A stretch of DNA of 64,000 nucleotides. Source: Haliotis asinina. Lineage: Eukaryota; Mollusca; Gastropoda; Lepetellida; Haliotidae. Numbering within the stretch: the first letter of the stretch is position 1; each line of letters begins with the position of its first letter. Under the pieces are notes generated by a model. It made no database searches. It had not been told where the DNA came from and saw only the letters and a program-made list of their open reading frames with translations. Made by a program: the position numbers and the translations under genes. The DNA lies in NCBI RefSeq assembly GCF_037392515.1, contig NC_090280.1, forward strand, positions 22,511,118 through 22,575,117, written 5' to 3'. Shown here one piece after another: positions 1 through 64,000 of this stretch.

Positions 1-1456
1 TTCTGGATTCTGTCCAACAACATTAGCTGTGGAATTCCTTGTTTTCATTATGAGTCTTGACGTGTATCATCAGAGGATCATCCGATAATTAAATATTTGC
101 AAAAGTACACAATACGATTCTACCATGATGAGCCTCCACATTAATCAAACCCCGACCTTCCGCACTGATTGGCCTACGTAAAGGATTAAGAGAGGAACGA
201 GAGTGGTGGGGTCTGTTATCGGACGTGATCCTCCTGATCGGGTGGCCATTACTCTGAATATCTTGCTTTGTCCAACCAGCTGCTCACAAGTATTAGGAAA
301 GGACAGGCACGGTACTGATGGTGTTGACATTTACCTCCAGATTTTCTTTAAAAGAGACTTATCCGCCTGACGTCTGTCTTGAATGTACTCATTCTGGAGC
401 TTTTGGTCAACATGCATTACACTTCGTGAATGCAATGTTAGGGTGTTTCTGTGCAGCTTGTTATGTTTTAAGCCTATTAAAAACCGTTACTTGTTAAATC
501 ACGTCTACATTCACTATTTAGAATTCTAAAGCATTGAATCGCTATGGTCGAAACTTAAAGGTATTTTTGACTAAACAAATAGAATATACAGCCATTTGTG
601 CGGTACTACAATGTGGCCCTTACAGGTAATAAAATAGGTGATTTACGGGTACAACATGAGCCAAAGTGAATGTTTTGCAATATGGAAAGAACTAGATGGC
701 ATTAAACGTTAGTGAAAAGACACTGAGAGAGCTTTGAAATGAAAAGTCAAGGGCCGTTTGCGTATAGGTAGGTTTGATTCTACGCGTATGAAAACTCGCT
801 GAAGTGTGTTCTATTTTTGGCATCCATGAACAGAAAAGGTACATTATGTGACCAGTTTATATGCTTTGCTTATAACGGTCGCAGTGTTGTTGCCTATGTT
901 AGGTTCTTCCTCCCTTTTTCCCTTCATCATACTCTTTAACTCATGTCACTTGCTCGTGTCATGCACTGCCAAGCTCCCCACATCGCTCTGTGAAACACAT
1001 TCACCTCTAACAGCAATACACATGAGGATAAACCGGACAAATGGACAAAATACATGTGGCACGAGGGTGAAAATAGTGAATTCTTTACAAACTTTAGGTT
1101 AGACTTTCACACTGCTAACTCTTTTTCCGAAAGCAGGTGATCACACAAAAACATACATTTGCTTTAACAAATGAGAACAGAACCGCTGTGGTGGGATTAG
1201 GAATTCAAAATATAAAGCATGAGAAATGTGCGGCACTCTGACCTCAAAGAGATCACAATGAAGAAAGACAGTTACGAACACTCTTCAAATATACTTTCAA
1301 ATCCAAAACAAATTAACAAGCTCTAACAATGAATTATTTTGGGAAACATTTTCAACTAATATCACAATTGTTACAGTTGATAAATTGCCATTAAAAAAGG
1401 TATAAGAAATATCCATCGAAATATCAAAATATTACACAGACAAGTCTAAAATACTG

Positions 1457-1790
1457 CGAGTGAGTAGTTGGTTGCATTGCTGCTAACACTTAACAACATT
1501 CCATATATATGGCGGCGATCTGTAAATAATCGAGTCTGGACCAGACAGTCCTGTGATCAGCATCATGAACATACATATACGCATTTGGGATACGATGACA
1601 TGTGTCAACCAAGTCAGAGAGCTACCCGATCCCGTTAGTCGTCTGGTACGACAAGCAATGGGTAATGAAGTCCAATTCCCGCCCTGATCTTCACATGTAT
1701 ACTTCCATCCTTAACTCCACAAAAGCACACGCATGCACACGCACGTACACACACACGTCTTTATACATGGTTAATTACGTTTTAGTTTAG
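1457..1790 (+). repeat. Old SINE copy next to V1
   Basis: A degraded copy of the window's commonest SINE, recognisable by the phrases 'aatcgagtctggaccagaca' and 'gatacgatgacatgtgtcaa', followed by a CA/CG-rich microsatellite. The same copy lies at the equivalent place beside V3, V4 and V5, so it was inserted before the V blocks were duplicated. Confidence 0.7.
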
Positions 1791-1833
1791 GCTCATTCAT
1801 TTACTTATCTACCATTCTGTTAACTCCACTCAC

Positions 1834-2175
1834 GTCCTACAACGAGGACCTGTCTACATCCAGCAACTTCCTGTCCATTGCTTCCCTGATAGTAGTAAGT
1901 ACCAGCGTCATTGTAGATGGTGAACCTCAGCTGTCCGGTCTGTGATGGTGAGTCCTCCCCGGTGTATCTGATCCTGGTCCCGTAGCCGGTGTGACTGTTG
2001 TTGAGTCCCACTAGTCGGTGTGAGCTAGGGATGACTACTGACAGTTTCTTAGATACCGAGCCATTCATAAACACGGAGTATACTGAGCTGACATTCTCCG
2101 GGTTCATGGCCATGGTAACATCTTCACCAACACGTGTAACAGTGTATGGGTATCCAATTGTCATGGAGACTAGAG
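1834..2175 (-). CDS. V1: V-like Ig domain exon (degenerate but open)
   Basis: This exon encodes a V-like Ig domain of the receptor family. It is bounded by an AG acceptor at its right end and a GTGAGT donor at its left end, 342 nt, phase 1-1. The family landmarks are present: GYPYTVTRVGEDVT near the start, RIRYTGEDSPSQ in the middle and DAGTYY near the end. Compared with V2 and V3 it has lost 12 nt in frame before DAGTYY, the tyrosine-cysteine is now YYY (Cys to Tyr), and the strand-C tryptophan is phenylalanine. The frame is still open. The remaining exons of its gene would lie left of the window. It is either a diverging V domain or one at the start of decay. Confidence 0.8.
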
Positions 2176-2396
2176 CTGCACTCAAAACAAATATTACTCA
2201 TGAAAACAAGGCTAACAGTTGACATAAATATTCAAGCTCATTATTGAAGCCCGCTCAATATATTACAAGTTGATAGGTACATACCACATATGCAGGTACG
2301 CAAACGAATTGTGAACCAGAAATTAACGCGTCAAAATATCTAGTTTTTCTAAAAATATTTTCTTTAATGTGTTTATTTCAGCTGACAGGTACATAC

Positions 2397-2472
2397 CACA
2401 CACATGTAAGCCCCAAAAGAGAATGTGAGCCACAGACATGGCTACTAGCGTGGTAAATTCATACTGACACAT
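2397..2472 (-). CDS. Leader (signal peptide) exon of V1
   Basis: A 76-nt exon read from ATG at 2472 to a GTATGT donor at 2396. It encodes MCQYEFTTLVAMSVAHILFW and five more residues, then one base, giving phase 1 into V1. The hydrophobic second half fits a signal peptide. A second in-frame ATG at codon 12 is also kept in V2 and V3 and could be the true start. The homologous exon precedes every V exon in the window. The 300 bases to its right are conserved beside V2, V4 and V5 and are the likeliest place for a promoter, but I see no clear core element. Confidence 0.75.
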
Positions 2473-3147
2473 CACGCACTGTAATAATTGTTTTCAAGAG
2501 ATGAAATATTTAGATTCGATGGATGATGTTTCCCTACAAAAAATGGGTAACTTCCCGTTGAATTTAAACACATGCCTACGAGGTCTTAGCCTTTAATAAT
2601 CAGTAACTAGTTGTTTACATTCAAATGGACAGACAAGTAACATTGATGACAGACTACTCACAAACCTACCTGTGGTTGGTAATGTTGCAGCTATATCGCA
2701 GCTATAACACTTCAGTATACTCAGCTTTTCTCGGCTGCCTTTATTGTATTTTCTCAAACCGGCCTTGATTGTCTCAACAAAGTCCCAAGTGCTGAAACTG
2801 CCACATGTTAAGACGTTAATCGTAAGGTTGACCCGAGGGAGAAAAAGGTTCACTGCCTGTAATGAGAAATTACAGGGATTCCACAGGAGGACAGAAGATG
2901 ACTAAAGGGGGCGTCTAGAGGTCCGACGACGAAAGTACAGTTTTAGTTGTTCTGTGGCCACAAATGCCGTTACATATCCCTAACCAATATCTATTGTCTA
3001 TCTAATTAGCACATGAGTTCAATTCACGTGTAAACCTATTATTTAGTTCCCTCCAGAGATGACAGAACTGTTTTATTATGGTTTGCCGAAAGGGATACGC
3101 ATTTTAACTGGGATAAGACTGAAGTGGTTGTTTTAAATAGTGGTGGT

Positions 3148-5455
3148 TACAATATGAAATGTAATGCAAAGGATTCATTTTATGTCAGTCTTACAAACGA
3201 TTTTTTACTTGATTTGTATTGCAGTGATAACAATTCCTACTGGAAATTACTTCGGTTCTTGATTAAAGATTCAGGATCCATCACTTGTATTCCGCCTTTG
3301 AAACAAAATGATGCAGATGAAAATCCAACTTTATTATTATTTATACGCAGAAAGCAGAGAAACTTAATCAGTATTTTCAGTCTATATCTAGTATTAACGA
3401 AGTAAACACTGATTTGCCATTCTCTGACAAACTATTTTGGATTGTGTAACTATTTATGTAAATGAAGTGTCTGATATAATCCAATGTTTACATCTTGAAA
3501 AAGCTTCTGGCCCGGACAGAATCAGTCATAAGTTTCTTAAAAGTGTAGCACATTCAATAAGTATTCCCCTATGCATGCTATTCAATCAATCATTAAAGAC
3601 TCGTATATAAATCAAGTATGAGAAAAGAAGCAAATGTAAATCCCTTATTAAAAAGGGCGACCGCTCAATTGTCTCTAACTATCGACCTATGTCCTTGATC
3701 AGTTGTGTGGGCAAGGTGTTTGAGACAGTGATGTTCAAACATCTGTACAACTATTTTCATGTAAATCAATTGTTATTATATAAGTACCAATCAGGATTTC
3801 AGTCTGGTCATTCAACTGTCCATCAATTATTTGAAATATATGACCAAATATGTGAGGCCTTAGATGATTAAAAACACTATTGTATGGTGTTTTGTGATGT
3901 CTCTAAAGCTTTTGATCGTGTGTGGCCTAAAGGTTTATTGTTGAAATTAGAAAAGTACGGAATTCATGGTTCTTTGTTAAATTGGTTAGATGATTACATA
4001 AGTAATCGTTCACAAAGCGTCTTTGTAAATGGAGCCCTATCCAAGCCGAGGTATTTACAAGCTGGTGTCCCACAAGCTGATGACTTAGACTGCTTGACAC
4101 GATTATTTGCTGATGATTCGTCGCTAGGCTTATCTTCTCATGATCATCTATTCATTGAAAGAGAACTGAATTCAAACTTGGAATATCTTCTAAGTATCTG
4201 TTGAAAATTGGGCTTGGGCAAAGCGGTGGCTTATAACATATAATCCTGATAAAACTGAGGCAACTATTTTCACCTTACATAGGAATATTTAGGCATTCAA
4301 TCTCTACTTCAACGGGGTTCGGGTCTAAACCGTTGAAAATCATAAACATTTGGGATTAACGTTTACAAAAGATTGTAAATGGTCTGACCACATTGATAAT
4401 ATTGTAAAAACAACTTCAAAATTGATATCTTCTCTACGTAAACTTAATTTTTTAATACCGCGCTGTGTATTGAATAGAATTTATGTAATGTTCATAAGAC
4501 CCCATTTCGAATATGCGTGTGAGGTATGGGATGGGTGTTCTCAATACCAAGCAAATAGATTAGAACAACTGCAATTAGAAGCAGCAAGAATTGTAACAGG
4601 TTTACCCAAATATACACATCATGAACATATGTATTATGAAACTGGTTGGGAATCTTTAGCAGAGCGTAGGAGAAAACGAAAACGTTGTCTTTTTTACAAA
4701 ATACAGCATAATATGGCACCATCGTACCTTAATGATCTTGTTCCTGGGAAGGTAGCGTCTAAAAGTAACTATAATCTTCGTAACTCTGACGATGTCTCGC
4801 TTCCCTTCTCCCGTTTGAAGTTTTCTTATAATTCGTATTTTCCTTCCAAAATTAGAATGTGGAATGAATTTCCAGTTGAAGTTAGAAAAGCGTGTCACTG
4901 AATTCTTTTAAATCAAATGTTGTTGTAACACAAAACACAGCTCCCAAATACTTTGATTTTGGACCGAGAATCACTAATATCACCCTTACAAAACTACGTT
5001 ACATGTGTAGTCAACTGAATTTCGATCTATTCCGTGCTGGCATAATAGATAACCCCAAATTTTCTTGTAGATATATATGTGAAAATTCTTATCATTACCT
5101 ATTTGGCTGTCAACTATATACTCAACAGAGATCTACCATGATGGCTAATTTACGCAGTGTTACCAATGTTACTATAAACTCTGAGTTACTGCTACGTGGC
5201 AATGCAGATCTAACTTATCATGCAAATTAAAACATATTTAAACTTGTTCAAACATATATTTGTCAATCAAAAAACTTTTCTTAATTATTGCAATTGCCCC
5301 AATCCTTCTCATCTTTCTGTTCTTGTCTGTCCATCTTGTATAATGAATGTAAATAACATTATGTAAATACTATGGAGAAGGTGTTCTAAGTTGTACAACA
5401 TGTACCCAATCCTTTTCTCATGAATAAAATATGTTTAAAACAAAAACAAAACAAA
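3148..5455 (+). mobile_element. LINE (Jockey/CR1-like non-LTR retrotransposon), 5'-truncated
   Basis: The plus strand carries the palm and C-terminal part of a non-LTR reverse transcriptase in several frames: LISCVGKVFE and YQSGFQSGHSTVHQL (3689-3871), CDVSKAFDRVW and LQAGVPQ (3884-4080), the catalytic FADD box (4110), then the thumb and connection region with RPHFEYACEVWDG and LEAARIVTGLP (4350-4901), and a C-terminal domain ending in a HYLFGCQLY zinc-knuckle-like motif (4892-5230). An A-rich tail ends at 5455. It lacks the 5' end and endonuclease, has a deletion between GVPQ and FADD, and contains frame breaks, so it cannot move by itself. A 9-bp target duplication (agtggtggt) flanks it at 3139-3147 and 5456-5464. 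The family name is inferred from motifs only. Confidence 0.88.
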
Positions 5456-5464
5456 AGTGGTGGT

Positions 5465-6640
5465 ATTCCTTTGAGAAGAGGCAATTGGTTTAACTGGAGT
5501 GAAATGTCTCGAGTGCGTGCCATTGTATATGTATTTGGGTATTAAATGCTTCTCCTAATATGTTATTGTGGAATAAGCATATTTGATATGTGCTATTGAA
5601 AACAGAAGATCTTAAAGCTAACTGACCATAAACATGTCAAAGTTCACACTGGTAACGAGTATCCGGGCCCAGTATCTCTAAAGCCTAGAGAGCCATGCGT
5701 TGTGCGTTTATCTATATTGAATGTATATCTCCCAGGGTCAAATCCCCTGCCATATATGTCTTTGTGGAATACTTGGGACTGCTCGTCGTTGCTTCGTGTC
5801 TAACGTTACTTTCTTCTAGTCCCAGAAGTCGTTACTGGTGCTATTCTATGTAAACTTTAATCTAATGGACATCTCTTTATTATTGCCTTTCCTTGGCACT
5901 AACATCAGGTTGATGTGGAACAGTGCAAACTTTATCATATGACTCACATATTTAGCGTTAATGTTTGAGATTGTTCAATCAATACTGTTAACTCTATGCA
6001 GTTTTGTGAACATGTAGGTTGTGTGAACGTCCACCGTGTGTGATGTGTAGAGTATTAATTACACAATGTCATAACTTGTATACTTTTCAATGTCATCGTG
6101 ACCATTGTAGAATATGTGGCAAATCTACATATGATGGTTAGGTTCTTTGATAGCTGATTGCTTTGTGAACATGCTGTTATGATGAATTGTAAACTATTCT
6201 GTCAATGCCTGACTACGTAGCACATCAGTCAGTTACTGGCCATTTATTTACGAGGGGATATCAAAAAGGTTTTAATTGTCACCAAGACGTTTTCATAGTA
6301 GAAACTTCAGTTTTGATTGTTGGTCTTTAAGACATCTTTACATTGTCACCATCCAGAGTTACACGTTTCTCCCAACATTTCTTGACCTTGTGTACACCCC
6401 TTAAATAGACCACCTAATTTCATGGAAAACCAACACTCCGCCTCTTCAACAGTATCTTCAAAATACTATTAGGTGTGTAGTGTTTGATATTATATTGGTC
6501 AGTGTGTTCAGAGAGCGTAAGAGTTTAGTCTTTTTGATAAAACAGGTTAAAGCTGCTATACTGATTGAAAAACTGTGTTTTCACATTATCGATGTTGATG
6601 AAATAAAACATAAATGTTATGAAATGAAAATGAAAGGTAC
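5465..6640. other. Intergenic DNA between gene A poly(A) and V1
   Basis: This is the continuation of the duplicated block after the LINE. It aligns with 23.4-25.6 kb, 44.3-45.0 kb and 50.2-51.0 kb. I see no exon in it. Confidence 0.6.
6240..6480 (-). mobile_element. Degraded mariner-like transposase tail
   Basis: On the minus strand a short reading contains GVHKVKKCWEKRVTLDGDNV, which resembles the C-terminal end of mariner transposases (a W-x-KC-x-x-x-x-G-D-Y-V-E pattern). A paralogue lies at 25.44-25.66 kb in the duplicated flank. Only a fragment remains. The match is by eye and weak. Confidence 0.35.
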
Positions 6641-6643
6641 AGC

Positions 6644-6649
6644 TTTATT
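6644..6649 (-). terminator. Poly(A) signal of gene A
   Basis: AATAAA on the minus strand about 500 nt downstream of the gene A stop codon. The equivalent hexamer is kept at 28249 (gene B) and 53808 (gene C) in the same local context, which supports use. Confidence 0.6.
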
Positions 6650-7046
6650 GATTGATCAAAACCGTTTTTGCTAAATCAGTGTTGTTGATATACTGTGAGT
6701 AAAGTTCAAAGCTTGTCCTTACAAGTGCCCGCTTGCTGAAAGGACATGCTTTTTGGTAACTTCATACATCACTGCTTTGTGCAAACATCAACGTTCGCTG
6801 GGTATGTAGAGGACAAGCAGGAACAAATCTCATATTTCTACAATCGGTACAATCGGTTCAATCGGTACAGTCCTCTTTAAGAGTACCTCTGTAAAAGAGG
6901 CAACCGTGGAAACATTTTCTCTTATTGGGTGTGTAGTAAGTGGAGTACTCTTGTTTTTCCAGCTGAAATGATGAGCTAGCTGAGGTGTTAAACTGTATAG
7001 GTTCTGTGGAAGAAGTTGAAGAGTGGAGAGACGTATAGATGTGGAA

Positions 7047-7212
7047 CTGTTCCGTCAGATTAGGCTTCACCTGGTACTGTGGTCCTCTGTTGAGGAAGAT
7101 GAAGAGTGGTGAGACGTGTAGATGTGGAGCTTAAATGTCAGTTTAGGCTTCACCTGGTACTGTTGTCATGTGCTGAGGAAGATGAAGGATGGAGAGACGT
7201 GTAGATGTGGAA
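7047..7212. repeat. 83-bp repeat, two units, at 3' end of gene A
   Basis: Two units of exactly 83 bp (landmarks at 7047, 7130 and 7213). Each repeats the end of the last coding exon, including the QFHIYTSLH codons and the stop, so most of it is 3' UTR. The array is expanded to nine units in gene B. Confidence 0.85.
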
Positions 7213-7333
7213 CTGTTCCCTCAGGAGTAGCTCGTAATCATGTAGAGGTAAGACATCGTTGTTGGAAGCACGAGGTACATCACTGAAGTCATGGGATAAA
7301 CTCGCTGTCATCACAGTAAGGTAGTCACCACAT
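7150..7333 (-). CDS. Gene A last coding exon: ITAM tail
   Basis: Acceptor (attatag) at 7334; 184 nt of coding sequence in phase 2, stop TGA at 7152-7150. It encodes a cytoplasmic tail of 61 codons beginning CGDYLTVM and containing YELL-LREQFHI-YTSL at 7236-7192. This fits the ITAM consensus YxxL/I-x(6-8)-YxxL/I with a 7-residue spacer. An acidic residue precedes the first tyrosine. A further tyrosine lies in GDYLTV. It ends HPSSSSAHDNSTR. Confidence 0.85.
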
Positions 7334-7689
7334 CTATAATTACAACATTACACTTATATTGCCCTTAATTTTGACTTGTCCATAAGTGCCCCTGCATTTT
7401 TCTTTCAAGTAGTGTGCAGTGGAAATTACCCCCTACTTCAACCATGATCATACATTTCCTACCCTTTTTTAACAAATTGTGCATAAGTTACATAGATACA
7501 ATTGTTACTTTTTCAGTCATTTCCACAGTTAATCTGTGAAGGCTTATAGTCTAAGATTTCTGAGGTAAGTTGAGTAAATGGTGTTTGACACCAAAGGCAA
7601 CAACCGTTTATTTGAAGACTTGTTCTCTGGTTATTACGATGTCTGACATACGAGTCCAGCACTTAAGATGAAAACGTAAAAACATGTAC

Positions 7690-7705
7690 CTGTTGTCCTG
7701 GTTCT
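7690..7705 (-). CDS. Gene A 16-nt micro-exon
   Basis: A micro-exon between a pyrimidine-rich AG acceptor and a GTACAT donor, identical in genes B and C. It enters in phase 1 and leaves in phase 2, and joins TM2 (or TM1, same phase) to the ITAM exon, coding E-N-Q-D-N-R across its borders. The correct frame on both sides supports it in spite of its size. Confidence 0.72.
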
Positions 7706-7847
7706 CTGCAAGTAAAATAAAAGACAAACTTGTACATTTCTAAACCGATCGATTCGTCCACACAGAGTAACAGTAAAGAATAAGTCGCTTTTAGAATAGT
7801 CCATCAACATCACCAAAACCAGAACACTACGATTGAGCTTCATTATA

Positions 7848-7917
7848 CTCATATGGGGAATCGAACCTGGGTCTTTGGCGTGAACACCTTATCGCCTGGT
7901 CTACTGATCACTTCCGT
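7848..7917 (-). repeat. tRNA-derived repeat remnant
   Basis: On the minus strand, an A-box-like and a perfect B-box-like motif (GGTTCGATTCC) at tRNA spacing. The acceptor-stem ends do not pair, so I read it as a tRNA-derived SINE head or tRNA fossil and not a working tRNA. Copies lie at the same place in genes B and C. Confidence 0.55.
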
Positions 7918-8308
7918 ACTAAATCCAAAAATGAAAACAGTGTTTACAAACTAAAATGAGGACAAAACATTGCAGCACGTGAAGGTGAACCACGGATATG
8001 CCCGTATACTGTTCGACGCTGCTTTCAGCAATATCCCACCAATACTACGCTTGTCTGATATATGCCAGACTTGCCGATTACACCCACTGGTTGATATAAT
8101 GAGCATCGATTTACGCAACTGGGATAGGGTTGATAAACATGCATGAGCATAATCAGACTGTAACCTGTTGTAACATGCATGGTTGTTGAAGATAGGTTGT
8201 GACTAGGTCCTCCACGTTGTGGTAATATTGTGTTGGTTGTGGTGTGTTAGGAACTGGAGCGGGTTGACACTTACATTGCATGCAAAAATATTCATGCATT
8301 CTTTGTAC

Positions 8309-8425
8309 CTTTTATGTCCTTGCAGACAAGAACAGTGACTGCTGCCACCACAACTGCCACAGCAGTGAGCATAACGGAGTAGACAACTACGATGGGGACG
8401 ATGTCGTCTACGTTTGCATCACCTT
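8309..8425 (-). CDS. Gene A TM2: second transmembrane exon
   Basis: A 117-nt exon, phase 1-1, AG acceptor and GTACAA donor. It encodes EGDANVDD, then a hydrophobic run starting IVPIVVVYSVML and ending VTVLVC, then KDIKG. That is one membrane span followed by a stop-transfer basic residue. It resembles TM1 in layout (I-V-P near the start, C-K/R at the end). Direct joining to Ig3 would create TAA in gene A but not in B or C, so in gene A it must follow another exon or replace TM1 in a different way. Confidence 0.75.
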
Positions 8426-8892
8426 CTGATATCAGACACACATAAGATGACACATATCTGTGTTAAGTATAACAATCAAAGTGACAATACAGCGACGTAT
8501 TCACCATGGAGTATTTTCTTGTTCCTATTAAAGCATTAATCAACTTTATGACATAAATAATGTTTTTAAACTGAGAAAATAGTATTTTTCTCTACAAGAA
8601 CGGTAAAGCAATAAAGTAAGCAAGCCATGAATAAGGAAGAATCATTTCGGATGACCGTTACAGCTGTCCAGACTAGCTGTCCCAACACGACCCATCACCA
8701 ATTTCTGAAAAATGTCTTAAGTATTGGGACATCTAGAATATCAACGAATTTGACTCTATTTACAATGTTATAGCTATTCTGTTATGGCTATTTCAAACTA
8801 AATAATCAGGGGTTTTGGTCTCTTTCCTTGGTTTGAGACACGACTTCAGAGATTAGACAGTTCTACACGGCAGTTTGGGTTTCACAGCCCAT

Positions 8893-9485
8893 GCACTGTC
8901 TGTAAATAATCGAGTCTCGACCAGGCAAGCCAGTGATCAACAGCATGACCATCTATCTGCTCAAATGGGAACCGACATGGGTATTGCAAGCATGGGTTGC
9001 TGAAGGCTATCTAGCCTGGATTTTCAAATATCCTTCAGATGTAAGATAGTTCAAGCTACGTTCACTCGACATATCAGTAGCCTATACGGCAGTTCGAGTT
9101 TCACAGTCGTTACACATCATGCTAGTTGTTAACCTTCAGACACCAACCTTCTATTTCCTGGTAGCTCCCATCGTTTTCATTTTCCCTGTGATACGACACC
9201 AGACTGATAAAAGTGAACATTGATTGTGAGCATAATGAGAGGAAATTATTAAGCTGTGACACACTCTCAATTTATATCGCGCCCCAAATCGTGTATATTC
9301 ATGCCTGGTTGGTTTGTTGTTTAACGATACACTCGGCAATATCACAGATATATGTCGACGGTCTGTAAATAAATGGTTCTGGACCAGATAATCCAGTGCT
9401 CAGAAGCATAAACATCGTCACCATCCCCTAGTCAAATTTTTGCGACAAGCATGGGTTGCTGAAAAACAATTCTAAATTGGATCTT
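8893..9485. repeat. Old SINE fragments in gene A intron
   Basis: Two decayed SINE pieces, near 8893-9020 and 9312-9485, showing 'ctgtaaataa' and 'gaccagataatccagtg'. The second is shared with gene B (about 31.13-31.29 kb) and gene C (about 56.15-56.30 kb), so it predates the gene duplications. The first lies only in gene A. Confidence 0.6.
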
Positions 9486-9556
9486 CACGGGTACTTACAC
9501 CTGTGTGGTGATGAAATATTTATTCACCTTACATGAACATTGACGAGCATACTCAC

Positions 9557-9578
9557 CGATGACGAGCACATCCTCTCT
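9557..9578 (-). CDS. Gene A second 22-nt exon (REDVLVIG)
   Basis: A 22-nt exon with AG acceptor and GTGAGT donor, phase 0 to 1, coding REDVLVIG. It is homologous to the first 22-nt exon and kept in genes B and C as REAVLVIG. In frame it links the YEEI exon to TM2 or, if TM2 is skipped, to the 16-nt exon. Confidence 0.62.
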
Positions 9579-9986
9579 CTGAAAGTTTAAAGTGTGTGGA
9601 AACAATTATGCATACAAACGTAAAGTAAATATGCGTACAAACTTTTACTTTCATCACGGATGTTCTATTGTGCACATCTGTATATACCACACCCGTACAT
9701 TGCACACTGATGTTATTATTTTCCTCTACTTAGAAGTTAATGAGTATAAGAGATACTTTACATCAAACGGCATGCGTTTCAGTATGGTCAATCACTGCTC
9801 ATAGTTGTCAGAATTTGAAAATGCTTATACACCTTTAGTTTTGTATGTTGACAGCTTACCAAAAGTCCAAGACTGATTTTCAGACATTGTACATAACACT
9901 ACCCCTTTAATGATTCGTATGACTTGTTTAACGTCATCTGAATCAACTGACGTGGCGTACAACAGTGACGTCCTGCACCAACCTGC

Positions 9987-10038
9987 TATCTCCTCGTAGC
10001 CTCCGTCTGTGTCTGCGTCACGGGTGTATGTGACAACG
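9987..10038 (-). CDS. Gene A 52-nt exon (YEEI)
   Basis: Acceptor (ggcag) at 10039. Read in phase 2 it codes VVTYTRDADTDGGYEEI; read in phase 1 it codes 16 other residues and ends in TAG. The YEEI motif is the classical Src-family SH2 ligand. The donor is GCAGGT, while B and C have GTAGGT. GC donors are used at low rate in animals, so splicing here may be weak or lost. Confidence 0.6.
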
Positions 10039-10453
10039 CTGCCGGGGGGAAGGAAATGTAGAAAGTGGTCGGAATCAAGGATATTTTTCAAAAAAATCCG
10101 CTTTCCTTAGACACAGAATCTTGCAAAGGACAAAATAGTTGTAACAGTTAAATCCATGAATGTGCTCACAAAAAGGGTAAGCACGTTCTGAGTTATGGGT
10201 AGTTAATGATCTTCTAACATTTGCCTGAAATGTCAAAAACTGTGATACCAGCAGCTCATTAGCGATGTGCTATTAATTCAGATTGGGTTCAATATTCCAT
10301 ATATACTGCTACTGATTAGTGTAGCATAGCCAATCAAATCTGTGTTTGTGATTAAGTGTTTCTAGAGTAACTTGGAAAAATAGCAGATACTACCAAGTTT
10401 TAAGTCAGGTGTTTAGTCATTTGTCTTACTTGTACTGGATAGTAGGTACTCAC

Positions 10454-10475
10454 CGATTAAATGTGTATCCTTTAC
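10454..10475 (-). CDS. Gene A first 22-nt exon
   Basis: A 22-nt exon with AG acceptor and GTGAGT donor. In phase 0 it reads VKDTHLIG; in phase 1, directly after TM1, it reads GKGYTFNR and hands phase 2 to the YEEI exon. Because gene A lacks the 104-nt exon, only the second reading continues from TM1. Confidence 0.6.
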
Positions 10476-11756
10476 CTGGAACAAATAAGTCTGTGTAAAT
10501 AGTTACATATGCGCAGTGTTAGATGAAAAATATAAGATAAACAAATTTCCCGTATAGTTATCGATTAAAACTAGTGTCCTGGAGCCAGTGTAAACATAAA
10601 CATGGAGACTGAAGGTCATTAAATATGTAAATATGTGCACACTGTTGATTCATATCCTCTTCAAGCACCTTGGCTTGATTCCATACTGAACGACTTCTGA
10701 AACCCCAGCATACCATTATTATCCTTAATCATGGAAGATGTAAAACGAATTTTGAACCCAAACTGTGCTTGAAGTAATCTGACTTTGACAGATAAACATG
10801 ATGCACACTAAGAAATGCGTGCATTCCTATCTGGTGACGTGACCCACCATTTGCTGAAAATGACCATTTTACCTGCAAATACAGAAAACGTGGCGTTTCC
10901 GCAGCACATTGTCAGATCAGTCAACTGTGTATCAAAATGATACCGAAACTTTCAACAGCACCAAATTGTTGTCTTTGGCACGTGATCGAGCACACCCTTG
11001 ACAACCATTTGTCCAGCCAGAGATCACCACATTGTCTTCACTCATTGAAGGAACATGAGTGTATTCTCTTTACAAGTCCTGATTTCATCTCAGTCAGGGG
11101 TATAGAAGGATCAGAGTATCAGTGTAACGCTGACTGTTGAGTTCAGCAGGGTTGATGGAAGCGTACTAATCTGTAGAGAGACTGGTAGTCATGACAGGAC
11201 ACAGACACACGTCTGTCGTGGTCGAGCTACAGCTCAAAAGCATACATACTGACAGCCACGGTTGGAAATAAGTTTGACCCCCTTCAACGTTATCGTTAAT
11301 TCATTTTTCACTAATTTGAGAATGATTACTTTAGCTTTTACTTGTCTTTCAATCCTGATTGACAATTTTAGTGTCAACAAGGACAAGTTCTTTTCTTCGT
11401 TTACCACGGACACTAAACATTTTATCCCAGTGGTGCGTTTCTAAATTAGTTCTCTTACAATCTATCCTCTCTCTCAAACTCTTCCTTAAAGGCCGGTCTC
11501 AGATTCCATCTCTCCACAAGAGACTTACTGACACCATCAAGGACACTTTAACATTTTATCAAGATACACCACAGACACGCTGCAAATCAGGCCTAAACAG
11601 GATCAGTCAGTATAGACAGGACAAAATGATCATATCGTCGAAAATGTCAGTATGAATGGAAATACTTATTAGCTAGCTTTCTACTGAGTGTGAGTGCAAA
11701 TAGACATCTAGACACCAGGCGCTATATACAAACGTATTGTTATATGCTTTGCTCTG

Positions 11757-11912
11757 GACACCTCATTCACCCCACCCATCCACCCCCTGCCCCCAAACCC
11801 CACCCAGCCACCCACAACCCCCACAACCCCCACCATCCCTCCTCGCCACCCACCACCTTCACCCTTCAGCCTTCCTCACCCCACCCCCTTCACCCTTCAC
11901 CCTTCCTCACCA
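11757..11912. repeat. C-rich, strand-asymmetric low-complexity tract
   Basis: About 155 bases almost free of G on the plus strand (repeats of cccacc, ccttcaccc). The reading frames through it are proline/histidine-rich artefacts. Not present in genes B and C at the same place. Confidence 0.85.
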
Positions 11913-12037
11913 CCACGCCCTTATCCCTGACTGTCCTACATTATTCACCACATATAAGAATGTGCAGTGGGATAACTTAGTGACGATGTATACGTGCACA
12001 CACTCAGGCAAGACGCTATCACATCACACCGTATTAC

Positions 12038-12160
12038 CTCCACGTCTGTGTTTTCTACAAACAACAACTATGACGACAACGGCGATGACCACGATGAGGA
12101 CCGAACAGACAGCAGTCACGGGGACGGTGGAAACGACACCAGATTCAGTAACCTCACGTG
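12038..12160 (-). CDS. Gene A TM1: transmembrane exon
   Basis: A 123-nt exon, phase 1-1, acceptor (gtttcag) and GTAATA donor. It encodes SREVTESGVVSTVPVTAVCS, then a hydrophobic run rich in V and I ending VVVC, then RKHRRG. The basic cluster after the span places the C-terminus in the cytoplasm. Same length in genes B and C. Confidence 0.88.
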
Positions 12161-12249
12161 CTGAAACATTTAATTTGGACAATATTCAGTTCAGTAAAGA
12201 ATAATCATGTTTACTTATCAGAAAAAAATAAACATGCAAGACACGTTGC

Positions 12250-12335
12250 TTTATTTAAGGTACATGACGTGCTTACAAAATACCAGACATATAATGTACA
12301 CCAGGATTAGAAATATAACCAGGGCTGCCCCGTAT
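12250..12335 (-). CDS. Possible alternative terminal exon (secreted form), gene A
   Basis: Between Ig3 and TM1. An acceptor (ttcgcag) at 12336 is followed, in the phase left by Ig3, by YTGQPWLYF and a TAA (12309-12307), then AATAAA at 12255-12250. Use of this exon would end the protein after Ig3 without a membrane span. Gene C keeps the acceptor, stop and AATAAA; gene B keeps the AATAAA but has lost the acceptor region. In another frame the same bases give a hydrophobic segment, so a different role is possible. No transcript evidence. Confidence 0.35.
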
Positions 12336-12536
12336 CTGCGAAACTGAGTGGGTGGGTGGGTGAGAAGTTCATTTGAAATAACACTTTCCAACTGCATTAC
12401 AACCTGTTGCGTTCTCGCTACAACGCCCATCGATCTATTTTCACAGACGGATTCAACGGTAATGGTCAAATTGCAAGTGATACAGTCATTGGATCCAAAA
12501 CCATTCTAAGAACTTCATCGATTTTACAGTCAAACA

Positions 12537-12775
12537 GCCAGTCAGTCAATCAGCCAGTTAGTCAGCGAGTCAGACAGTCAGTCAGTCAGTCAGTCAGTCA
12601 GTAAGAGAGTCAGTCAACTTGACACAACAACGACACGATCCAAAACCATTCTAAGAACTTCATCGCTTTTACAGTCAACCAGCCAGTCAGTTAATCAGCC
12701 AGTTAGTCAGCGAGTCAACCAGTCAGTCAGTCAGAGAGTCAGTCAGAGAGTCAGTCAGAGAGTCAGTCAACTTGA
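12537..12775. repeat. CAGT tetranucleotide repeat, gene A intron
   Basis: Two runs of cagt/cagtcag separated by a short duplicated segment with 'gatccaaaaccattctaaga'. Its reading frames give V-S-Q-S repeats and are not genes. A related run lies in gene C at 59.78 kb. Confidence 0.9.
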
Positions 12776-13324
12776 TGCAACAACGTCACTCTCTACGTCA
12801 GCACTACAAGAGACCATGCAACGTCAGCGTTCAACAATTTCCAAGTAACATCACGGGTCTTCATGAGACTTCAATCTGATTCAGACATATTTGATGGGTT
12901 GACACATGCGATGTTCATCTCAAATAATCTTTCTCACAGGACATCCCCATCAACCTCACTGTCTACGCCAGTTCAACAGGAGGCCATGCAACGTTGGAAA
13001 CATCAGCGATCTAACTAGTGCAGGCGAAGTTCTAAAGAGGCGGAAAAGTGTCGAATTTGGTGTCACATATAAAGGGAAGATTAGGAGGCATCTGTGCCGC
13101 TTGGCTGCTTTTTGATTTTACAAAAACATTGTCGTGATATTGACATTTGATTGACGTTCTTATCAATATTACGAGTTGATACGGCTAATGATTTTGAATC
13201 GTTGGGTACCACTGCCGTTGGTGTTCTCGCAGGTGTTCCATCACGTTAAGGTGAATGAAAAGGCAGATGTCATCCAAAAGACAGGTTGTATGTTATAGAT
13301 TCTATTATAGGAGTGTTGACTTAC

Positions 13325-13585
13325 AGAAGACATCCAGTGTCAGGTTCCGTGATGCACTCCCATGTGTGTTGTTGACGTGACACATGTACTGTCTAGACAC
13401 AGACACATCTACAGCTGGTATAGACAACACAGCCTTCCTGTGTCCTGTCATCACCATCTGTCTTGATGTGTCCCACCAGGTTACAGTGCAGGCAGGGTTA
13501 CAGTCAGCAGAACATCTCGTCGTTACAGGTTTCCCTTCCTCCAGTTTGCCCCTTATGCCGTCAAAGTGTATCTGGTCAGGTCCAT
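13325..13585 (-). CDS. Gene A Ig3 exon
   Basis: A 261-nt exon, phase 1-1, acceptor (attgcag), GTAAGT donor. It encodes an Ig domain with the canonical set: Cys in VTTRC, Trp in VTWW, Cys in QYMC. A second cysteine pair (CNPAC) sits in the B-C region. Sites NNT and NLT are possible N-glycosylation points. It is the membrane-proximal domain. Confidence 0.9.
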
Positions 13586-13862
13586 CTGCAATGCATGTGA
13601 GATGGTCAGCTAGGAAGGAAGTCTTTTTCTGAGATATAAGTCTAGTTTCCGTCTGTGACGTAAATGTCTGAATAAAGACCAGCTGCTTGGTTTGGCCTGT
13701 GCTCTTGGGATTCATAAGAATGGCAAACTTCCCTGTTTCGCGATCTTATCAAGTTGTTTTCCTCTAACAATAAGTACCGTCTACAGCTGGGACACCGTTG
13801 TAACTCACCCACCCACTCTGTTGCTATGCGCAACTCTTGACAACATATCCGGGTGATCATAC

Positions 13863-13942
13863 CAGCGCCCCGTTCCTCAAAGCGATCGTAATTCTCATAC
13901 TTTACCACAGACGTACGACAGTTCGCTTTGAGGAACGGGGTC
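13863..13942. mobile_element. Small foldback MITE
   Basis: Inverted arms 'ccccgttcctcaaagcgatcg' (from 13865) and its near-complement ending 'cgctttgaggaacgggg' (to 13941) around a short centre with 'cgtacgacag'. It has the form of a non-autonomous foldback DNA transposon. It is not seen at the equivalent intron position of genes B and C. Confidence 0.65.
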
Positions 13943-14144
13943 CAGCCGCAGTTTTGAACATTTCAACTGATCATTGAAGCAAACCTGTCGCTCATTCCTA
14001 TCAGGACTTTCACAATAATGATTTCTGTTCTGTTTACACAGAACTTCTGCGAAAGAAACTTGTCACAAAAGTGTGATTCAGCAGAGTTTCAAGGATACTT
14101 AATACGAGGTTCTGTTACCTAAAGCAAGGTAGGTTCTTACTCAC

Positions 14145-14444
14145 AGAGAACATCCAGCACATGTTCTTGACTCCAGTCAGACTTCAGTCCCTCCTCCACA
14201 GCCTGGCAACTGTAGATGTCTCCCCAGTTCTCTCTGCTGGCGTGAATTATTGTCAGGTCATCTCCACCTGTAGGAGACTCATCACCAGATTCTAGCAGGG
14301 TCCTGTCCCTTCTCCAGATGTAGGTCATGGTCAGTAGGGGGTGGTCCTGGGGTAGACTCCGGGAGGTGGAGGAGCATGTAAGGGTGACATTCTCACCTGA
14401 TACAGGTGAGGCAGGTCCGGTGATGGTAGGTGTGGTTGGCCTCT
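14145..14444 (-). CDS. Gene A C2-type Ig exon
   Basis: A 300-nt exon, phase 1-1, acceptor (ttttcacag), GTGAGT donor. It starts QRPTTPTITGPASP and has canonical Ig residues: Cys24 (VTLTC), Trp44 (TYIW), Cys80 (IYSC). NVT gives a likely N-glycan. It is the middle Ig domain. Confidence 0.92.
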
Positions 14445-15433
14445 CTGTGAAAAAATATAACAAAGACCTTAACCTTAACGCTTGTGTCAATGTACTACAA
14501 TGTCAATGTTTTTACTAAATCCTCTATACTTGTTCATTAATTTTCCATCTATTAAATGTTAAACAGTTTAAGTGTTCTCTCGTCACGCCAAGGATCCTCA
14601 CTCACTCACTCAGTGTTCCACAGTTACAACAGGGAATACGTGTTGACTGGATCTTAATGCTTCAAACCGTTTTGTTGATTAAATATGATAGTTACCGCGC
14701 AACTACTTACTGAATCGAGTTAACAGTATTTTCCATAGACAGGCGGTAAAAGATGCAAGACTGGTGCACTCGGATACACTTATTCATGTTAACCTGCGAT
14801 AAAGCTTCTTTGTCGGCTTATATATCTCTTTTGGCATGGTTAATATCCTGCATTGGGAATAAACATTGTATTTAGCGACCCTTGTGCGTAGTAATGCGTG
14901 ACGTCACAAGCTCAGTTTTCTAATGATCACTCATTTGACTGCGTTACATTATGTAGTTCCCAGTCAACTTTTATGTTAAAGAATGTATTGTTGTCACCAA
15001 ATATTAACTTAGTTTGAAAAATGACAAGAAACACATATGGAATTTGGGAAACTTTCAGTTAAACTTTTGAACAACAAATATAATGTTCTCCCCATCGAAA
15101 CAATACCCCTTATGAACTCTCCAGTCTCATGTGTAAATTACTCATCGGTATCATGAAAAAGAACGGATCTGACCCCGAACAACTAGTTCTCAGATGTAAA
15201 TTAGAGAGATCATATCTCTCATTACGAGACAACAATTTTCTCTCATCAAGGCACTCACAGTGCACGGCCGTCAATCTGGACACGATCGCCAATAGATGGG
15301 CGTGTTTGTTTACCGTGTGAAAGTAGTCACTAAAATTTGCATATGACCTCTCTAATTTGCATCGGTATATGCATATGACCGCAAGGGATACCGAAAATAT
15401 CCTTTGGCTTTATGGAATAGTTGACATAAATAC

Positions 15434-15568
15434 CACACACAATACACACACATGCACACACACAATACACACATGCACACACACAATACACAAATTCACA
15501 CACACAATATACCCATGCACACACAATGCACACATGCACACACACAATGCACACATGTACACACAATA
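15434..15568. repeat. CA/TG microsatellite
   Basis: About 135 bases of cacaca with interspersed atgcacac units. Confidence 0.95.
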
Positions 15569-15589
15569 CTATGGAATATTGTAAGGGGC

Positions 15590-15905
15590 ATTCTCGCGAT
15601 CTCGACCTTTGGAAGCAATTTTAAAAAGCCAAAAGTGCGAGAATGCGAGATCGCGTGAACGTGAGATTTGGCCAAAATCTCGCGTTCTCGCGATCTCGCA
15701 TTCTCGTGTTTTTGGTACAGAGCACGTTTCTGTCAAAAGTCGATAACATGAGAATTCGACATTTGTACATGCTGTCAGATCTCGCAAACTCGCAAACTCG
15801 ACTTGTCAAATAAGGCCACAAAAACACGAAATCACGAGAAAACGAGAATGCGACGTTTCATTTTCTCGCATTCTCGCGATCTCATGATCTCACGTTTTAG
15901 ACGTT
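15590..15905. repeat. CTCGCG-rich repeat with a long hairpin
   Basis: Dense variants of an approximately 8-nt motif (ctcgcgat, ctcgcatt, ctcgtgtt) in both orientations. Bases 15636-15708 form a nearly perfect palindrome centred on ttggccaa at 15671/15672, with arms of about 35 nt. CpG is far commoner than in the surroundings. Confidence 0.85.
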
Positions 15906-16035
15906 GGTGTTGCGCATGCGCAATATCTCGAGGTCAAAGCGCATGCGCATGTTAGTAGCGTTGTGGTCATGCTTCATTCACGCTTTTTACTGCCCAAGCA
16001 TTTAACAAATTTATGACAATGCTTGAAAATCCTTT

Positions 16036-16345
16036 GTAGTGTATGTAAGCCCGCTCCTGTTGTTATAATTTCTTATGTACTTCAAAATCCAGAACATGTT
16101 CGATATAATTTAATAAACGAAATCGTGAACATGGATGTCAAATATAAGCAGAAACACTAAAGTGTGCTGAAGCTGGAAAAGGTTAACGTCAGTGAGTGAT
16201 AAACTATTGGATAAAGCCGCATCAATTCGCGACTATTCGCAGCTACACTGTATAGAAATAATCACTGACCTGGGCTTTTCTACATGATGTAATCTCATGC
16301 AAAGCTATCATTAGTCTGTCTCACAGTCCCTAAACACAACATTGT
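16036..16345. repeat. Unidentified dispersed repeat, copy 1
   Basis: Starts 'gtgtatgtaagcccgctcct', ends 'gtctcacagtccctaaa'. Copy 2 is at 16733 in the same orientation and copy 3 at 21180 in the opposite one. No coding capacity seen. Confidence 0.75.
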
Positions 16346-16732
16346 CCCTCCTGTCTAGCCCTCAGTGCAATGCTTAAGCCCTAAGCGAAGCAAGTATAGA
16401 TTTCATCAGGTCAGGTTCAGGTCTGGTCTCCCTTGAACTCCTTTTCATTTTATACCAATCTATTTGTCACAATCAAAATTATATATTCACAGACAAAGCC
16501 TTAGTCTATGCTAGTAGTGTGTAGCAGGCTGCTAAAATGTGCTTGTCTAGTGTTTATTCGACACCATATTAACTACTTTCGGCCCAAAATACTAGTTTGT
16601 CTTCCGCTCCCACCTGACTGCAAAACATCCTGACTTACACAGTTCTTTGTCTCCTGGCTCCAAGAAATAGAAATACATTTGTGTCGCTAATATTTGTGTT
16701 CCTGTAGCGGCCATGACAGTAATATGGTAAGG

Positions 16733-17035
16733 TAGTGTATATAAGCCCGCTCCCGTTGATAGAATTTTCTATGTACTTCAGAATCCTCAACATGTTCATT
16801 ATACTTTAACAAACGAAATAGTGAACTTAAGTTTCAAATATAAGTAAAATCATGAAAGTTTTTGGAAGCTGAGGAAAATATTTACGTCAGTGAGCGATAA
16901 AATAATGCTTAAGGTCGCATCGGTTCGCAGCTATTCGCAGCAAGACCGGCAGTTACAGCAAAATTCACAGACCAGTGAGAATCTCCATAACGTAATATCA
17001 CACACGGCTATCATTAGTTTGTCTCACAGTCCCTA
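16733..17035. repeat. Unidentified dispersed repeat, copy 2
   Basis: Direct copy of 16036-16345 about 697 bases downstream, visibly diverged by substitutions and small indels. Family not recognised. Confidence 0.75.
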
Positions 17036-18059
17036 AAGACGTATTTTAGCCCACCCATGGGAGAGATTTTTAATATCGCTCTCAATTAGCGGAATTAAAT
17101 AAACATGAGCTGAAATTTGTCAGGATACTTACAGACATACTTTCATTTATTTAGAACCCCCAAAATATTACTTCGGCTAGGGCCGAGCTCTCAAAGCCAG
17201 CTTAAATCTAGAACATGGATCTTGAATTGTAGTTAAATCCCTAGACTGGTATCATATCTACCGATGTTTACGTAAATATGATTCCAATCTATGGCTTGAA
17301 ATACACTTGAAGATACATTTGAGAGGTCAAAGATGCTTCTGAAGGAACGTGCCAAGCCGGACAGAACGCTTGTGATATAGTGTGTCTGTTGAGACTATAC
17401 AGAAAAGAGTGCTGTGCTTTGAGCAAACTTGTTGGCTCATGCTCTACTAAGTTTTATTTAGGTAGATATAATTGCATTTTGTCTGTCATGTGTGCTAGTG
17501 AATTTATGCATTTGCATACTCGCGGGCTAACGGCTTTCGGCTCAATTTATGCTTTTCAGACTACAGTGGAAATACATACGATTTTTGTACGTGCGAATGC
17601 TTGGTTTGATCCTTTATAACATAGTACAAAATGTTGTGATTTAATATATTTCTTTTAAGACATATTAATAATCATGTCACAGTTGCCCATGGCCACTCTT
17701 CTTTAACATAAACGTGCTGATTCAGCATGAGACAATAAAGGTTAATTAGGAAACCCCAAGAGTTTTAATTAAGGAAAGAAAAGCTGTCAAAACACTGTCA
17801 CTTCCTGCCCAGGAACCCAGGATGTCACACCCTCAAAAGCTAAGAGAAGTAAGGAACCTTCTCACGCAGCCAGACAACACATAACAACAAGACAGTATCT
17901 TTTCTCTGGGACTCTCGGTATGTTATGAATGTTGGTTTTTCATCGTTAACTATACATTTTCAACCAAACCATACCTGGAATTCAGATTTCGTTTTAATAT
18001 TCTGCATTCCAGTTTTAGTAGTACCCGGTGGCCCCACTTAGGCCATCCCGCAATCAGGT

Positions 18060-18245
18060 GTTCTCGCGTTCTTATGTTTATTGAGATCGGTACATAAAAT
18101 AGAAGAGTACGGGCAACTCCTGCAAAAGCACGAGATCGCGAGATAGCGAAATCACGAGATCTGTCAAATGTCGCGATCTCAGAAATCATTACCTGGAACT
18201 GTATGGCCCATGGACACAAAAGCACGTGAACGCGCGACTGCGAGA
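18060..18245. repeat. Second CTCGCG-rich stretch
   Basis: Shares the motifs gagatcgcgag, tcgcgatctc and cacgagat with 15590-15905. It is shorter and without one dominant hairpin. Confidence 0.65.
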
Positions 18246-19805
18246 TATAACTGATGCAAACTCTTGTCAGTTTCAAGTCCTGCTTTGTACTTGGACGAAT
18301 GACAGATTCCAGCCACGCAGTAGTTTACCATCTCTACTGACATGATTTTTGATTGGATCGAGCGCAAATTCAGAGAATTCATGTATTTTCCAAACCCAAC
18401 ATCTCTATATACATTCTTCATGGATAACGTCTTGTTTTAGTGTGTATGATTTTGTTTGACAACATTATATGAATCCATACTGAAACGACGCATCAAGTAC
18501 ACAAAAAGAAGTTGTTATCCATAAAGAATCTTACTTTCTTGTGACTCGTTATACTTCTAAAATGCCCATCAAACAGATCATCTGTCTGTACACACAATGA
18601 ACCCTCAGCATATCAGCAAATGAAACAGCCAATCAGAAGCCGTCGTTACTCTTGAGTGCACATCCAGGTGCTAAGACTGGGTTCGGTCTCCCGAGGACTT
18701 CGTTTCGGGGGAAGTAAGTCCAAGTACAAAATATTGCACTTTTGAATCGCGATTGTACACTTATAATTTTGTTTATTTCTTTTTTGTAAAAGCAGCAATG
18801 TATATTACATATCATGAATAAGTGATGAATGTGTTTTAATTATGTTTGATATTTTGGTTGCATGTGACCTTTAATCATTGAACACAACAGGTATTAATAT
18901 GCTTGTAAACCAAATAAAACTCAGCACTCGGAATATCATTTAACAAATAGTAGTAGTTCGTGTTTGGTACTATTTTCTCTATCCTATAAGTATGAATACA
19001 TTTGACCAGTGTATGGCACTTACACGAGGTTATTGCATACGTTGACTGTGCGGATGCTGGATGCGTGGACACAGTCCCGTGTCACCCACAAGATAGGTTT
19101 CGTTGTACAATATTTATAGTATATTCTAATTCAGCTTAGTATGTAACACGACTTCTGACTGGTCAATGCTATGAATTTCCGACCGTATAATCAGCATATA
19201 CGGCCGCAATTTGATAACCGATTAACCAAAACCTTTGAATGAATCCCAACACTGTCAGGGTAACGCTGTTTTTTCATATTTTGTATACATTTGCAGAAGC
19301 ACTAGGTCAGTTAACTCACCTATCCCGCAAAAAATGGATGGAAAGACAGCGCAGTATCATAAATTTTGTTGTAAGATCAAACAATTTACTCGCAACGGGC
19401 TGTTCACCCATCAATGTTAGATCATGGAACAAGATTCATGACGTCATTATGGAGTGTCACGTCAACCACTATAACGTCATTTGACTAAAGAACTGTGACG
19501 GTCCGTCGGTAAGGAATCAAAGGACCATTATCATTTACAGCGGTCCGCTCATTTCTGATAACCAGAGGGCGGTTTCATGTTAATTCCATTTTATTTTAAC
19601 TGTAACACTATGATTTATTCATCATAGTCAGGCTTAGTCAGTGTGAACATAACAACCGTGCTGAAGGAAACTAATTTGTCTGGTGATTGTCTAATGGAGT
19701 GATATGATTAACCTTTGAGCTAGGGGAACTTTGACCTGATTTAAAAAAATAATTTTGTTTTCACTAAAACCAGCATAAAACGAGTTGAATTAGAATTGGG
19801 ATAAT

Positions 19806-20040
19806 GTACTGTGGTTGACGAATTAGGGACGTTACGAAGTTATATAACCTACGGTACACATCCCCAGTCCGTCAAACACAGTACAGTTATCCCCTCTTTT
19901 CACCATTAGGCCACATGTTATTTTAAGGTAGCGCTATTTTCAGGGCATATCATTTGCGAAAGCCCGAGGTCTTTCACTAAATGCCCGACGAAGGAGCGCA
20001 GTTAGAAAGGACCGAGGGATCATGTAAATGATAATGCCCT
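19806..20040. repeat. Two inverted repeats (foldback debris)
   Basis: 'gtactgtggttgacg' at 19806 pairs with 'cgtcaaacacagtac' near 19886; 'cagggcatatcattt' near 19941 pairs with 'aaatgataatgccctg' ending near 20041. They look like termini of small non-autonomous DNA transposons. Confidence 0.5.
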
Positions 20041-21179
20041 GACAATTAGCGTTACCGTTATTATAGCTAAAATAAATATAATTTTAGTAAAAAAGAACAC
20101 AAGCAACGCCATCGGTTTAGAAGCATTTACTGCTAACAACAAACGACGAAGATCAATGACACACATTTTACAAATATAGACACGACATAGAACAACACAG
20201 ATGACGTCACTGTTTTCAGTGCTCAACAACGTTAGCCTTCCAGTCGATATTTTTATTGCTGTATGTTGTAATTTATGGAACGATTGTGATGGTTGGCACA
20301 AGAAAGAAAGTGCATGATGACACATGTGTATGTGACGAATGTGATCATTATATTGTCAATAATGAGCTCAGGTTCAAACGAGCCGTAGGTGATTGAACTT
20401 CAACTGCTGAGCTACTTATGGCGTCACCTAACAACGGGATGGATAATGACCCTCATCAAGCATTTTACAGGCATTAGCAAGCTACATTGACCGCTCATTT
20501 CCGATAACGTGCGATAATAATTCTATCCATTTCAGCTCTAAAACTCTTTACGCAACGTTCATTTTGTTGATCGCTGTAAACATGTAATCACGAAAGTGAC
20601 CTGTGTTATATTGCATGGCGTAATACATGTATACGCCCTCTGTTTATTATGAAGGCATGTTCATCAGATGTGTTTCAATGTTATGTACATAGTGTATATT
20701 ATTGTTATTACAGGGTGTGTTCTTCCCGAAATATATGGAAATAAACAGGTATCTCACACATAACCCCTAGTCTGTGGTTAATAAGACATTGGAACTTATG
20801 GCTACCACAGGAAAACTAATATTTACGAAACAAATGTAGTTCTATTTCTTTGAATGTGGAGACAAAAGATTAATGCAAGGCAGGGTGTTTTGTAGTCAGG
20901 CTTGAGCAGAAGAAAATATATTGATTAATATTTCATGGCCCATAGTGATGAAAATGGTGTCGAGTAAAACATTGGACACGCTCATTTTAGCTGATTGATA
21001 CAATTTGGTGTGTTAGAATTTTGCTTGAACGTATATGTTAGCCTGGCATTAACGTTTTGCCTGTGAATATATACATTTTTGATTGTATACCCATTTAAAC
21101 TGAAAACGCGCCCAAGACAGAATAGACCTGAACCCGAGGAAAATCAAGACTTGCTTCAACTTAGGGCTAAACCATTGCA

Positions 21180-21330
21180 GTGAGGGCTGGACAGTAGAGA
21201 AAGATAATGTCTTCAGGGACTGTGAGACAGACTAATGCTGGCCTCATATGATATTACATAATGGAGAAACTCACTGGTCTGTGATTATTTCTGTGACTGC
21301 CGGTGTTGCTGCGACTAGCTGCGAACTGAC
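21180..21330. repeat. Unidentified dispersed repeat, copy 3 (inverted)
   Basis: Reverse complement of the right part of copy 1; shared phrase 'ggactgtgagacagactaatg'. Together with copies 1 and 2 it brackets most of the long intron in opposite orientation. Confidence 0.7.
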
Positions 21331-21534
21331 GCGGCTTTAAGCATTATTCCATACAATACACACATGTACACTGCACACTAACACACACATATTCGGACCC
21401 ATGTCGCTATATACCAGCATACGATAATTTCCTCCCCTCAGCTTTCACTATTGGCAATAGAAGGTTAAACAGCTATTCATTCATGTTGGAGATGCATTGC
21501 AACAGTCAACCTTTATTCTTCATATACTACTCAC

Positions 21535-21888
21535 GTACTACAACGAGGACCTGTCTACATCCAGTAACTTCCTGTCCATTGGTTCCCTGACAGTAGTAAG
21601 TACCAGCGTCCTGTACAGTGACATTGTAGATGGTAAACCTCAGTTGTCCGATCTGTGATGGTGAGTCCTCTTCGGTGTATCTGATCCTGGTAATGTAGCC
21701 CGTGTGACTGCTGTTAATTACCTCTACACGGTGTGCCTTGGGCTGGACCATTAACAGTCTCACAGATACCGAACCATTCACCCATACATAATATATAAAG
21801 CTAAAACTGTCTGGTTTCATGGTCATGGTAACATCTTCGCCAACACGTGTAACAGTGTATGGGTATCCAGTTGTCATGGAGGCAAGAC
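21535..21888 (-). CDS. V2: V-like Ig domain exon of gene A
   Basis: A 354-nt exon, phase 1-1, acceptor (gagtgcag), GTGAGT donor, 118 codons. It begins GLASMTTGYPYTVTRVGEDV. Trp36 and the DAGTYYC motif (Cys100) are V-set landmarks. The strand-B position that should hold the first cysteine reads VTMTMKP, without Cys. Instead Cys111 follows in TGCRQVL, so a disulphide across the CDR3-like loop (Cys100-Cys111) is possible. NGS, NSS and NVT are candidate N-glycan sites. This is the intact outermost domain. Confidence 0.9.
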
Positions 21889-22137
21889 CTGCACTCAAAA
21901 CAAATAATACTCACTCGGTTGACATAAATATTGAAGCACATTATTTAAGCCTGCTCCATATAATACAAGTTCACAGATACATACCACATATACAGGCACG
22001 CAAACGAAATGTAAGTCACAAATTAAAGCGTCAAAATATGAAGCAATACTATTTTCATAGAAAACACTGGTCACTTATAAAAAGTCATGTAAAGCTCAGG
22101 ATAATTCAAATGCTCTTTTCAGCTATCACATACATAC

Positions 22138-22213
22138 CACACACATGTAAGCCCCAAAACAGAATGTGAGTCACAGACATGTCTACTGGCGTGGTAAATT
22201 CATACTGACACAT
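22138..22213 (-). CDS. Leader (signal peptide) exon of V2
   Basis: 76 nt from ATG at 22213 to a GTATGT donor; codes MCQYEFTTPVDMSVTHILFW plus GLHVC, phase 1 out. Homologous to the V1 leader. The internal ATG at codon 12 is kept. It is the first coding exon of gene A. Confidence 0.78.
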
Positions 22214-22427
22214 CACGCACTTTGACATTTGTTTTTAAGCGTTGAAATATTTAGTTTCGCTGGATAATATTTCCCTAAAAAAGCGGGTAACTTCCCGTTG
22301 AATTTTAACTTGTGTTTAAGTGCGCTTAACGTTACATAGTCAGTAATGAGTTGTTTACATTCATATCCACAGACAAATAATGTTGGTGACAGATTACTCA
22401 CAAAACTGCTTTTGTTAAGTATTATTG

Positions 22428-22560
22428 CAGCTATATGGCGGCGGTTTGTATATAATCGAGTCTGGAATAGAGAATCCAGTGATCAATAGCATGAGCATCG
22501 ACTGCTCAACCAAGTCAACTAGTCACCCGATCCCATTAGTCAGACAGATCGTTGTATTGG
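22428..22560 (+). repeat. Old SINE fragment near the V2 leader
   Basis: Decayed SINE ('tataatcgagtctggaatag', 'gatcaatagcatgagcatcg'). The same fragment is at 42.75 kb and 48.63 kb, so it is older than those duplications. Confidence 0.65.
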
Positions 22561-23536
22561 TTATGGGGTCATGTTTGCCTGTACAGTTTACAAATCATCT
22601 ACGAATGGTCAAAATATGGGTATAGAAAGGTTGATCGAAGTTTTAAGATATTGTGAGGGAATAAAGTGGTTATATTGAACATTCGGCTGGAACAGTTAGT
22701 TGTCCATAATAAACATTTTGTAGCAGTGAAAACTATTCATCTCGTATATCCTGTTTTTTTCCTAACAAATGAAAAAAATAGGGTTGTATGTTTGAGTTTG
22801 TGCCGACCATCACAGTGTGAACGGTAAAATTCTGTTATTGGTGTATCATCGTCATTCCTATATATGTTGACTTTGAATTGGTTGTGGGATGCTCTATATT
22901 TACAAAATCCCTGGATCAAATGATGAGTTCTAGTTTCGAGCGTAATAATGTTCATTCATTAACAACAACTTGAAACAGAACTTACTTACTTTATTTGGGT
23001 ACGTGGAGTTCCTTCTTATTATTGAAAATTCTAAATACAGACAAACAGACTTTATACGCTTGTTGAACCAGTCTCGATGAAAATATTATACTGAGATATT
23101 TATAATGTGTCACTAACAGTCACTCACAATGACGTCGTTATGGAGCACAATAATAGATGATGTGTCGGGGATTCAGTTCCAAACCCACTGGGGCAAAACG
23201 ATTCCAGAAAATTCAATTGTCTTTGGAGACCATAGATGATGTTACATAGACTTACAACTAGGAAAATGAGTTAAATGGCGTACAAGCTATATTCAATCCA
23301 GAACGTTCATGTGTTAAGCCTTGAGTCGACGAACGGATTATATTTTCTTAGCCAATATCTATTGTCTATCTAATTAGCACATGAACTGAATCCACATGTA
23401 AACCTAATATCTACTTTTGTCCAGAGATGTTTCAACCGTTTTCATTATGGTTTGCCTAAAGGGACACGCATTTTAAGCGAAATGTCTCGAGTGCGTGCCA
23501 CTGTATACGTATTTGGGTATTACTTGCTTCTCCGAC

Positions 23537-23785
23537 TAGTGAAGGTTCGGGGTAGAATAGACCTTCAACAACCCATGCTTGCCATAAAAGGCGACTAACG
23601 AGATCGGATGGTCAGGCTCGCTGACTTGGTTGACATACGTCATCGGTTCCCAATTGCGCAGATCGATGCTCACGTTGTTGGTCACTGGATTGTCTGATCC
23701 AGACTCGACTATTTACAGACCACCATCATATAGCTGGATTATTGCTGAGTGCGGCGTAAAACTAAACTCACTCACTCGTTTGCTT
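23537..23785 (-). mobile_element. SINE, nearly complete, minus orientation
   Basis: Reverse-complement copy of the family seen at 35.83 kb: 'ggggtagaatagaccttcaa' at one end, 'attgctgagtgcggcgtaaa' and actcactcactcg at the other. It is absent from the paralogous sites in the other units, so it inserted after duplication. Confidence 0.85.
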
Positions 23786-24775
23786 CTCCTAATATGTTTT
23801 CCTAGTATAAGCAGATTTGATATGTGTTATTGAAAAGTGGAGATATTAAAACTAACTGACCATGCTTCTCAGTGTTAAACATGTCAAAGTTCACACTGGT
23901 AACGAGTATCCGGGCCCAGTATCTCTAAAGCTAATAGAACCAAGGCGTTGTACGTTTATCTGTTTTGAATGGATATATCCCAGGGTCAAATCCCCTACCA
24001 CATATGCCCGTGGAATGCTTGCGACTGGCTATCGTCCAAACTAATCTCAAGTTCACAATAGTAAGTTTTATATGTGAACGCGATTATCTGCGATAGCTAG
24101 AACAGAACAGAATACGAATAACAGTCGCAACTTAAGGGGTGTAGTAAATTCAGTGAGGTATGTAACGTTGCTTCCTTCTGGTTCGATAAATCTTTACTAC
24201 TGCTATTCTATTTTAACTTCAATCTAATGGACATCGCTTTACTATTTACCTTCACGTTGATGTGCAACGGTGCAACCTCTACCAAAGTCAAAAAGCTTAT
24301 TGTACAAACGGCATCCGGCTCATATACATATCATACTGTTTCACACGGGAATGACACATTCTTTAAAGACTTTGTTACTTTTAACTAGTGCATGTTTATT
24401 ATAATAATGTATAGTGAAAGGTTTGATATCTGAGGTTCGTTCTTAGTCCTTATCAAATGATTTGTAATATATTTCTTTCGAAGATCACTATAAAATGGAC
24501 AGACGCACACAGAGTGAATTTCATTTCCTAGTTGTATATGCATAACTGACATATTCGTTCCGATTTTGCAATGAACAATTTTCTTCCCTCATTTTCGACA
24601 TGGTCTAATGAACCTAGCCGATATTAGATGAAATGGTTCCCTACAGTTTCCGGCGTGAGTACTGATGAAAAAAATTCCGGTTGAAATAAAGTCTTGAACG
24701 TTTTGTAATAGGCATAACGTGAACCATCTTCTAAAGTTGAATGCCACTCGAGCTAAATATATTTACAGACCGAGT

Positions 24776-25156
24776 TCAAAATTCTTTGTGAAACATGTCT
24801 ACACTTCCAACTGATTCACAAAACCATATACAACCATAGCCATGGACAAATAGAAGATTCCTTACACGCGATACCTGTGTAATTTCCCCCATGTTATCTG
24901 AATGTAAAATCACGTTGTAGCTATACTGGGAAGACGGTGTCCATGCATATGGAGAAGTTTGAACCAGTGTTTTAAACATCTGGGAATTAATATATATTGG
25001 CTTTCTCCCACATTCACCATGCACCATACAATTTGGTGAAGAGGAGCCAACACTAAGAACTTTTTGAGATGCTAATCTCTTCTCCAAACATTCATACCGC
25101 TGGAATCCCCATACCTCTGAGTCGTATGATAAAGTTGGTTGTATAATATGGCTCAC
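24776..25156 (-). mobile_element. LINE fragment (reverse transcriptase C-terminal part)
   Basis: An open frame of 126 codons with a pattern common after the RT domain of non-LTR elements: IQPTLSYDSEVWGF, LEKRLASQKVLSVGSSSPNC and VHGECGRKPIYI. It starts and ends inside the element. A different fragment of the same kind lies at 26.05 kb on the other strand. Confidence 0.65.
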
Positions 25157-25439
25157 GTATTCTGCATTACTGTTTAAGAAAGTTCATTTAATACGGTTAA
25201 CGCTACGTTGTTTTGTGAAAATGTAGGTTGAGTGAACGTCCACCGTGCTGATGTGTGAGTATTAACTGAACCGTTGCTTTACCTGTATACTTTTGAATGT
25301 TATCGAGACCAATGTAGTATCTGTAACAAATCTACATGTGATGTTTATGTTCTTTGTTAGCTGATTGCTTTGTGAACATGCTGTGATAATTCGTTGTAAA
25401 CCATTCTGTTAATGACTACGTAGCACACCATTCAGCTGC

Positions 25440-25665
25440 TGGTCGTTTATGTACGAGGGAATATAAAAGAGGTTCTAATTATCACCAAGACGTTTTCAGG
25501 GTAGAAACTTCATTTTTGATTTTTGGACCTTAAGACTTCTTGACACTGTCACCATCCACAGTAACATATTTCTCCCAACATTTCTTGACCTTGTGCAGAC
25601 CTCTTAAATAGACCCCCTAATTTCATGTAAACACTCCGTCTCTTCAATGACCTCAAAGGTATCAT
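25440..25665 (-). mobile_element. Mariner-like fragment, paralogue of 6240-6480
   Basis: Shares 'tttctcccaacatttcttga' and flanks with 6240-6480; more decayed. It was inherited by duplication. Confidence 0.35.
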
Positions 25666-26044
25666 CATAATGGTGTCCACATCTTGGCTCATTTGTCAGG
25701 GACATATGTTCAGTTTGAAAATTCCGTTTTACATCTCACAAGTATCAAAAGATGGACTGTCTTCATCATAAACAGATTTCATCTCCTTTTGATTCTGTCG
25801 GGCAGTGCAACCATTCAATTGCAAAAGGTTGATAACACTGCATGACTCAATAATCTGGAAACATGGGGTTACTTGTGTTTAGGATGAACTACCAGAAGAA
25901 TTAATAAAGTGAAGCAAGACGTTACTGGTCCATTAATTAGATAGGGATTACTGATATTGCCTTGTCGTTTTCAGCACAATTTACAATAAATTCCTGGCGA
26001 TAAAATTATTCTTATTTTACTGCATGAGTCTGAGGTTTGCTGAG

Positions 26045-26200
26045 TTAGAGAGCGTAACAAGTATACAAACCATTCACATCTTTGTATGTAGAAGCTTTCT
26101 TGGAGTGAAGACATTGACACCAACCTACACAGTATTGGGTATATGTGGCAGAAATCCTTTGTATATTCTTACATTTAAATGTTCCATGAAATATTGAATT
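26045..26200 (+). mobile_element. LINE fragment
   Basis: Plus-strand reading LAELESVTSIQTIHIFVCRS, then SFLGVKTLTPTYTVLGICGR, resembling the 'LGV..TPN..V.GE.GR.PL' region of non-LTR reverse transcriptases. Its paralogue is at 51.58-51.74 kb. Confidence 0.5.
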
Positions 26201-27711
26201 AGAGTATTATATGTACCTAATTTAAGATAGCATATTTAATGCAAGTGGCAAGAATACAATGTTCGTTTGAACCGGACTGTCACTCCCCTCTCTTATGCAG
26301 TTCTAAACCTAGAAGTTATACTTTCTGAAAGGGTACTTTTGGCAGCATACCTCAAGTAACTAACAATTGCAAAATCCCCTAGGAAGAGAAGTGTCAGACA
26401 GGAATTAAAGACAGGAAACAGAAAGCAGTGGTGGTACTAGAAGAGCATGTCTTTGATGACTGGACGTGTTAATGACAGACTGGTAAATAAGTGGAAACAT
26501 GAAGTAGTTGGAAACCATATTTTAAGAACCAGTATGTAATGACGTCTTCCTTCCTGGTCATTAACGATCTATTACGCCCAGCTCCGTTGAAAACTGTCTC
26601 GTGCATTTGTCCGATCTTAAACCACGTACAGTTAAAATCGTTTTCTGTGCCACAGTACAGAAATACACAGCTGTATCGTTTTCGAAGGGTGTTATTTCAC
26701 ATTCCATTTGTAAGTTCAGCATTTATCATCCAAAACTAAGTACAACAGGAGATATGGATTGTGTCAGATCAGACAACATCTCGTAGGAGAGATCATTTTA
26801 ACAGTAGATTTTGCACAAAGCCCTGGCAATGCTATGACGTCATGAACTCGATAACGTCACAATGTTATGACATCGATGCACCGGAAGTCTGATGGCAGTG
26901 CAGTCTTCAGACATGTACAGTTTTCACTGAAAACTAATCAAGAATGATTTTGGATGATAAACAGAATCTCACTCTCGTGTTTACTGATATCAATTATATC
27001 AATACCCGTTGGTAAATGTGAAAATATCCTTGCCAAGCCTCGGATATTTGTTACTTTATCAACTTGTGTTGATATATTTCATATCAGTAGACATTTCGAT
27101 GAGATTCTCTATTTTTTTACCAGAGTGGTTGACTGATATCTGCAGGAAACGGGTTGTTAACAGTTGTTCAACTGTCAGCTGGTGTTAAGCTACAGATCAC
27201 GATACGTCAGTAGTTCTAAGACAAATACCTCCTGACGAATACATTCTAGGCAGAGTGATACCAATACAGAAGTAGGATAGCAGTAATGTGAATTCCTGTA
27301 CAATGTGGGACATCTGTTTGAAGTAATCTGGTTGATCAAATTTGCAGCATTTAAAACTAAAGTAAAACATTTAAAGCATTTATAGAAGACATAAAAACAA
27401 CGATTTAACGATTTTTAACGATTCTTATTGAATCGTGTGTGAGAGTGTTAGTCCGTGCGTGAGTGCGTGAGTCCGTGAGTGCGTGTGTGTCCACGCGCTC
27501 GTGTGCATGTATGTTGAGAATGGGTATTATATTTATGTAGAGTTTTATTTGAGGTGCTGACAATCAAAAGATCACAATCGGAAACCGATCTGTTACTTAT
27601 GATTTATGGAATTAAGAAATTGTGGATCCTTAGCCGACAAGCCCATCCATTTAGCTCATGTGCAAATTACCATGTGCAATCCTATTATGTGTGTAGTGTT
27701 TGATATATAGA

Positions 27712-27850
27712 GAAAACTAAACTATGTCCCATGTAACACCTTATTTATCAAATGAGTGAATGGTTTGGTATCTAAATCGCTTTCGCTCGTTAGATACCGA
27801 TGCCATTCACGAGTTTTATAAATATGGTGTTACACGGGACACAGTTTCGT
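27712..27850. mobile_element. Foldback element between genes
   Basis: Arms of about 60 nt: 'ggtatctaa' and 'ttagatacc' around 'atcgctttcgctcg', extended outwards by 'tgtcccatgtaacacc' and 'ggtgttacacgggaca'. The form is a MITE. The copy at 53.27-53.40 kb shows it was present before the last gene duplication. Confidence 0.75.
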
Positions 27851-28248
27851 ATTTTATTTATTACTCACCCGGCATTAGCAAAATGATATCGAGCAAAGTA
27901 CTTCTTTATTAGGAATTCCACGAGTGTGATGACACTAAGTTTTCCGAAAGTCAAGCAAGGTCTAATGCTATTGTGACCGAGGTATTAGCACGTCATAACA
28001 CTTTGACGTCATACGTACGCCATCACGCGATGTTATCACACAATGTGTAACTTTCTAAAATTACCTAACAGTGATATCTACAACGGATGAGTAATAAAAT
28101 GTCGATCGGTGTGTTGAGAAAGCATAAGAGTTAAATCTTTCTGATAAAACAGGTTAAAGCTATATTGATTGAAAAATTGTGTTTTCACATTATCGCTGTT
28201 GATGAAATATAACATAAGTTTCATGAAACGAAAATAAAAGGTTTTAAC

Positions 28249-28254
28249 TTTATT
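28249..28254 (-). terminator. Poly(A) signal of gene B
   Basis: AATAAA on the minus strand downstream of the expanded 83-bp array, at the same relative place as in genes A and C. Confidence 0.6.
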
Positions 28255-28494
28255 AATTGAATAAGAATGTTTATGCTAAATCAGTGTTGTTAATATACTT
28301 TGATATACATCAGTTAAGCTCAGAGACCAATACCAGTACAATCCTCTGTTAAAAGTGGCATCGTGGCAAACATTTCCTGTTGTTGGGTGATTAGTAAATG
28401 AAGTACTCTTGTTTTGGCAGCTGAAACGTTAGCTTGTTCAGATGTTAAACTGTATAGGCTCTGTTGAAAAGTGAAAACACGTGCAGATGTGGAA

Positions 28495-29241
28495 CTGTAC
28501 CGTCAGTTTAGGTTTCACCTAGCACTGTGGTCCTCTGTTGAGGAAGATGAAGGATGGAAAGACGTGTAGATGTGAAACTGTACCGTCAGTTTAGGTTTCA
28601 CCTAGTACTGTGGTCCTCTGTTGAGGAAGATGAAGGATGGAGAGACGTGTAGATGTGGAACTGTACCGTCAGTTTAGGTTTTACCTGGTACTGTGCTCCT
28701 CTGTTGAGGAAGATGAAGGATGGAGAGACGTGTAGATGTGGAACTGTACCGTCAGTTTAGGTTTTAGCTGGTACTGTGGTCCATTGATGAGGAAGATGAA
28801 GGATGGAGAGACGTGTAGACGTGGAACTGTACCGTCAGTTTAGGTTTCACCTGGTACTGTGGTCCTCTGTTGAGGAAGATGAAGGATGGAAAGACGTGTA
28901 GATGTGAAACTGTACCGTCAGTTTAGGTTTCACCTAGTACTGTGGTCCTCTGTTGAGGAAGATGAAGGATGGAGAGATGTGTAGATGTGGAACTGTACCG
29001 TCAGTTTAGGTTTTACCTGGTACTGTGCTCCTCTGTTGAGGAAGATGAAGGATGGAGAGACGTGTAGATGTGGAACTGTACCGTCAGTTTAGGTTTTAGC
29101 TGGTACTGTGGTCCTCTGTTGAGGAAGATGAAGGATGGAGAGACGTGTAAGTGTGGAACTGTACCGTCAGTTTAGGTTTCACCTGGTACTGTGGTCCTCT
29201 TTTGAGGAAGATGAAGGATGGAGAGATGTGTAGATGTGGAA
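28495..29241. repeat. 83-bp minisatellite, nine units, at 3' end of gene B
   Basis: Landmarks recur every 83 bases exactly: 28495, 28578, 28661, 28744, 28827, 28910, 28993, 29076, 29159, 29242. Each unit copies the codons QFHIYTSLHPSSSS...STR, the stop and about 20 bases of 3' UTR. The right end overlaps the last coding exon. The rest is 3' UTR because the first unit read already contains the stop. Confidence 0.95.
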
Positions 29242-29362
29242 CTGATCCCGCAGGAGTCGTTCGTAATCGTATAGGGGTAAGACATCGTTGTTTGAAGCAC
29301 GAGGTACATCACTGAAGTCATGGGATAATCTCTCTGCCATCACAGTGAGATATTCACCAAAT
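29179..29362 (-). CDS. Gene B last coding exon: ITAM tail
   Basis: Acceptor (gattacag) at 29363, phase 2 in, stop TGA at 29181-29179. Begins FGEYLTVMAERLSHDF; ITAM YERL-LRDQFHI-YTSL at 29265-29221, spacer 7. Two tyrosines close together (PLYDYERLL) give one more possible phosphosite than gene A. Ends HPSSSSKEDHSTR. Confidence 0.88.
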
Positions 29363-29707
29363 CTGTAATCACAACATTACACTTATGTTGCACTTGCCCA
29401 TAGGTGCATGAATTTCTTTCTTTCAAGCAGTGTGCAGTGGAAATCACCTCCTATAAACCACTTTAACTATGGTCATAGATTTCCAAAACATTTTAAGCAA
29501 ATTGTGCATCAGTTACATAGATACATTTGCTACTTTCTCTGTCATTTCCACAGGTAATCGATGCCGGAGTTTATCTATGATTTCTAAAGGTACGTTGAGT
29601 AAATGGTGTTTGACACAGAAGACAGCAACCGTTGATATGAAGATTTGTTCACTAGTTATTACGATGACTGACTCCAGCACTTAAGATAAAAACATGAAAA
29701 CGTGTAC

Positions 29708-29723
29708 CTGTTGTCCTGGTTCT
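29708..29723 (-). CDS. Gene B 16-nt micro-exon
   Basis: Identical to the gene A micro-exon; AG acceptor after a pyrimidine tract and GTACAC donor; phase 1 to 2; codes ENQDN and part of R. Confidence 0.72.
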
Positions 29724-29825
29724 CTGCAAGTAAAACAAAAGACTGAGTAACAGTAAAGAATTAGTCGCTCTCAGACTAGTCCATCAATATCACCAAAACT
29801 AGAACACTATAAATATGGCTTCATT

Positions 29826-29897
29826 ATGCTCATATGGGGAATCGGACCTGCGTCTGTGGCGTGAACACCCTATCCACTGGCCTACCGACCGCTTCAT
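29826..29897 (-). repeat. tRNA-derived repeat remnant, gene B
   Basis: Paralogue of 7848-7917. The B box is changed by one base (GGTCCGATTCC). Confidence 0.5.
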
Positions 29898-30293
29898 TAC
29901 TGAATAAAGGAATCAAAACAACTTCACAAACTAAAATGAGAAGAAAATATTGCAGCACGTCAAGGTGAACCACGGATATGCCCGTATACTGTTCGACGCT
30001 GCATTCAACAATATCCCAGCTAGACTACGCTTGTCTGATACACGCCAGACTTGCCGAGAACACCCAGTGGTTGATATAAAGAGCGTCGATTTACGCAACT
30101 GGGATACGTCGGATAAACATGCATGAGCATAATCAACCAGCGTTTCTCACCTGTTGTAACAAGCATGGTTGTTGAAGTTCTGACCAGGCCCTCACGTTGG
30201 GGTAAATTTTTGTTGGTTGTGGTGTGTTGGGGATTGGAGGGGTGGGGGTTGAAACTTACATTGCATGCAAAAATATTCATGCATTCGTTGTAC

Positions 30294-30410
30294 CTTTCAC
30301 GTCCCTGCAAACAAGAACAGTGACTGCTGACACCACAACTGCCACAGCAGTCAGCATAATGGAGTAGACAGCTACGATGGGGACGATGTCGTCTACGTTT
30401 GCATCACCTT
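30294..30410 (-). CDS. Gene B TM2 exon
   Basis: 117 nt, phase 1-1, donor GTACAA. Codes EGDANVDDIVPIVAVYSIML, more hydrophobic residues, then VC-RDVKG. Joining it directly to Ig3 would be open here (Lys at the junction), so TM2 could replace TM1 in gene B. Confidence 0.74.
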
Positions 30411-31129
30411 CTGATACAAGACAAAGATGACACATATCTGTATTAAGTATGATAATTCATGTGACAATATAGCGACGTATTTCACCATTGTGTAGTTTCT
30501 AGTTCCTGTTACAGCACTAAATAACTTTATGACATAAATAATGTCAACTGACAAAACAGTATTTTGCTCTACAAGAACTATGACACAATAAAGTAACCAA
30601 GCGATGAATAAGGAAGAATCATTCACCGGGATGATCATTACAGCTCTCTAGACTAGTGGATCCTTTTCCCCAACACGTCCTATCACCAATATCTGGTCGT
30701 CCTTTATGAACACTGAGAAATGTCCTAAGTATTCGGACATCTAGAATATCCGACTCTATTTACAATGTTATAGCTATTCTATTATGGCTATTTCAGACTA
30801 AATAATCGGGGGTTTTGGTCTCCTTGGTTGGTTTGAGACACGAGTCCTGTTCCAGGCTTCAGACACTAGCCAGTTCGTGCTACGTTTACTCGACATATCA
30901 GTACCCTATACGGCAGTTCGAGTTTCACAATGGTTACACATCATGCTAGCTGTTAACCTTCAGACACCAACCTTCTATTTCCTGGTAGCTCCCATCGTTT
31001 TCGTCTTCCCTGTGATACGACACCACACTGGTAAAAGTGAACATTGAACGTGAGCATAATGAGAGGAAATTATTAAGCTGTGACACGCTCTCAGTTCATA
31101 TCGCGCTCCTAGTCGTGTATAGTTTTGTC

Positions 31130-31290
31130 TGGTTGGTTTGTTGTTTAACGCCACACTCAACAATATGACAACTATATGTTGACGATCTATAAATAAATGG
31201 TCTTGGATCACATAATCCAGTGTTCAACAGCACAAGCATCGATCCCGTTCGTCAGCTTTTACGACAAGTATGGGTTGATGAAAATCACTT
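31130..31290 (+). repeat. Old SINE fragment, gene B
   Basis: Paralogue of 9312-9485, inherited by duplication. Confidence 0.55.
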
Positions 31291-31364
31291 TACCACGGGT
31301 AATTACACCAATGTGGTGATGAAATATTTATTCATCTTACTTGAAGATTGATGAACATACTCAC

Positions 31365-31386
31365 CGATGACGAGCACAGCCTCTCT
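31365..31386 (-). CDS. Gene B second 22-nt exon (REAVLVIG)
   Basis: AG acceptor (actttcag), GTGAGT donor, phase 0 to 1. Confidence 0.62.
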
Positions 31387-31726
31387 CTGAAAGTTTAAAG
31401 TGTGTGGGAACAATTATGCATACAAACTTAAAGTATATATTTATTTCTTGCACACTGATATTACCATTTTTTCTCCATTTAGAAGTTTAAGAGTTTAAGA
31501 GATACTGTACATCATAAGGTATGAGTTTCAGTAGAAGGTCAATCAGTGCTAATAGTTGTCAGAATTATAAAATGTTAATAGACCTGTAGTTTTGGTTGCA
31601 AACGGTTGCGGACTGTTTTTCAGACATTCTACATAACACTACCCCTTAAATACTTCGTATGACCTGTTTAACGTCATCTGAATCAACCGACGTGACGTAC
31701 TAGAATGACGTCCAGCACCAACCTAC

Positions 31727-31778
31727 TATCTCCTCGTAGCCTCCGCCTGTGTCTGCGTCACGGGTGTAAGTGACAACG
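31727..31778 (-). CDS. Gene B 52-nt exon (YEEI)
   Basis: Strong acceptor (ccttcccccag) and GTAGGT donor. Phase 2 reading: VVTYTRDADTGGGYEEI, continuing in phase 0. Phase 1 reading: ALSLTPVTQTQAEATRR then TAG at the exon's last bases and first intron base. Both readings are preserved in all three genes. Confidence 0.68.
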
Positions 31779-32155
31779 CTGGGGGAAGGAAATGTAGAAG
31801 GTGGTTGGAATCAAGGATATTTACAAAAAGCAATCCGCTGTCCTCAGACACAAAATTTTGCAAAAGGACAAAATAGTTGCTACAGTTATATGCATGAATG
31901 TGTTAGCAAAATGGGTAAGTAAGTTAGTAGTATTTGAAGCTCTTCTAACGTTTGCCTGAAAGAACGAAATCTTTTTGACACCAACAGCTCATTACCGATG
32001 TGCCATTAATTCTGCTTGGGCTTATGCCTCACATATACTGCTACTGATAAGTGAAATAGAGCTAATCAAATCACTGTATTTGTGATTAAGTGTTTCCACA
32101 ATAGCAGCTACTACATAATTTTAAGTCAGTTGTTTACACATTTGGCCTTACTCAC

Positions 32156-32177
32156 CGATTACATGTGCATCCTTTAC
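32156..32177 (-). CDS. Gene B first 22-nt exon
   Basis: AG acceptor (gtttcag) and GTGAGT donor. Phase 0 after the 104-nt exon: VKDAHVIG. Phase 1 after TM1: GKGCTCNR, then phase 2 into the YEEI exon. Confidence 0.63.
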
Positions 32178-33173
32178 CTGAAACAAATAATTTTGTGTAA
32201 ATAATGACATATCCACAATGTTAGATGCAAAATAGAAGATAAACGAATTTCCGGTATAATTATACATCTTTGAAGTGGAAATAAATATCTTGCTATTTGT
32301 AGAACGACATGTTTATAGAACGACATGTTTGTAGAACGACATGTTTGTAGAACAAACGCAACCTGAGTAACACCAGTGTCTTGAAGCATGAATGTCGATT
32401 AAAACTAGTGTCCTGGAGCCAATGTAAACATAAACTTGGAAACTGAAGTCCATTAAACATGTAAATTTGTGCACACTGTTGATATATATCCTCTTCAAGC
32501 ATCATCTTGAAGGTTCCATACAGAATTACTTTAGAAACGCGAGTATCATATTATCATTCATTATGGAGGATGCAAAACGAACAGAAACTGTGCTCGAATT
32601 AATCTGACTTTCACAGATGAACTTGACGCATACCAAGAAATGCCCACGTGACCCACCATTTGCTGGAAATCAACTTTTCACCTGCAAAATCCGTGAAAAT
32701 GCAAAAATGTGGCGTTTTCACAACACATTGTCAGATCAGTCAACTGTGTACCAAAATCACACCGAAATTTTGAACTGCACCAAATTGTTGACTTGGGCAC
32801 AACATGTGATCGAGCACATCTTTGCCAACCATGTGTCTAGCCCGAGATCGCCGCATACAAGTTCAAGCCAGCCTCCAGAACAGATATTACCATTCATGGA
32901 AGAAGGGATATCGTCAGTCTCCAGACGGTACGATAGCGATTACGTCAGCAAGGGCTGCGTGCGCATAAGTATTCTATTCACTGACGAGTCCTGATTTCAT
33001 CTCAGTCATGCGTATACAAGGATCAGAGTGACGTGGACAGCGTAACGGTGATTGTTGAGTTCAGCAGCGTTGAGGGAAGCGTATTACTAATGATTTGTTG
33101 AGAGACTGATAGTCATGACAGGACACGTGTGGACGTCTGCCGTAGTCGAGTTACAGCTCAAAATGATACTTAC

Positions 33174-33277
33174 TGAGAACAAGAGTCGTTCCTGCTCCCA
33201 GCATGGCGCCAGATCAACGTCTTCACATTTTGCAGCAGGATTATGCAAATGACGGTCATAACCGTTACTGACATTGG
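33174..33277 (-). CDS. Gene B 104-nt cytoplasmic exon
   Basis: Phase 1 to 0, GTAAGT donor; acceptor at the second of two overlapping AGs (cacagag). Codes ANVSNGYDRHLHNPAAKCED then VDLAPCWEQERLLFS. Polar with one tyrosine and two cysteines; no known motif. Also in gene C, deleted from gene A. It controls the frame of the exons that follow. Confidence 0.66.
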
Positions 33278-34044
33278 CTCTGTGAAAGTTTTGAGCGCGT
33301 TTGGAAATAAATTTGATCCCTTCAACGTTATCGTTAATTCAACTTTGCACTGACTACTTTTGTTTTTTCTTGTGTTTCAACCCTGATTGACAATTTCAGT
33401 GTCAAGAGGGACAAGTTCTTTTCTTCGTTTAAAACGGAGATTCAACGTCTTATCCCAATGGTGCGTTTCTAAAGTAGTTCAGTATACTTCACAGTCTCCT
33501 CTCACAATCTGTCCTCTTTCAAACTCTTCCTTAAAGACGGTCTCAGATTCCATTTCCCCACAAGAGACTTAGTCTTCTTCCTTGATGAATTGTTACCATC
33601 AAGGACACTTTTACATTTAATCAAGATACACAACAGACACGTAACAAATCACACCTAGAGAGAATCAGTAATATAGGTAGGACAAAATCATCAGTTCCTT
33701 GAAAATGTATCACATGTCAGTATGAAGTGAAATAATTATCAGCTAGCTTTCTACTGAGTATGGGTGGAAATAGACATCAGACTCTACATACCAAAGTATT
33801 GTTACATGTTTTACAGACAAAGAAGAGGCTTGAAATCAATACTTATTAGTACTGCTTAACATTTCTATAGGTGCATAGATGTATATGAGTTGTGGGGTAA
33901 AACTGTTTAAAGTACTACTCTGGTAACTATCTGATCCCCCATCCCCACCTTCCTAACCAGCGCGTCGTTTTCCCAGACTGTCATACATTATTCACTACAT
34001 ATAAGAAAGTGCAAAGGGATAACTTACTGACGATGCACTGAACA

Positions 34045-34112
34045 CATACACACGCACACACGCACACACGCACACACGCACACGCACACGCACACTCACA
34101 CACACGCACAAG
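34045..34112. repeat. CA/CG microsatellite
   Basis: Alternating cacacg units in an intron; the gene C copy is at 59.02 kb. Confidence 0.95.
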
Positions 34113-34212
34113 CATCCACTCAACACGCTATTAAGTGAGATCGGTATATGTAATTACTGAACCAAAGTGTTTGTGAGTTCTAGTCATTCACTGTCACATC
34201 ACACCGTTTTAC

Positions 34213-34335
34213 CTCCACGTCTCTGTTTTCTACAAACAACAACTATGACGACAATGGCGATGACCACGATCAGGATGGAGCAGACAGCAGTCACTGGGAC
34301 GATGGAAACGACACCAGATTCATTAACCTCGCGTC
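34213..34335 (-). CDS. Gene B TM1 exon
   Basis: 123 nt, phase 1-1, acceptor (gtttcag), donor GTAAAA. With the last base of Ig3 it begins REVNESGVVSIVPVTAVCS, then a V/I-rich span and CRKQRRG. In gene A the Ig3 end base and TM1 start both differ. The junction codon stays open in each gene, but the gene A Ig3 end joined to this TM1 would give TGA. Confidence 0.88.
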
Positions 34336-34844
34336 CTGAAACATTTAATATGGACAATATTCAGTTTAGCATTGTATAATCCTGTTTACTTTTCAGAAAC
34401 AAACAACATCCAAGATATGTTGCTTTATTTAAGGTACATGATGTGATTACAAAATACCAGAGATATAATGTATACCCGGATTACAAATGTGGGTATGGGT
34501 GAGTGAGTAAATGAGTGGAGTTTTATATCACTTATAACCCAGAAACATCACCCCTCTTAAGAAGATTTTAATTAGGTTCATGGCATGTCAACCGGGTTGA
34601 CCCTTCCGATGTTGATCTAAAATGACACTTTCCAACTGCAATATAACCAGTTGCGTTCTCGATACAACACCCATCGATCCATCTTCATAGAGGGATCCAA
34701 TAATAATGGTCAAGTTACCAGTGCTACTGTCATTGCATCAATTTGAAGGGAGTAAAAACTTTATTACATATCTCATGCAAATATAATCTTGAATTTTACA
34801 TATTCTGTCACAAAGCATGTTTCCGGAATCTGTGGAGGCCTTAC

Positions 34845-35111
34845 TGAAGACCTCTAGTGTCAGGTTGCGTGATGCACTCCCATGGCTGTTGTTGACGTGA
34901 CACGTGTACTGTCCAGACACAGACACATCTATAGCTGGTATAGACAACACAGCCTTCCTGTGTCCTGTAATCACCATCTGTCTGGATGTGTCCCACCAGG
35001 TTACAGTGCAGGCAGGGTTACAGTCAGCAGAACATCTCACTGTTACAGGTTTCCCTTCTTCTACCTGCAGCTTGTCCCTTGTGCCGTGAAACTGCATCTG
35101 GTCAGGTCCAT
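34845..35111 (-). CDS. Gene B Ig3 exon
   Basis: 267 nt, phase 1-1, donor GTAAGG. Ig domain with Cys27, Trp39 and Cys71 and the extra pair Cys31/Cys35 (CNPAC). Two codons longer than gene A and three longer than gene C near the first strand (DKLQVEEG). Confidence 0.9.
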
Positions 35112-35825
35112 CTGCAAAGCATGTGATATAATCAGAAATAATAATTTGATAACTTGATATTTTCTTCTATCATACCAATACCACTGTATATCAATTTCAC
35201 TTGAATTAATATTTCATCAACTTTCGGTTTAGACTTTTGAAGTTGGTTAGGTTTTATTTTTTACTCAATGCCTATTCTACTTTTAGTGTTGATCACATCT
35301 ACATCTGCTAGCCTTGTCGAGTCTAGGCTCACCAATATAAGACTCCCAGTTTCAAAGATCTTACTGTTGTCACGAAAATATTACATTCAAATGCAAACGA
35401 CGACACATTACGCACATTCTGTTTTTGTTCCTCTAAGTCATACGTGTACGTATCAGTCAGGTATTCCGACTGGATGGTCGACCGCGACCGCAGCAGGGGA
35501 AACGTCCAATGTTTTCTTTGTACGAGTTTGATAGCCGCTCAACTGTGATTTTGTTAACAGTGGGAATCTACAGTCAACTGTATTTTGTATGTACACGTCC
35601 GATATTGTCATTTGTATGCTCCGCCTGACCAACGTTGACAGTTCGAGTCATGTATTATCTTGACGTTCCTGTATATCTCATCTGATGCCCTTACGATTGT
35701 ATCTCTAATGATCAGTGCCTGTACCAGATATTGTCAACGTTTCATGCATTTTACCGTATTCTTAATTGTAAACCCAATATTGTCACGATTTTAAAAAGAA
35801 GCGTTTTTGAGGACAAAAACCCCTT

Positions 35826-36112
35826 GAGTGAGTGAGTGAGTAGGTTGAGTTTTACGCCGCACTCAGCAATATTCCAGCTATATAGCAGCGGCCTATAAAT
35901 AATCGAGTCTGGACCAGACAATCCAGTGATCAATAACATGACCATCGATCTGCGCAAATGGGAACCGATGACATGTGTCAACCAAGTCAGCGAGCCTGAC
36001 CACCCCATTCCGTTAGTCGCGTCCTACGACAAGCAGAGTCGCCTTTTATGGCAAGCATAGGTTGCTGAAGGCCTATTCTACCCCGGGACCTTTACGGGTA
36101 CTCGTCGATAAA
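35826..36112 (+). mobile_element. SINE, nearly complete
   Basis: Starts with gtgagtgagtgag and 'gttttacgccgcactcagca', continues 'aatcgagtctggaccagaca' and 'catgaccatcgatctgcgca', and ends near 'ccgggacctttacgggt'. It lies in the C2-Ig3 intron of gene B. Gene C has a copy at 60.87 kb in the same intron, gene A has none. No pol III box identified with certainty. I recognise it from abalone sequences by memory only. Confidence 0.85.
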
Positions 36113-36707
36113 TCACTGTAGATTATTTTTCCCATAATTTTCTTGCATCTGTGCATGGTCAGAGTTTTCAGGGTCAAATCACACACTCCTGACTGAAAAT
36201 TGTAAACATGAAATTTTCATGCCATACTTTCAATCGCTTTGATCTGATTCAGTACATATTATGTATTGTTAGTTTTGTGTTGATCTTTCGTATTTCAGCT
36301 GAGTGGCCCGTGCCCGTTTTTTGCTCATTTAAAATATATGTCCAGGTGAGAAACAATGACATTACATAATTTTAAAGTGTTCGTGTATATTGGACATAAC
36401 ACCTGACACCGCTTGCCTTTGAAGCTGAAAGCCTTCACCACAGATTCTGGCTGTGTTCTCTTCCGAAAGTTCTATATCAACGGACACCAGTAATGCCTTT
36501 TTGTTAGCGCTATGAGTAAACATGGTGTGGAGTTTGGAGCTATATAAATTGACACATTATTGTGTAGCTGTCATTAAGTCCTATCAGAACCACAAAGGTA
36601 CTATCATAATAATGATTCAGAACATAACGGTTCTATGTAAGTTGTATGCTAAGTTGCATAGATATGCGAGGTTCCTGTACCGTAAACAAAGGTACGTTCT
36701 TACTCAC

Positions 36708-37010
36708 AGAGGACATCCAGTACATGTTCGTGACTCCAGTCAGACTCCAGCCCCTCCTCCACAGCCTGGCAGCTGTAGGTGTCTCCCTGGTTCTCTCCGC
36801 TGACCTGGGTTATTGTCAAGTTATCTCCACCTGTTGGAGACTCATCACCAGATTCTAGGAGGGTCCTGTCCCTCCTCCAGATGTAGGTCATGGTCAGTTG
36901 GGGGTGGTCCGGGGGCAGACTCCGGGACGAGGAGTTGGAGCATGTGAGGGTGACATTCTCACCTGATACAGGTGAGGCAGGTCCGGTGATGGTAGGTGTG
37001 GTTGGCCTCT
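36708..37010 (-). CDS. Gene B C2-type Ig exon
   Basis: 303 nt, phase 1-1, GTGAGT donor. QRPTTPTITGPASP start, canonical Cys (VTLTC), Trp (TYIW), Cys (TYSC). One extra codon (SNSSS) after the first cysteine adds an N-glycan site. Confidence 0.92.
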
Positions 37011-37379
37011 CTGTGAAAAAAATTTAACAGCTTCGCCGAGACCTTAACACCAGTACTAATCAACATGGTTTTACGAAATGTGTGAAAAACATTTTAAAAT
37101 ATGAATCCACTGAGACATAATGAACTAAATGAACTGAATGAACTAAATGCTCTGACACTTTTATTAATGACGTATTCACCTTTATTGTCAATCAAATAAG
37201 CGCCAGCGACACGCTAATACTCCTAATCGGTTTGTTGATTAAATGTTCTACACAACATTTAATCAGTTGGCTGGACTAATCCCAAGGTCCGGCGTAAAAA
37301 TGACATTAGATATGCTCGTTGTTGTTACCTTGACTGGCGCTCGGGATTATAGCAACAAGACAGGTGGATTCGGATATAC

Positions 37380-37740
37380 TGCGAGTGAGTAGTTGGTTGG
37401 ACTGTTGTTAACACGTAAGAACATTCCATATATATATATATATATATATATATATGGATGCGATCTGTAAATAATCAAGTCTGGACCGGACAATCCCGTG
37501 ACCAGCATCATGAGCATACATCTACGCAATTGGGATACGATGACATGTGTCAACCAAGTCAGCGAGTCTGACTACACAATCCCATTAGTCGTCTCGTGCG
37601 ACAAGCAAGGGGTAAAGAAGACCAATTCTAACCCGGATCTTCACGGGTATACTGTGAGTAGGCTTGCCATGTGTAACTCGACAAAAGCACATGCATGCAC
37701 ACGCACGTACACACACACGAGTCTTTATATATGGTTAATT
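37380..37740 (+). repeat. Old SINE copy and TA repeat next to V3
   Basis: SINE remnant as beside V1, interrupted by a TA run at 37428-37455; ends in CA-rich DNA at 37.69 kb. Confidence 0.7.
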
Positions 37741-37804
37741 ACGTTTTAGTTTAGACGCATTCTTTTAGTTATCTACCGTTCTGTTAACTCCACTCAGTAC
37801 TCAC

Positions 37805-38158
37805 GTGCTACAACGAGGACATGTCTACATCCAGTAACATTCTCTCCATTGCTTCCCTGACAGTAGTAAGTACCAGCGTCCTGTACAGTAACATTGTAGA
37901 TGGTAAACCTCAGCTGTCCGTTCTGTGATGGTGAGTCCTCCCCGGTGTATCGTATCCTGGTAATGTAGCCAGTGTGACTGTTGTTGAATACCCATACACG
38001 GTGTGTCTTGGACTGGACCAGTAACAGTCTCTTAGATACAGAACCATTCCCCACTACAAAATACTGGAAGCTGACATTTTCTGGGTTCATGGCCATGGTA
38101 ACATCTTCACCAGCACGTGTAACAGTGTGTGGGTATCCAATTGTCATGGACACTAGAG
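37805..38158 (-). CDS. V3: V-like Ig domain exon of gene B
   Basis: 354 nt, phase 1-1, acceptor (atacag), GTGAGT donor. ALVSMTIGYPHTVTRAGEDV start; the strand-B cysteine position is VTMAMNP (no Cys), the strand-C tryptophan is replaced (YFVVGNGS), DAGTYYC is kept and TGCRHVL gives the second cysteine of the F-G pair. It lies 0.8 kb from the C2 exon, so it is the natural partner of the gene B constant exons. Confidence 0.9.
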
Positions 38159-38294
38159 CTGTATACGAAAAGGTAATTAGAATCAGAACTCAACAACCCT
38201 AGATACAGACGTTGGACATTGCGTAAGATTAAAGTGAAAAGCAACTTAATCAGAGATTCAATATATATTTCAGTTTTCGAAAACAGATACATAC

Positions 38295-38370
38295 CAAACC
38301 CACATAGTGCTACGGACACAATGGAACCCAGAAACATAGTCACTACAGTGGTAAGCAGAAACTGACAGAT
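38295..38370 (-). CDS. Leader exon of V3
   Basis: Same length (76 nt) and donor (GTATGT) as the other leaders, but the first codon of the family is ATC here. In-frame starts are the conserved ATG at codon 12 (38337), giving MFLGSIVSVALCGF as a short signal peptide, or an upstream ATG at 38433. I cannot decide from sequence alone. Confidence 0.62.
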
Positions 38371-38553
38371 ACAGTCTCTGATATAATGCGTCACATAATG
38401 TAGTTTCACTAAGCAATATTTCCTGATAAACATTTCCCGGTGAACCTTACGTTGTGCGACGATATTTCACTGTGAATGATATACGTTTTTTTGTGAATAT
38501 GTCCTCCATCAACGCCCACATGGATACAATGTGTCAAACCCATCTCTGGTGAT

Positions 38554-38790
38554 CACCCACTCACGCACAGATTCAACCACTCACTCACTCACCCACTGAT
38601 TTACCCACTCACTCACCATTCACCCACTCACAGATTCATCCACTCACTCATCGATTCAACTACTCACCAAATCACCCACTCACTCATTCACCTACCCATT
38701 CACCCACCCATATTTACCTACCCAAACACTCACTCACCAACCCACCTATTCACACACCCATTCACCCACTGATTCACCAATCAGTTTTAC
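38554..38790. repeat. CACTCACC/ATTCACC minisatellite
   Basis: Irregular units of cactcacc, attcaccc and gattca for about 235 bases upstream of the V3 leader. No homologue beside the other leaders. Confidence 0.9.
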
Positions 38791-40049
38791 TGCTTGTACG
38801 GAAAAGTACTGTGTTTGACTCGGGGTATCGCTACAAGTGATACCTATTTAAAATATTGATAATCTGTCTACAAATCTGACATGACGCGATAACGCTAAAT
38901 ATAATTTCGCTGACAAATGAGTATTAAATGTTAAAATCTCAGTGCTTACAAAAACATTTTCGCCTCCTCCACAGCATGACTGCTTAATTTGAATACACCT
39001 CTCTACCAAAACACCACTGCAACCCAACCACTCACACCGAGATTTACCCTCTCGTGAACTGTCAAGAGCAATATTCCCTCTATCAAACATTTACTGTTTG
39101 AGCAGCCACGTCTTTCTCCTCTCACGTACACACATACAAAATATAATGCAGTACGAATATGGCAGGTAGCGTTTTGATGTGAAGAATGAAACACCACTCC
39201 GAAATTTTGATAGCAAGTGTAAACCAGCGGGGGAGGGAAAATCCCAGGGATATAGAAACGAGTTCCGTACTTCCGTAAACTTTGTGCGAAGCAGATCTCC
39301 TGAACTATTTGTGATAGCTTGGTACACATGTCAAACATGATCCCAAGATGAACTTGTTCAGAGCAGATCTCGTAGCTAGCTTCGTAGAACTTGGAACACA
39401 TGCCAAGCATAATTGATCCCTTTCGGGGATTAGACCCGGACATGAATTTTTTTTAGGTTTCCATGTCCTTAGCAGATCACCCAAACGTTTGCTTTATCAA
39501 ACGTGGTACACATGTTCGCTTTGTTCACCATGATCCCTAGATGTGTCTTTCGGGTGTTGCACCAGTGTGTGAAATTTGTTTGTTATTTTTTGTTTGGTTG
39601 GTTGGTTGGGTTTTTTTTCTTTGTTACCTTGAGAAGACGTTTGACATTGAAATTGGAACAGAACCATAAAACTGTTCACTATTACTTCACCAAACTTGGC
39701 ATATGGATAGGCCTGGTGGTATAGTGACGCCTTCTTTTAGGTTTGGATATCTGAATAAAATATTTTGGGCGTTTAGATGGCAACAACTTCGACCTCGACT
39801 GACTTTGGTGGTAGTGTTCTTTCTAGGAGCACAACTGTAAAACCTTACAAGCCTCCCACTCTACCATATGCACAGCAAAACACTGGCATACAGTTGCGGG
39901 GGATATTGATGACTTTTGTCTTAATGGTTCGTTCCTATTGACAGCAGGGTGATTATTTAGAGAGATATTCAATCTACATACCTCAAGGAATATACAAATA
40001 GTCCTTATAAACCTCATTGCAAAATGCCTGCGATAGTTGTGATCATATT

Positions 40050-40135
40050 CTGTCCTTCACTTGATGAAGGGAAGGAAGTAGCCCAGAAAAGTCGTGTTGT
40101 AAATAATAAAGACGTTGTAAATCCATACACGATGC
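40050..40135 (+). repeat. Penelope-like terminal motif, copy 1
   Basis: 'cacttgatgaagggaaggaa', a short GGG/CCC stem, 'cagaaaagtcgtgttgtaaa' and 'aataaagacgttgtaaatcc'. This order resembles the ends of Penelope-like retroelements, which carry hammerhead ribozyme motifs; the core here is imperfect. Family call is by resemblance only. Identical in copy 2 at 45.92 kb. Confidence 0.35.
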
Positions 40136-41479
40136 AGTGGTTTGTCAGACAGCTTCTCCACAGTGACCGACTCCTGGTAGACTTGGTGAAGGATTTCACT
40201 TGATGTACATCACTGTACTGTCGATCATCACTGTACATCACCATCAACAAAACCTTCCAACTTCAAACCTTGGCACACAGAGAATAGCTGTGGAATTCCT
40301 TGTTTTCGTTATGAGTCTTGACATGCATCATCAGAGGATCATCACATAAATACATATGTGCAAAAGTACACAATAAGATTCTGCCATGAAGAGCCTCCAC
40401 ATTAATCAAAACCCGGCCTTCCGAATTGATTGGCATACACAAAGGATTAACAGACTTAGAAGCGTTAGAATGGAAAATTCTAAAACAGTGAATCACCATG
40501 TTTGAAAGGTATTTTTGACTAATAAGAATAAAGGAAACAGCTGTATGTGCTGCACTGCAACATGGCCATTACAGACAGTAACATCGGTGATTTATGGATT
40601 AAGCACGAGCCAAAGTGACTGAATGTGTTGCAATATGGAAAGAACTAGATGACATTGAAAACTCAGTATCTGAAAAAGTTAATACAGCGTCTACAAGTAC
40701 AGTTACGTTCTGTCTGAAGTGTTGCCAAAACCTTAGTGAAACGACACTTTGAAATGAAAAGTCAAGGGCTGTTTGAGTATAGGTAGGTTCGATTCTCCTC
40801 CTATGAAAACTTGTTGAAGTATGTTGCATTTTTGGCATTCATGCCATAAATGGTACATTATGTGACCAGTTTATATGCTTTGCTTATAATAGTCTCAGTG
40901 CTGTTGCCTATGTTAGGTTCTTCCTCGTTGCTTCCCTTCATCATACACTTTAACTCATGTCACTTGCTCGTCTCATGCACAGTCAAGCTCCCCACATCGC
41001 TCTTTGATACACATTCACCTCTAACAGCAATACACATAAGGATAAACCGGACAAATGGACAAAATACATGTGGCACGAGGGTGAAAATAGTGCATTCTTT
41101 ACAAACATTAGGTTACACTTTCACACTGGTAACTCTTTTTCCGAAAGCAGCTGATTACACAAAAACATACATGATGGTACATTTGCTTTAACAAATGAGA
41201 ACACAAACGCTGTGGTGGGATTAGGAATTCAAAATATAAAGCATGAGAAATATGCAGCACTCAGAGTTCAAAGAGAACACAATGAAGAAAGACAGTTACG
41301 ACCACTCTTCAAATATACTTTCGAATCAAAAACAAATTAACAAGCTCTAACCCTAAATTATTTTGGGAAACATTTTCAACTAATGTCACAGTTGCTACGG
41401 TTGATAAATTGGTATAAGAAGGTATAAGAAATATCCTTCGAAATATCAAAATATTACACAGACAAGTCTAAAATACTGC

Positions 41480-41790
41480 GAGTGAGTAGTTGGTTGCATG
41501 GCTGTTAACACTCATAAACATTCCATATATATGGCGACGATCTGTAAATAATCTGGACCAGACAGTCCGGTGATCAGCACCATGAGCATACATATACGCA
41601 ATTGGGATACGATGACATGTGTCAACTAAGTCAGAGAGCCTGAGTACCCGATCCCCTTAGTCGTCTTTTACGACAAGCAATGGGTAATGAAGACCAATTC
41701 CCGCCCTGATCTTCACATGTATACTTCCATCTTTAACTCCAAAAAAGCACACGCATGCACACGCATGAACACACGCACGCATACACACAC
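41480..41790 (+). repeat. Old SINE copy next to V4
   Basis: Paralogue of 1457-1790, followed by CA-rich DNA. Confidence 0.65.
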
Positions 41791-41859
41791 GTATGGTTAA
41801 TTACGTTTTAGTTTAGGCTCATTCATTTACTTATATACTGTTCTGTTAACTCCACTCAC

Positions 41860-42208
41860 GTGCTACAACGAGGACATGTCTACATCCAGTAACTTCCTGT
41901 CCATTGTTTCCCTGACAGTAGTAAGTACCAGCGTCCTGTACAGTAACATTGTAGATGGTAAACCTCAGTTGTCCGGTCTGTGATGGTGAGTCCTCCTCGG
42001 TGTATCTGATCCTGGTCCTGTAGCCGACTACTGTTGAGTACCTCTACACGGTGTGACTTGGACTGGACCAGTAACAGTCTCTTAGATACCGAACCATTTA
42101 CCCATACATAATATAAGAAGCTGACATTGTTTGGGTTCATGGCCATGGTAACATCTTCACCAACACGTGTAACAGTGTATGGGTATCCAGTTGTCATGGA
42201 GACTAGAG
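41860..42208 (-). pseudogene. V4: frameshifted V-like Ig exon
   Basis: 349 nt against 354 in V2/V3: five bases are missing after the NSS codons (near 42024), which shifts the frame of the second half so that the DAGTYYC part is out of frame. Splice sites are intact. The first half reads like a normal V (MNPNNVSFLYYVWVNGSVSK). The same lesion is in V5, so it arose before the tandem duplication. Confidence 0.88.
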
Positions 42209-42472
42209 CTGCACTCAAAACAAATATTACTCATGAAAACAAGGCTGACATAAATATTCAAGCACATTATTTAAGCCCTCTCAATATATTACAAGTTGAC
42301 AGATACATGGCACCTATACAGGCAAGCAAACGATATGTAAACCAGAAATTAAGGCGTCAAACTATCTAGTTTCTCTGAATAATGTTTTATTAGAGAAAAC
42401 TGGTCACTTATAAAAAGTCATGTAAAGCTCATGTAATTCAACTAATGTTCTTTTCAGCTGACAGGTACATGC

Positions 42473-42548
42473 TGCATGCACGTAAGCCCCAAAACAGAAT
42501 GTAAGCCAAAGACCTACCTACAAGCGTGGTAAATTCATACTGACACAT
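42473..42548 (-). pseudogene. Leader exon of V4, donor lost
   Basis: ATG kept (MCQYEFTTLVGRSLAYILFW) but the GT donor has become GC (GCATGT) and the codon-12 ATG is AGG. A GT four bases further on would not keep frame. Confidence 0.8.
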
Positions 42549-42754
42549 CACGCACTTTAACAATTGTTTTCAAGAGATGAAATATTTAGTTTCGCTGGAT
42601 AATATTTCCCTAGAAAAAAACGATAACTTCCCGTTGAATTTTAACACATGCCTACGAGGTCTTAACCTTTAATTAGGTGTTTACATTCATATGGACAGAC
42701 AAGTAACGTTGATGACAGATTATTCACAAAACTGCTTTTGGTAGGTAATATTGC

Positions 42755-42900
42755 AGCTATATCGCAGAGCTCTGTATATAATCGAGCCTGGACCAGACAA
42801 TCTAGTGATCAATAGCATGAGCATCAACCTGCTCAATCGGAATACCATGGTATTTCTCAACCAGGTCAGCGAGTCACCAGATTTCGTTAGTCAGACAGAT
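42755..42900 (+). repeat. Old SINE fragment right of V4 leader
   Basis: Paralogue of 22428-22560. Confidence 0.6.
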
Positions 42901-42969
42901 TGTTTTATTCATTATGCCGGCCTGTTTGCCTATAATACAGTTTACAAATACAGTTTACAAGTTTGAAGA

Positions 42970-45000
42970 TATTGTGAGGGAATAAAGCGGTTATTTGGAA
43001 TATTCGACTGGAATAGTTAGTTGGCTATTATAAACATTTTGTAGCAGTGAAAACTATTCATGCCGTATGTGCTGTTTCTTCTGACAAATGTGAAACATGA
43101 GGTTTTCAGTTTGAGTTTCAGGCAGACCAAAATTCTGTTATGGGTAATGATCCCCGAGAAAGAGCCGTGAGACTTTCATCACCTCTCAGAAATTAGGCAA
43201 GGAGCACTTCAGTATACTCTGCTTTTTCTTTCCTGCTTTTATTGTATTTTCTCAAACCGGCCTGGAATTGCTCAATAAAGTCCCAAGTGCTAAAACTGCC
43301 ACATGTTAAGACATTAACTCGCAAGGTTCACCGGAAGAAGGAGGAAGTCCACTGACTGAAATGAGAAATTAAAGGGATTCCACAGGAGGACAGAGGGGGA
43401 CTACGGAGGTCTAGAGGTCCGACGATAAAAGTACAGTTTTAGTTGTTCTGTCGCCACAAATGCCGCCTTATACCAAGACGTCTCTTTCCGTGAAGACCCT
43501 CCGAGACATCGATAAACCCAGCCGCCGTTTCTGAACAGACTGATCCAACATTCATCAGTAGACAGCACTCTCTACCAATCACGTCGCTGCCACCCACTTC
43601 CAGTTGCAGTCGGCGTTAACGGTGTAGACGGGGGGTCAATGTCATTACACGGAAGGAGCGTGCCAGCCATACCAAGTCGTGGAAAGACTGTTCGTGTGCT
43701 GATGGCGTGTCCTAGTATTATAGCTGCCGTCCACAGTAAGGTCACGAATCTGCAGACTTTCAGTTCGTGTCGTGACTCTTTCCTATCTCATAATTTCAAG
43801 CATCTTTAGAATAAAATAGGTATCTATTTAGAAAAAACGTCGTACATTTTGGACAATTGCCTACGACATACCCGTGGAATTACAGGCCGGATTTTGATGA
43901 GAGATAGTCCACATTGACATGTATATTTATTCCCGTGATTTCACGGTTTTTATTGAAAAGAAAAGTGGGAAGTTTATGCTCTATTTGTTGATTTGATCAA
44001 CCATGATTGATTTTGGGAAGGATTGGAGTTTCTTCAAAAATGTTAAATGGCGTACAAGCTATATACACTCGAGAACCTTCATGTGTTAAGCCTTGAGTCG
44101 ACGACAGGGTTATATATCCTTAGCCATATATCTATTCTCTTTCTAAATAGTATATTGAACTGAATACACGTGTAAATCTAATATCTAGTTTCGTCCAGAG
44201 ATGATTGAACTGTTTTCACTATGGTTTGCCGAAAGGGATACGCATTTTAAATGGGATAAGACTGAAGTGGATGTTTTAAAAAATGGTGGTAATCTCTCGA
44301 GAAGTGGCAGTTGGTATAATTGGTAGAAAATCTCTCGAGAGCGTGCCATTGTATACGTATTTGGGTATTAATTGCTTCTAACATATCATCGTGGAATAAG
44401 CATATTGTATGTGTTATTGTGAAATGGAGATAAAAACTAACTGACCATGCTTCTCAGTCTTAACCATGTCAAAGTTCACACTGGTAACGAGTATCCGGGC
44501 CCAGTATCTCTAAAGCTAACAGAACCAAGGCGCTGTACGTTTATCTGTATTGAGTGTATATAACCCAGGGTCAAATCCCCTACCACATATGCCTTCGTGG
44601 AATACTTGCGACTGGCCATCGATGTTTCGTCCCAGCTATAATCTCAATTTCACAACAAACAACGTCATCGTAAGTTGTTTTTTGTCTGTAAACGCGATTA
44701 TCTGTGATAGCTAGAATAGAATGGAATATGGATTACAGTCACAAATCAGAGAGTCTAGTAAATTCAGTCAAGTATATAACCTTACTTTCTTCTAGTCCGA
44801 GAAGTCTTTACTATTGCTATCCTATGTTAACTTTAATCTAATGGACATCTCTTTACTATTTGTTTCCCTTTACACTAACTTCAGGTTGATGTGCAACGGT
44901 TCAATCTTTATCGTATGGTTCATATATTCTGCATTAATGTTAAAAATTGTTTATATAAGACTGTTAACACTAAGTTGTTTTGTGAAAATGTAGATTCTGT
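42970..45000. other. Non-coding remainder of duplication copy 1
   Basis: No exon seen. It contains, near 44,285, the 'empty' version of the site where the LINE at 3148 is inserted. Confidence 0.6.
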
Positions 45001-45922
45001 CAAGTGTAAACCAGCGGGGGAGGGAAAATCCCAGGGATATAGAAACGAGTTCCGTACCTCCGTAAGCTTTGTGCGAAGCAGATCTCCTGAACTATTTGTG
45101 ATAGTTTGGTACACATGTCAAACATGATCCCAAGATGTGTTTTTTCGGGGTTAGACCCAGATATGGTTTCATATTTCCCCGTTTGGAAATGACTTAGCCT
45201 GTAATTAAGGGGATGTCAACTTGTTCAGAGCAGATCTCCTACACTATAAATGCTAGCTTCGTAGAACTTGTTACACACGCCAAGCATAATTGATCCCTTT
45301 CGGGGATTAGACCTGGACATGAATCTTTCTAGGTTTCCATGTTCTTTGCAGATCACCTTTATCAAACGTGGTACACATGTTCGCTATGTTCAACATGATT
45401 CCTAGATGTGCCTTTCGGGTGTTGCACCAGTGTGTGAAATTTGTTTGTTATTTTTTCTTTGTTTGTTTGGTTGGTTGGCTGGGTTTTTTTTCTTTGTTTC
45501 CATGACAAGATGTTTGACACTGAAATTGGAACAGAACCTTAAAACTGTTCACTATTACTTCACCAAACTTGGCATATGGATAGACCTGGTGGTATAGTGA
45601 CGCCTTCTTTTAGGTTTGGATTTCTGAATAAAATATTTATGGCTTTTAGATGGCAACAACTTCGACCTCGGCTGACTTTGGTGATAGTGTTCTTTCTAGG
45701 AGCAAAACTGTAAAACCTTACAAGCCTTCCTCTCTGCCGTATGCACACCAAAACACTGACATACAGTTGCGGGCGATATTGATGACTTTTGTCTTAATGG
45801 TTCGTTCCTATTGACAGCAGGGTGATTATTTAGAGAGATATTCAATCTACATACCTCAAGGAATATACAAATAGTCCTTATAAACCTCATTGCAAAATGC
45901 CTGCGATAGTTGTGATCATATT

Positions 45923-46008
45923 CTGTCCTTCACTTGATGAAGGGAAGGAAGTAGCCCAGAAAAGTCGTGTTGTAAATAATAAAGACGTTGTAAATCCATA
46001 CACGATGC
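45923..46008 (+). repeat. Penelope-like terminal motif, copy 2
   Basis: Same as 40050-40135. Confidence 0.35.
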
Positions 46009-47353
46009 AGTGGTTTGTCAGACAGCTTCTCCACAGTGACCGACTCCTGGTAGACTTGGTGAAGGATTTCACTTGATGTACATCACTGTACTGTCGATCA
46101 TCACTGTACATCACCATCAACAAAACCTTCCAACTTCAAACCTTGGCACACAGAGAATAGCTGTGGAATTCCTTGTTTTCGTTATGAGTCTTGACATGCA
46201 TCATCAGAGGATCATCACATAAATAAATATGTGCAAAAGTACACAATAAGATTCTACCATGAAGAGCCTCCACATTAATCAAAACCCGGCCTACCGAATT
46301 GATTGGCATACACAAAGGATTAAGAGATTTAGAAGCGTTAGAATGGAAAATTCTAAAACAGTGAATCACCATGTTTGAAAGGTATTTTTGACTAATAAGA
46401 ATAAAGGAAACAGCTGTATGTGCTGCACTGCAACATGACCGTTACAGACAATAACATCGGTGATTTATGGATTAAGCACGAGCCAAAATGAGTCAATGTG
46501 TTGCAATATGGAAAGAACTAGATGACATTGAAAACTTTGAATCTGAAAAAGTTAATACAGCGTCTACAAGTACAGTTAAGTTCTGTCTGAAGTGTTGCCA
46601 AAACCTTGGTGAAAAGACACTTTGAAATGAAAAGTCAAGGGCTGTTTGAGTATAGGTAGGTTCGATTCTCCTCCTATGAAAACTTGCTGAAGTATGTTGC
46701 ATTTTTGGCATTCATGCCATAAATGGTACATTATGTGACCAGTCTATATGCTTTGCTTATAATAGTCTCAGTGCTGTAGCCTTTGTAAGGTTCTTCCTCC
46801 CTTTTTCCCTTCATCATACAATTTAACTCATGTCACTTGCTCGTCTCATGCACAGTCAAGCTCCCCACATCGCTCTTTGAAACACATTCTAACAGCAATA
46901 CACATGATGATAAACCGGACAAATGGACAAAATACATGTGGCACGAGGGTGAAAATAGTGCATTCTTTACAAACGTTAGGGTACACTTTAACACTGGTAA
47001 CTCTTTTTCCGAAAGCAGCTGATCACACAAAAACATACATGATGGTACATTTGCTTTAACAAATGAGAACACAAACGCTGTGGTGGGATTAGGAATTCCA
47101 AATATAAAGCATGAGAAATATGCGGCACTCTGAGCTCAAGGAGATCACAATGAAGAAAGACAGTTACGAACACTCTTCAAATATACTTTCGAATCAAAAA
47201 CAAATTAACAAGCTCTAATCCTTAATTATTTTGGGAAACATTTTCAACTAATATCACAATTGTTACGGTTGATAAATTGGTATAAGAAGGTATAAGAAAT
47301 ATCCTTCGAAATATCAAAATATTACACAGACAAGTCTAAAATACTGCGAGTGA

Positions 47354-47665
47354 GTAGTTGGTTGCATGGCTGCTAACACTTAACAACATTCCATATATAT
47401 GGCGACGATCTGTAAATAATCGAGTCTGGACCAGACAGTCCGGTGATCAGCACCATGAACATACATATACGCAATTGGGATACGATGACATGTGTTAACC
47501 AAGTCAGAGAGCCTGAGTACCCGATCCCCTTAGTCGTCTTTTACGACAAGCAATGGGTAATGAAGACCAATTCCCCCCCTGATCTTCACATGTATACTTC
47601 CATCTTTAACTCCAAAAAAAGCACACGCATGCACACGCATGAACACACGCACGCATACACACACG
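47354..47665 (+). repeat. Old SINE copy next to V5
   Basis: Paralogue of 41480-41790. Confidence 0.65.
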
Positions 47666-47733
47666 TATGGTTAATTACGTTTTAGTTTAGGCTCATTCAT
47701 TTACTTATATACTGTTCTGTTAACTCCACTCAC

Positions 47734-48082
47734 GTGCTACAACGAGGACATGTCTACATCCAGTAACTTCCTGTCCATTGTTTCCCTGACAGTAGTAAGT
47801 ACCAGCGTCCTGTACAGTAACATTGTAGATGGTAAACCTCAGTTGTCCGGTCTGTGATGGTGAGTCCTCCTCGGTGTATCTGATCCTGGTCCTGTAGCCG
47901 ACTACTGTTGAGTACCTCTACACGGTGTGACTTGGACTGGACCAGTAACAGTCTCTTAGATACCGAACCATTTACCCATACATAATATAAGAAGCTGACA
48001 TTGTTTGGGTTCATGGCCATGGTAACATCTTCACCAACACGTGTAACAGTGTATGGGTATCCAGTTGTCATGGAGACTAGAG
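47734..48082 (-). pseudogene. V5: frameshifted V-like Ig exon
   Basis: Identical in reading to V4, including the five-base deletion. It is the first V unit left of gene C. Confidence 0.88.
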
Positions 48083-48346
48083 CTGCACTCAAAACAAATA
48101 TTACTCATGAAAACAAGGCTGACATAAATATTCAAGCACATTATTTAAGCCCTCTCAATATATTACAAGTTGACAGATACATGGCACCTATACAGGCAAG
48201 CAAACGATATGTAAACCAGAAATTAAGGCGTCAAACTATCTAGTTTCTCTGAATAATGTTTTATTAGAGAAAACTGGTCACTTATAAAAAGTCATGTAAA
48301 GCTCATGTAATTCAACTAATGTTCTTTTCAGCTGACAGGTACATGC

Positions 48347-48422
48347 TGCATGCACGTAAGCCCCAAAACAGAATGTAAGCCAAAGACCTACCTACAAGCG
48401 TGGTAAATTCATACTGACACAT
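48347..48422 (-). pseudogene. Leader exon of V5, donor lost
   Basis: Same as the V4 leader with GC in place of the GT donor. Confidence 0.8.
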
Positions 48423-48628
48423 CACGCACTTTAACAATTGTTTTCAAGAGATGAAATATTTAGTTTCGCTGGATAATATTTCCCTAGAAAAAAACGGTAA
48501 CTTCCCGTTGAATTTTAACACATGCCTACGAGGTCTTAACCTTTAATTAGGTGTTTACATTCATATGGACAGACAAGTAACGTTGATGACAGATTATTCA
48601 CAAAACTGCTTTTGGTAGGTAATATTGC

Positions 48629-48775
48629 AGCTATATCGCAGAGCTCTGTATATAATCGAGCCTGGACCAGACAATCTAGTGATCAATAGCATGAGCATCA
48701 ACCTGCTCAATCGGAATACCATGGTATTTCTCAACCAGGTCAGCGAGTCACCAGATTTCGTTAGTCAGACAGATT
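48629..48775 (+). repeat. Old SINE fragment right of V5 leader
   Basis: Paralogue of 22428-22560 and 42755-42900. Confidence 0.6.
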
Positions 48776-51579
48776 GTTTTATTCATTATGCCGGCCTGTT
48801 TGCCTATAATACAGTTTACAAATACAGTTTACAAGTTTGAAGATATTGTGAGGGAATAAAGCGGTTATTTGGAATATTCGACTGGAATAGTTAGTTGGCT
48901 ATTATAAACATTTTATAGCAGTGAAAACTATTCATGCCGTATGTGCTGTTTCTTCTGACAAATGTGAAACATGAGGTTTTCAGTTTGAGTTTCAGGCAGA
49001 CCAAAATTCTGTTATGGGTAATGATCCCCGAGAAAGAGCCGTGAGACTTTCATCACCTCTCAGAAATTAGGCAAGGAGCACTTCAGTATACTCTGCTTTT
49101 TCTTTCCTGCTTTTATTGTATTTTCTCAAACCGGCCTGGAATTGCTCAATAAAGTCCCAAGTGCTAAAACTGCCACATGTTAAGACATTAACTCGCAAGG
49201 TTCACCGGAAGAAGGAAGAAGTCCACTGACTGAAATGAGAAATTAAAGGGATTCCACAGGAGGACAGAGGGGGACTACGGAGGTCTAGAGGTCCGACGAT
49301 AAAAGTACAGTTTTAGTTGTTCTGTCGCCACAAATGCCGCCTTATACCAAGACGTCTCTTTCCGTGAAGACCCTCCGAGACATCGATAAACCCAGCCGCC
49401 GTTTCTGAACAGACTGATCCAACATTCATCAGTAGACAGCACTCTCTACCAATCACGTCGCTGCCACCCACTTCCAGTTGCAGTCGGCGTTAACGGTGTA
49501 GACGGGGGGTCAATGTCATTACACGGAAGGAGCGTGCCAGCCATACCAAGTCGTGGAAAGACTGTTCGTGTGCTGATGGCGTGTCCTAGTATTATAGCTG
49601 CCGTCCACAGTAAGGTCACGAATCTGCAGACTTTCAGTTCGTGTCGTGACTCTTTCCTATCTCATAATTTCAAGCATCTTTAGAATAAAATAGGTATCTA
49701 TTTAGAAAAAACGTCGTACATTTTGGACAATTGCCTACGACATACCCGTGGAATTACAGGCCGGATTTTGATGAGAGATAGTCCACATTGACATGTATAT
49801 TTATTCCCGTGATTTCACGGTTTTTATTAAAAAGAAAAGTGGGAAGTTTATGCTCTATTTGTTGATTTGATCAACCATGATTGATTTTGGGAAGGATTGG
49901 AGTTTCTTCAAAAATGTTAAATGGCGTACAAGCTATATACACTCGAGAACCTTCATGTGTTAAGCCTTGAGTCGACGACAGGGTTATATATCCTTAGCCA
50001 TATATCTATTCTCTTTCTAAATAGTATATTGAACTGAATACACGTGTAAACCTAATATCTAGTTTCGTCCAGAGATGATTGAACTGATTTCACTATGGTT
50101 TGCCGAAAGGGATACGCATTTTAAATGGGATAAGACTGAAGTGGGTGTTTGAAAAAATGGTGGTATTCTCTCGAGAAGTGGCAGTTGGTATAATTGGTAG
50201 AAAATCTCTCGAGAGCGTGCCATTGTATACGTATTTGGGTATTAATTGCTTCTAACATATCATCGTGGAATAAGCATATTGTATGTGTTATTGTGAAATG
50301 GAGATAAAAACTAACTGACCATGCTTCTCAGTCTTAACCATGTCAAAGTTCACACTGGTAACGAGTATCCGGGCCCAGTATCTCTAAAGCTAACAGAACC
50401 AAGGCGCTGTACGTTTATCTGTATTGAGTGTATATAACCCAGGGTCAAATCCCCTACCACATATGCCTTCGTGGAATACTTGCGACTGGCCATCGATGTT
50501 TCGTCCCAGCTATAATCTCAATTTCACAACAAACAACGTCATCGTAAGTTGTTTTTTGTCTGTAAACGCGATTATCTGTGATAGCTAGAATAGAATGGAA
50601 TATGGATTACAGTCACAAATCAGAGAGTCTAGTAAATTCAGTCAAGTATATAACCTTACTTTCTTCTAGTCCGAGAAGTCTTTACTATTGCTATCCTATG
50701 TTAACTTTAATCTAATTGACATCTCTTTACTATTTGTTTCCCTTTACACTAACTTCAGGTTGATGTGCAACGGTTCAATCTTTATCGTATGGTTCATATA
50801 TTCTGCATTAATGTTAAAAATTGTTTATATAAGACTGTTAACACTAAGTTGTTTTGTGAAAATGTAGATTCTGTCAACGTTCACAGTGGTGACGTGTAGA
50901 GTATTAATTGAACAATTATCCTGACCATTCTAGTTTCTGTAACAAATCTACATGTGATGTTTAGGTCCTTTAATGTCTGATTGCTTTGTGAGCATGTTGT
51001 AATAATTAGTTGTGAACCTTTCTGTTAATACCTAACCAACACACCGTTTCTTCAATGACCTCACTGTTAACGTCAAAATGGTGGCCAGATCTTGACTCAT
51101 CTGTCAAGGACATATAATCGGTTGGAAAATTCCTTTTTACATCTCACAACAGAATCATAAGATGGACTATTTCCAGATTTCATTTCATTTCTAATTATGT
51201 CGGGAAGTGCAACCATTCAATTGCAAAAAGTTGATGCATGACTCAGTCTTCTCGAAACATGGGATTACTCAAATACCAGAAGAATGAATAAAGTGAAGCA
51301 GATAGTTTCTGGTCCATTAACTAGGTAAGGATTACTCATATTGCCACATCAGTTTCAACATAATTTACAATAAATTCATGGCGATAATTAGAACATTCTT
51401 ATTTCCCTTTACTAATATGTATTTGTATGGTCAGACCTCTTACCAAGCGGACTGATTCCCTCTCTCGCACTGTACTATGACAGATATTACATAGATTTAT
51501 ACCAATTCCGTTTGAATTATTCTTCATGATATTTGACACTAAAATTATTCCTATTTTACTGCATGAGTCTGATGTTTGC

Positions 51580-51737
51580 TGAGTTAGAGAGCGTAACAAA
51601 TATACAAACCATTCACATCTTTGTATGTAGAAGCTTTCTTGGAGTGAAGACATCGACACCAACCTACACAGTATTGGGTACATGTGGCAGAAATCCTTTG
51701 TATATTCTTACATTTAAATGTTCCATGAAATATTGAA
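51580..51737 (+). mobile_element. LINE fragment, paralogue of 26045-26200
   Basis: Reads FAELESVTNIQTIHIFVCRS, then SFLGVKTSTPTYTVLGTCGR. Inherited by duplication. Confidence 0.5.
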
Positions 51738-53267
51738 TTAGAGTATTAGATATAGCTAATGTTAGATAGCATATTTAATGCAGGACATGTGGCAAGAATA
51801 CAATGTTCGCTTGAACAGGACTGTCACTCCCCTCTCTTCTGCAGTTCTAAACCTAGAAGTTATACTTTCTGAAAGGGTACTTTTGGCAGCATACCTCAAG
51901 TAACTAAAAATTGCAAAATCCCCTAGGAAGAGAAGTGTCAGACAGGAATTAAAGACAGGAAACAGGAAACAGTGATGGTACTAGAAGAGCATGTCTTTGA
52001 TGACTGGACGTGTTAATGACAGACTGGTAAATAAGTGGAAACATGAAGCACTAGTAGTTGGAAACCATATTTTAAGAACCAGTATGTAATGACGTCTTCC
52101 TTCCTGGTCATTGACGATCTATTACGCCCAGCTCCATTGAAAACTGTCTCGTGCCTTTGTCCGATCTGAAACCACGTACAGTTAAAATCTTTTTCTGTGC
52201 CACAGTACAGAAATACACGGCTGTATCGTTTTCGAAGGGTGTTATTTCACATTCCATCTGTAACGTCAGCATTTATCATCCAAAACTGTGTTCCACAGGA
52301 GATATCGCTTGTGTCAGATCAGGCGACATCTCTGAGGAGATATCATTTTGATGGTAGATTTTCCACAAAGTCCTGACAATGCTATGACGTCATGAACTCG
52401 ATAACGTCACAATGTTATGACACCGATGCACCGGAAGTCTGATGGCAGTGCTCTCTTCAGATATGTACAGTCTTCACTGAAAACTAATCAAGAATGATTT
52501 TGGATGATAAACAGAATCTCACTCTCGTGTTTACTGATATCAATTATATCAATACCCGTTGGTAAAGGTGAAAATATCCTTGCCAAGCCTCGGATATTTG
52601 TTACTTTATCAACTTGTGTTGATATATTTGATATCAGTAGACATTTCGATGAGATTCTCTATTTTTTTACCAGAGTGGTTGACTGATATCTGCATGAAAC
52701 GGATTGTTAACAGTTGTTCAAATGTCAGCTGGTGTTAAGCTACAGATCACGATACGTCAGTCCTAAGACAAATACTTCCTCAGGTATACATTCTAGGCAG
52801 AGTGATACCAATACGGAAGTAGGATAGCAGTAATGTGAATTCCTGTACAATGTGGGACATCTGTTTGAAGTAATCTGGTTGATCAAATTTGCAGCATTTA
52901 AAACTAAAGTAAAACTTTTAAAGCATTTATAGAAGACATAAAAACAACGATTTAACGATTTTTAACGATTCTTATTGAATCGTGTGTGAGTGTTAGTCCG
53001 TGCGTGCGTGCGTGCGTGCGTGCGTGCGTGTGTGTCCACGTGCGCGTGTGCATGTATGTTGAAAATGGGTATTATATTTATGTAGAGTTTTATTTGAGGT
53101 GCTGACAATCAAAAGATCACAATCGGAAACCGATCTGTTACTGATGACTTATGGAATTAAGAAATTGTGGAGCCTTAGCCGACAAGCCCATCCATTTAGC
53201 TCATGTGCAAATTACCATGTGCGATCCTATTATGTGTGTAGTGTTTGATATATAGAGAAAACTAAAC

Positions 53268-53402
53268 TATGTCCCATGTAATACCTTATTTATCAACCGA
53301 GTGAATGGTTTGGTATCTAAATCGCTTTCGCTCGTTAGATACCGATACCATTCACCAATTTCATAAATATGGTGTTACACGGGACACAGTTTCGTATTTT
53401 AT
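53268..53402. mobile_element. Foldback element, paralogue of 27712-27850
   Basis: Same arms ('ggtatctaa'...'ttagatacc') and centre. Confidence 0.72.
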
Positions 53403-53807
53403 TTATTACTCACCCAGCATTAGCAAAATAATATCGAGCAAAGTACTTCTTTACTAGGAGTTCAACGATTGTGATGACACTAAGCTTTCCGAGAGTCAAG
53501 CAAGGTCTAATGCTATTGTACCCGAGGTATTAGCATTTAACGTCATAACAATAAAACACTTTCACGTCATATGTACGTCATCGCGTGGTGTTATTACACA
53601 ATGTGTAATAACTTTCTAAAATTACCTAACAGTGATATCTACAACGGATGAGTAATAAAATGTTGATCGGTGTGTTGAGAAAGCATGAGTTAAATGTTTC
53701 TGATAAAACAGGTTAAGGCCATATTGATTGAAAAATTGTGTTTTCACATTATCGCTGTTGATGAAATATAACATAAGTTTCATGAAACGAAAATAAAAGG
53801 TTACAGC

Positions 53808-53813
53808 TTTATT
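53808..53813 (-). terminator. Poly(A) signal of gene C
   Basis: AATAAA on the minus strand, paralogous to 6644 and 28249. Confidence 0.6.
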
Positions 53814-54053
53814 AATTGAGTAAAATTGTTGATGCTAAAACAGTGTTGTTAATATACTTTGATATACATCAGTTAAGCTCAGAGACCAATACCAGTACAA
53901 TCCTCTGTTAAAAATAGCATCGTGGCAAACATTTCCTCTTGTTGGGTGATTAGTAAATGAAGTACTCTTGTTTTGGCAGCTGAAACGTTAGCTTGTTGAG
54001 ATGTTAAAATGTATAGGCTCTGTTGAAAAGTGGAGACACGTGCATATGTGGAA

Positions 54054-54219
54054 CTGTACCGTCAGTTTGGGTTTCACCTGGTACTGTGGTCCTCTGTTGA
54101 GGAAGATGAAGGATGGAGACACGTGCATATGTGGAACTGCACCGTCAGTTTAGGTTTCACCTAGTACTGTGGTCCTCTGTTGAGGAAGATGAAGGATGGA
54201 GAGACGTGTAGATGTGGAA
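54054..54219. repeat. 83-bp repeat, two units, at 3' end of gene C
   Basis: Landmarks at 54054, 54137 and 54220. Same unit as in genes A and B. Confidence 0.85.
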
Positions 54220-54340
54220 CTGATCCCGCAGGAGTCGTTCGTAATCGTATAGGGGTAAGACATCGATGTTGGAAGCACGAGGTTCATCACTGAAGTCATG
54301 GGATAATCTCTCTGCCATCACAGTGAGATATTCACCACAT
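54157..54340 (-). CDS. Gene C last coding exon: ITAM tail
   Basis: Phase 2 in, stop at 54159-54157. Begins CGEYLTVMAERLSHDF; ITAM YERL-LRDQFHI-YTSL at 54243-54199; ends HPSSSSTEDHSTR. Confidence 0.88.
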
Positions 54341-54683
54341 CTGTAATCACAACATTACACTTATGTTGCACTTGCCCATAGGTGCATGTATTTTTCTTTC
54401 AAGCAGTGTGCAGCGGAAATCACCTCCTATAAACCACTTCAACCATGATCATAGATTTCCAAAACATTTTAAGCAAATTGTGCATCAGTTACATAGATAC
54501 ATTTGCTACTTTCTCTGTCATTTCCACAGGTAATCGATGCCGGCGTTTATCTAAGATTTCTAAAGGTACGTTTAGTAAATGGTGTTTAACACAGAAGACA
54601 GCAACCGTTGATATGAAGATTTGTTCACTAGTTATTACGATGATTGACTCCAGCACTTAAGATAAAAACATGAAAACGTGTAC

Positions 54684-54699
54684 CTGTTGTCCTGGTTCT
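54684..54699 (-). CDS. Gene C 16-nt micro-exon
   Basis: Identical in sequence and phase to those of genes A and B; donor GTACAC. Confidence 0.72.
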
Positions 54700-54838
54700 C
54701 TGCAAGTAAAACAAAAGACAAACTTGTACATTTCTAAACTGATCGATTCATCCAACAATGAGTAACAGTAAAGAATTAGTCGTACTCAGAATAGTCCATC
54801 AACATCACCAAAACCAGAACACGATAAATATGGTTTCA

Positions 54839-54915
54839 TTATACTCATATGGGGGAATCGAACCTGCGTCTGTGGCCTGAACACCTTATCCACTGACCTA
54901 CCGACCGCTCCATTA
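54839..54915 (-). repeat. tRNA-derived repeat remnant, gene C
   Basis: Best preserved of three: A-box-like TAGGTCAGTGG and B box GGTTCGATTCC at tRNA spacing; acceptor ends do not pair. Confidence 0.55.
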
Positions 54916-55319
54916 CTGAATAAAAGAATCAAAACACACTTCACAAACTAAAATGAGAACAAAATATTGCAGCACGCGAAGGTGAACCACGGATATGCCC
55001 GTATGCTGTTCGAGGCTGCATTCAACAATATCCCAGCTAGACTACGCTTGTCTGATACACCCGAGAACATAGATAGACTTGCCGAAACACCCAGTGGTTG
55101 ATATAAAGAGCGTCTATTTACGCAACTGGGATACGAGAGATCATGCATGAGCATAATCAACCAGCGTTTCTCACCTGTTGTAACAAGCATGGTTGTTGAA
55201 GACAGGTTCTGACCAGGCCCTGCACGTTGGGGTAAGTTTCTGTTGGTTGTTCAGTGTTGGGGATTGGAGGTGGGTTGAAACTTACATTGCATGCAAAAAT
55301 ATTCATGCATTCTTTGTAC

Positions 55320-55436
55320 CTTTCACGTCCTTGCAGACAAGAACAGTGAGAGCTGCCACCACAACTGCCACAGCAGTCAGCATAACGGAGTAGACAGCTA
55401 CGATGGGGACGATGTCGTCCACGTTTGCATCACCTT
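55320..55436 (-). CDS. Gene C TM2 exon
   Basis: 117 nt, phase 1-1. EGDANVDDIVPIVAVYSVML then a hydrophobic remainder, VC-KDVKG; donor GTACAA. Confidence 0.74.
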
Positions 55437-56154
55437 CTGATATAAGACAAAGATGACACATATCTGCATTAAGTAGGATAATTCAAGTGACAATACAGCG
55501 CCGTATTTCACCATGGTGTATGTTCTAGTGTCTGTTAAAGCATTAATTTACTTTATGACATAAATAATGTCAACTGAGAAAATAGTATTTTGCTCTGCAA
55601 GAACTATAACGCAATAAAGTAAGCAAGCCATGAATAAGGAAGAATCATTCACCGGGATGACCATTACAGCTCTCCAGACTAGTGGATCCTTTTCCCCAAC
55701 ACGGCCTATCACCAATATCTGGTCGTCCTTTATGAATACTGAGAGAAGTACTCAGTATTCGGACATCTAGAAAATCCGACTATTTACAATGTTATAGCTA
55801 TTCTATTATGGCTATTTCAGACTAAATAATCGGGGGTTTGGTCTCCTTGGTTGGTTTGAGACACGACTCCCGTTCCAGGCTTCAGACACTAGACAGTTCG
55901 AGCTACGTTTACTCGACATATCAGTACCCTATACGGCAGTTCGAGTTTCACAGTCGTTACACATCATGCTAGTTGTTAACCTTCAGACACCAACCTTCTA
56001 TTTCCTGGTAGCTCCCATCATTTTCGTCTTCCCTGTGATACGACACCACACTGGTAAAAGGGAACATTGAACGTGAGCATAATGAGAGGAAATTATTAAG
56101 CTGGGACACGCTCTCAGTTCACATCGCGCTCCTAGTCGTGTATAGTTTTGTCTG

Positions 56155-56300
56155 GTTGGTTTGTTGTTTAACGCCGCACTCAGCAATATGACACCTATAT
56201 GTCGACGGTCTGTAAATAAATGGTTCTGGACCAGATAATCCAGTGTTCAACAACACAAGCATCGATCCCGTTCATCACCTTTTACAAGCATGGGTTGATG
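56155..56300 (+). repeat. Old SINE fragment, gene C
   Basis: Paralogue of 9312-9485 and 31130-31290. Confidence 0.55.
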
Positions 56301-56384
56301 AAAACCACTTTACCACGGGTAATTACACCTATGTGGTGATGAAACATTTATTCATCTTACTTGACGATTGATGAACATACTCAC

Positions 56385-56406
56385 CGATGACGAGCACAGC
56401 CTCTCT
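56385..56406 (-). CDS. Gene C second 22-nt exon (REAVLVIG)
   Basis: Same sequence, splice sites and phase as gene B. Confidence 0.62.
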
Positions 56407-56757
56407 CTGAAAGTTTAAAGTGTGTGGGAACAATTATGCATACAAACTGAAAGTATATATTTACTTCTTGCACACTGATGTTACCATTTTTTCTACATTT
56501 AGAAGTTTAAGAGTTTAAGAGAAACTGTACATCATACGGTATGAGTTTCAGTAGAAGGTCAGTCAGTGCTAACAGTTGTCACGGATTTTAAAATGTTACA
56601 GACCTATAGTTTTGAATGTTGACAGCTTGCAACAAGTCCAGGACTGTTTTTCAGACATTCTACATAATGCTACCCCTTTAACAATTCGTATGACCTGTTT
56701 AACGTCATCTGATTTAACTGACGTGGAGTACAACAATGACGTCCAGCACCAACCTAC

Positions 56758-56809
56758 TATCTCCTCGTAGTCTCCGTCTGTGTCTGCGTCACGGGTGTAT
56801 GTGACAACG
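56758..56809 (-). CDS. Gene C 52-nt exon (YEEI)
   Basis: Phase 2 reading VVTYTRDADTDGDYEEI; phase 1 reading ends ETTRR-stop. GTAGGT donor, acceptor tttcccctag. Confidence 0.68.
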
Positions 56810-57211
56810 CTAGGGGAAAGAAATGTAGAAAGTGGTCGGAATCAAGGATATTTAAAAAAAACAAAGACAATCCGCTTTCCTCAGACACAGAATCTTGCAA
56901 GGAACAAAATAGTTGCTACAGTTATATGCATGAATGTGTTCACAAAAAGGGTAAGCAAGTTCTGCCTTATCGGTATTTGACGCTCTTCTAACATTTACCT
57001 GAAAGAACGAAATCTTTTTGACACCAACAGCTCATTAGCGATGTGCCATTAATTCTGCTTGGGCTTATGCTCCACATATACTGCTACTAATAAGTGAAGT
57101 ATAGCTAATCAAATCACTGTATTTCTGATTAAGTGTTTCCACAATACCATTGAAAAATAGCAGCTACTACAAAATTTTAAGTCAGCTGTTTACACATTTT
57201 GCCTTACTCAC

Positions 57212-57233
57212 CGATAATATGTGCATCCTCTAC
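57212..57233 (-). CDS. Gene C first 22-nt exon
   Basis: Phase 0 VEDAHIIG, or phase 1 GRGCTYYR; GTGAGT donor. The phase 0 reading is the more conservative among the three genes and looks like the second 22-nt exon, which argues that the 104-nt exon is usually included in B and C. Confidence 0.63.
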
Positions 57234-58185
57234 CTGAAACAAATAATTTTGTGTAAATAATGACATATGCACAATGTTAGATGTAAAATATGAGATAAAC
57301 GAATTTCCTGTATAATTATACATCTTTGAAGTGGAAATAAATATCTTGCTATTTGTAGAACGACATGTTTGTAGAACAAATGTCAGCTGATTAACACCAG
57401 TGTCTTGAAGCAAACACTTGGAAACTGAAGTCCATTAAACATGTAAATTTGTGCACACTGTTGATTTATATCCTCTTCAAGCATCAACTTGAAGGTTCCA
57501 TACTGAAGTACTTTAGAAACGCGCATATCATATTATTATCATTCATTATGGAGGAGGCAAAACGAACAGAATCTGTCCTTGAAGTAATCTGACTTTCACA
57601 GATGAACTTGATGCACACCAAGAAATACGTGCATTCCTGTATGGTCAAGTGACCCACCATTTGCTGGAAATCACCTTTTCACCTGCAAATCGCGTAAAAA
57701 TGCATAAAACGTGACGTTTTCACAACATATTGTTAGATCAGTCAACTGTGCACCAAAATCACACCGAAATTTTGAACTGCACCAAATTGTTGACTTTGGC
57801 ACAACACGTGATCGAGCACATCCTTGACAACCATGTGTCCAGCTCGAGATCACCGCATTGTCTTCACTCTTTTTTAAGGAACAGGTTCAAGTCAATCTCC
57901 AGAAGAGACATTACCATTCACGGAAGAAGGGATATCGTCAGTCTCCAGACGGTACGATTGTGATTACGTCAGCTGGGACTGTGTGCGCATAAGTATTCTC
58001 TTTACTGCCGAGTCCTGATCTCATCTCAGTCATGCATATACAAGGGCGACGTGGACAGCGTAACGCTGATTGTTGAGTTCAGCAGGGATGGTGGAGGCGT
58101 AATGATTTGTAACGAGATTAGTAGTGATGGCAGGACACACGTGCACGTCTGTCGTGGTCGAGTTACAGCTCAAATGAATACGTAC

Positions 58186-58289
58186 TGAGAACAAGAGTCG
58201 TTCCTTTTCCCAACAGGAAGGCAGATCAACGACTTCACATTTTCCAGCAGGATTATGCAAATGATGGCCATACCCGTTACTGTCACTGA
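58186..58289 (-). CDS. Gene C 104-nt cytoplasmic exon
   Basis: Phase 1 to 0, acceptor (tttcacag), donor GTACGT. VSDSNGYGHHLHNPAGKCEV then VDLPSCWEKERLLFS. Confidence 0.66.
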
Positions 58290-59020
58290 CTGTGAAACTT
58301 TTGAGCGCGTTTGGAAGTAAATTTGACCCCATTCAACGTTATCGCTAATTCATGTTTGCACTAAACTGAGAATGACTAATTTTGATTTTACTCGTGTTTC
58401 AATCTTGTTTGACGACTTCGGTTTCAACAAGGACAAGTTATTTTCTTCGTTTATCACGGATATTCAATGTCTTATCCCAGTGATGCGTTTTTAAAGTAGT
58501 TCAGTATACTTTCACCGCCTTCCCTTATAATCTATCCTCTCTATCAAACTCTTCCTTAAAGGCCTGGCTCAAATTCCATCTCCCCACAAGAGACTTGGTC
58601 TTCTTCCTTGATGAATACCAATTGTCACCATCAAGGACACTTTTACATTTAATCAAGATACACACAGACACGTTAGAAATCACACCTGGAGAGAATCAGT
58701 TAATATAGGTAGGACAAAATGATCATTTCGTCGAAAATGCATCACATGTCAGTATGAAGTGAAATAATTATTAGCTAACTCTTTACTGAGTATGTGTGGA
58801 AATAGACATCAGACGCGACATACCAAAGTATTGTTGTATGTTTTGCAGACAAAGAAGAGGCATGAAATCAATACTTATTACTATTGCTTAACATTTCTAT
58901 AGGTGTATATATGTATATGAGTTGTTGGGTAAAAGTACTACTCTGGTAAATATCTGACGTGCCCTTTTCCCCGCTCCCCACTACCCTCTCCGACCCTCTA
59001 GCGACGATGCACTCAACATA

Positions 59021-59092
59021 CACACGCACACGCACACGCACACGCACACGCACACGCACACGCACACGCACACGCACACGCACACGCTCAAC
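59021..59092. repeat. CACACG microsatellite
   Basis: About 70 bases of regular cacacg; V-R-V-R frames through it are artefacts. Confidence 0.95.
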
Positions 59093-59217
59093 ATGCTATT
59101 AAGTGAGATCGGTATACGTAATTACTGAACCAAAGTAGTCAAGAAGTGTTTGTGAGAGAGGCCACTTCACGTCCCTCTCGAGTTCTAGTCATTCACTGTC
59201 ACATCACACTGTATTAC

Positions 59218-59340
59218 CTCCACGTCTCTGTTTTCTACAAACAACAACTATGACGACAATGGCGATGACCACGATCAGGATGGAGCAGACAGCAGTCACT
59301 GGGACGATGGAAACGACACCAGATTCATTAACCTCGCGTC
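59218..59340 (-). CDS. Gene C TM1 exon
   Basis: Practically identical to gene B TM1; 123 nt, phase 1-1, donor GTAATA. Confidence 0.88.
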
Positions 59341-59428
59341 CTGAAACATTTAATATGGACAATATTCAGTTTAGCATTGTATAATCCTGTTTACTTTTCA
59401 GAAACAAATAACATCCAAGATATGTTGC

Positions 59429-59514
59429 TTTATTTAAGGTACATGATGTGATTACAAAATACCAGAGATATAATGTATACCCGGATTACAAATGTAACCA
59501 GGGCTGCCCCGTAT
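59429..59514 (-). CDS. Possible alternative terminal exon (secreted form), gene C
   Basis: Acceptor (attcgcag) at 59515; after Ig3 it reads NTGQPWLHL and TAA (59488-59486), with AATAAA at 59434-59429. The alternative hydrophobic frame seen in gene A is broken by an arginine here, while the stop reading is kept, which favours the terminal-exon reading. Confidence 0.35.
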
Positions 59515-59779
59515 CTGCGAATTTGAGTGGGTGGGTGAGGGAGTGAGGGGGTGAGCGGGTAAATTGGTGGGTATGAGTGAGTGAGTAAATGAGTGGAGTT
59601 TTATGCCACTTATACCCCAGTAACATCACGCCTCTTAAGAAGATTTTAATTAGGTTCACGACATATCAACTGGGTTGACCCTTCCGATGTTCATCAGAAA
59701 TGACACTTTCAAACTGCAATACAACCAGTTGCGTTCTCGATACAACACCCATCGATCCGTCTTCATAGAGGGATCCAAT

Positions 59780-59940
59780 AATAATCGTCAAGTTGCCAGT
59801 CAACCAACCAGTGAGCCAATCAGTCCGTGAGCCAGTCAGTCAGTCAGTCAGTCAGTCAGTCAGTCAGTCAGTCAGTCAATCAGTCAGTCAGTCACTCAGT
59901 CAGTCACTCAGTCACTCAGTCAGTCACTCAGTCAGTCATA
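59780..59940. repeat. CAGT tetranucleotide repeat, gene C
   Basis: cagt/cact units; the gene A counterpart is at 12.54 kb. Confidence 0.9.
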
Positions 59941-60138
59941 TCATCAGATTAATAGTCAAGATTGACCTCCTGAGCCATATTACTAGTTTGTATAAATACC
60001 TGTTCAGACTGTCTGTGTGTTTTGAGAAATTTGAAGGGAGTAAAAACTTAAAAGTCATTATATATCTCATTCAAATGTAATCTTGAATTTTACATATTCT
60101 GTCACGAAGTATGTTTCCGGAATCTGTGGAGGCCTTAC

Positions 60139-60396
60139 TGAAGACCTCTAGTGTCAGGTTGCGTGATGCACTCCCATGGCTGTTGTTGACGTGACACGTG
60201 TACTGTCCAGACACAGACACATCTATAGCTGGTGTAGACAACACATCCTCCCCGTGTCCTGTAATCACCATCTGTCTGGATGTGTCCCACCAGGTTACAG
60301 TGCAGGCAGGGTTACAGTCAACGGAACATCTCACTATCACAGGTTTCCCCTCTTCTACCTCCCATGTGCCGTGAAACTGTATCTGGACAGGTCCAT
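60139..60396 (-). CDS. Gene C Ig3 exon
   Basis: 258 nt, phase 1-1, donor GTAAGG. Canonical Cys (VIVRC), Trp (VTWW), Cys (QYTC) and extra CNPAC. Differences from gene B include VDCNPAC for ADCNPAC and GEDVLSTP for RKAVLSIP, both in likely surface loops. Confidence 0.9.
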
Positions 60397-60867
60397 CTGC
60401 AAAGCGTGTGAGATAATCAGAAATAATAATTTGATATTTTCTTCTATCATACCAATACCAAGGCATATCAATTTCAATTGAATTAATGTTTCATCAACTT
60501 TAGGTTTAGACTTTTGAAGTTGGTTAGGTTTAATTTTTTCTCATGCCAGGCTACATCTTCTAGCCTTATCGAGTCTAGGCTCATCAATATAAGATTCCCA
60601 GTTTCAAAGATCTTACTGTTGTCACGAAACATTACATTCAAATGCAAACGACGACACATTACGCACATTCTGTTTTTGTTCCTATAAGTCATACGTGTCC
60701 CGTATCAGTCAGGTATATCCGACAGGATGAACTTACTATTATATCTCTAATGATCAGTGCCTGTACCAGATATTGTCAACGTTTCATGCATTTTACCGTA
60801 TTCTTAATTGTAAACCCAATATTGTCACTGTTTTAAAAAGAAGCGCTTTTAAGGAGAGAAGCTCCGT

Positions 60868-61125
60868 GAGTGAGTGAGGGAATGGATTGCGCTTTACGCA
60901 GCAGTCAGCAATAGTCGAGCTCTGTGAATAATCGAGACTGGACCAGACAATCCAGTTATCAACAACATGAGCATCGATCTGCTCAACTGGGAACCGATGA
61001 CATGTGTCCACCAAGTCAGTGAACCTGACCACCCGATCCCGTTAGTCGCCTTTTATAACAAGTATAGTCGCCTTTTATGGCAAGCATGGGTTGGTGAAGG
61101 CCTATTCTACCCCGGACCTTCGGGG
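60868..61125 (+). mobile_element. SINE in gene C, shared with gene B
   Basis: Paralogous to 35826-36112 in the same intron; includes a repeated 'agtcgccttttat'. Both copies predate the split of B and C or inserted in their common ancestor. Confidence 0.8.
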
Positions 61126-61129
61126 ATCC

Positions 61130-62065
61130 AAAATCTCCATGACGCTCAGGGCTGTTGTCACAGACTAAGTTATTTCAATAAGTTTCTTTGAAGCTTCATT
61201 TATTCAAACGATCAATTTGTTTCAACATATGTCCAAAGTGCACTGAAATTCTGTCCCCTTTGTCTATGTCATGTATTCAGCAAACATTCGGTGTATCCCC
61301 TCTTAACATCACCAACCCTCCGGGCAGGACCCTTAATTCTCAAACGTTATCAATATATGGCAGTTAACACTTCCCTACGTCGGCGAATCTTACGTATATA
61401 CATGTGCATGGGCCAGTGACCTTGCACAATGTGGCGTAATGGCCCTGTGTATAAAAATCTGAATGATATGATCAGTTGGCGAGACCAGCCAGGGAGACCA
61501 ACCAAGGAGATCAGTCAGGAAAACAAGAAGCGAACGGATTGTGCGGTTAGTCGGGTTGTCGGCCAAGGCCGTCGCTCCAAATACGACTACGTCGACGGTG
61601 AAGAAACGCCTTCCGACTTCTGAATGTGTGAGGTGACAGAACGGGTCTCCAAATCAGGAACATTGGCCACTCAGTCCTGTCACATGTTTACCACTGTATA
61701 TACCTTTGCGACCATCATTCGACCAAACAATAATAAAACATGGCTGCTGCTATCTTCTTCTCTACCACTGACTTTTGTTTTTCTTCCGTCTCTTGTCCAC
61801 CATCCTGAACTACCACCAGACAGCAACCACAAACGAACTCTCTTAGGCAAGTATACTCTTAAAACAAGTAGGGTAACCTGAACTTTGAAATCTGGTAGAA
61901 AGAAAACCCATTCAGGAACGTTACAATGACATTCTTTTTGTGTATGCAGCATCATTTCACGTTATCACCACACGCAAACACAATGCATGGGAAGCACGTG
62001 CACAACGTCGGACCCTCCTACGCGTGCATGGGGTGCCATTATGAATCCTGACGTTTCTCAGGCTC
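61130..62065. other. Unassigned insertion in gene C intron
   Basis: About 935 bases absent from the same intron of gene B, whose sequence resumes near 62,070 ('ttttcttgcattcgtggatg'). Short reading frames only. I cannot assign it to a family. Confidence 0.5.
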
Positions 62066-63371
62066 TTCCGTAGACTGTATTTTTCGGATAGTTTTCTTGC
62101 ATTCGTGGATGGTCAGAGTTCAGAGGTCAAATCACACACTTCTCACTGAAAATTGTAAACCTGAAATGTTCATGACATACTCCAGTCACCTAACAAGGGG
62201 GATAAGTGAACGAACAGGTATGCTTTGAATGAAATCCAGGTGGAAGTTGGTTATGTTCTCAAAACATCCATTGTTACTGTATCAGCATTGATTCAATCGC
62301 ATATATCTCCCAATTTCGACAATCATACATTGAAAGTACAGTTCACTTACTGTTTTTAAGAGTATATATGAAATCTGGGAAAAGAATGCCTCTTAAAACA
62401 GTTTTGAAATTATTATCATGTTGAGGTTTGAAATTTCCAGAAAGTTGTGTCCCATCCCTATCCTTTATCCATCTCCACTGAGAAATGTACAAGTACAGTG
62501 TTAACCATTACTGATGAATGAATGAAGACTCAGTACAAGGTAAAATACCAACTACTCATTCAACGTGTGGCACAGGCCTTCATGACTGTCACAATCAAGT
62601 ATGAATTGTCCATAATTTATATCAAGAGGACCTTCATTAACAGTTACGTATCTTGCCATCACGTTGAAACAAGATCAACATTGAAATATTAGTTCTAAGG
62701 TAACCAGTTAAAACCCCTTTCGTTTAGTAAACGACCACCGCTCAACTTTTGGCCCGCGTGGTTGGTATCGAATCTCATGTGTTCCGTATTTTCCTGATAT
62801 TTTACATAACCTTGTTTTGACCTTTGTCTGTCACCGTGCATTTACATTATCTGAAATCTGCATATTTGATGCTACGCTAGAATTGCAAGCCTGAGGAACA
62901 TAAATTGGCGCTTTCGTAACCCGTGTCATGTGATTCAGTAAATGTATGTATTGTTAGTTTTGTGTTGATCGTTTGTATTTGAGCTGAGTGGTCCGTTTTG
63001 CTCATATCTAAAGCACATGTCCAGGTCAGCAACAATGACATGACATATTTTTGGTCACTGGTGTATATTCGATAAAACACCTGACACCGCTTGCCTTTGA
63101 AGCTGAAAGCTTTCATCACAGTTTCTGACTATGTTCTCTCCCAACAGTCAATAACGCCCTATTGTTAGCGCCATGAGCATACTTGGTGTGGAGTTTGGCG
63201 CTATATCAATGGACACATTATTATGTTGTTGCTGTCATTAATTCCCAACCGAACCACCAAGTTACTATCACAATAATGATTCAGGACCTAAAGGTTCTAT
63301 GTAAGCTGCATGCTAAGTTGTATAGATATACGAGGTTCCTGTACCGTAAACAAAGGTACGTTCTTACTCAC

Positions 63372-63671
63372 AGAGGACATCCAGTACATGTCCGTGACTC
63401 CAGTCAGACTCCAGCCCCTCTTCCACAGCCTGGCAGCTGTAGTTGTCTCCCTGGTTCTCTCTGCTGACGTGGGGTATTGTAAGGTCATCTCCACCTGTAG
63501 GAGACTCATCACCAGATTCCAGCAGGGTCCTGTCCCTCCTCCAGATGTAGGTCATGGTCAGAGGGGGGTGGTCCGAGGGTAGACTCCGGGACGAGGAGGA
63601 GCATGTGAGGGTGACATTCTTACCTGACACAGGTAAGGCAGGTTCGGTGATGGTAGGTGTGGCTGGCTTCT
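63372..63671 (-). CDS. Gene C C2-type Ig exon
   Basis: 300 nt, phase 1-1, acceptor (ttttcacag), GTGAGT donor. QKPATPTITEPALP start; Cys (VTLTC), Trp (TYIW), Cys (NYSC). Confidence 0.92.
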
Positions 63672-63882
63672 CTGTGAAAAATATAACACATGATACCAGA
63701 CCTTAACACCAGTGCCAATAAACATGGTTAAAAACATTCTAAAATATGAATCCAACGAGACATCATAAACTAAATGAACTAAATGCTTTGACTCTTTTGT
63801 TAATGAAGTATTCACCGTTATTGTCAGTTAAATAAACGCCGGCGACTCGCTAATACTCCTAATCGACTTGTTGATTAAATGT

Positions 63883-64000
63883 ACTCTGTGAAAAAATATA
63901 ACAAATGATCCGAGACCTTAGCACGAGTGCCAGTAAACATGGTTTTACTAAATGTGTGGTTTGCCTCTCTGTGAAAAACGTTTCAAAATATGAATCCACT
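63883..64000. repeat. Local duplication of the C2 acceptor region
   Basis: Repeats the intron just right of the C2 exon (63,671-63,760) about 212 bases on, including 'ctctgtgaaaaaatataaca' and, at 63,975, 'gcctctctgtgaaaaacg', which is the acceptor and first exon bases of C2 without the rest. Confidence 0.65.

Follow-up and report, generated by a model that had tools for sequence, protein, structure and literature searches.

The minus strand of the 64-kb window, the whole stretch of DNA that we analysed, carries the whole receptor family. Three sets of constant exons, A, B and C, comprise ten exons apiece, namely two Ig exons, two transmembrane (TM) exons, three microexons and three stop-bearing tails. 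Exon order and phases are common to the three sets and sizes are near-equal, as a preliminary description of the locus had reported, and exon identity lies above that of non-exon sequence. Splice sites and frames are likewise observed directly. All 30 constant exons are open and have an AG acceptor, all 21 internal ones have a GT donor, and an in-frame stop ends each of the nine tail exons. The exons run from position 1834, the end of the V1 exon, to position 63671, the start of the set C Ig2 exon. The only complete genes in the window are A, completed by V2, and B, completed by V3. The V exon for set C would be expected past base 64000, and the constant part belonging to V1 ahead of base 1. 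A tRNA scan and an Rfam scan gave no matches. The exons of gene B are as follows; here and below, rows without further remark come from the survey of exons and splice sites.

38295..38337, minus strand: leader exon (MFLGSIVSVALCGF), GT donor, ends in phase 1; no second match within the window
37805..38158, minus strand: V-like Ig exon (V3), phase 1-1; the Pfam V-set model scores 28.3 bits against a cut-off of 26
36708..37010, minus strand: Ig2 exon, C2-like, phase 1-1, from Pfam
34845..35111, minus strand: Ig3 exon, I-set, phase 1-1, from Pfam, sequences of solved structures and a fold model
34213..34335, minus strand: TM1 exon
32156..32177, minus strand: microexon s1, 22 nt, phase 1-2
31700..31778, minus strand: tail A exon (GGYEEI, stop), 25-aa form
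31365..31386, minus strand: microexon s2, 22 nt
30946..31027, minus strand: tail B exon (ENDGSYQEI, stop)
30294..30410, minus strand: TM2 exon, homologous to TM1
29708..29723, minus strand: microexon s3, 16 nt
29179..29362, minus strand: tail C exon with ITAM YERLLRDQFHIYTSL (pattern match) and stop
28479..29244, minus strand: 83-bp minisatellite, 9.2 copies, starting within the ITAM exon

Gene A is built in the same way:

22138..22180, minus strand: leader exon (MSVTHILFWGLHVC), in-frame ATG upstream at 22213
21535..21888, minus strand: V-like Ig exon (V2), AG acceptor, GTGAGT donor
14145..14444, minus strand: Ig2 exon
13325..13585, minus strand: Ig3 exon, last base T, which joined to TM2 would create TAA
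12038..12160, minus strand: TM1 exon
10454..10475, minus strand: microexon s1
9825..10038, minus strand: tail A exon (DTDGGYEEI), 70-aa form
9557..9578, minus strand: microexon s2
9122..9203, minus strand: tail B exon
8309..8425, minus strand: TM2 exon
7690..7705, minus strand: microexon s3
7150..7333, minus strand: tail C exon with ITAM YELLLREQFHIYTSL (pattern match)

Set C contains the constant exons:

63372..63671, minus strand: Ig2 exon
60139..60396, minus strand: Ig3 exon
59218..59340, minus strand: TM1 exon
57212..57233, minus strand: microexon s1
56596..56809, minus strand: tail A exon (DTDGDYEEI), 70-aa form
56385..56406, minus strand: microexon s2
55969..56050, minus strand: tail B exon
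55320..55436, minus strand: TM2 exon
54684..54699, minus strand: microexon s3
54157..54340, minus strand: tail C exon with ITAM YERLLRDQFHIYTSL (pattern match)

The remaining V-like exons and leader are:

47734..48082, minus strand: V5, decayed V exon, frame broken by a 5-bp deletion
41860..42208, minus strand: V4, decayed V exon with the same sequence as V5, frame broken by a 5-bp deletion
2397..2439, minus strand: V1 leader exon (MSVAHILFWGLHVC), in-frame ATG upstream at 2472
1834..2175, minus strand: V1 exon, in frame, lacking 4 residues and the Cys of strand F

When genes A and B are assembled from leader through tail, seven of the eight combinations tried give open frames of 394 to 438 codons. 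The exception is the Ig3–TM2 splice in gene A, which yields a stop codon. AG acceptors and GTGAGT donors flank all five V exons. Only V1, V2 and V3 have retained a leader whose donor is GT; V4 and V5 read GC at that site and have the frame-breaking deletion in common. The V4 and V5 units are spaced at 5.87 kb; their exons are identical, and 4.68 kb of alignment shows 98.4% identity between the units. Five leader+V units had been described previously, of which the five V exons stand, while an intact leader donor and frame are confined to V1–V3. The order leader-V-Ig-Ig-TM-ITAM and the picture of a clustered family with birth and decay of copies, both taken from the same description, are supported by the sequence.

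In a V-set Ig domain the Cys of strand B pairs with the Cys of strand F. Here, strand B reads VTM[AT]M with Met replacing Cys in all three in-frame V exons, so the canonical V-set Cys pair is absent. The F-strand Cys is present in two of these exons and missing from V1; a second Cys lies 11 residues past the F-strand Cys. Among V1–V3, the exons scanned, the Pfam V-set model (cut-off 26 bits) scores 28.3 for V3 and 21.5 for V2 and gives no match for V1; V3 and V2 each lie above the cut-off of Pfam Ig models. The best matches of V to solved structures (NCAM2 and Fc epsilon RI alpha, E 5e-4) are mostly short stretches near the F strand, and for this reason we leave the V family without assignment. 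The profile match of V to Ig2 is weak, covering 26 columns with a probability of 1.2%. The receptors had been called variable, and the V exons do differ, but mainly in one block at codons 24-57 rather than in a CDR3-like stretch. Overall V dN/dS is 0.58 to 0.69, and we claim no positive selection for the block since synonymous changes are raised there too in pairs with V1.

For Ig2 and Ig3, one or more Pfam Ig models match each of the six exons above the cut-off. The paired Cys and core Trp are conserved in all three sets, as expected for I-set/C2 Ig domains. Ig3 resembles an I-set domain by sequence, with Ig domains of titin, Dscam and contactin as best matches among solved structures, and by a fold model of modest confidence (pLDDT 60.9) that matches Ig folds. 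Structure prediction of the extracellular domains, proposed in the preliminary description, was informative for Ig3; the AlphaFold model of the V domain, with a mean pLDDT of 35.6, is too low for use. Ig2 has no clear relative among solved structures (best E 0.008). Comparison of the gene family with Pfam and PDB sequences, a weak means of recognition, matched no well-described molluscan receptor family, and we found no report on this gene family in the open-licence literature.

In its 3' part each set has, besides TM1, a further TM exon and two more terminal tails, A and B, in compatible phases. The preliminary description left this second TM exon and the two shorter tails (YEEI, YQEI), which are homologous to each other, out of its exon list for every set. 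In each of the three sets, the joins TM1-s1-A, TM1-s2-B and TM1-s3-C preserve the frame. TM1 is homologous to TM2 and tail A to tail B (0 of 500 shuffles as good in each case). A test for a shared origin of tail C with tail A or B was negative, 142 and 415 of 500 shuffles, respectively, being as good. Tail A is 25 aa long in gene B and 70 aa in sets A and C. All six tail A/B exons keep the motif Y[EQ]EI, and the splice sites and frame of tails and microexons are kept as well.

An ITAM is defined as YxxL/I, 6 to 12 residues and a second YxxL/I in a cytoplasmic tail. This pattern is found in tail C of all three sets, where the exon order points to the cytoplasmic side. Shuffled tail C peptides match it in 1.1% (A), 1.7% (B) and 2.5% (C) of cases; what gives the motif weight is its retention in every set, B and C being close copies of each other. 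A search for viral relatives of the ITAM tail gave 23 pattern matches in viral contigs, 0 of them confirmed. The built-in activating motif claimed earlier is thus present in every set, but as one of three possible outputs, next to a second TM exon and to tails A and B without ITAM. The strict hemITAM pattern (acidic triad-G-YxxL) is found in none of the six tails A/B; a looser pattern, devised after viewing the tails, matches five of them, the exception being tail A of gene B. The ITIM pattern [SIVL]xYxx[ILV] is found in none of the nine tails. Within 1.5 kb after tail B there is no AATAAA or ATTAAA in any of the three sets, against a minus-strand average of 1.9 such signals per 1.5 kb. The only poly(A) signal common to all three sets after tail A sits 33 nt beyond s2 rather than directly after the tail. 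Given this location and the frequency of such signals by chance, it counts against reading the tails as cassettes.

Conservation over the three sets is observed directly. Exon identity compared with alignable non-exon sequence is 94.2% versus 87.5% for B–C and 91.0% versus 83.1% for B–A. All four indels in constant exons are multiples of three, compared with 31 of 148 outside exons. With tail A limited to its first 25 codons, dS exceeds dN over all constant exons for A–B (p = 0.0002) and A–C (p = 0.0003), and not significantly for B–C (p = 0.08; one-sided Fisher tests). In the TM and cytoplasmic exons alone, dS exceeds dN with p = 0.0095 (A–B) and 0.0056 (A–C), these being the pairs concerned. 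Because B and C are close copies, the three sets do not count as three separate lines of evidence. Single tail exons are too short to reveal constraint. Tail A is unexceptional, with 30% (B–C) and 5.6% (B–A) of random non-exon windows as conserved; only 6% (B–C) and 0.3% (B–A) match tail B, which is close to exceptional in the first pair and exceptional in the second. The least conserved exon in B–C is microexon s1.

On balance, we favour the reading, drawn from sequence, that germline V-Ig-Ig receptor genes are clustered in tandem at this locus and that splicing would decide which signalling tail a receptor carries. A complete gene would encode a single-chain type I membrane receptor with a leader, a membrane-distal V-like domain, two Ig domains, one TM segment and a cytoplasmic tail supplied by one of three 3' cassettes that would be used alternatively. 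Cassettes A and B would give tails with a single YEEI or YQEI, and cassette C the ITAM. On binding of a ligand to the V-like domain the receptors would cluster, and Src-family kinases would phosphorylate the tail tyrosines. The ITAM form could then recruit a Syk-type tandem-SH2 kinase and the YEEI/YQEI forms single-SH2 proteins, so that the choice of cassette would determine the output. We infer expression, use of the individual cassettes, signalling, a ligand and an immune or allorecognition role.

An unlikely but serious competitor is a single real output, in which leader-V-Ig-Ig-TM is joined to one tail, most likely the ITAM, and the other cassettes are leftovers of internal duplication, skipped or giving rare early-terminating forms. 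The absence of a poly(A) signal after tail B in all three sets would fit this, as would the variable length of tail A and the many non-exon windows that are as conserved as tail A and s1. It is harder to reconcile with six tail A/B exons and their microexons that retain splice sites, frame and Y[EQ]EI, and with tail B, which beats 94% (B–C) and 99.7% (B–A) of non-exon windows in conservation. We regard it as distinctly improbable that the genes form a neural or adhesion IgSF family organised along Dscam-like lines, with tyrosine tails that signal in adhesion and an ITAM that is a loose match and has no immune meaning. Just three Ig exons are among the exons found, the V-bearing units were recently duplicated in tandem and decayed, and ITAM spacing is kept in all three sets. 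The titin, Dscam and contactin matches of Ig3 speak for such a family, as does the occurrence of the ITAM pattern in 1.1 to 2.5% of shuffled tails. Shrimp Dscam, in the available part of the source, also has alternative TM and stop exons, and one of its tail exons encodes a predicted ITAM (PMC6851185).

If every copy were turning pseudogene and none were expressed, broken V4 and V5 exons and the loss of the F-strand Cys from V1 would be expected. Such a dying array is nevertheless very improbable, with genes A and B open in seven of eight combinations and dS above dN. Hardly credible is an assembly artefact in part of the repeats, with two haplotypes set in tandem. The near-identity of the V4 and V5 units could be so explained, but these are a minor share of the claim, and alignable non-exon divergence is 12.5% between B and C and 16.9% between B and A, which exceeds the usual difference between alleles.

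With tandem receptor genes and spliced tails as the preferred reading, one receptor could send different signals via three alternative tails, and the locus is a concrete place to examine a splicing switch of receptor output. A broader suggestion, which we put forward tentatively and hold to be possible rather than probable, is that an invertebrate evolved germline genes that splice one antibody-like end to a menu of ITAM or single-tyrosine ends. Splicing would rewire the meaning of the same ligand, the gene would be copied in tandem with diverging V-like domains, and an F–G disulfide would replace the canonical Ig one. Vertebrates are well known to have clusters of Ig receptors whose tails carry tyrosine motifs, and such clusters are also reported in cnidarians and tunicates. 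A comparable cluster with several tails per gene would bear on how often recognition systems settled on the same tyrosine pathway.

Related designs have been reported for the FcoR of Botryllus, for Dscam of arthropods and for an Ig-TM-ITAM receptor of an oyster, here compared by description only, as is the Hydractinia Alr family, also among the closest systems. The Crassostrea gigas receptor, called CgIgIT2 in the consulted part of a review, is likewise a molluscan single chain with Ig, TM and ITAM, so that Ig-TM-ITAM receptors are not new to molluscs; it has five Ig domains, compared with three here (PMC11999971). The name may be confused with the receptor of reference 95 of that review, since the title of its reference 93 calls CgIgIT2 inhibitory (PMC11999971). 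Penaeus monodon Dscam, as far as the source text extends, shares alternative TM exons and alternative stop-bearing tails with a predicted ITAM in one (PMC6851185), but Dscam is one large exon-array gene with ten Ig and six FN3 domains, whereas small genes are repeated whole here. Gastropod VIgL/FREP are, in the sections available, diversified families of Ig-containing immune molecules that likewise come from molluscs (PMC9334734, PMC11999971). VIgL combines Ig with a lectin domain; here no lectin domain matched in the V, Ig2 and Ig3 copies or in single copies of tails A, B and C, TM1 and TM2, and TM and ITAM exons are found instead. For the fester co-receptors (FcoR) of the Botryllus schlosseri fuhc locus, according to the accessible part of the report, alternative splicing can swap the signalling motif at two loci (PMC12065747). 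Like the receptors proposed here, FcoR are type I proteins in which one variable-type Ig and two C2 Ig domains are combined with a TM and a tail bearing a tyrosine motif, and their genes lie in clusters that undergo birth and death (PMC12065747). FcoR, as described there, has a sushi domain, and its motifs are of the ITIM, hemITAM or core type, whereas the exons found here include no sushi domain, no ITIM in nine tails, and a full ITAM.

The minus strand of the window carries three sets of constant exons (A, B and C) and five V-like Ig exons (V1 to V5), of which V2 belongs to gene A and V3 to gene B.

Receptor units from high to low coordinate
63671-54157, minus strand: set C
48.1 kb, minus strand: V5
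42.2 kb, minus strand: V4
38337 (leader) to 29179 (tail), minus strand: gene B
22180 (leader) to 7150 (tail), minus strand: gene A
2439-1834, minus strand: V1 with its leader

Each of the three sets holds ten exons in the order Ig2, Ig3, TM1 (transmembrane), s1 (microexon), tail A, s2, tail B, TM2, s3 and tail C; those of sets A and C were located by aligning the exons of gene B. AG precedes 30/30 constant exons, GT follows 21/21 internal ones, and an in-frame stop closes all nine tails. Ig and TM exons have phases 1-1, microexons 1-2, and the tails begin in phase 2, so several splice routes stay in frame. The array of ITAM-bearing V-Ig-Ig receptors proposed in the preliminary description is real. 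It is a new case of a kind already reported. That account missed that every set has two TM exons and a choice of three tails for signalling, and it is this that makes the locus worth following. Just upstream of Ig2 in set C, at 63884-63978, lie two short stretches similar to the beginning of the Ig2 exon, perhaps a partial duplication.

TM1 is homologous to TM2 and both occur in all three sets, so the arrangement goes back to a duplication within the gene that preceded copying of the whole gene. The TM1-s1 intron holds a transposase-like relic (32608-32994, plus strand, and the corresponding positions of sets A and C) that is alignable between sets; its LFTDES motif is Tc1/mariner-like. A retrotransposon reverse transcriptase remnant lies at 3872-4204 on the plus strand (Pfam RVT_1, E 4.8e-7). 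Open frames continue beyond 4204 up to 5230, and a scan of the frame at 4329-4901 gave no clear match.

The joined reading frames of gene B encode 396 (tail A), 397 (tail B), 429 (tail C via TM1) and 427 (tail C via TM2) residues, those of gene A 438, 394 and 426. In gene A the Ig3-TM2 junction (13325 and 8425) would read TAA and stop the frame after 319 residues, which leaves TM1, or a double-TM form, as the only route to the ITAM in this gene; the truncated product would be a possible soluble form. Gene B reads through this junction, and the bases at the junction in set C are those of B. Pfam identifies Ig2 and Ig3 as ordinary Ig domains. Two additional cysteines are present in Ig3, and a predicted model of this domain, modest in confidence, matches Ig folds, among them myomesin, titin and Robo1.

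The ITAM of tail C reads YERLLRDQFHIYTSL in B and C and YELLLREQFHIYTSL in A, with canonical spacing; in 20000 shuffles of the tail the pattern arose 228 times for A, 332 times for B and 491 times for C. Tails A and B are mutually homologous and carry GGYEEI or GDYEEI, and GSYQEI, with neither an ITIM nor a strict hemITAM in any of them. Phosphorylated YEEI is a preferred Src SH2 site. An 83-bp minisatellite that begins within the ITAM exon reiterates the stop codon and the codons for the second half of the ITAM; judged by reading frame, its first copy alone would be translated.

Copies of the 83-bp minisatellite
7003-7224, set A: 2.7 copies
28479-29244, set B: 9.2 copies
54031-54222, set C: 2.3 copies

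Constant exons are better conserved than their surroundings, with 94.2% identity against 87.5% in alignable non-exon sequence for B and C (6677 of 7986 bases) and 91.0% against 83.1% for B and A (4448 of 7986 bases). All four constant-exon indels are multiples of three, compared with 17/73 (B-C) and 14/75 (B-A) outside exons. Over the constant exons the dN/dS ratios are 0.46 (A-B), 0.49 (A-C) and 0.64 (B-C); dS is significantly above dN in A-B and A-C and not in B-C (p 0.08). Evidence per single exon is weaker than for the pooled exons. TM1 and tail C exceed random non-exon windows in both B-C and B-A, tail B does so less surely, and Ig2, Ig3 and TM2 stand out only in B-A; tail A, s1, s2 and s3 show no clear excess in either. 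Within 1.5 kb past tail B no poly(A) signal was found in any of the three sets, which speaks against tail B or in favour of an unusual signal. Some signals follow tails A and C, and their presence says little since the mean density on the minus strand is 1.9 per 1.5 kb. The sole AATAAA common to all sets after tail A lies 33 nt beyond s2.

Of three V exons scanned, only V3 passed the Pfam V-set cut-off. The V-like domain has Met at the B-strand Cys position and a second Cys 11 residues beyond the F-strand Cys, and a disulfide may join these two cysteines. The core Trp is present in V2, V4 and V5 and missing from V1 and V3. Residues differ at 37 of 117 codons across the five exons, and 21 of these fall within codons 24-57, which by position would form strands C to C'' of a V domain; such clustering was equalled in 2/10000 shuffles, for a window length of 34 picked after the alignment was seen. 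The CDR3-like stretch is nearly constant. Within codons 24-57, V2-V3 shows raised non-synonymous and ordinary synonymous change. Both kinds are raised in pairs with V1, a pattern also expected from gene conversion or a mosaic origin. The identical V4 and V5 exons carry the same 5-bp deletion, both have lost the leader donor, and the two units show 98.4% identity over 4.68 kb. In its leader and 5' flank (38158-38400) gene B does not match V1, V2, V4 and V5; homology starts at the acceptor of the V exon, as though this exon had been placed behind a different leader.

All steps beyond the gene structure are inferred. The receptor would sit at the membrane, where binding by the V-like end may cause clustering and then tail phosphorylation, and the spliced tail would set whether two tyrosines (the ITAM) or one are offered. 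Among molluscs, a review ascribes five Ig domains, a TM segment and an ITAM to a receptor of the oyster (PMC11999971). The nearest reported logic to the predicted tail choice is that of Botryllus FcoR and Dscam. In FcoR, signalling motifs are swapped by splicing (PMC12065747). Dscam is described with alternative TM exons and alternative stop exons (PMC6851185), resembling the two TM exons and three stop-bearing tails of each set.
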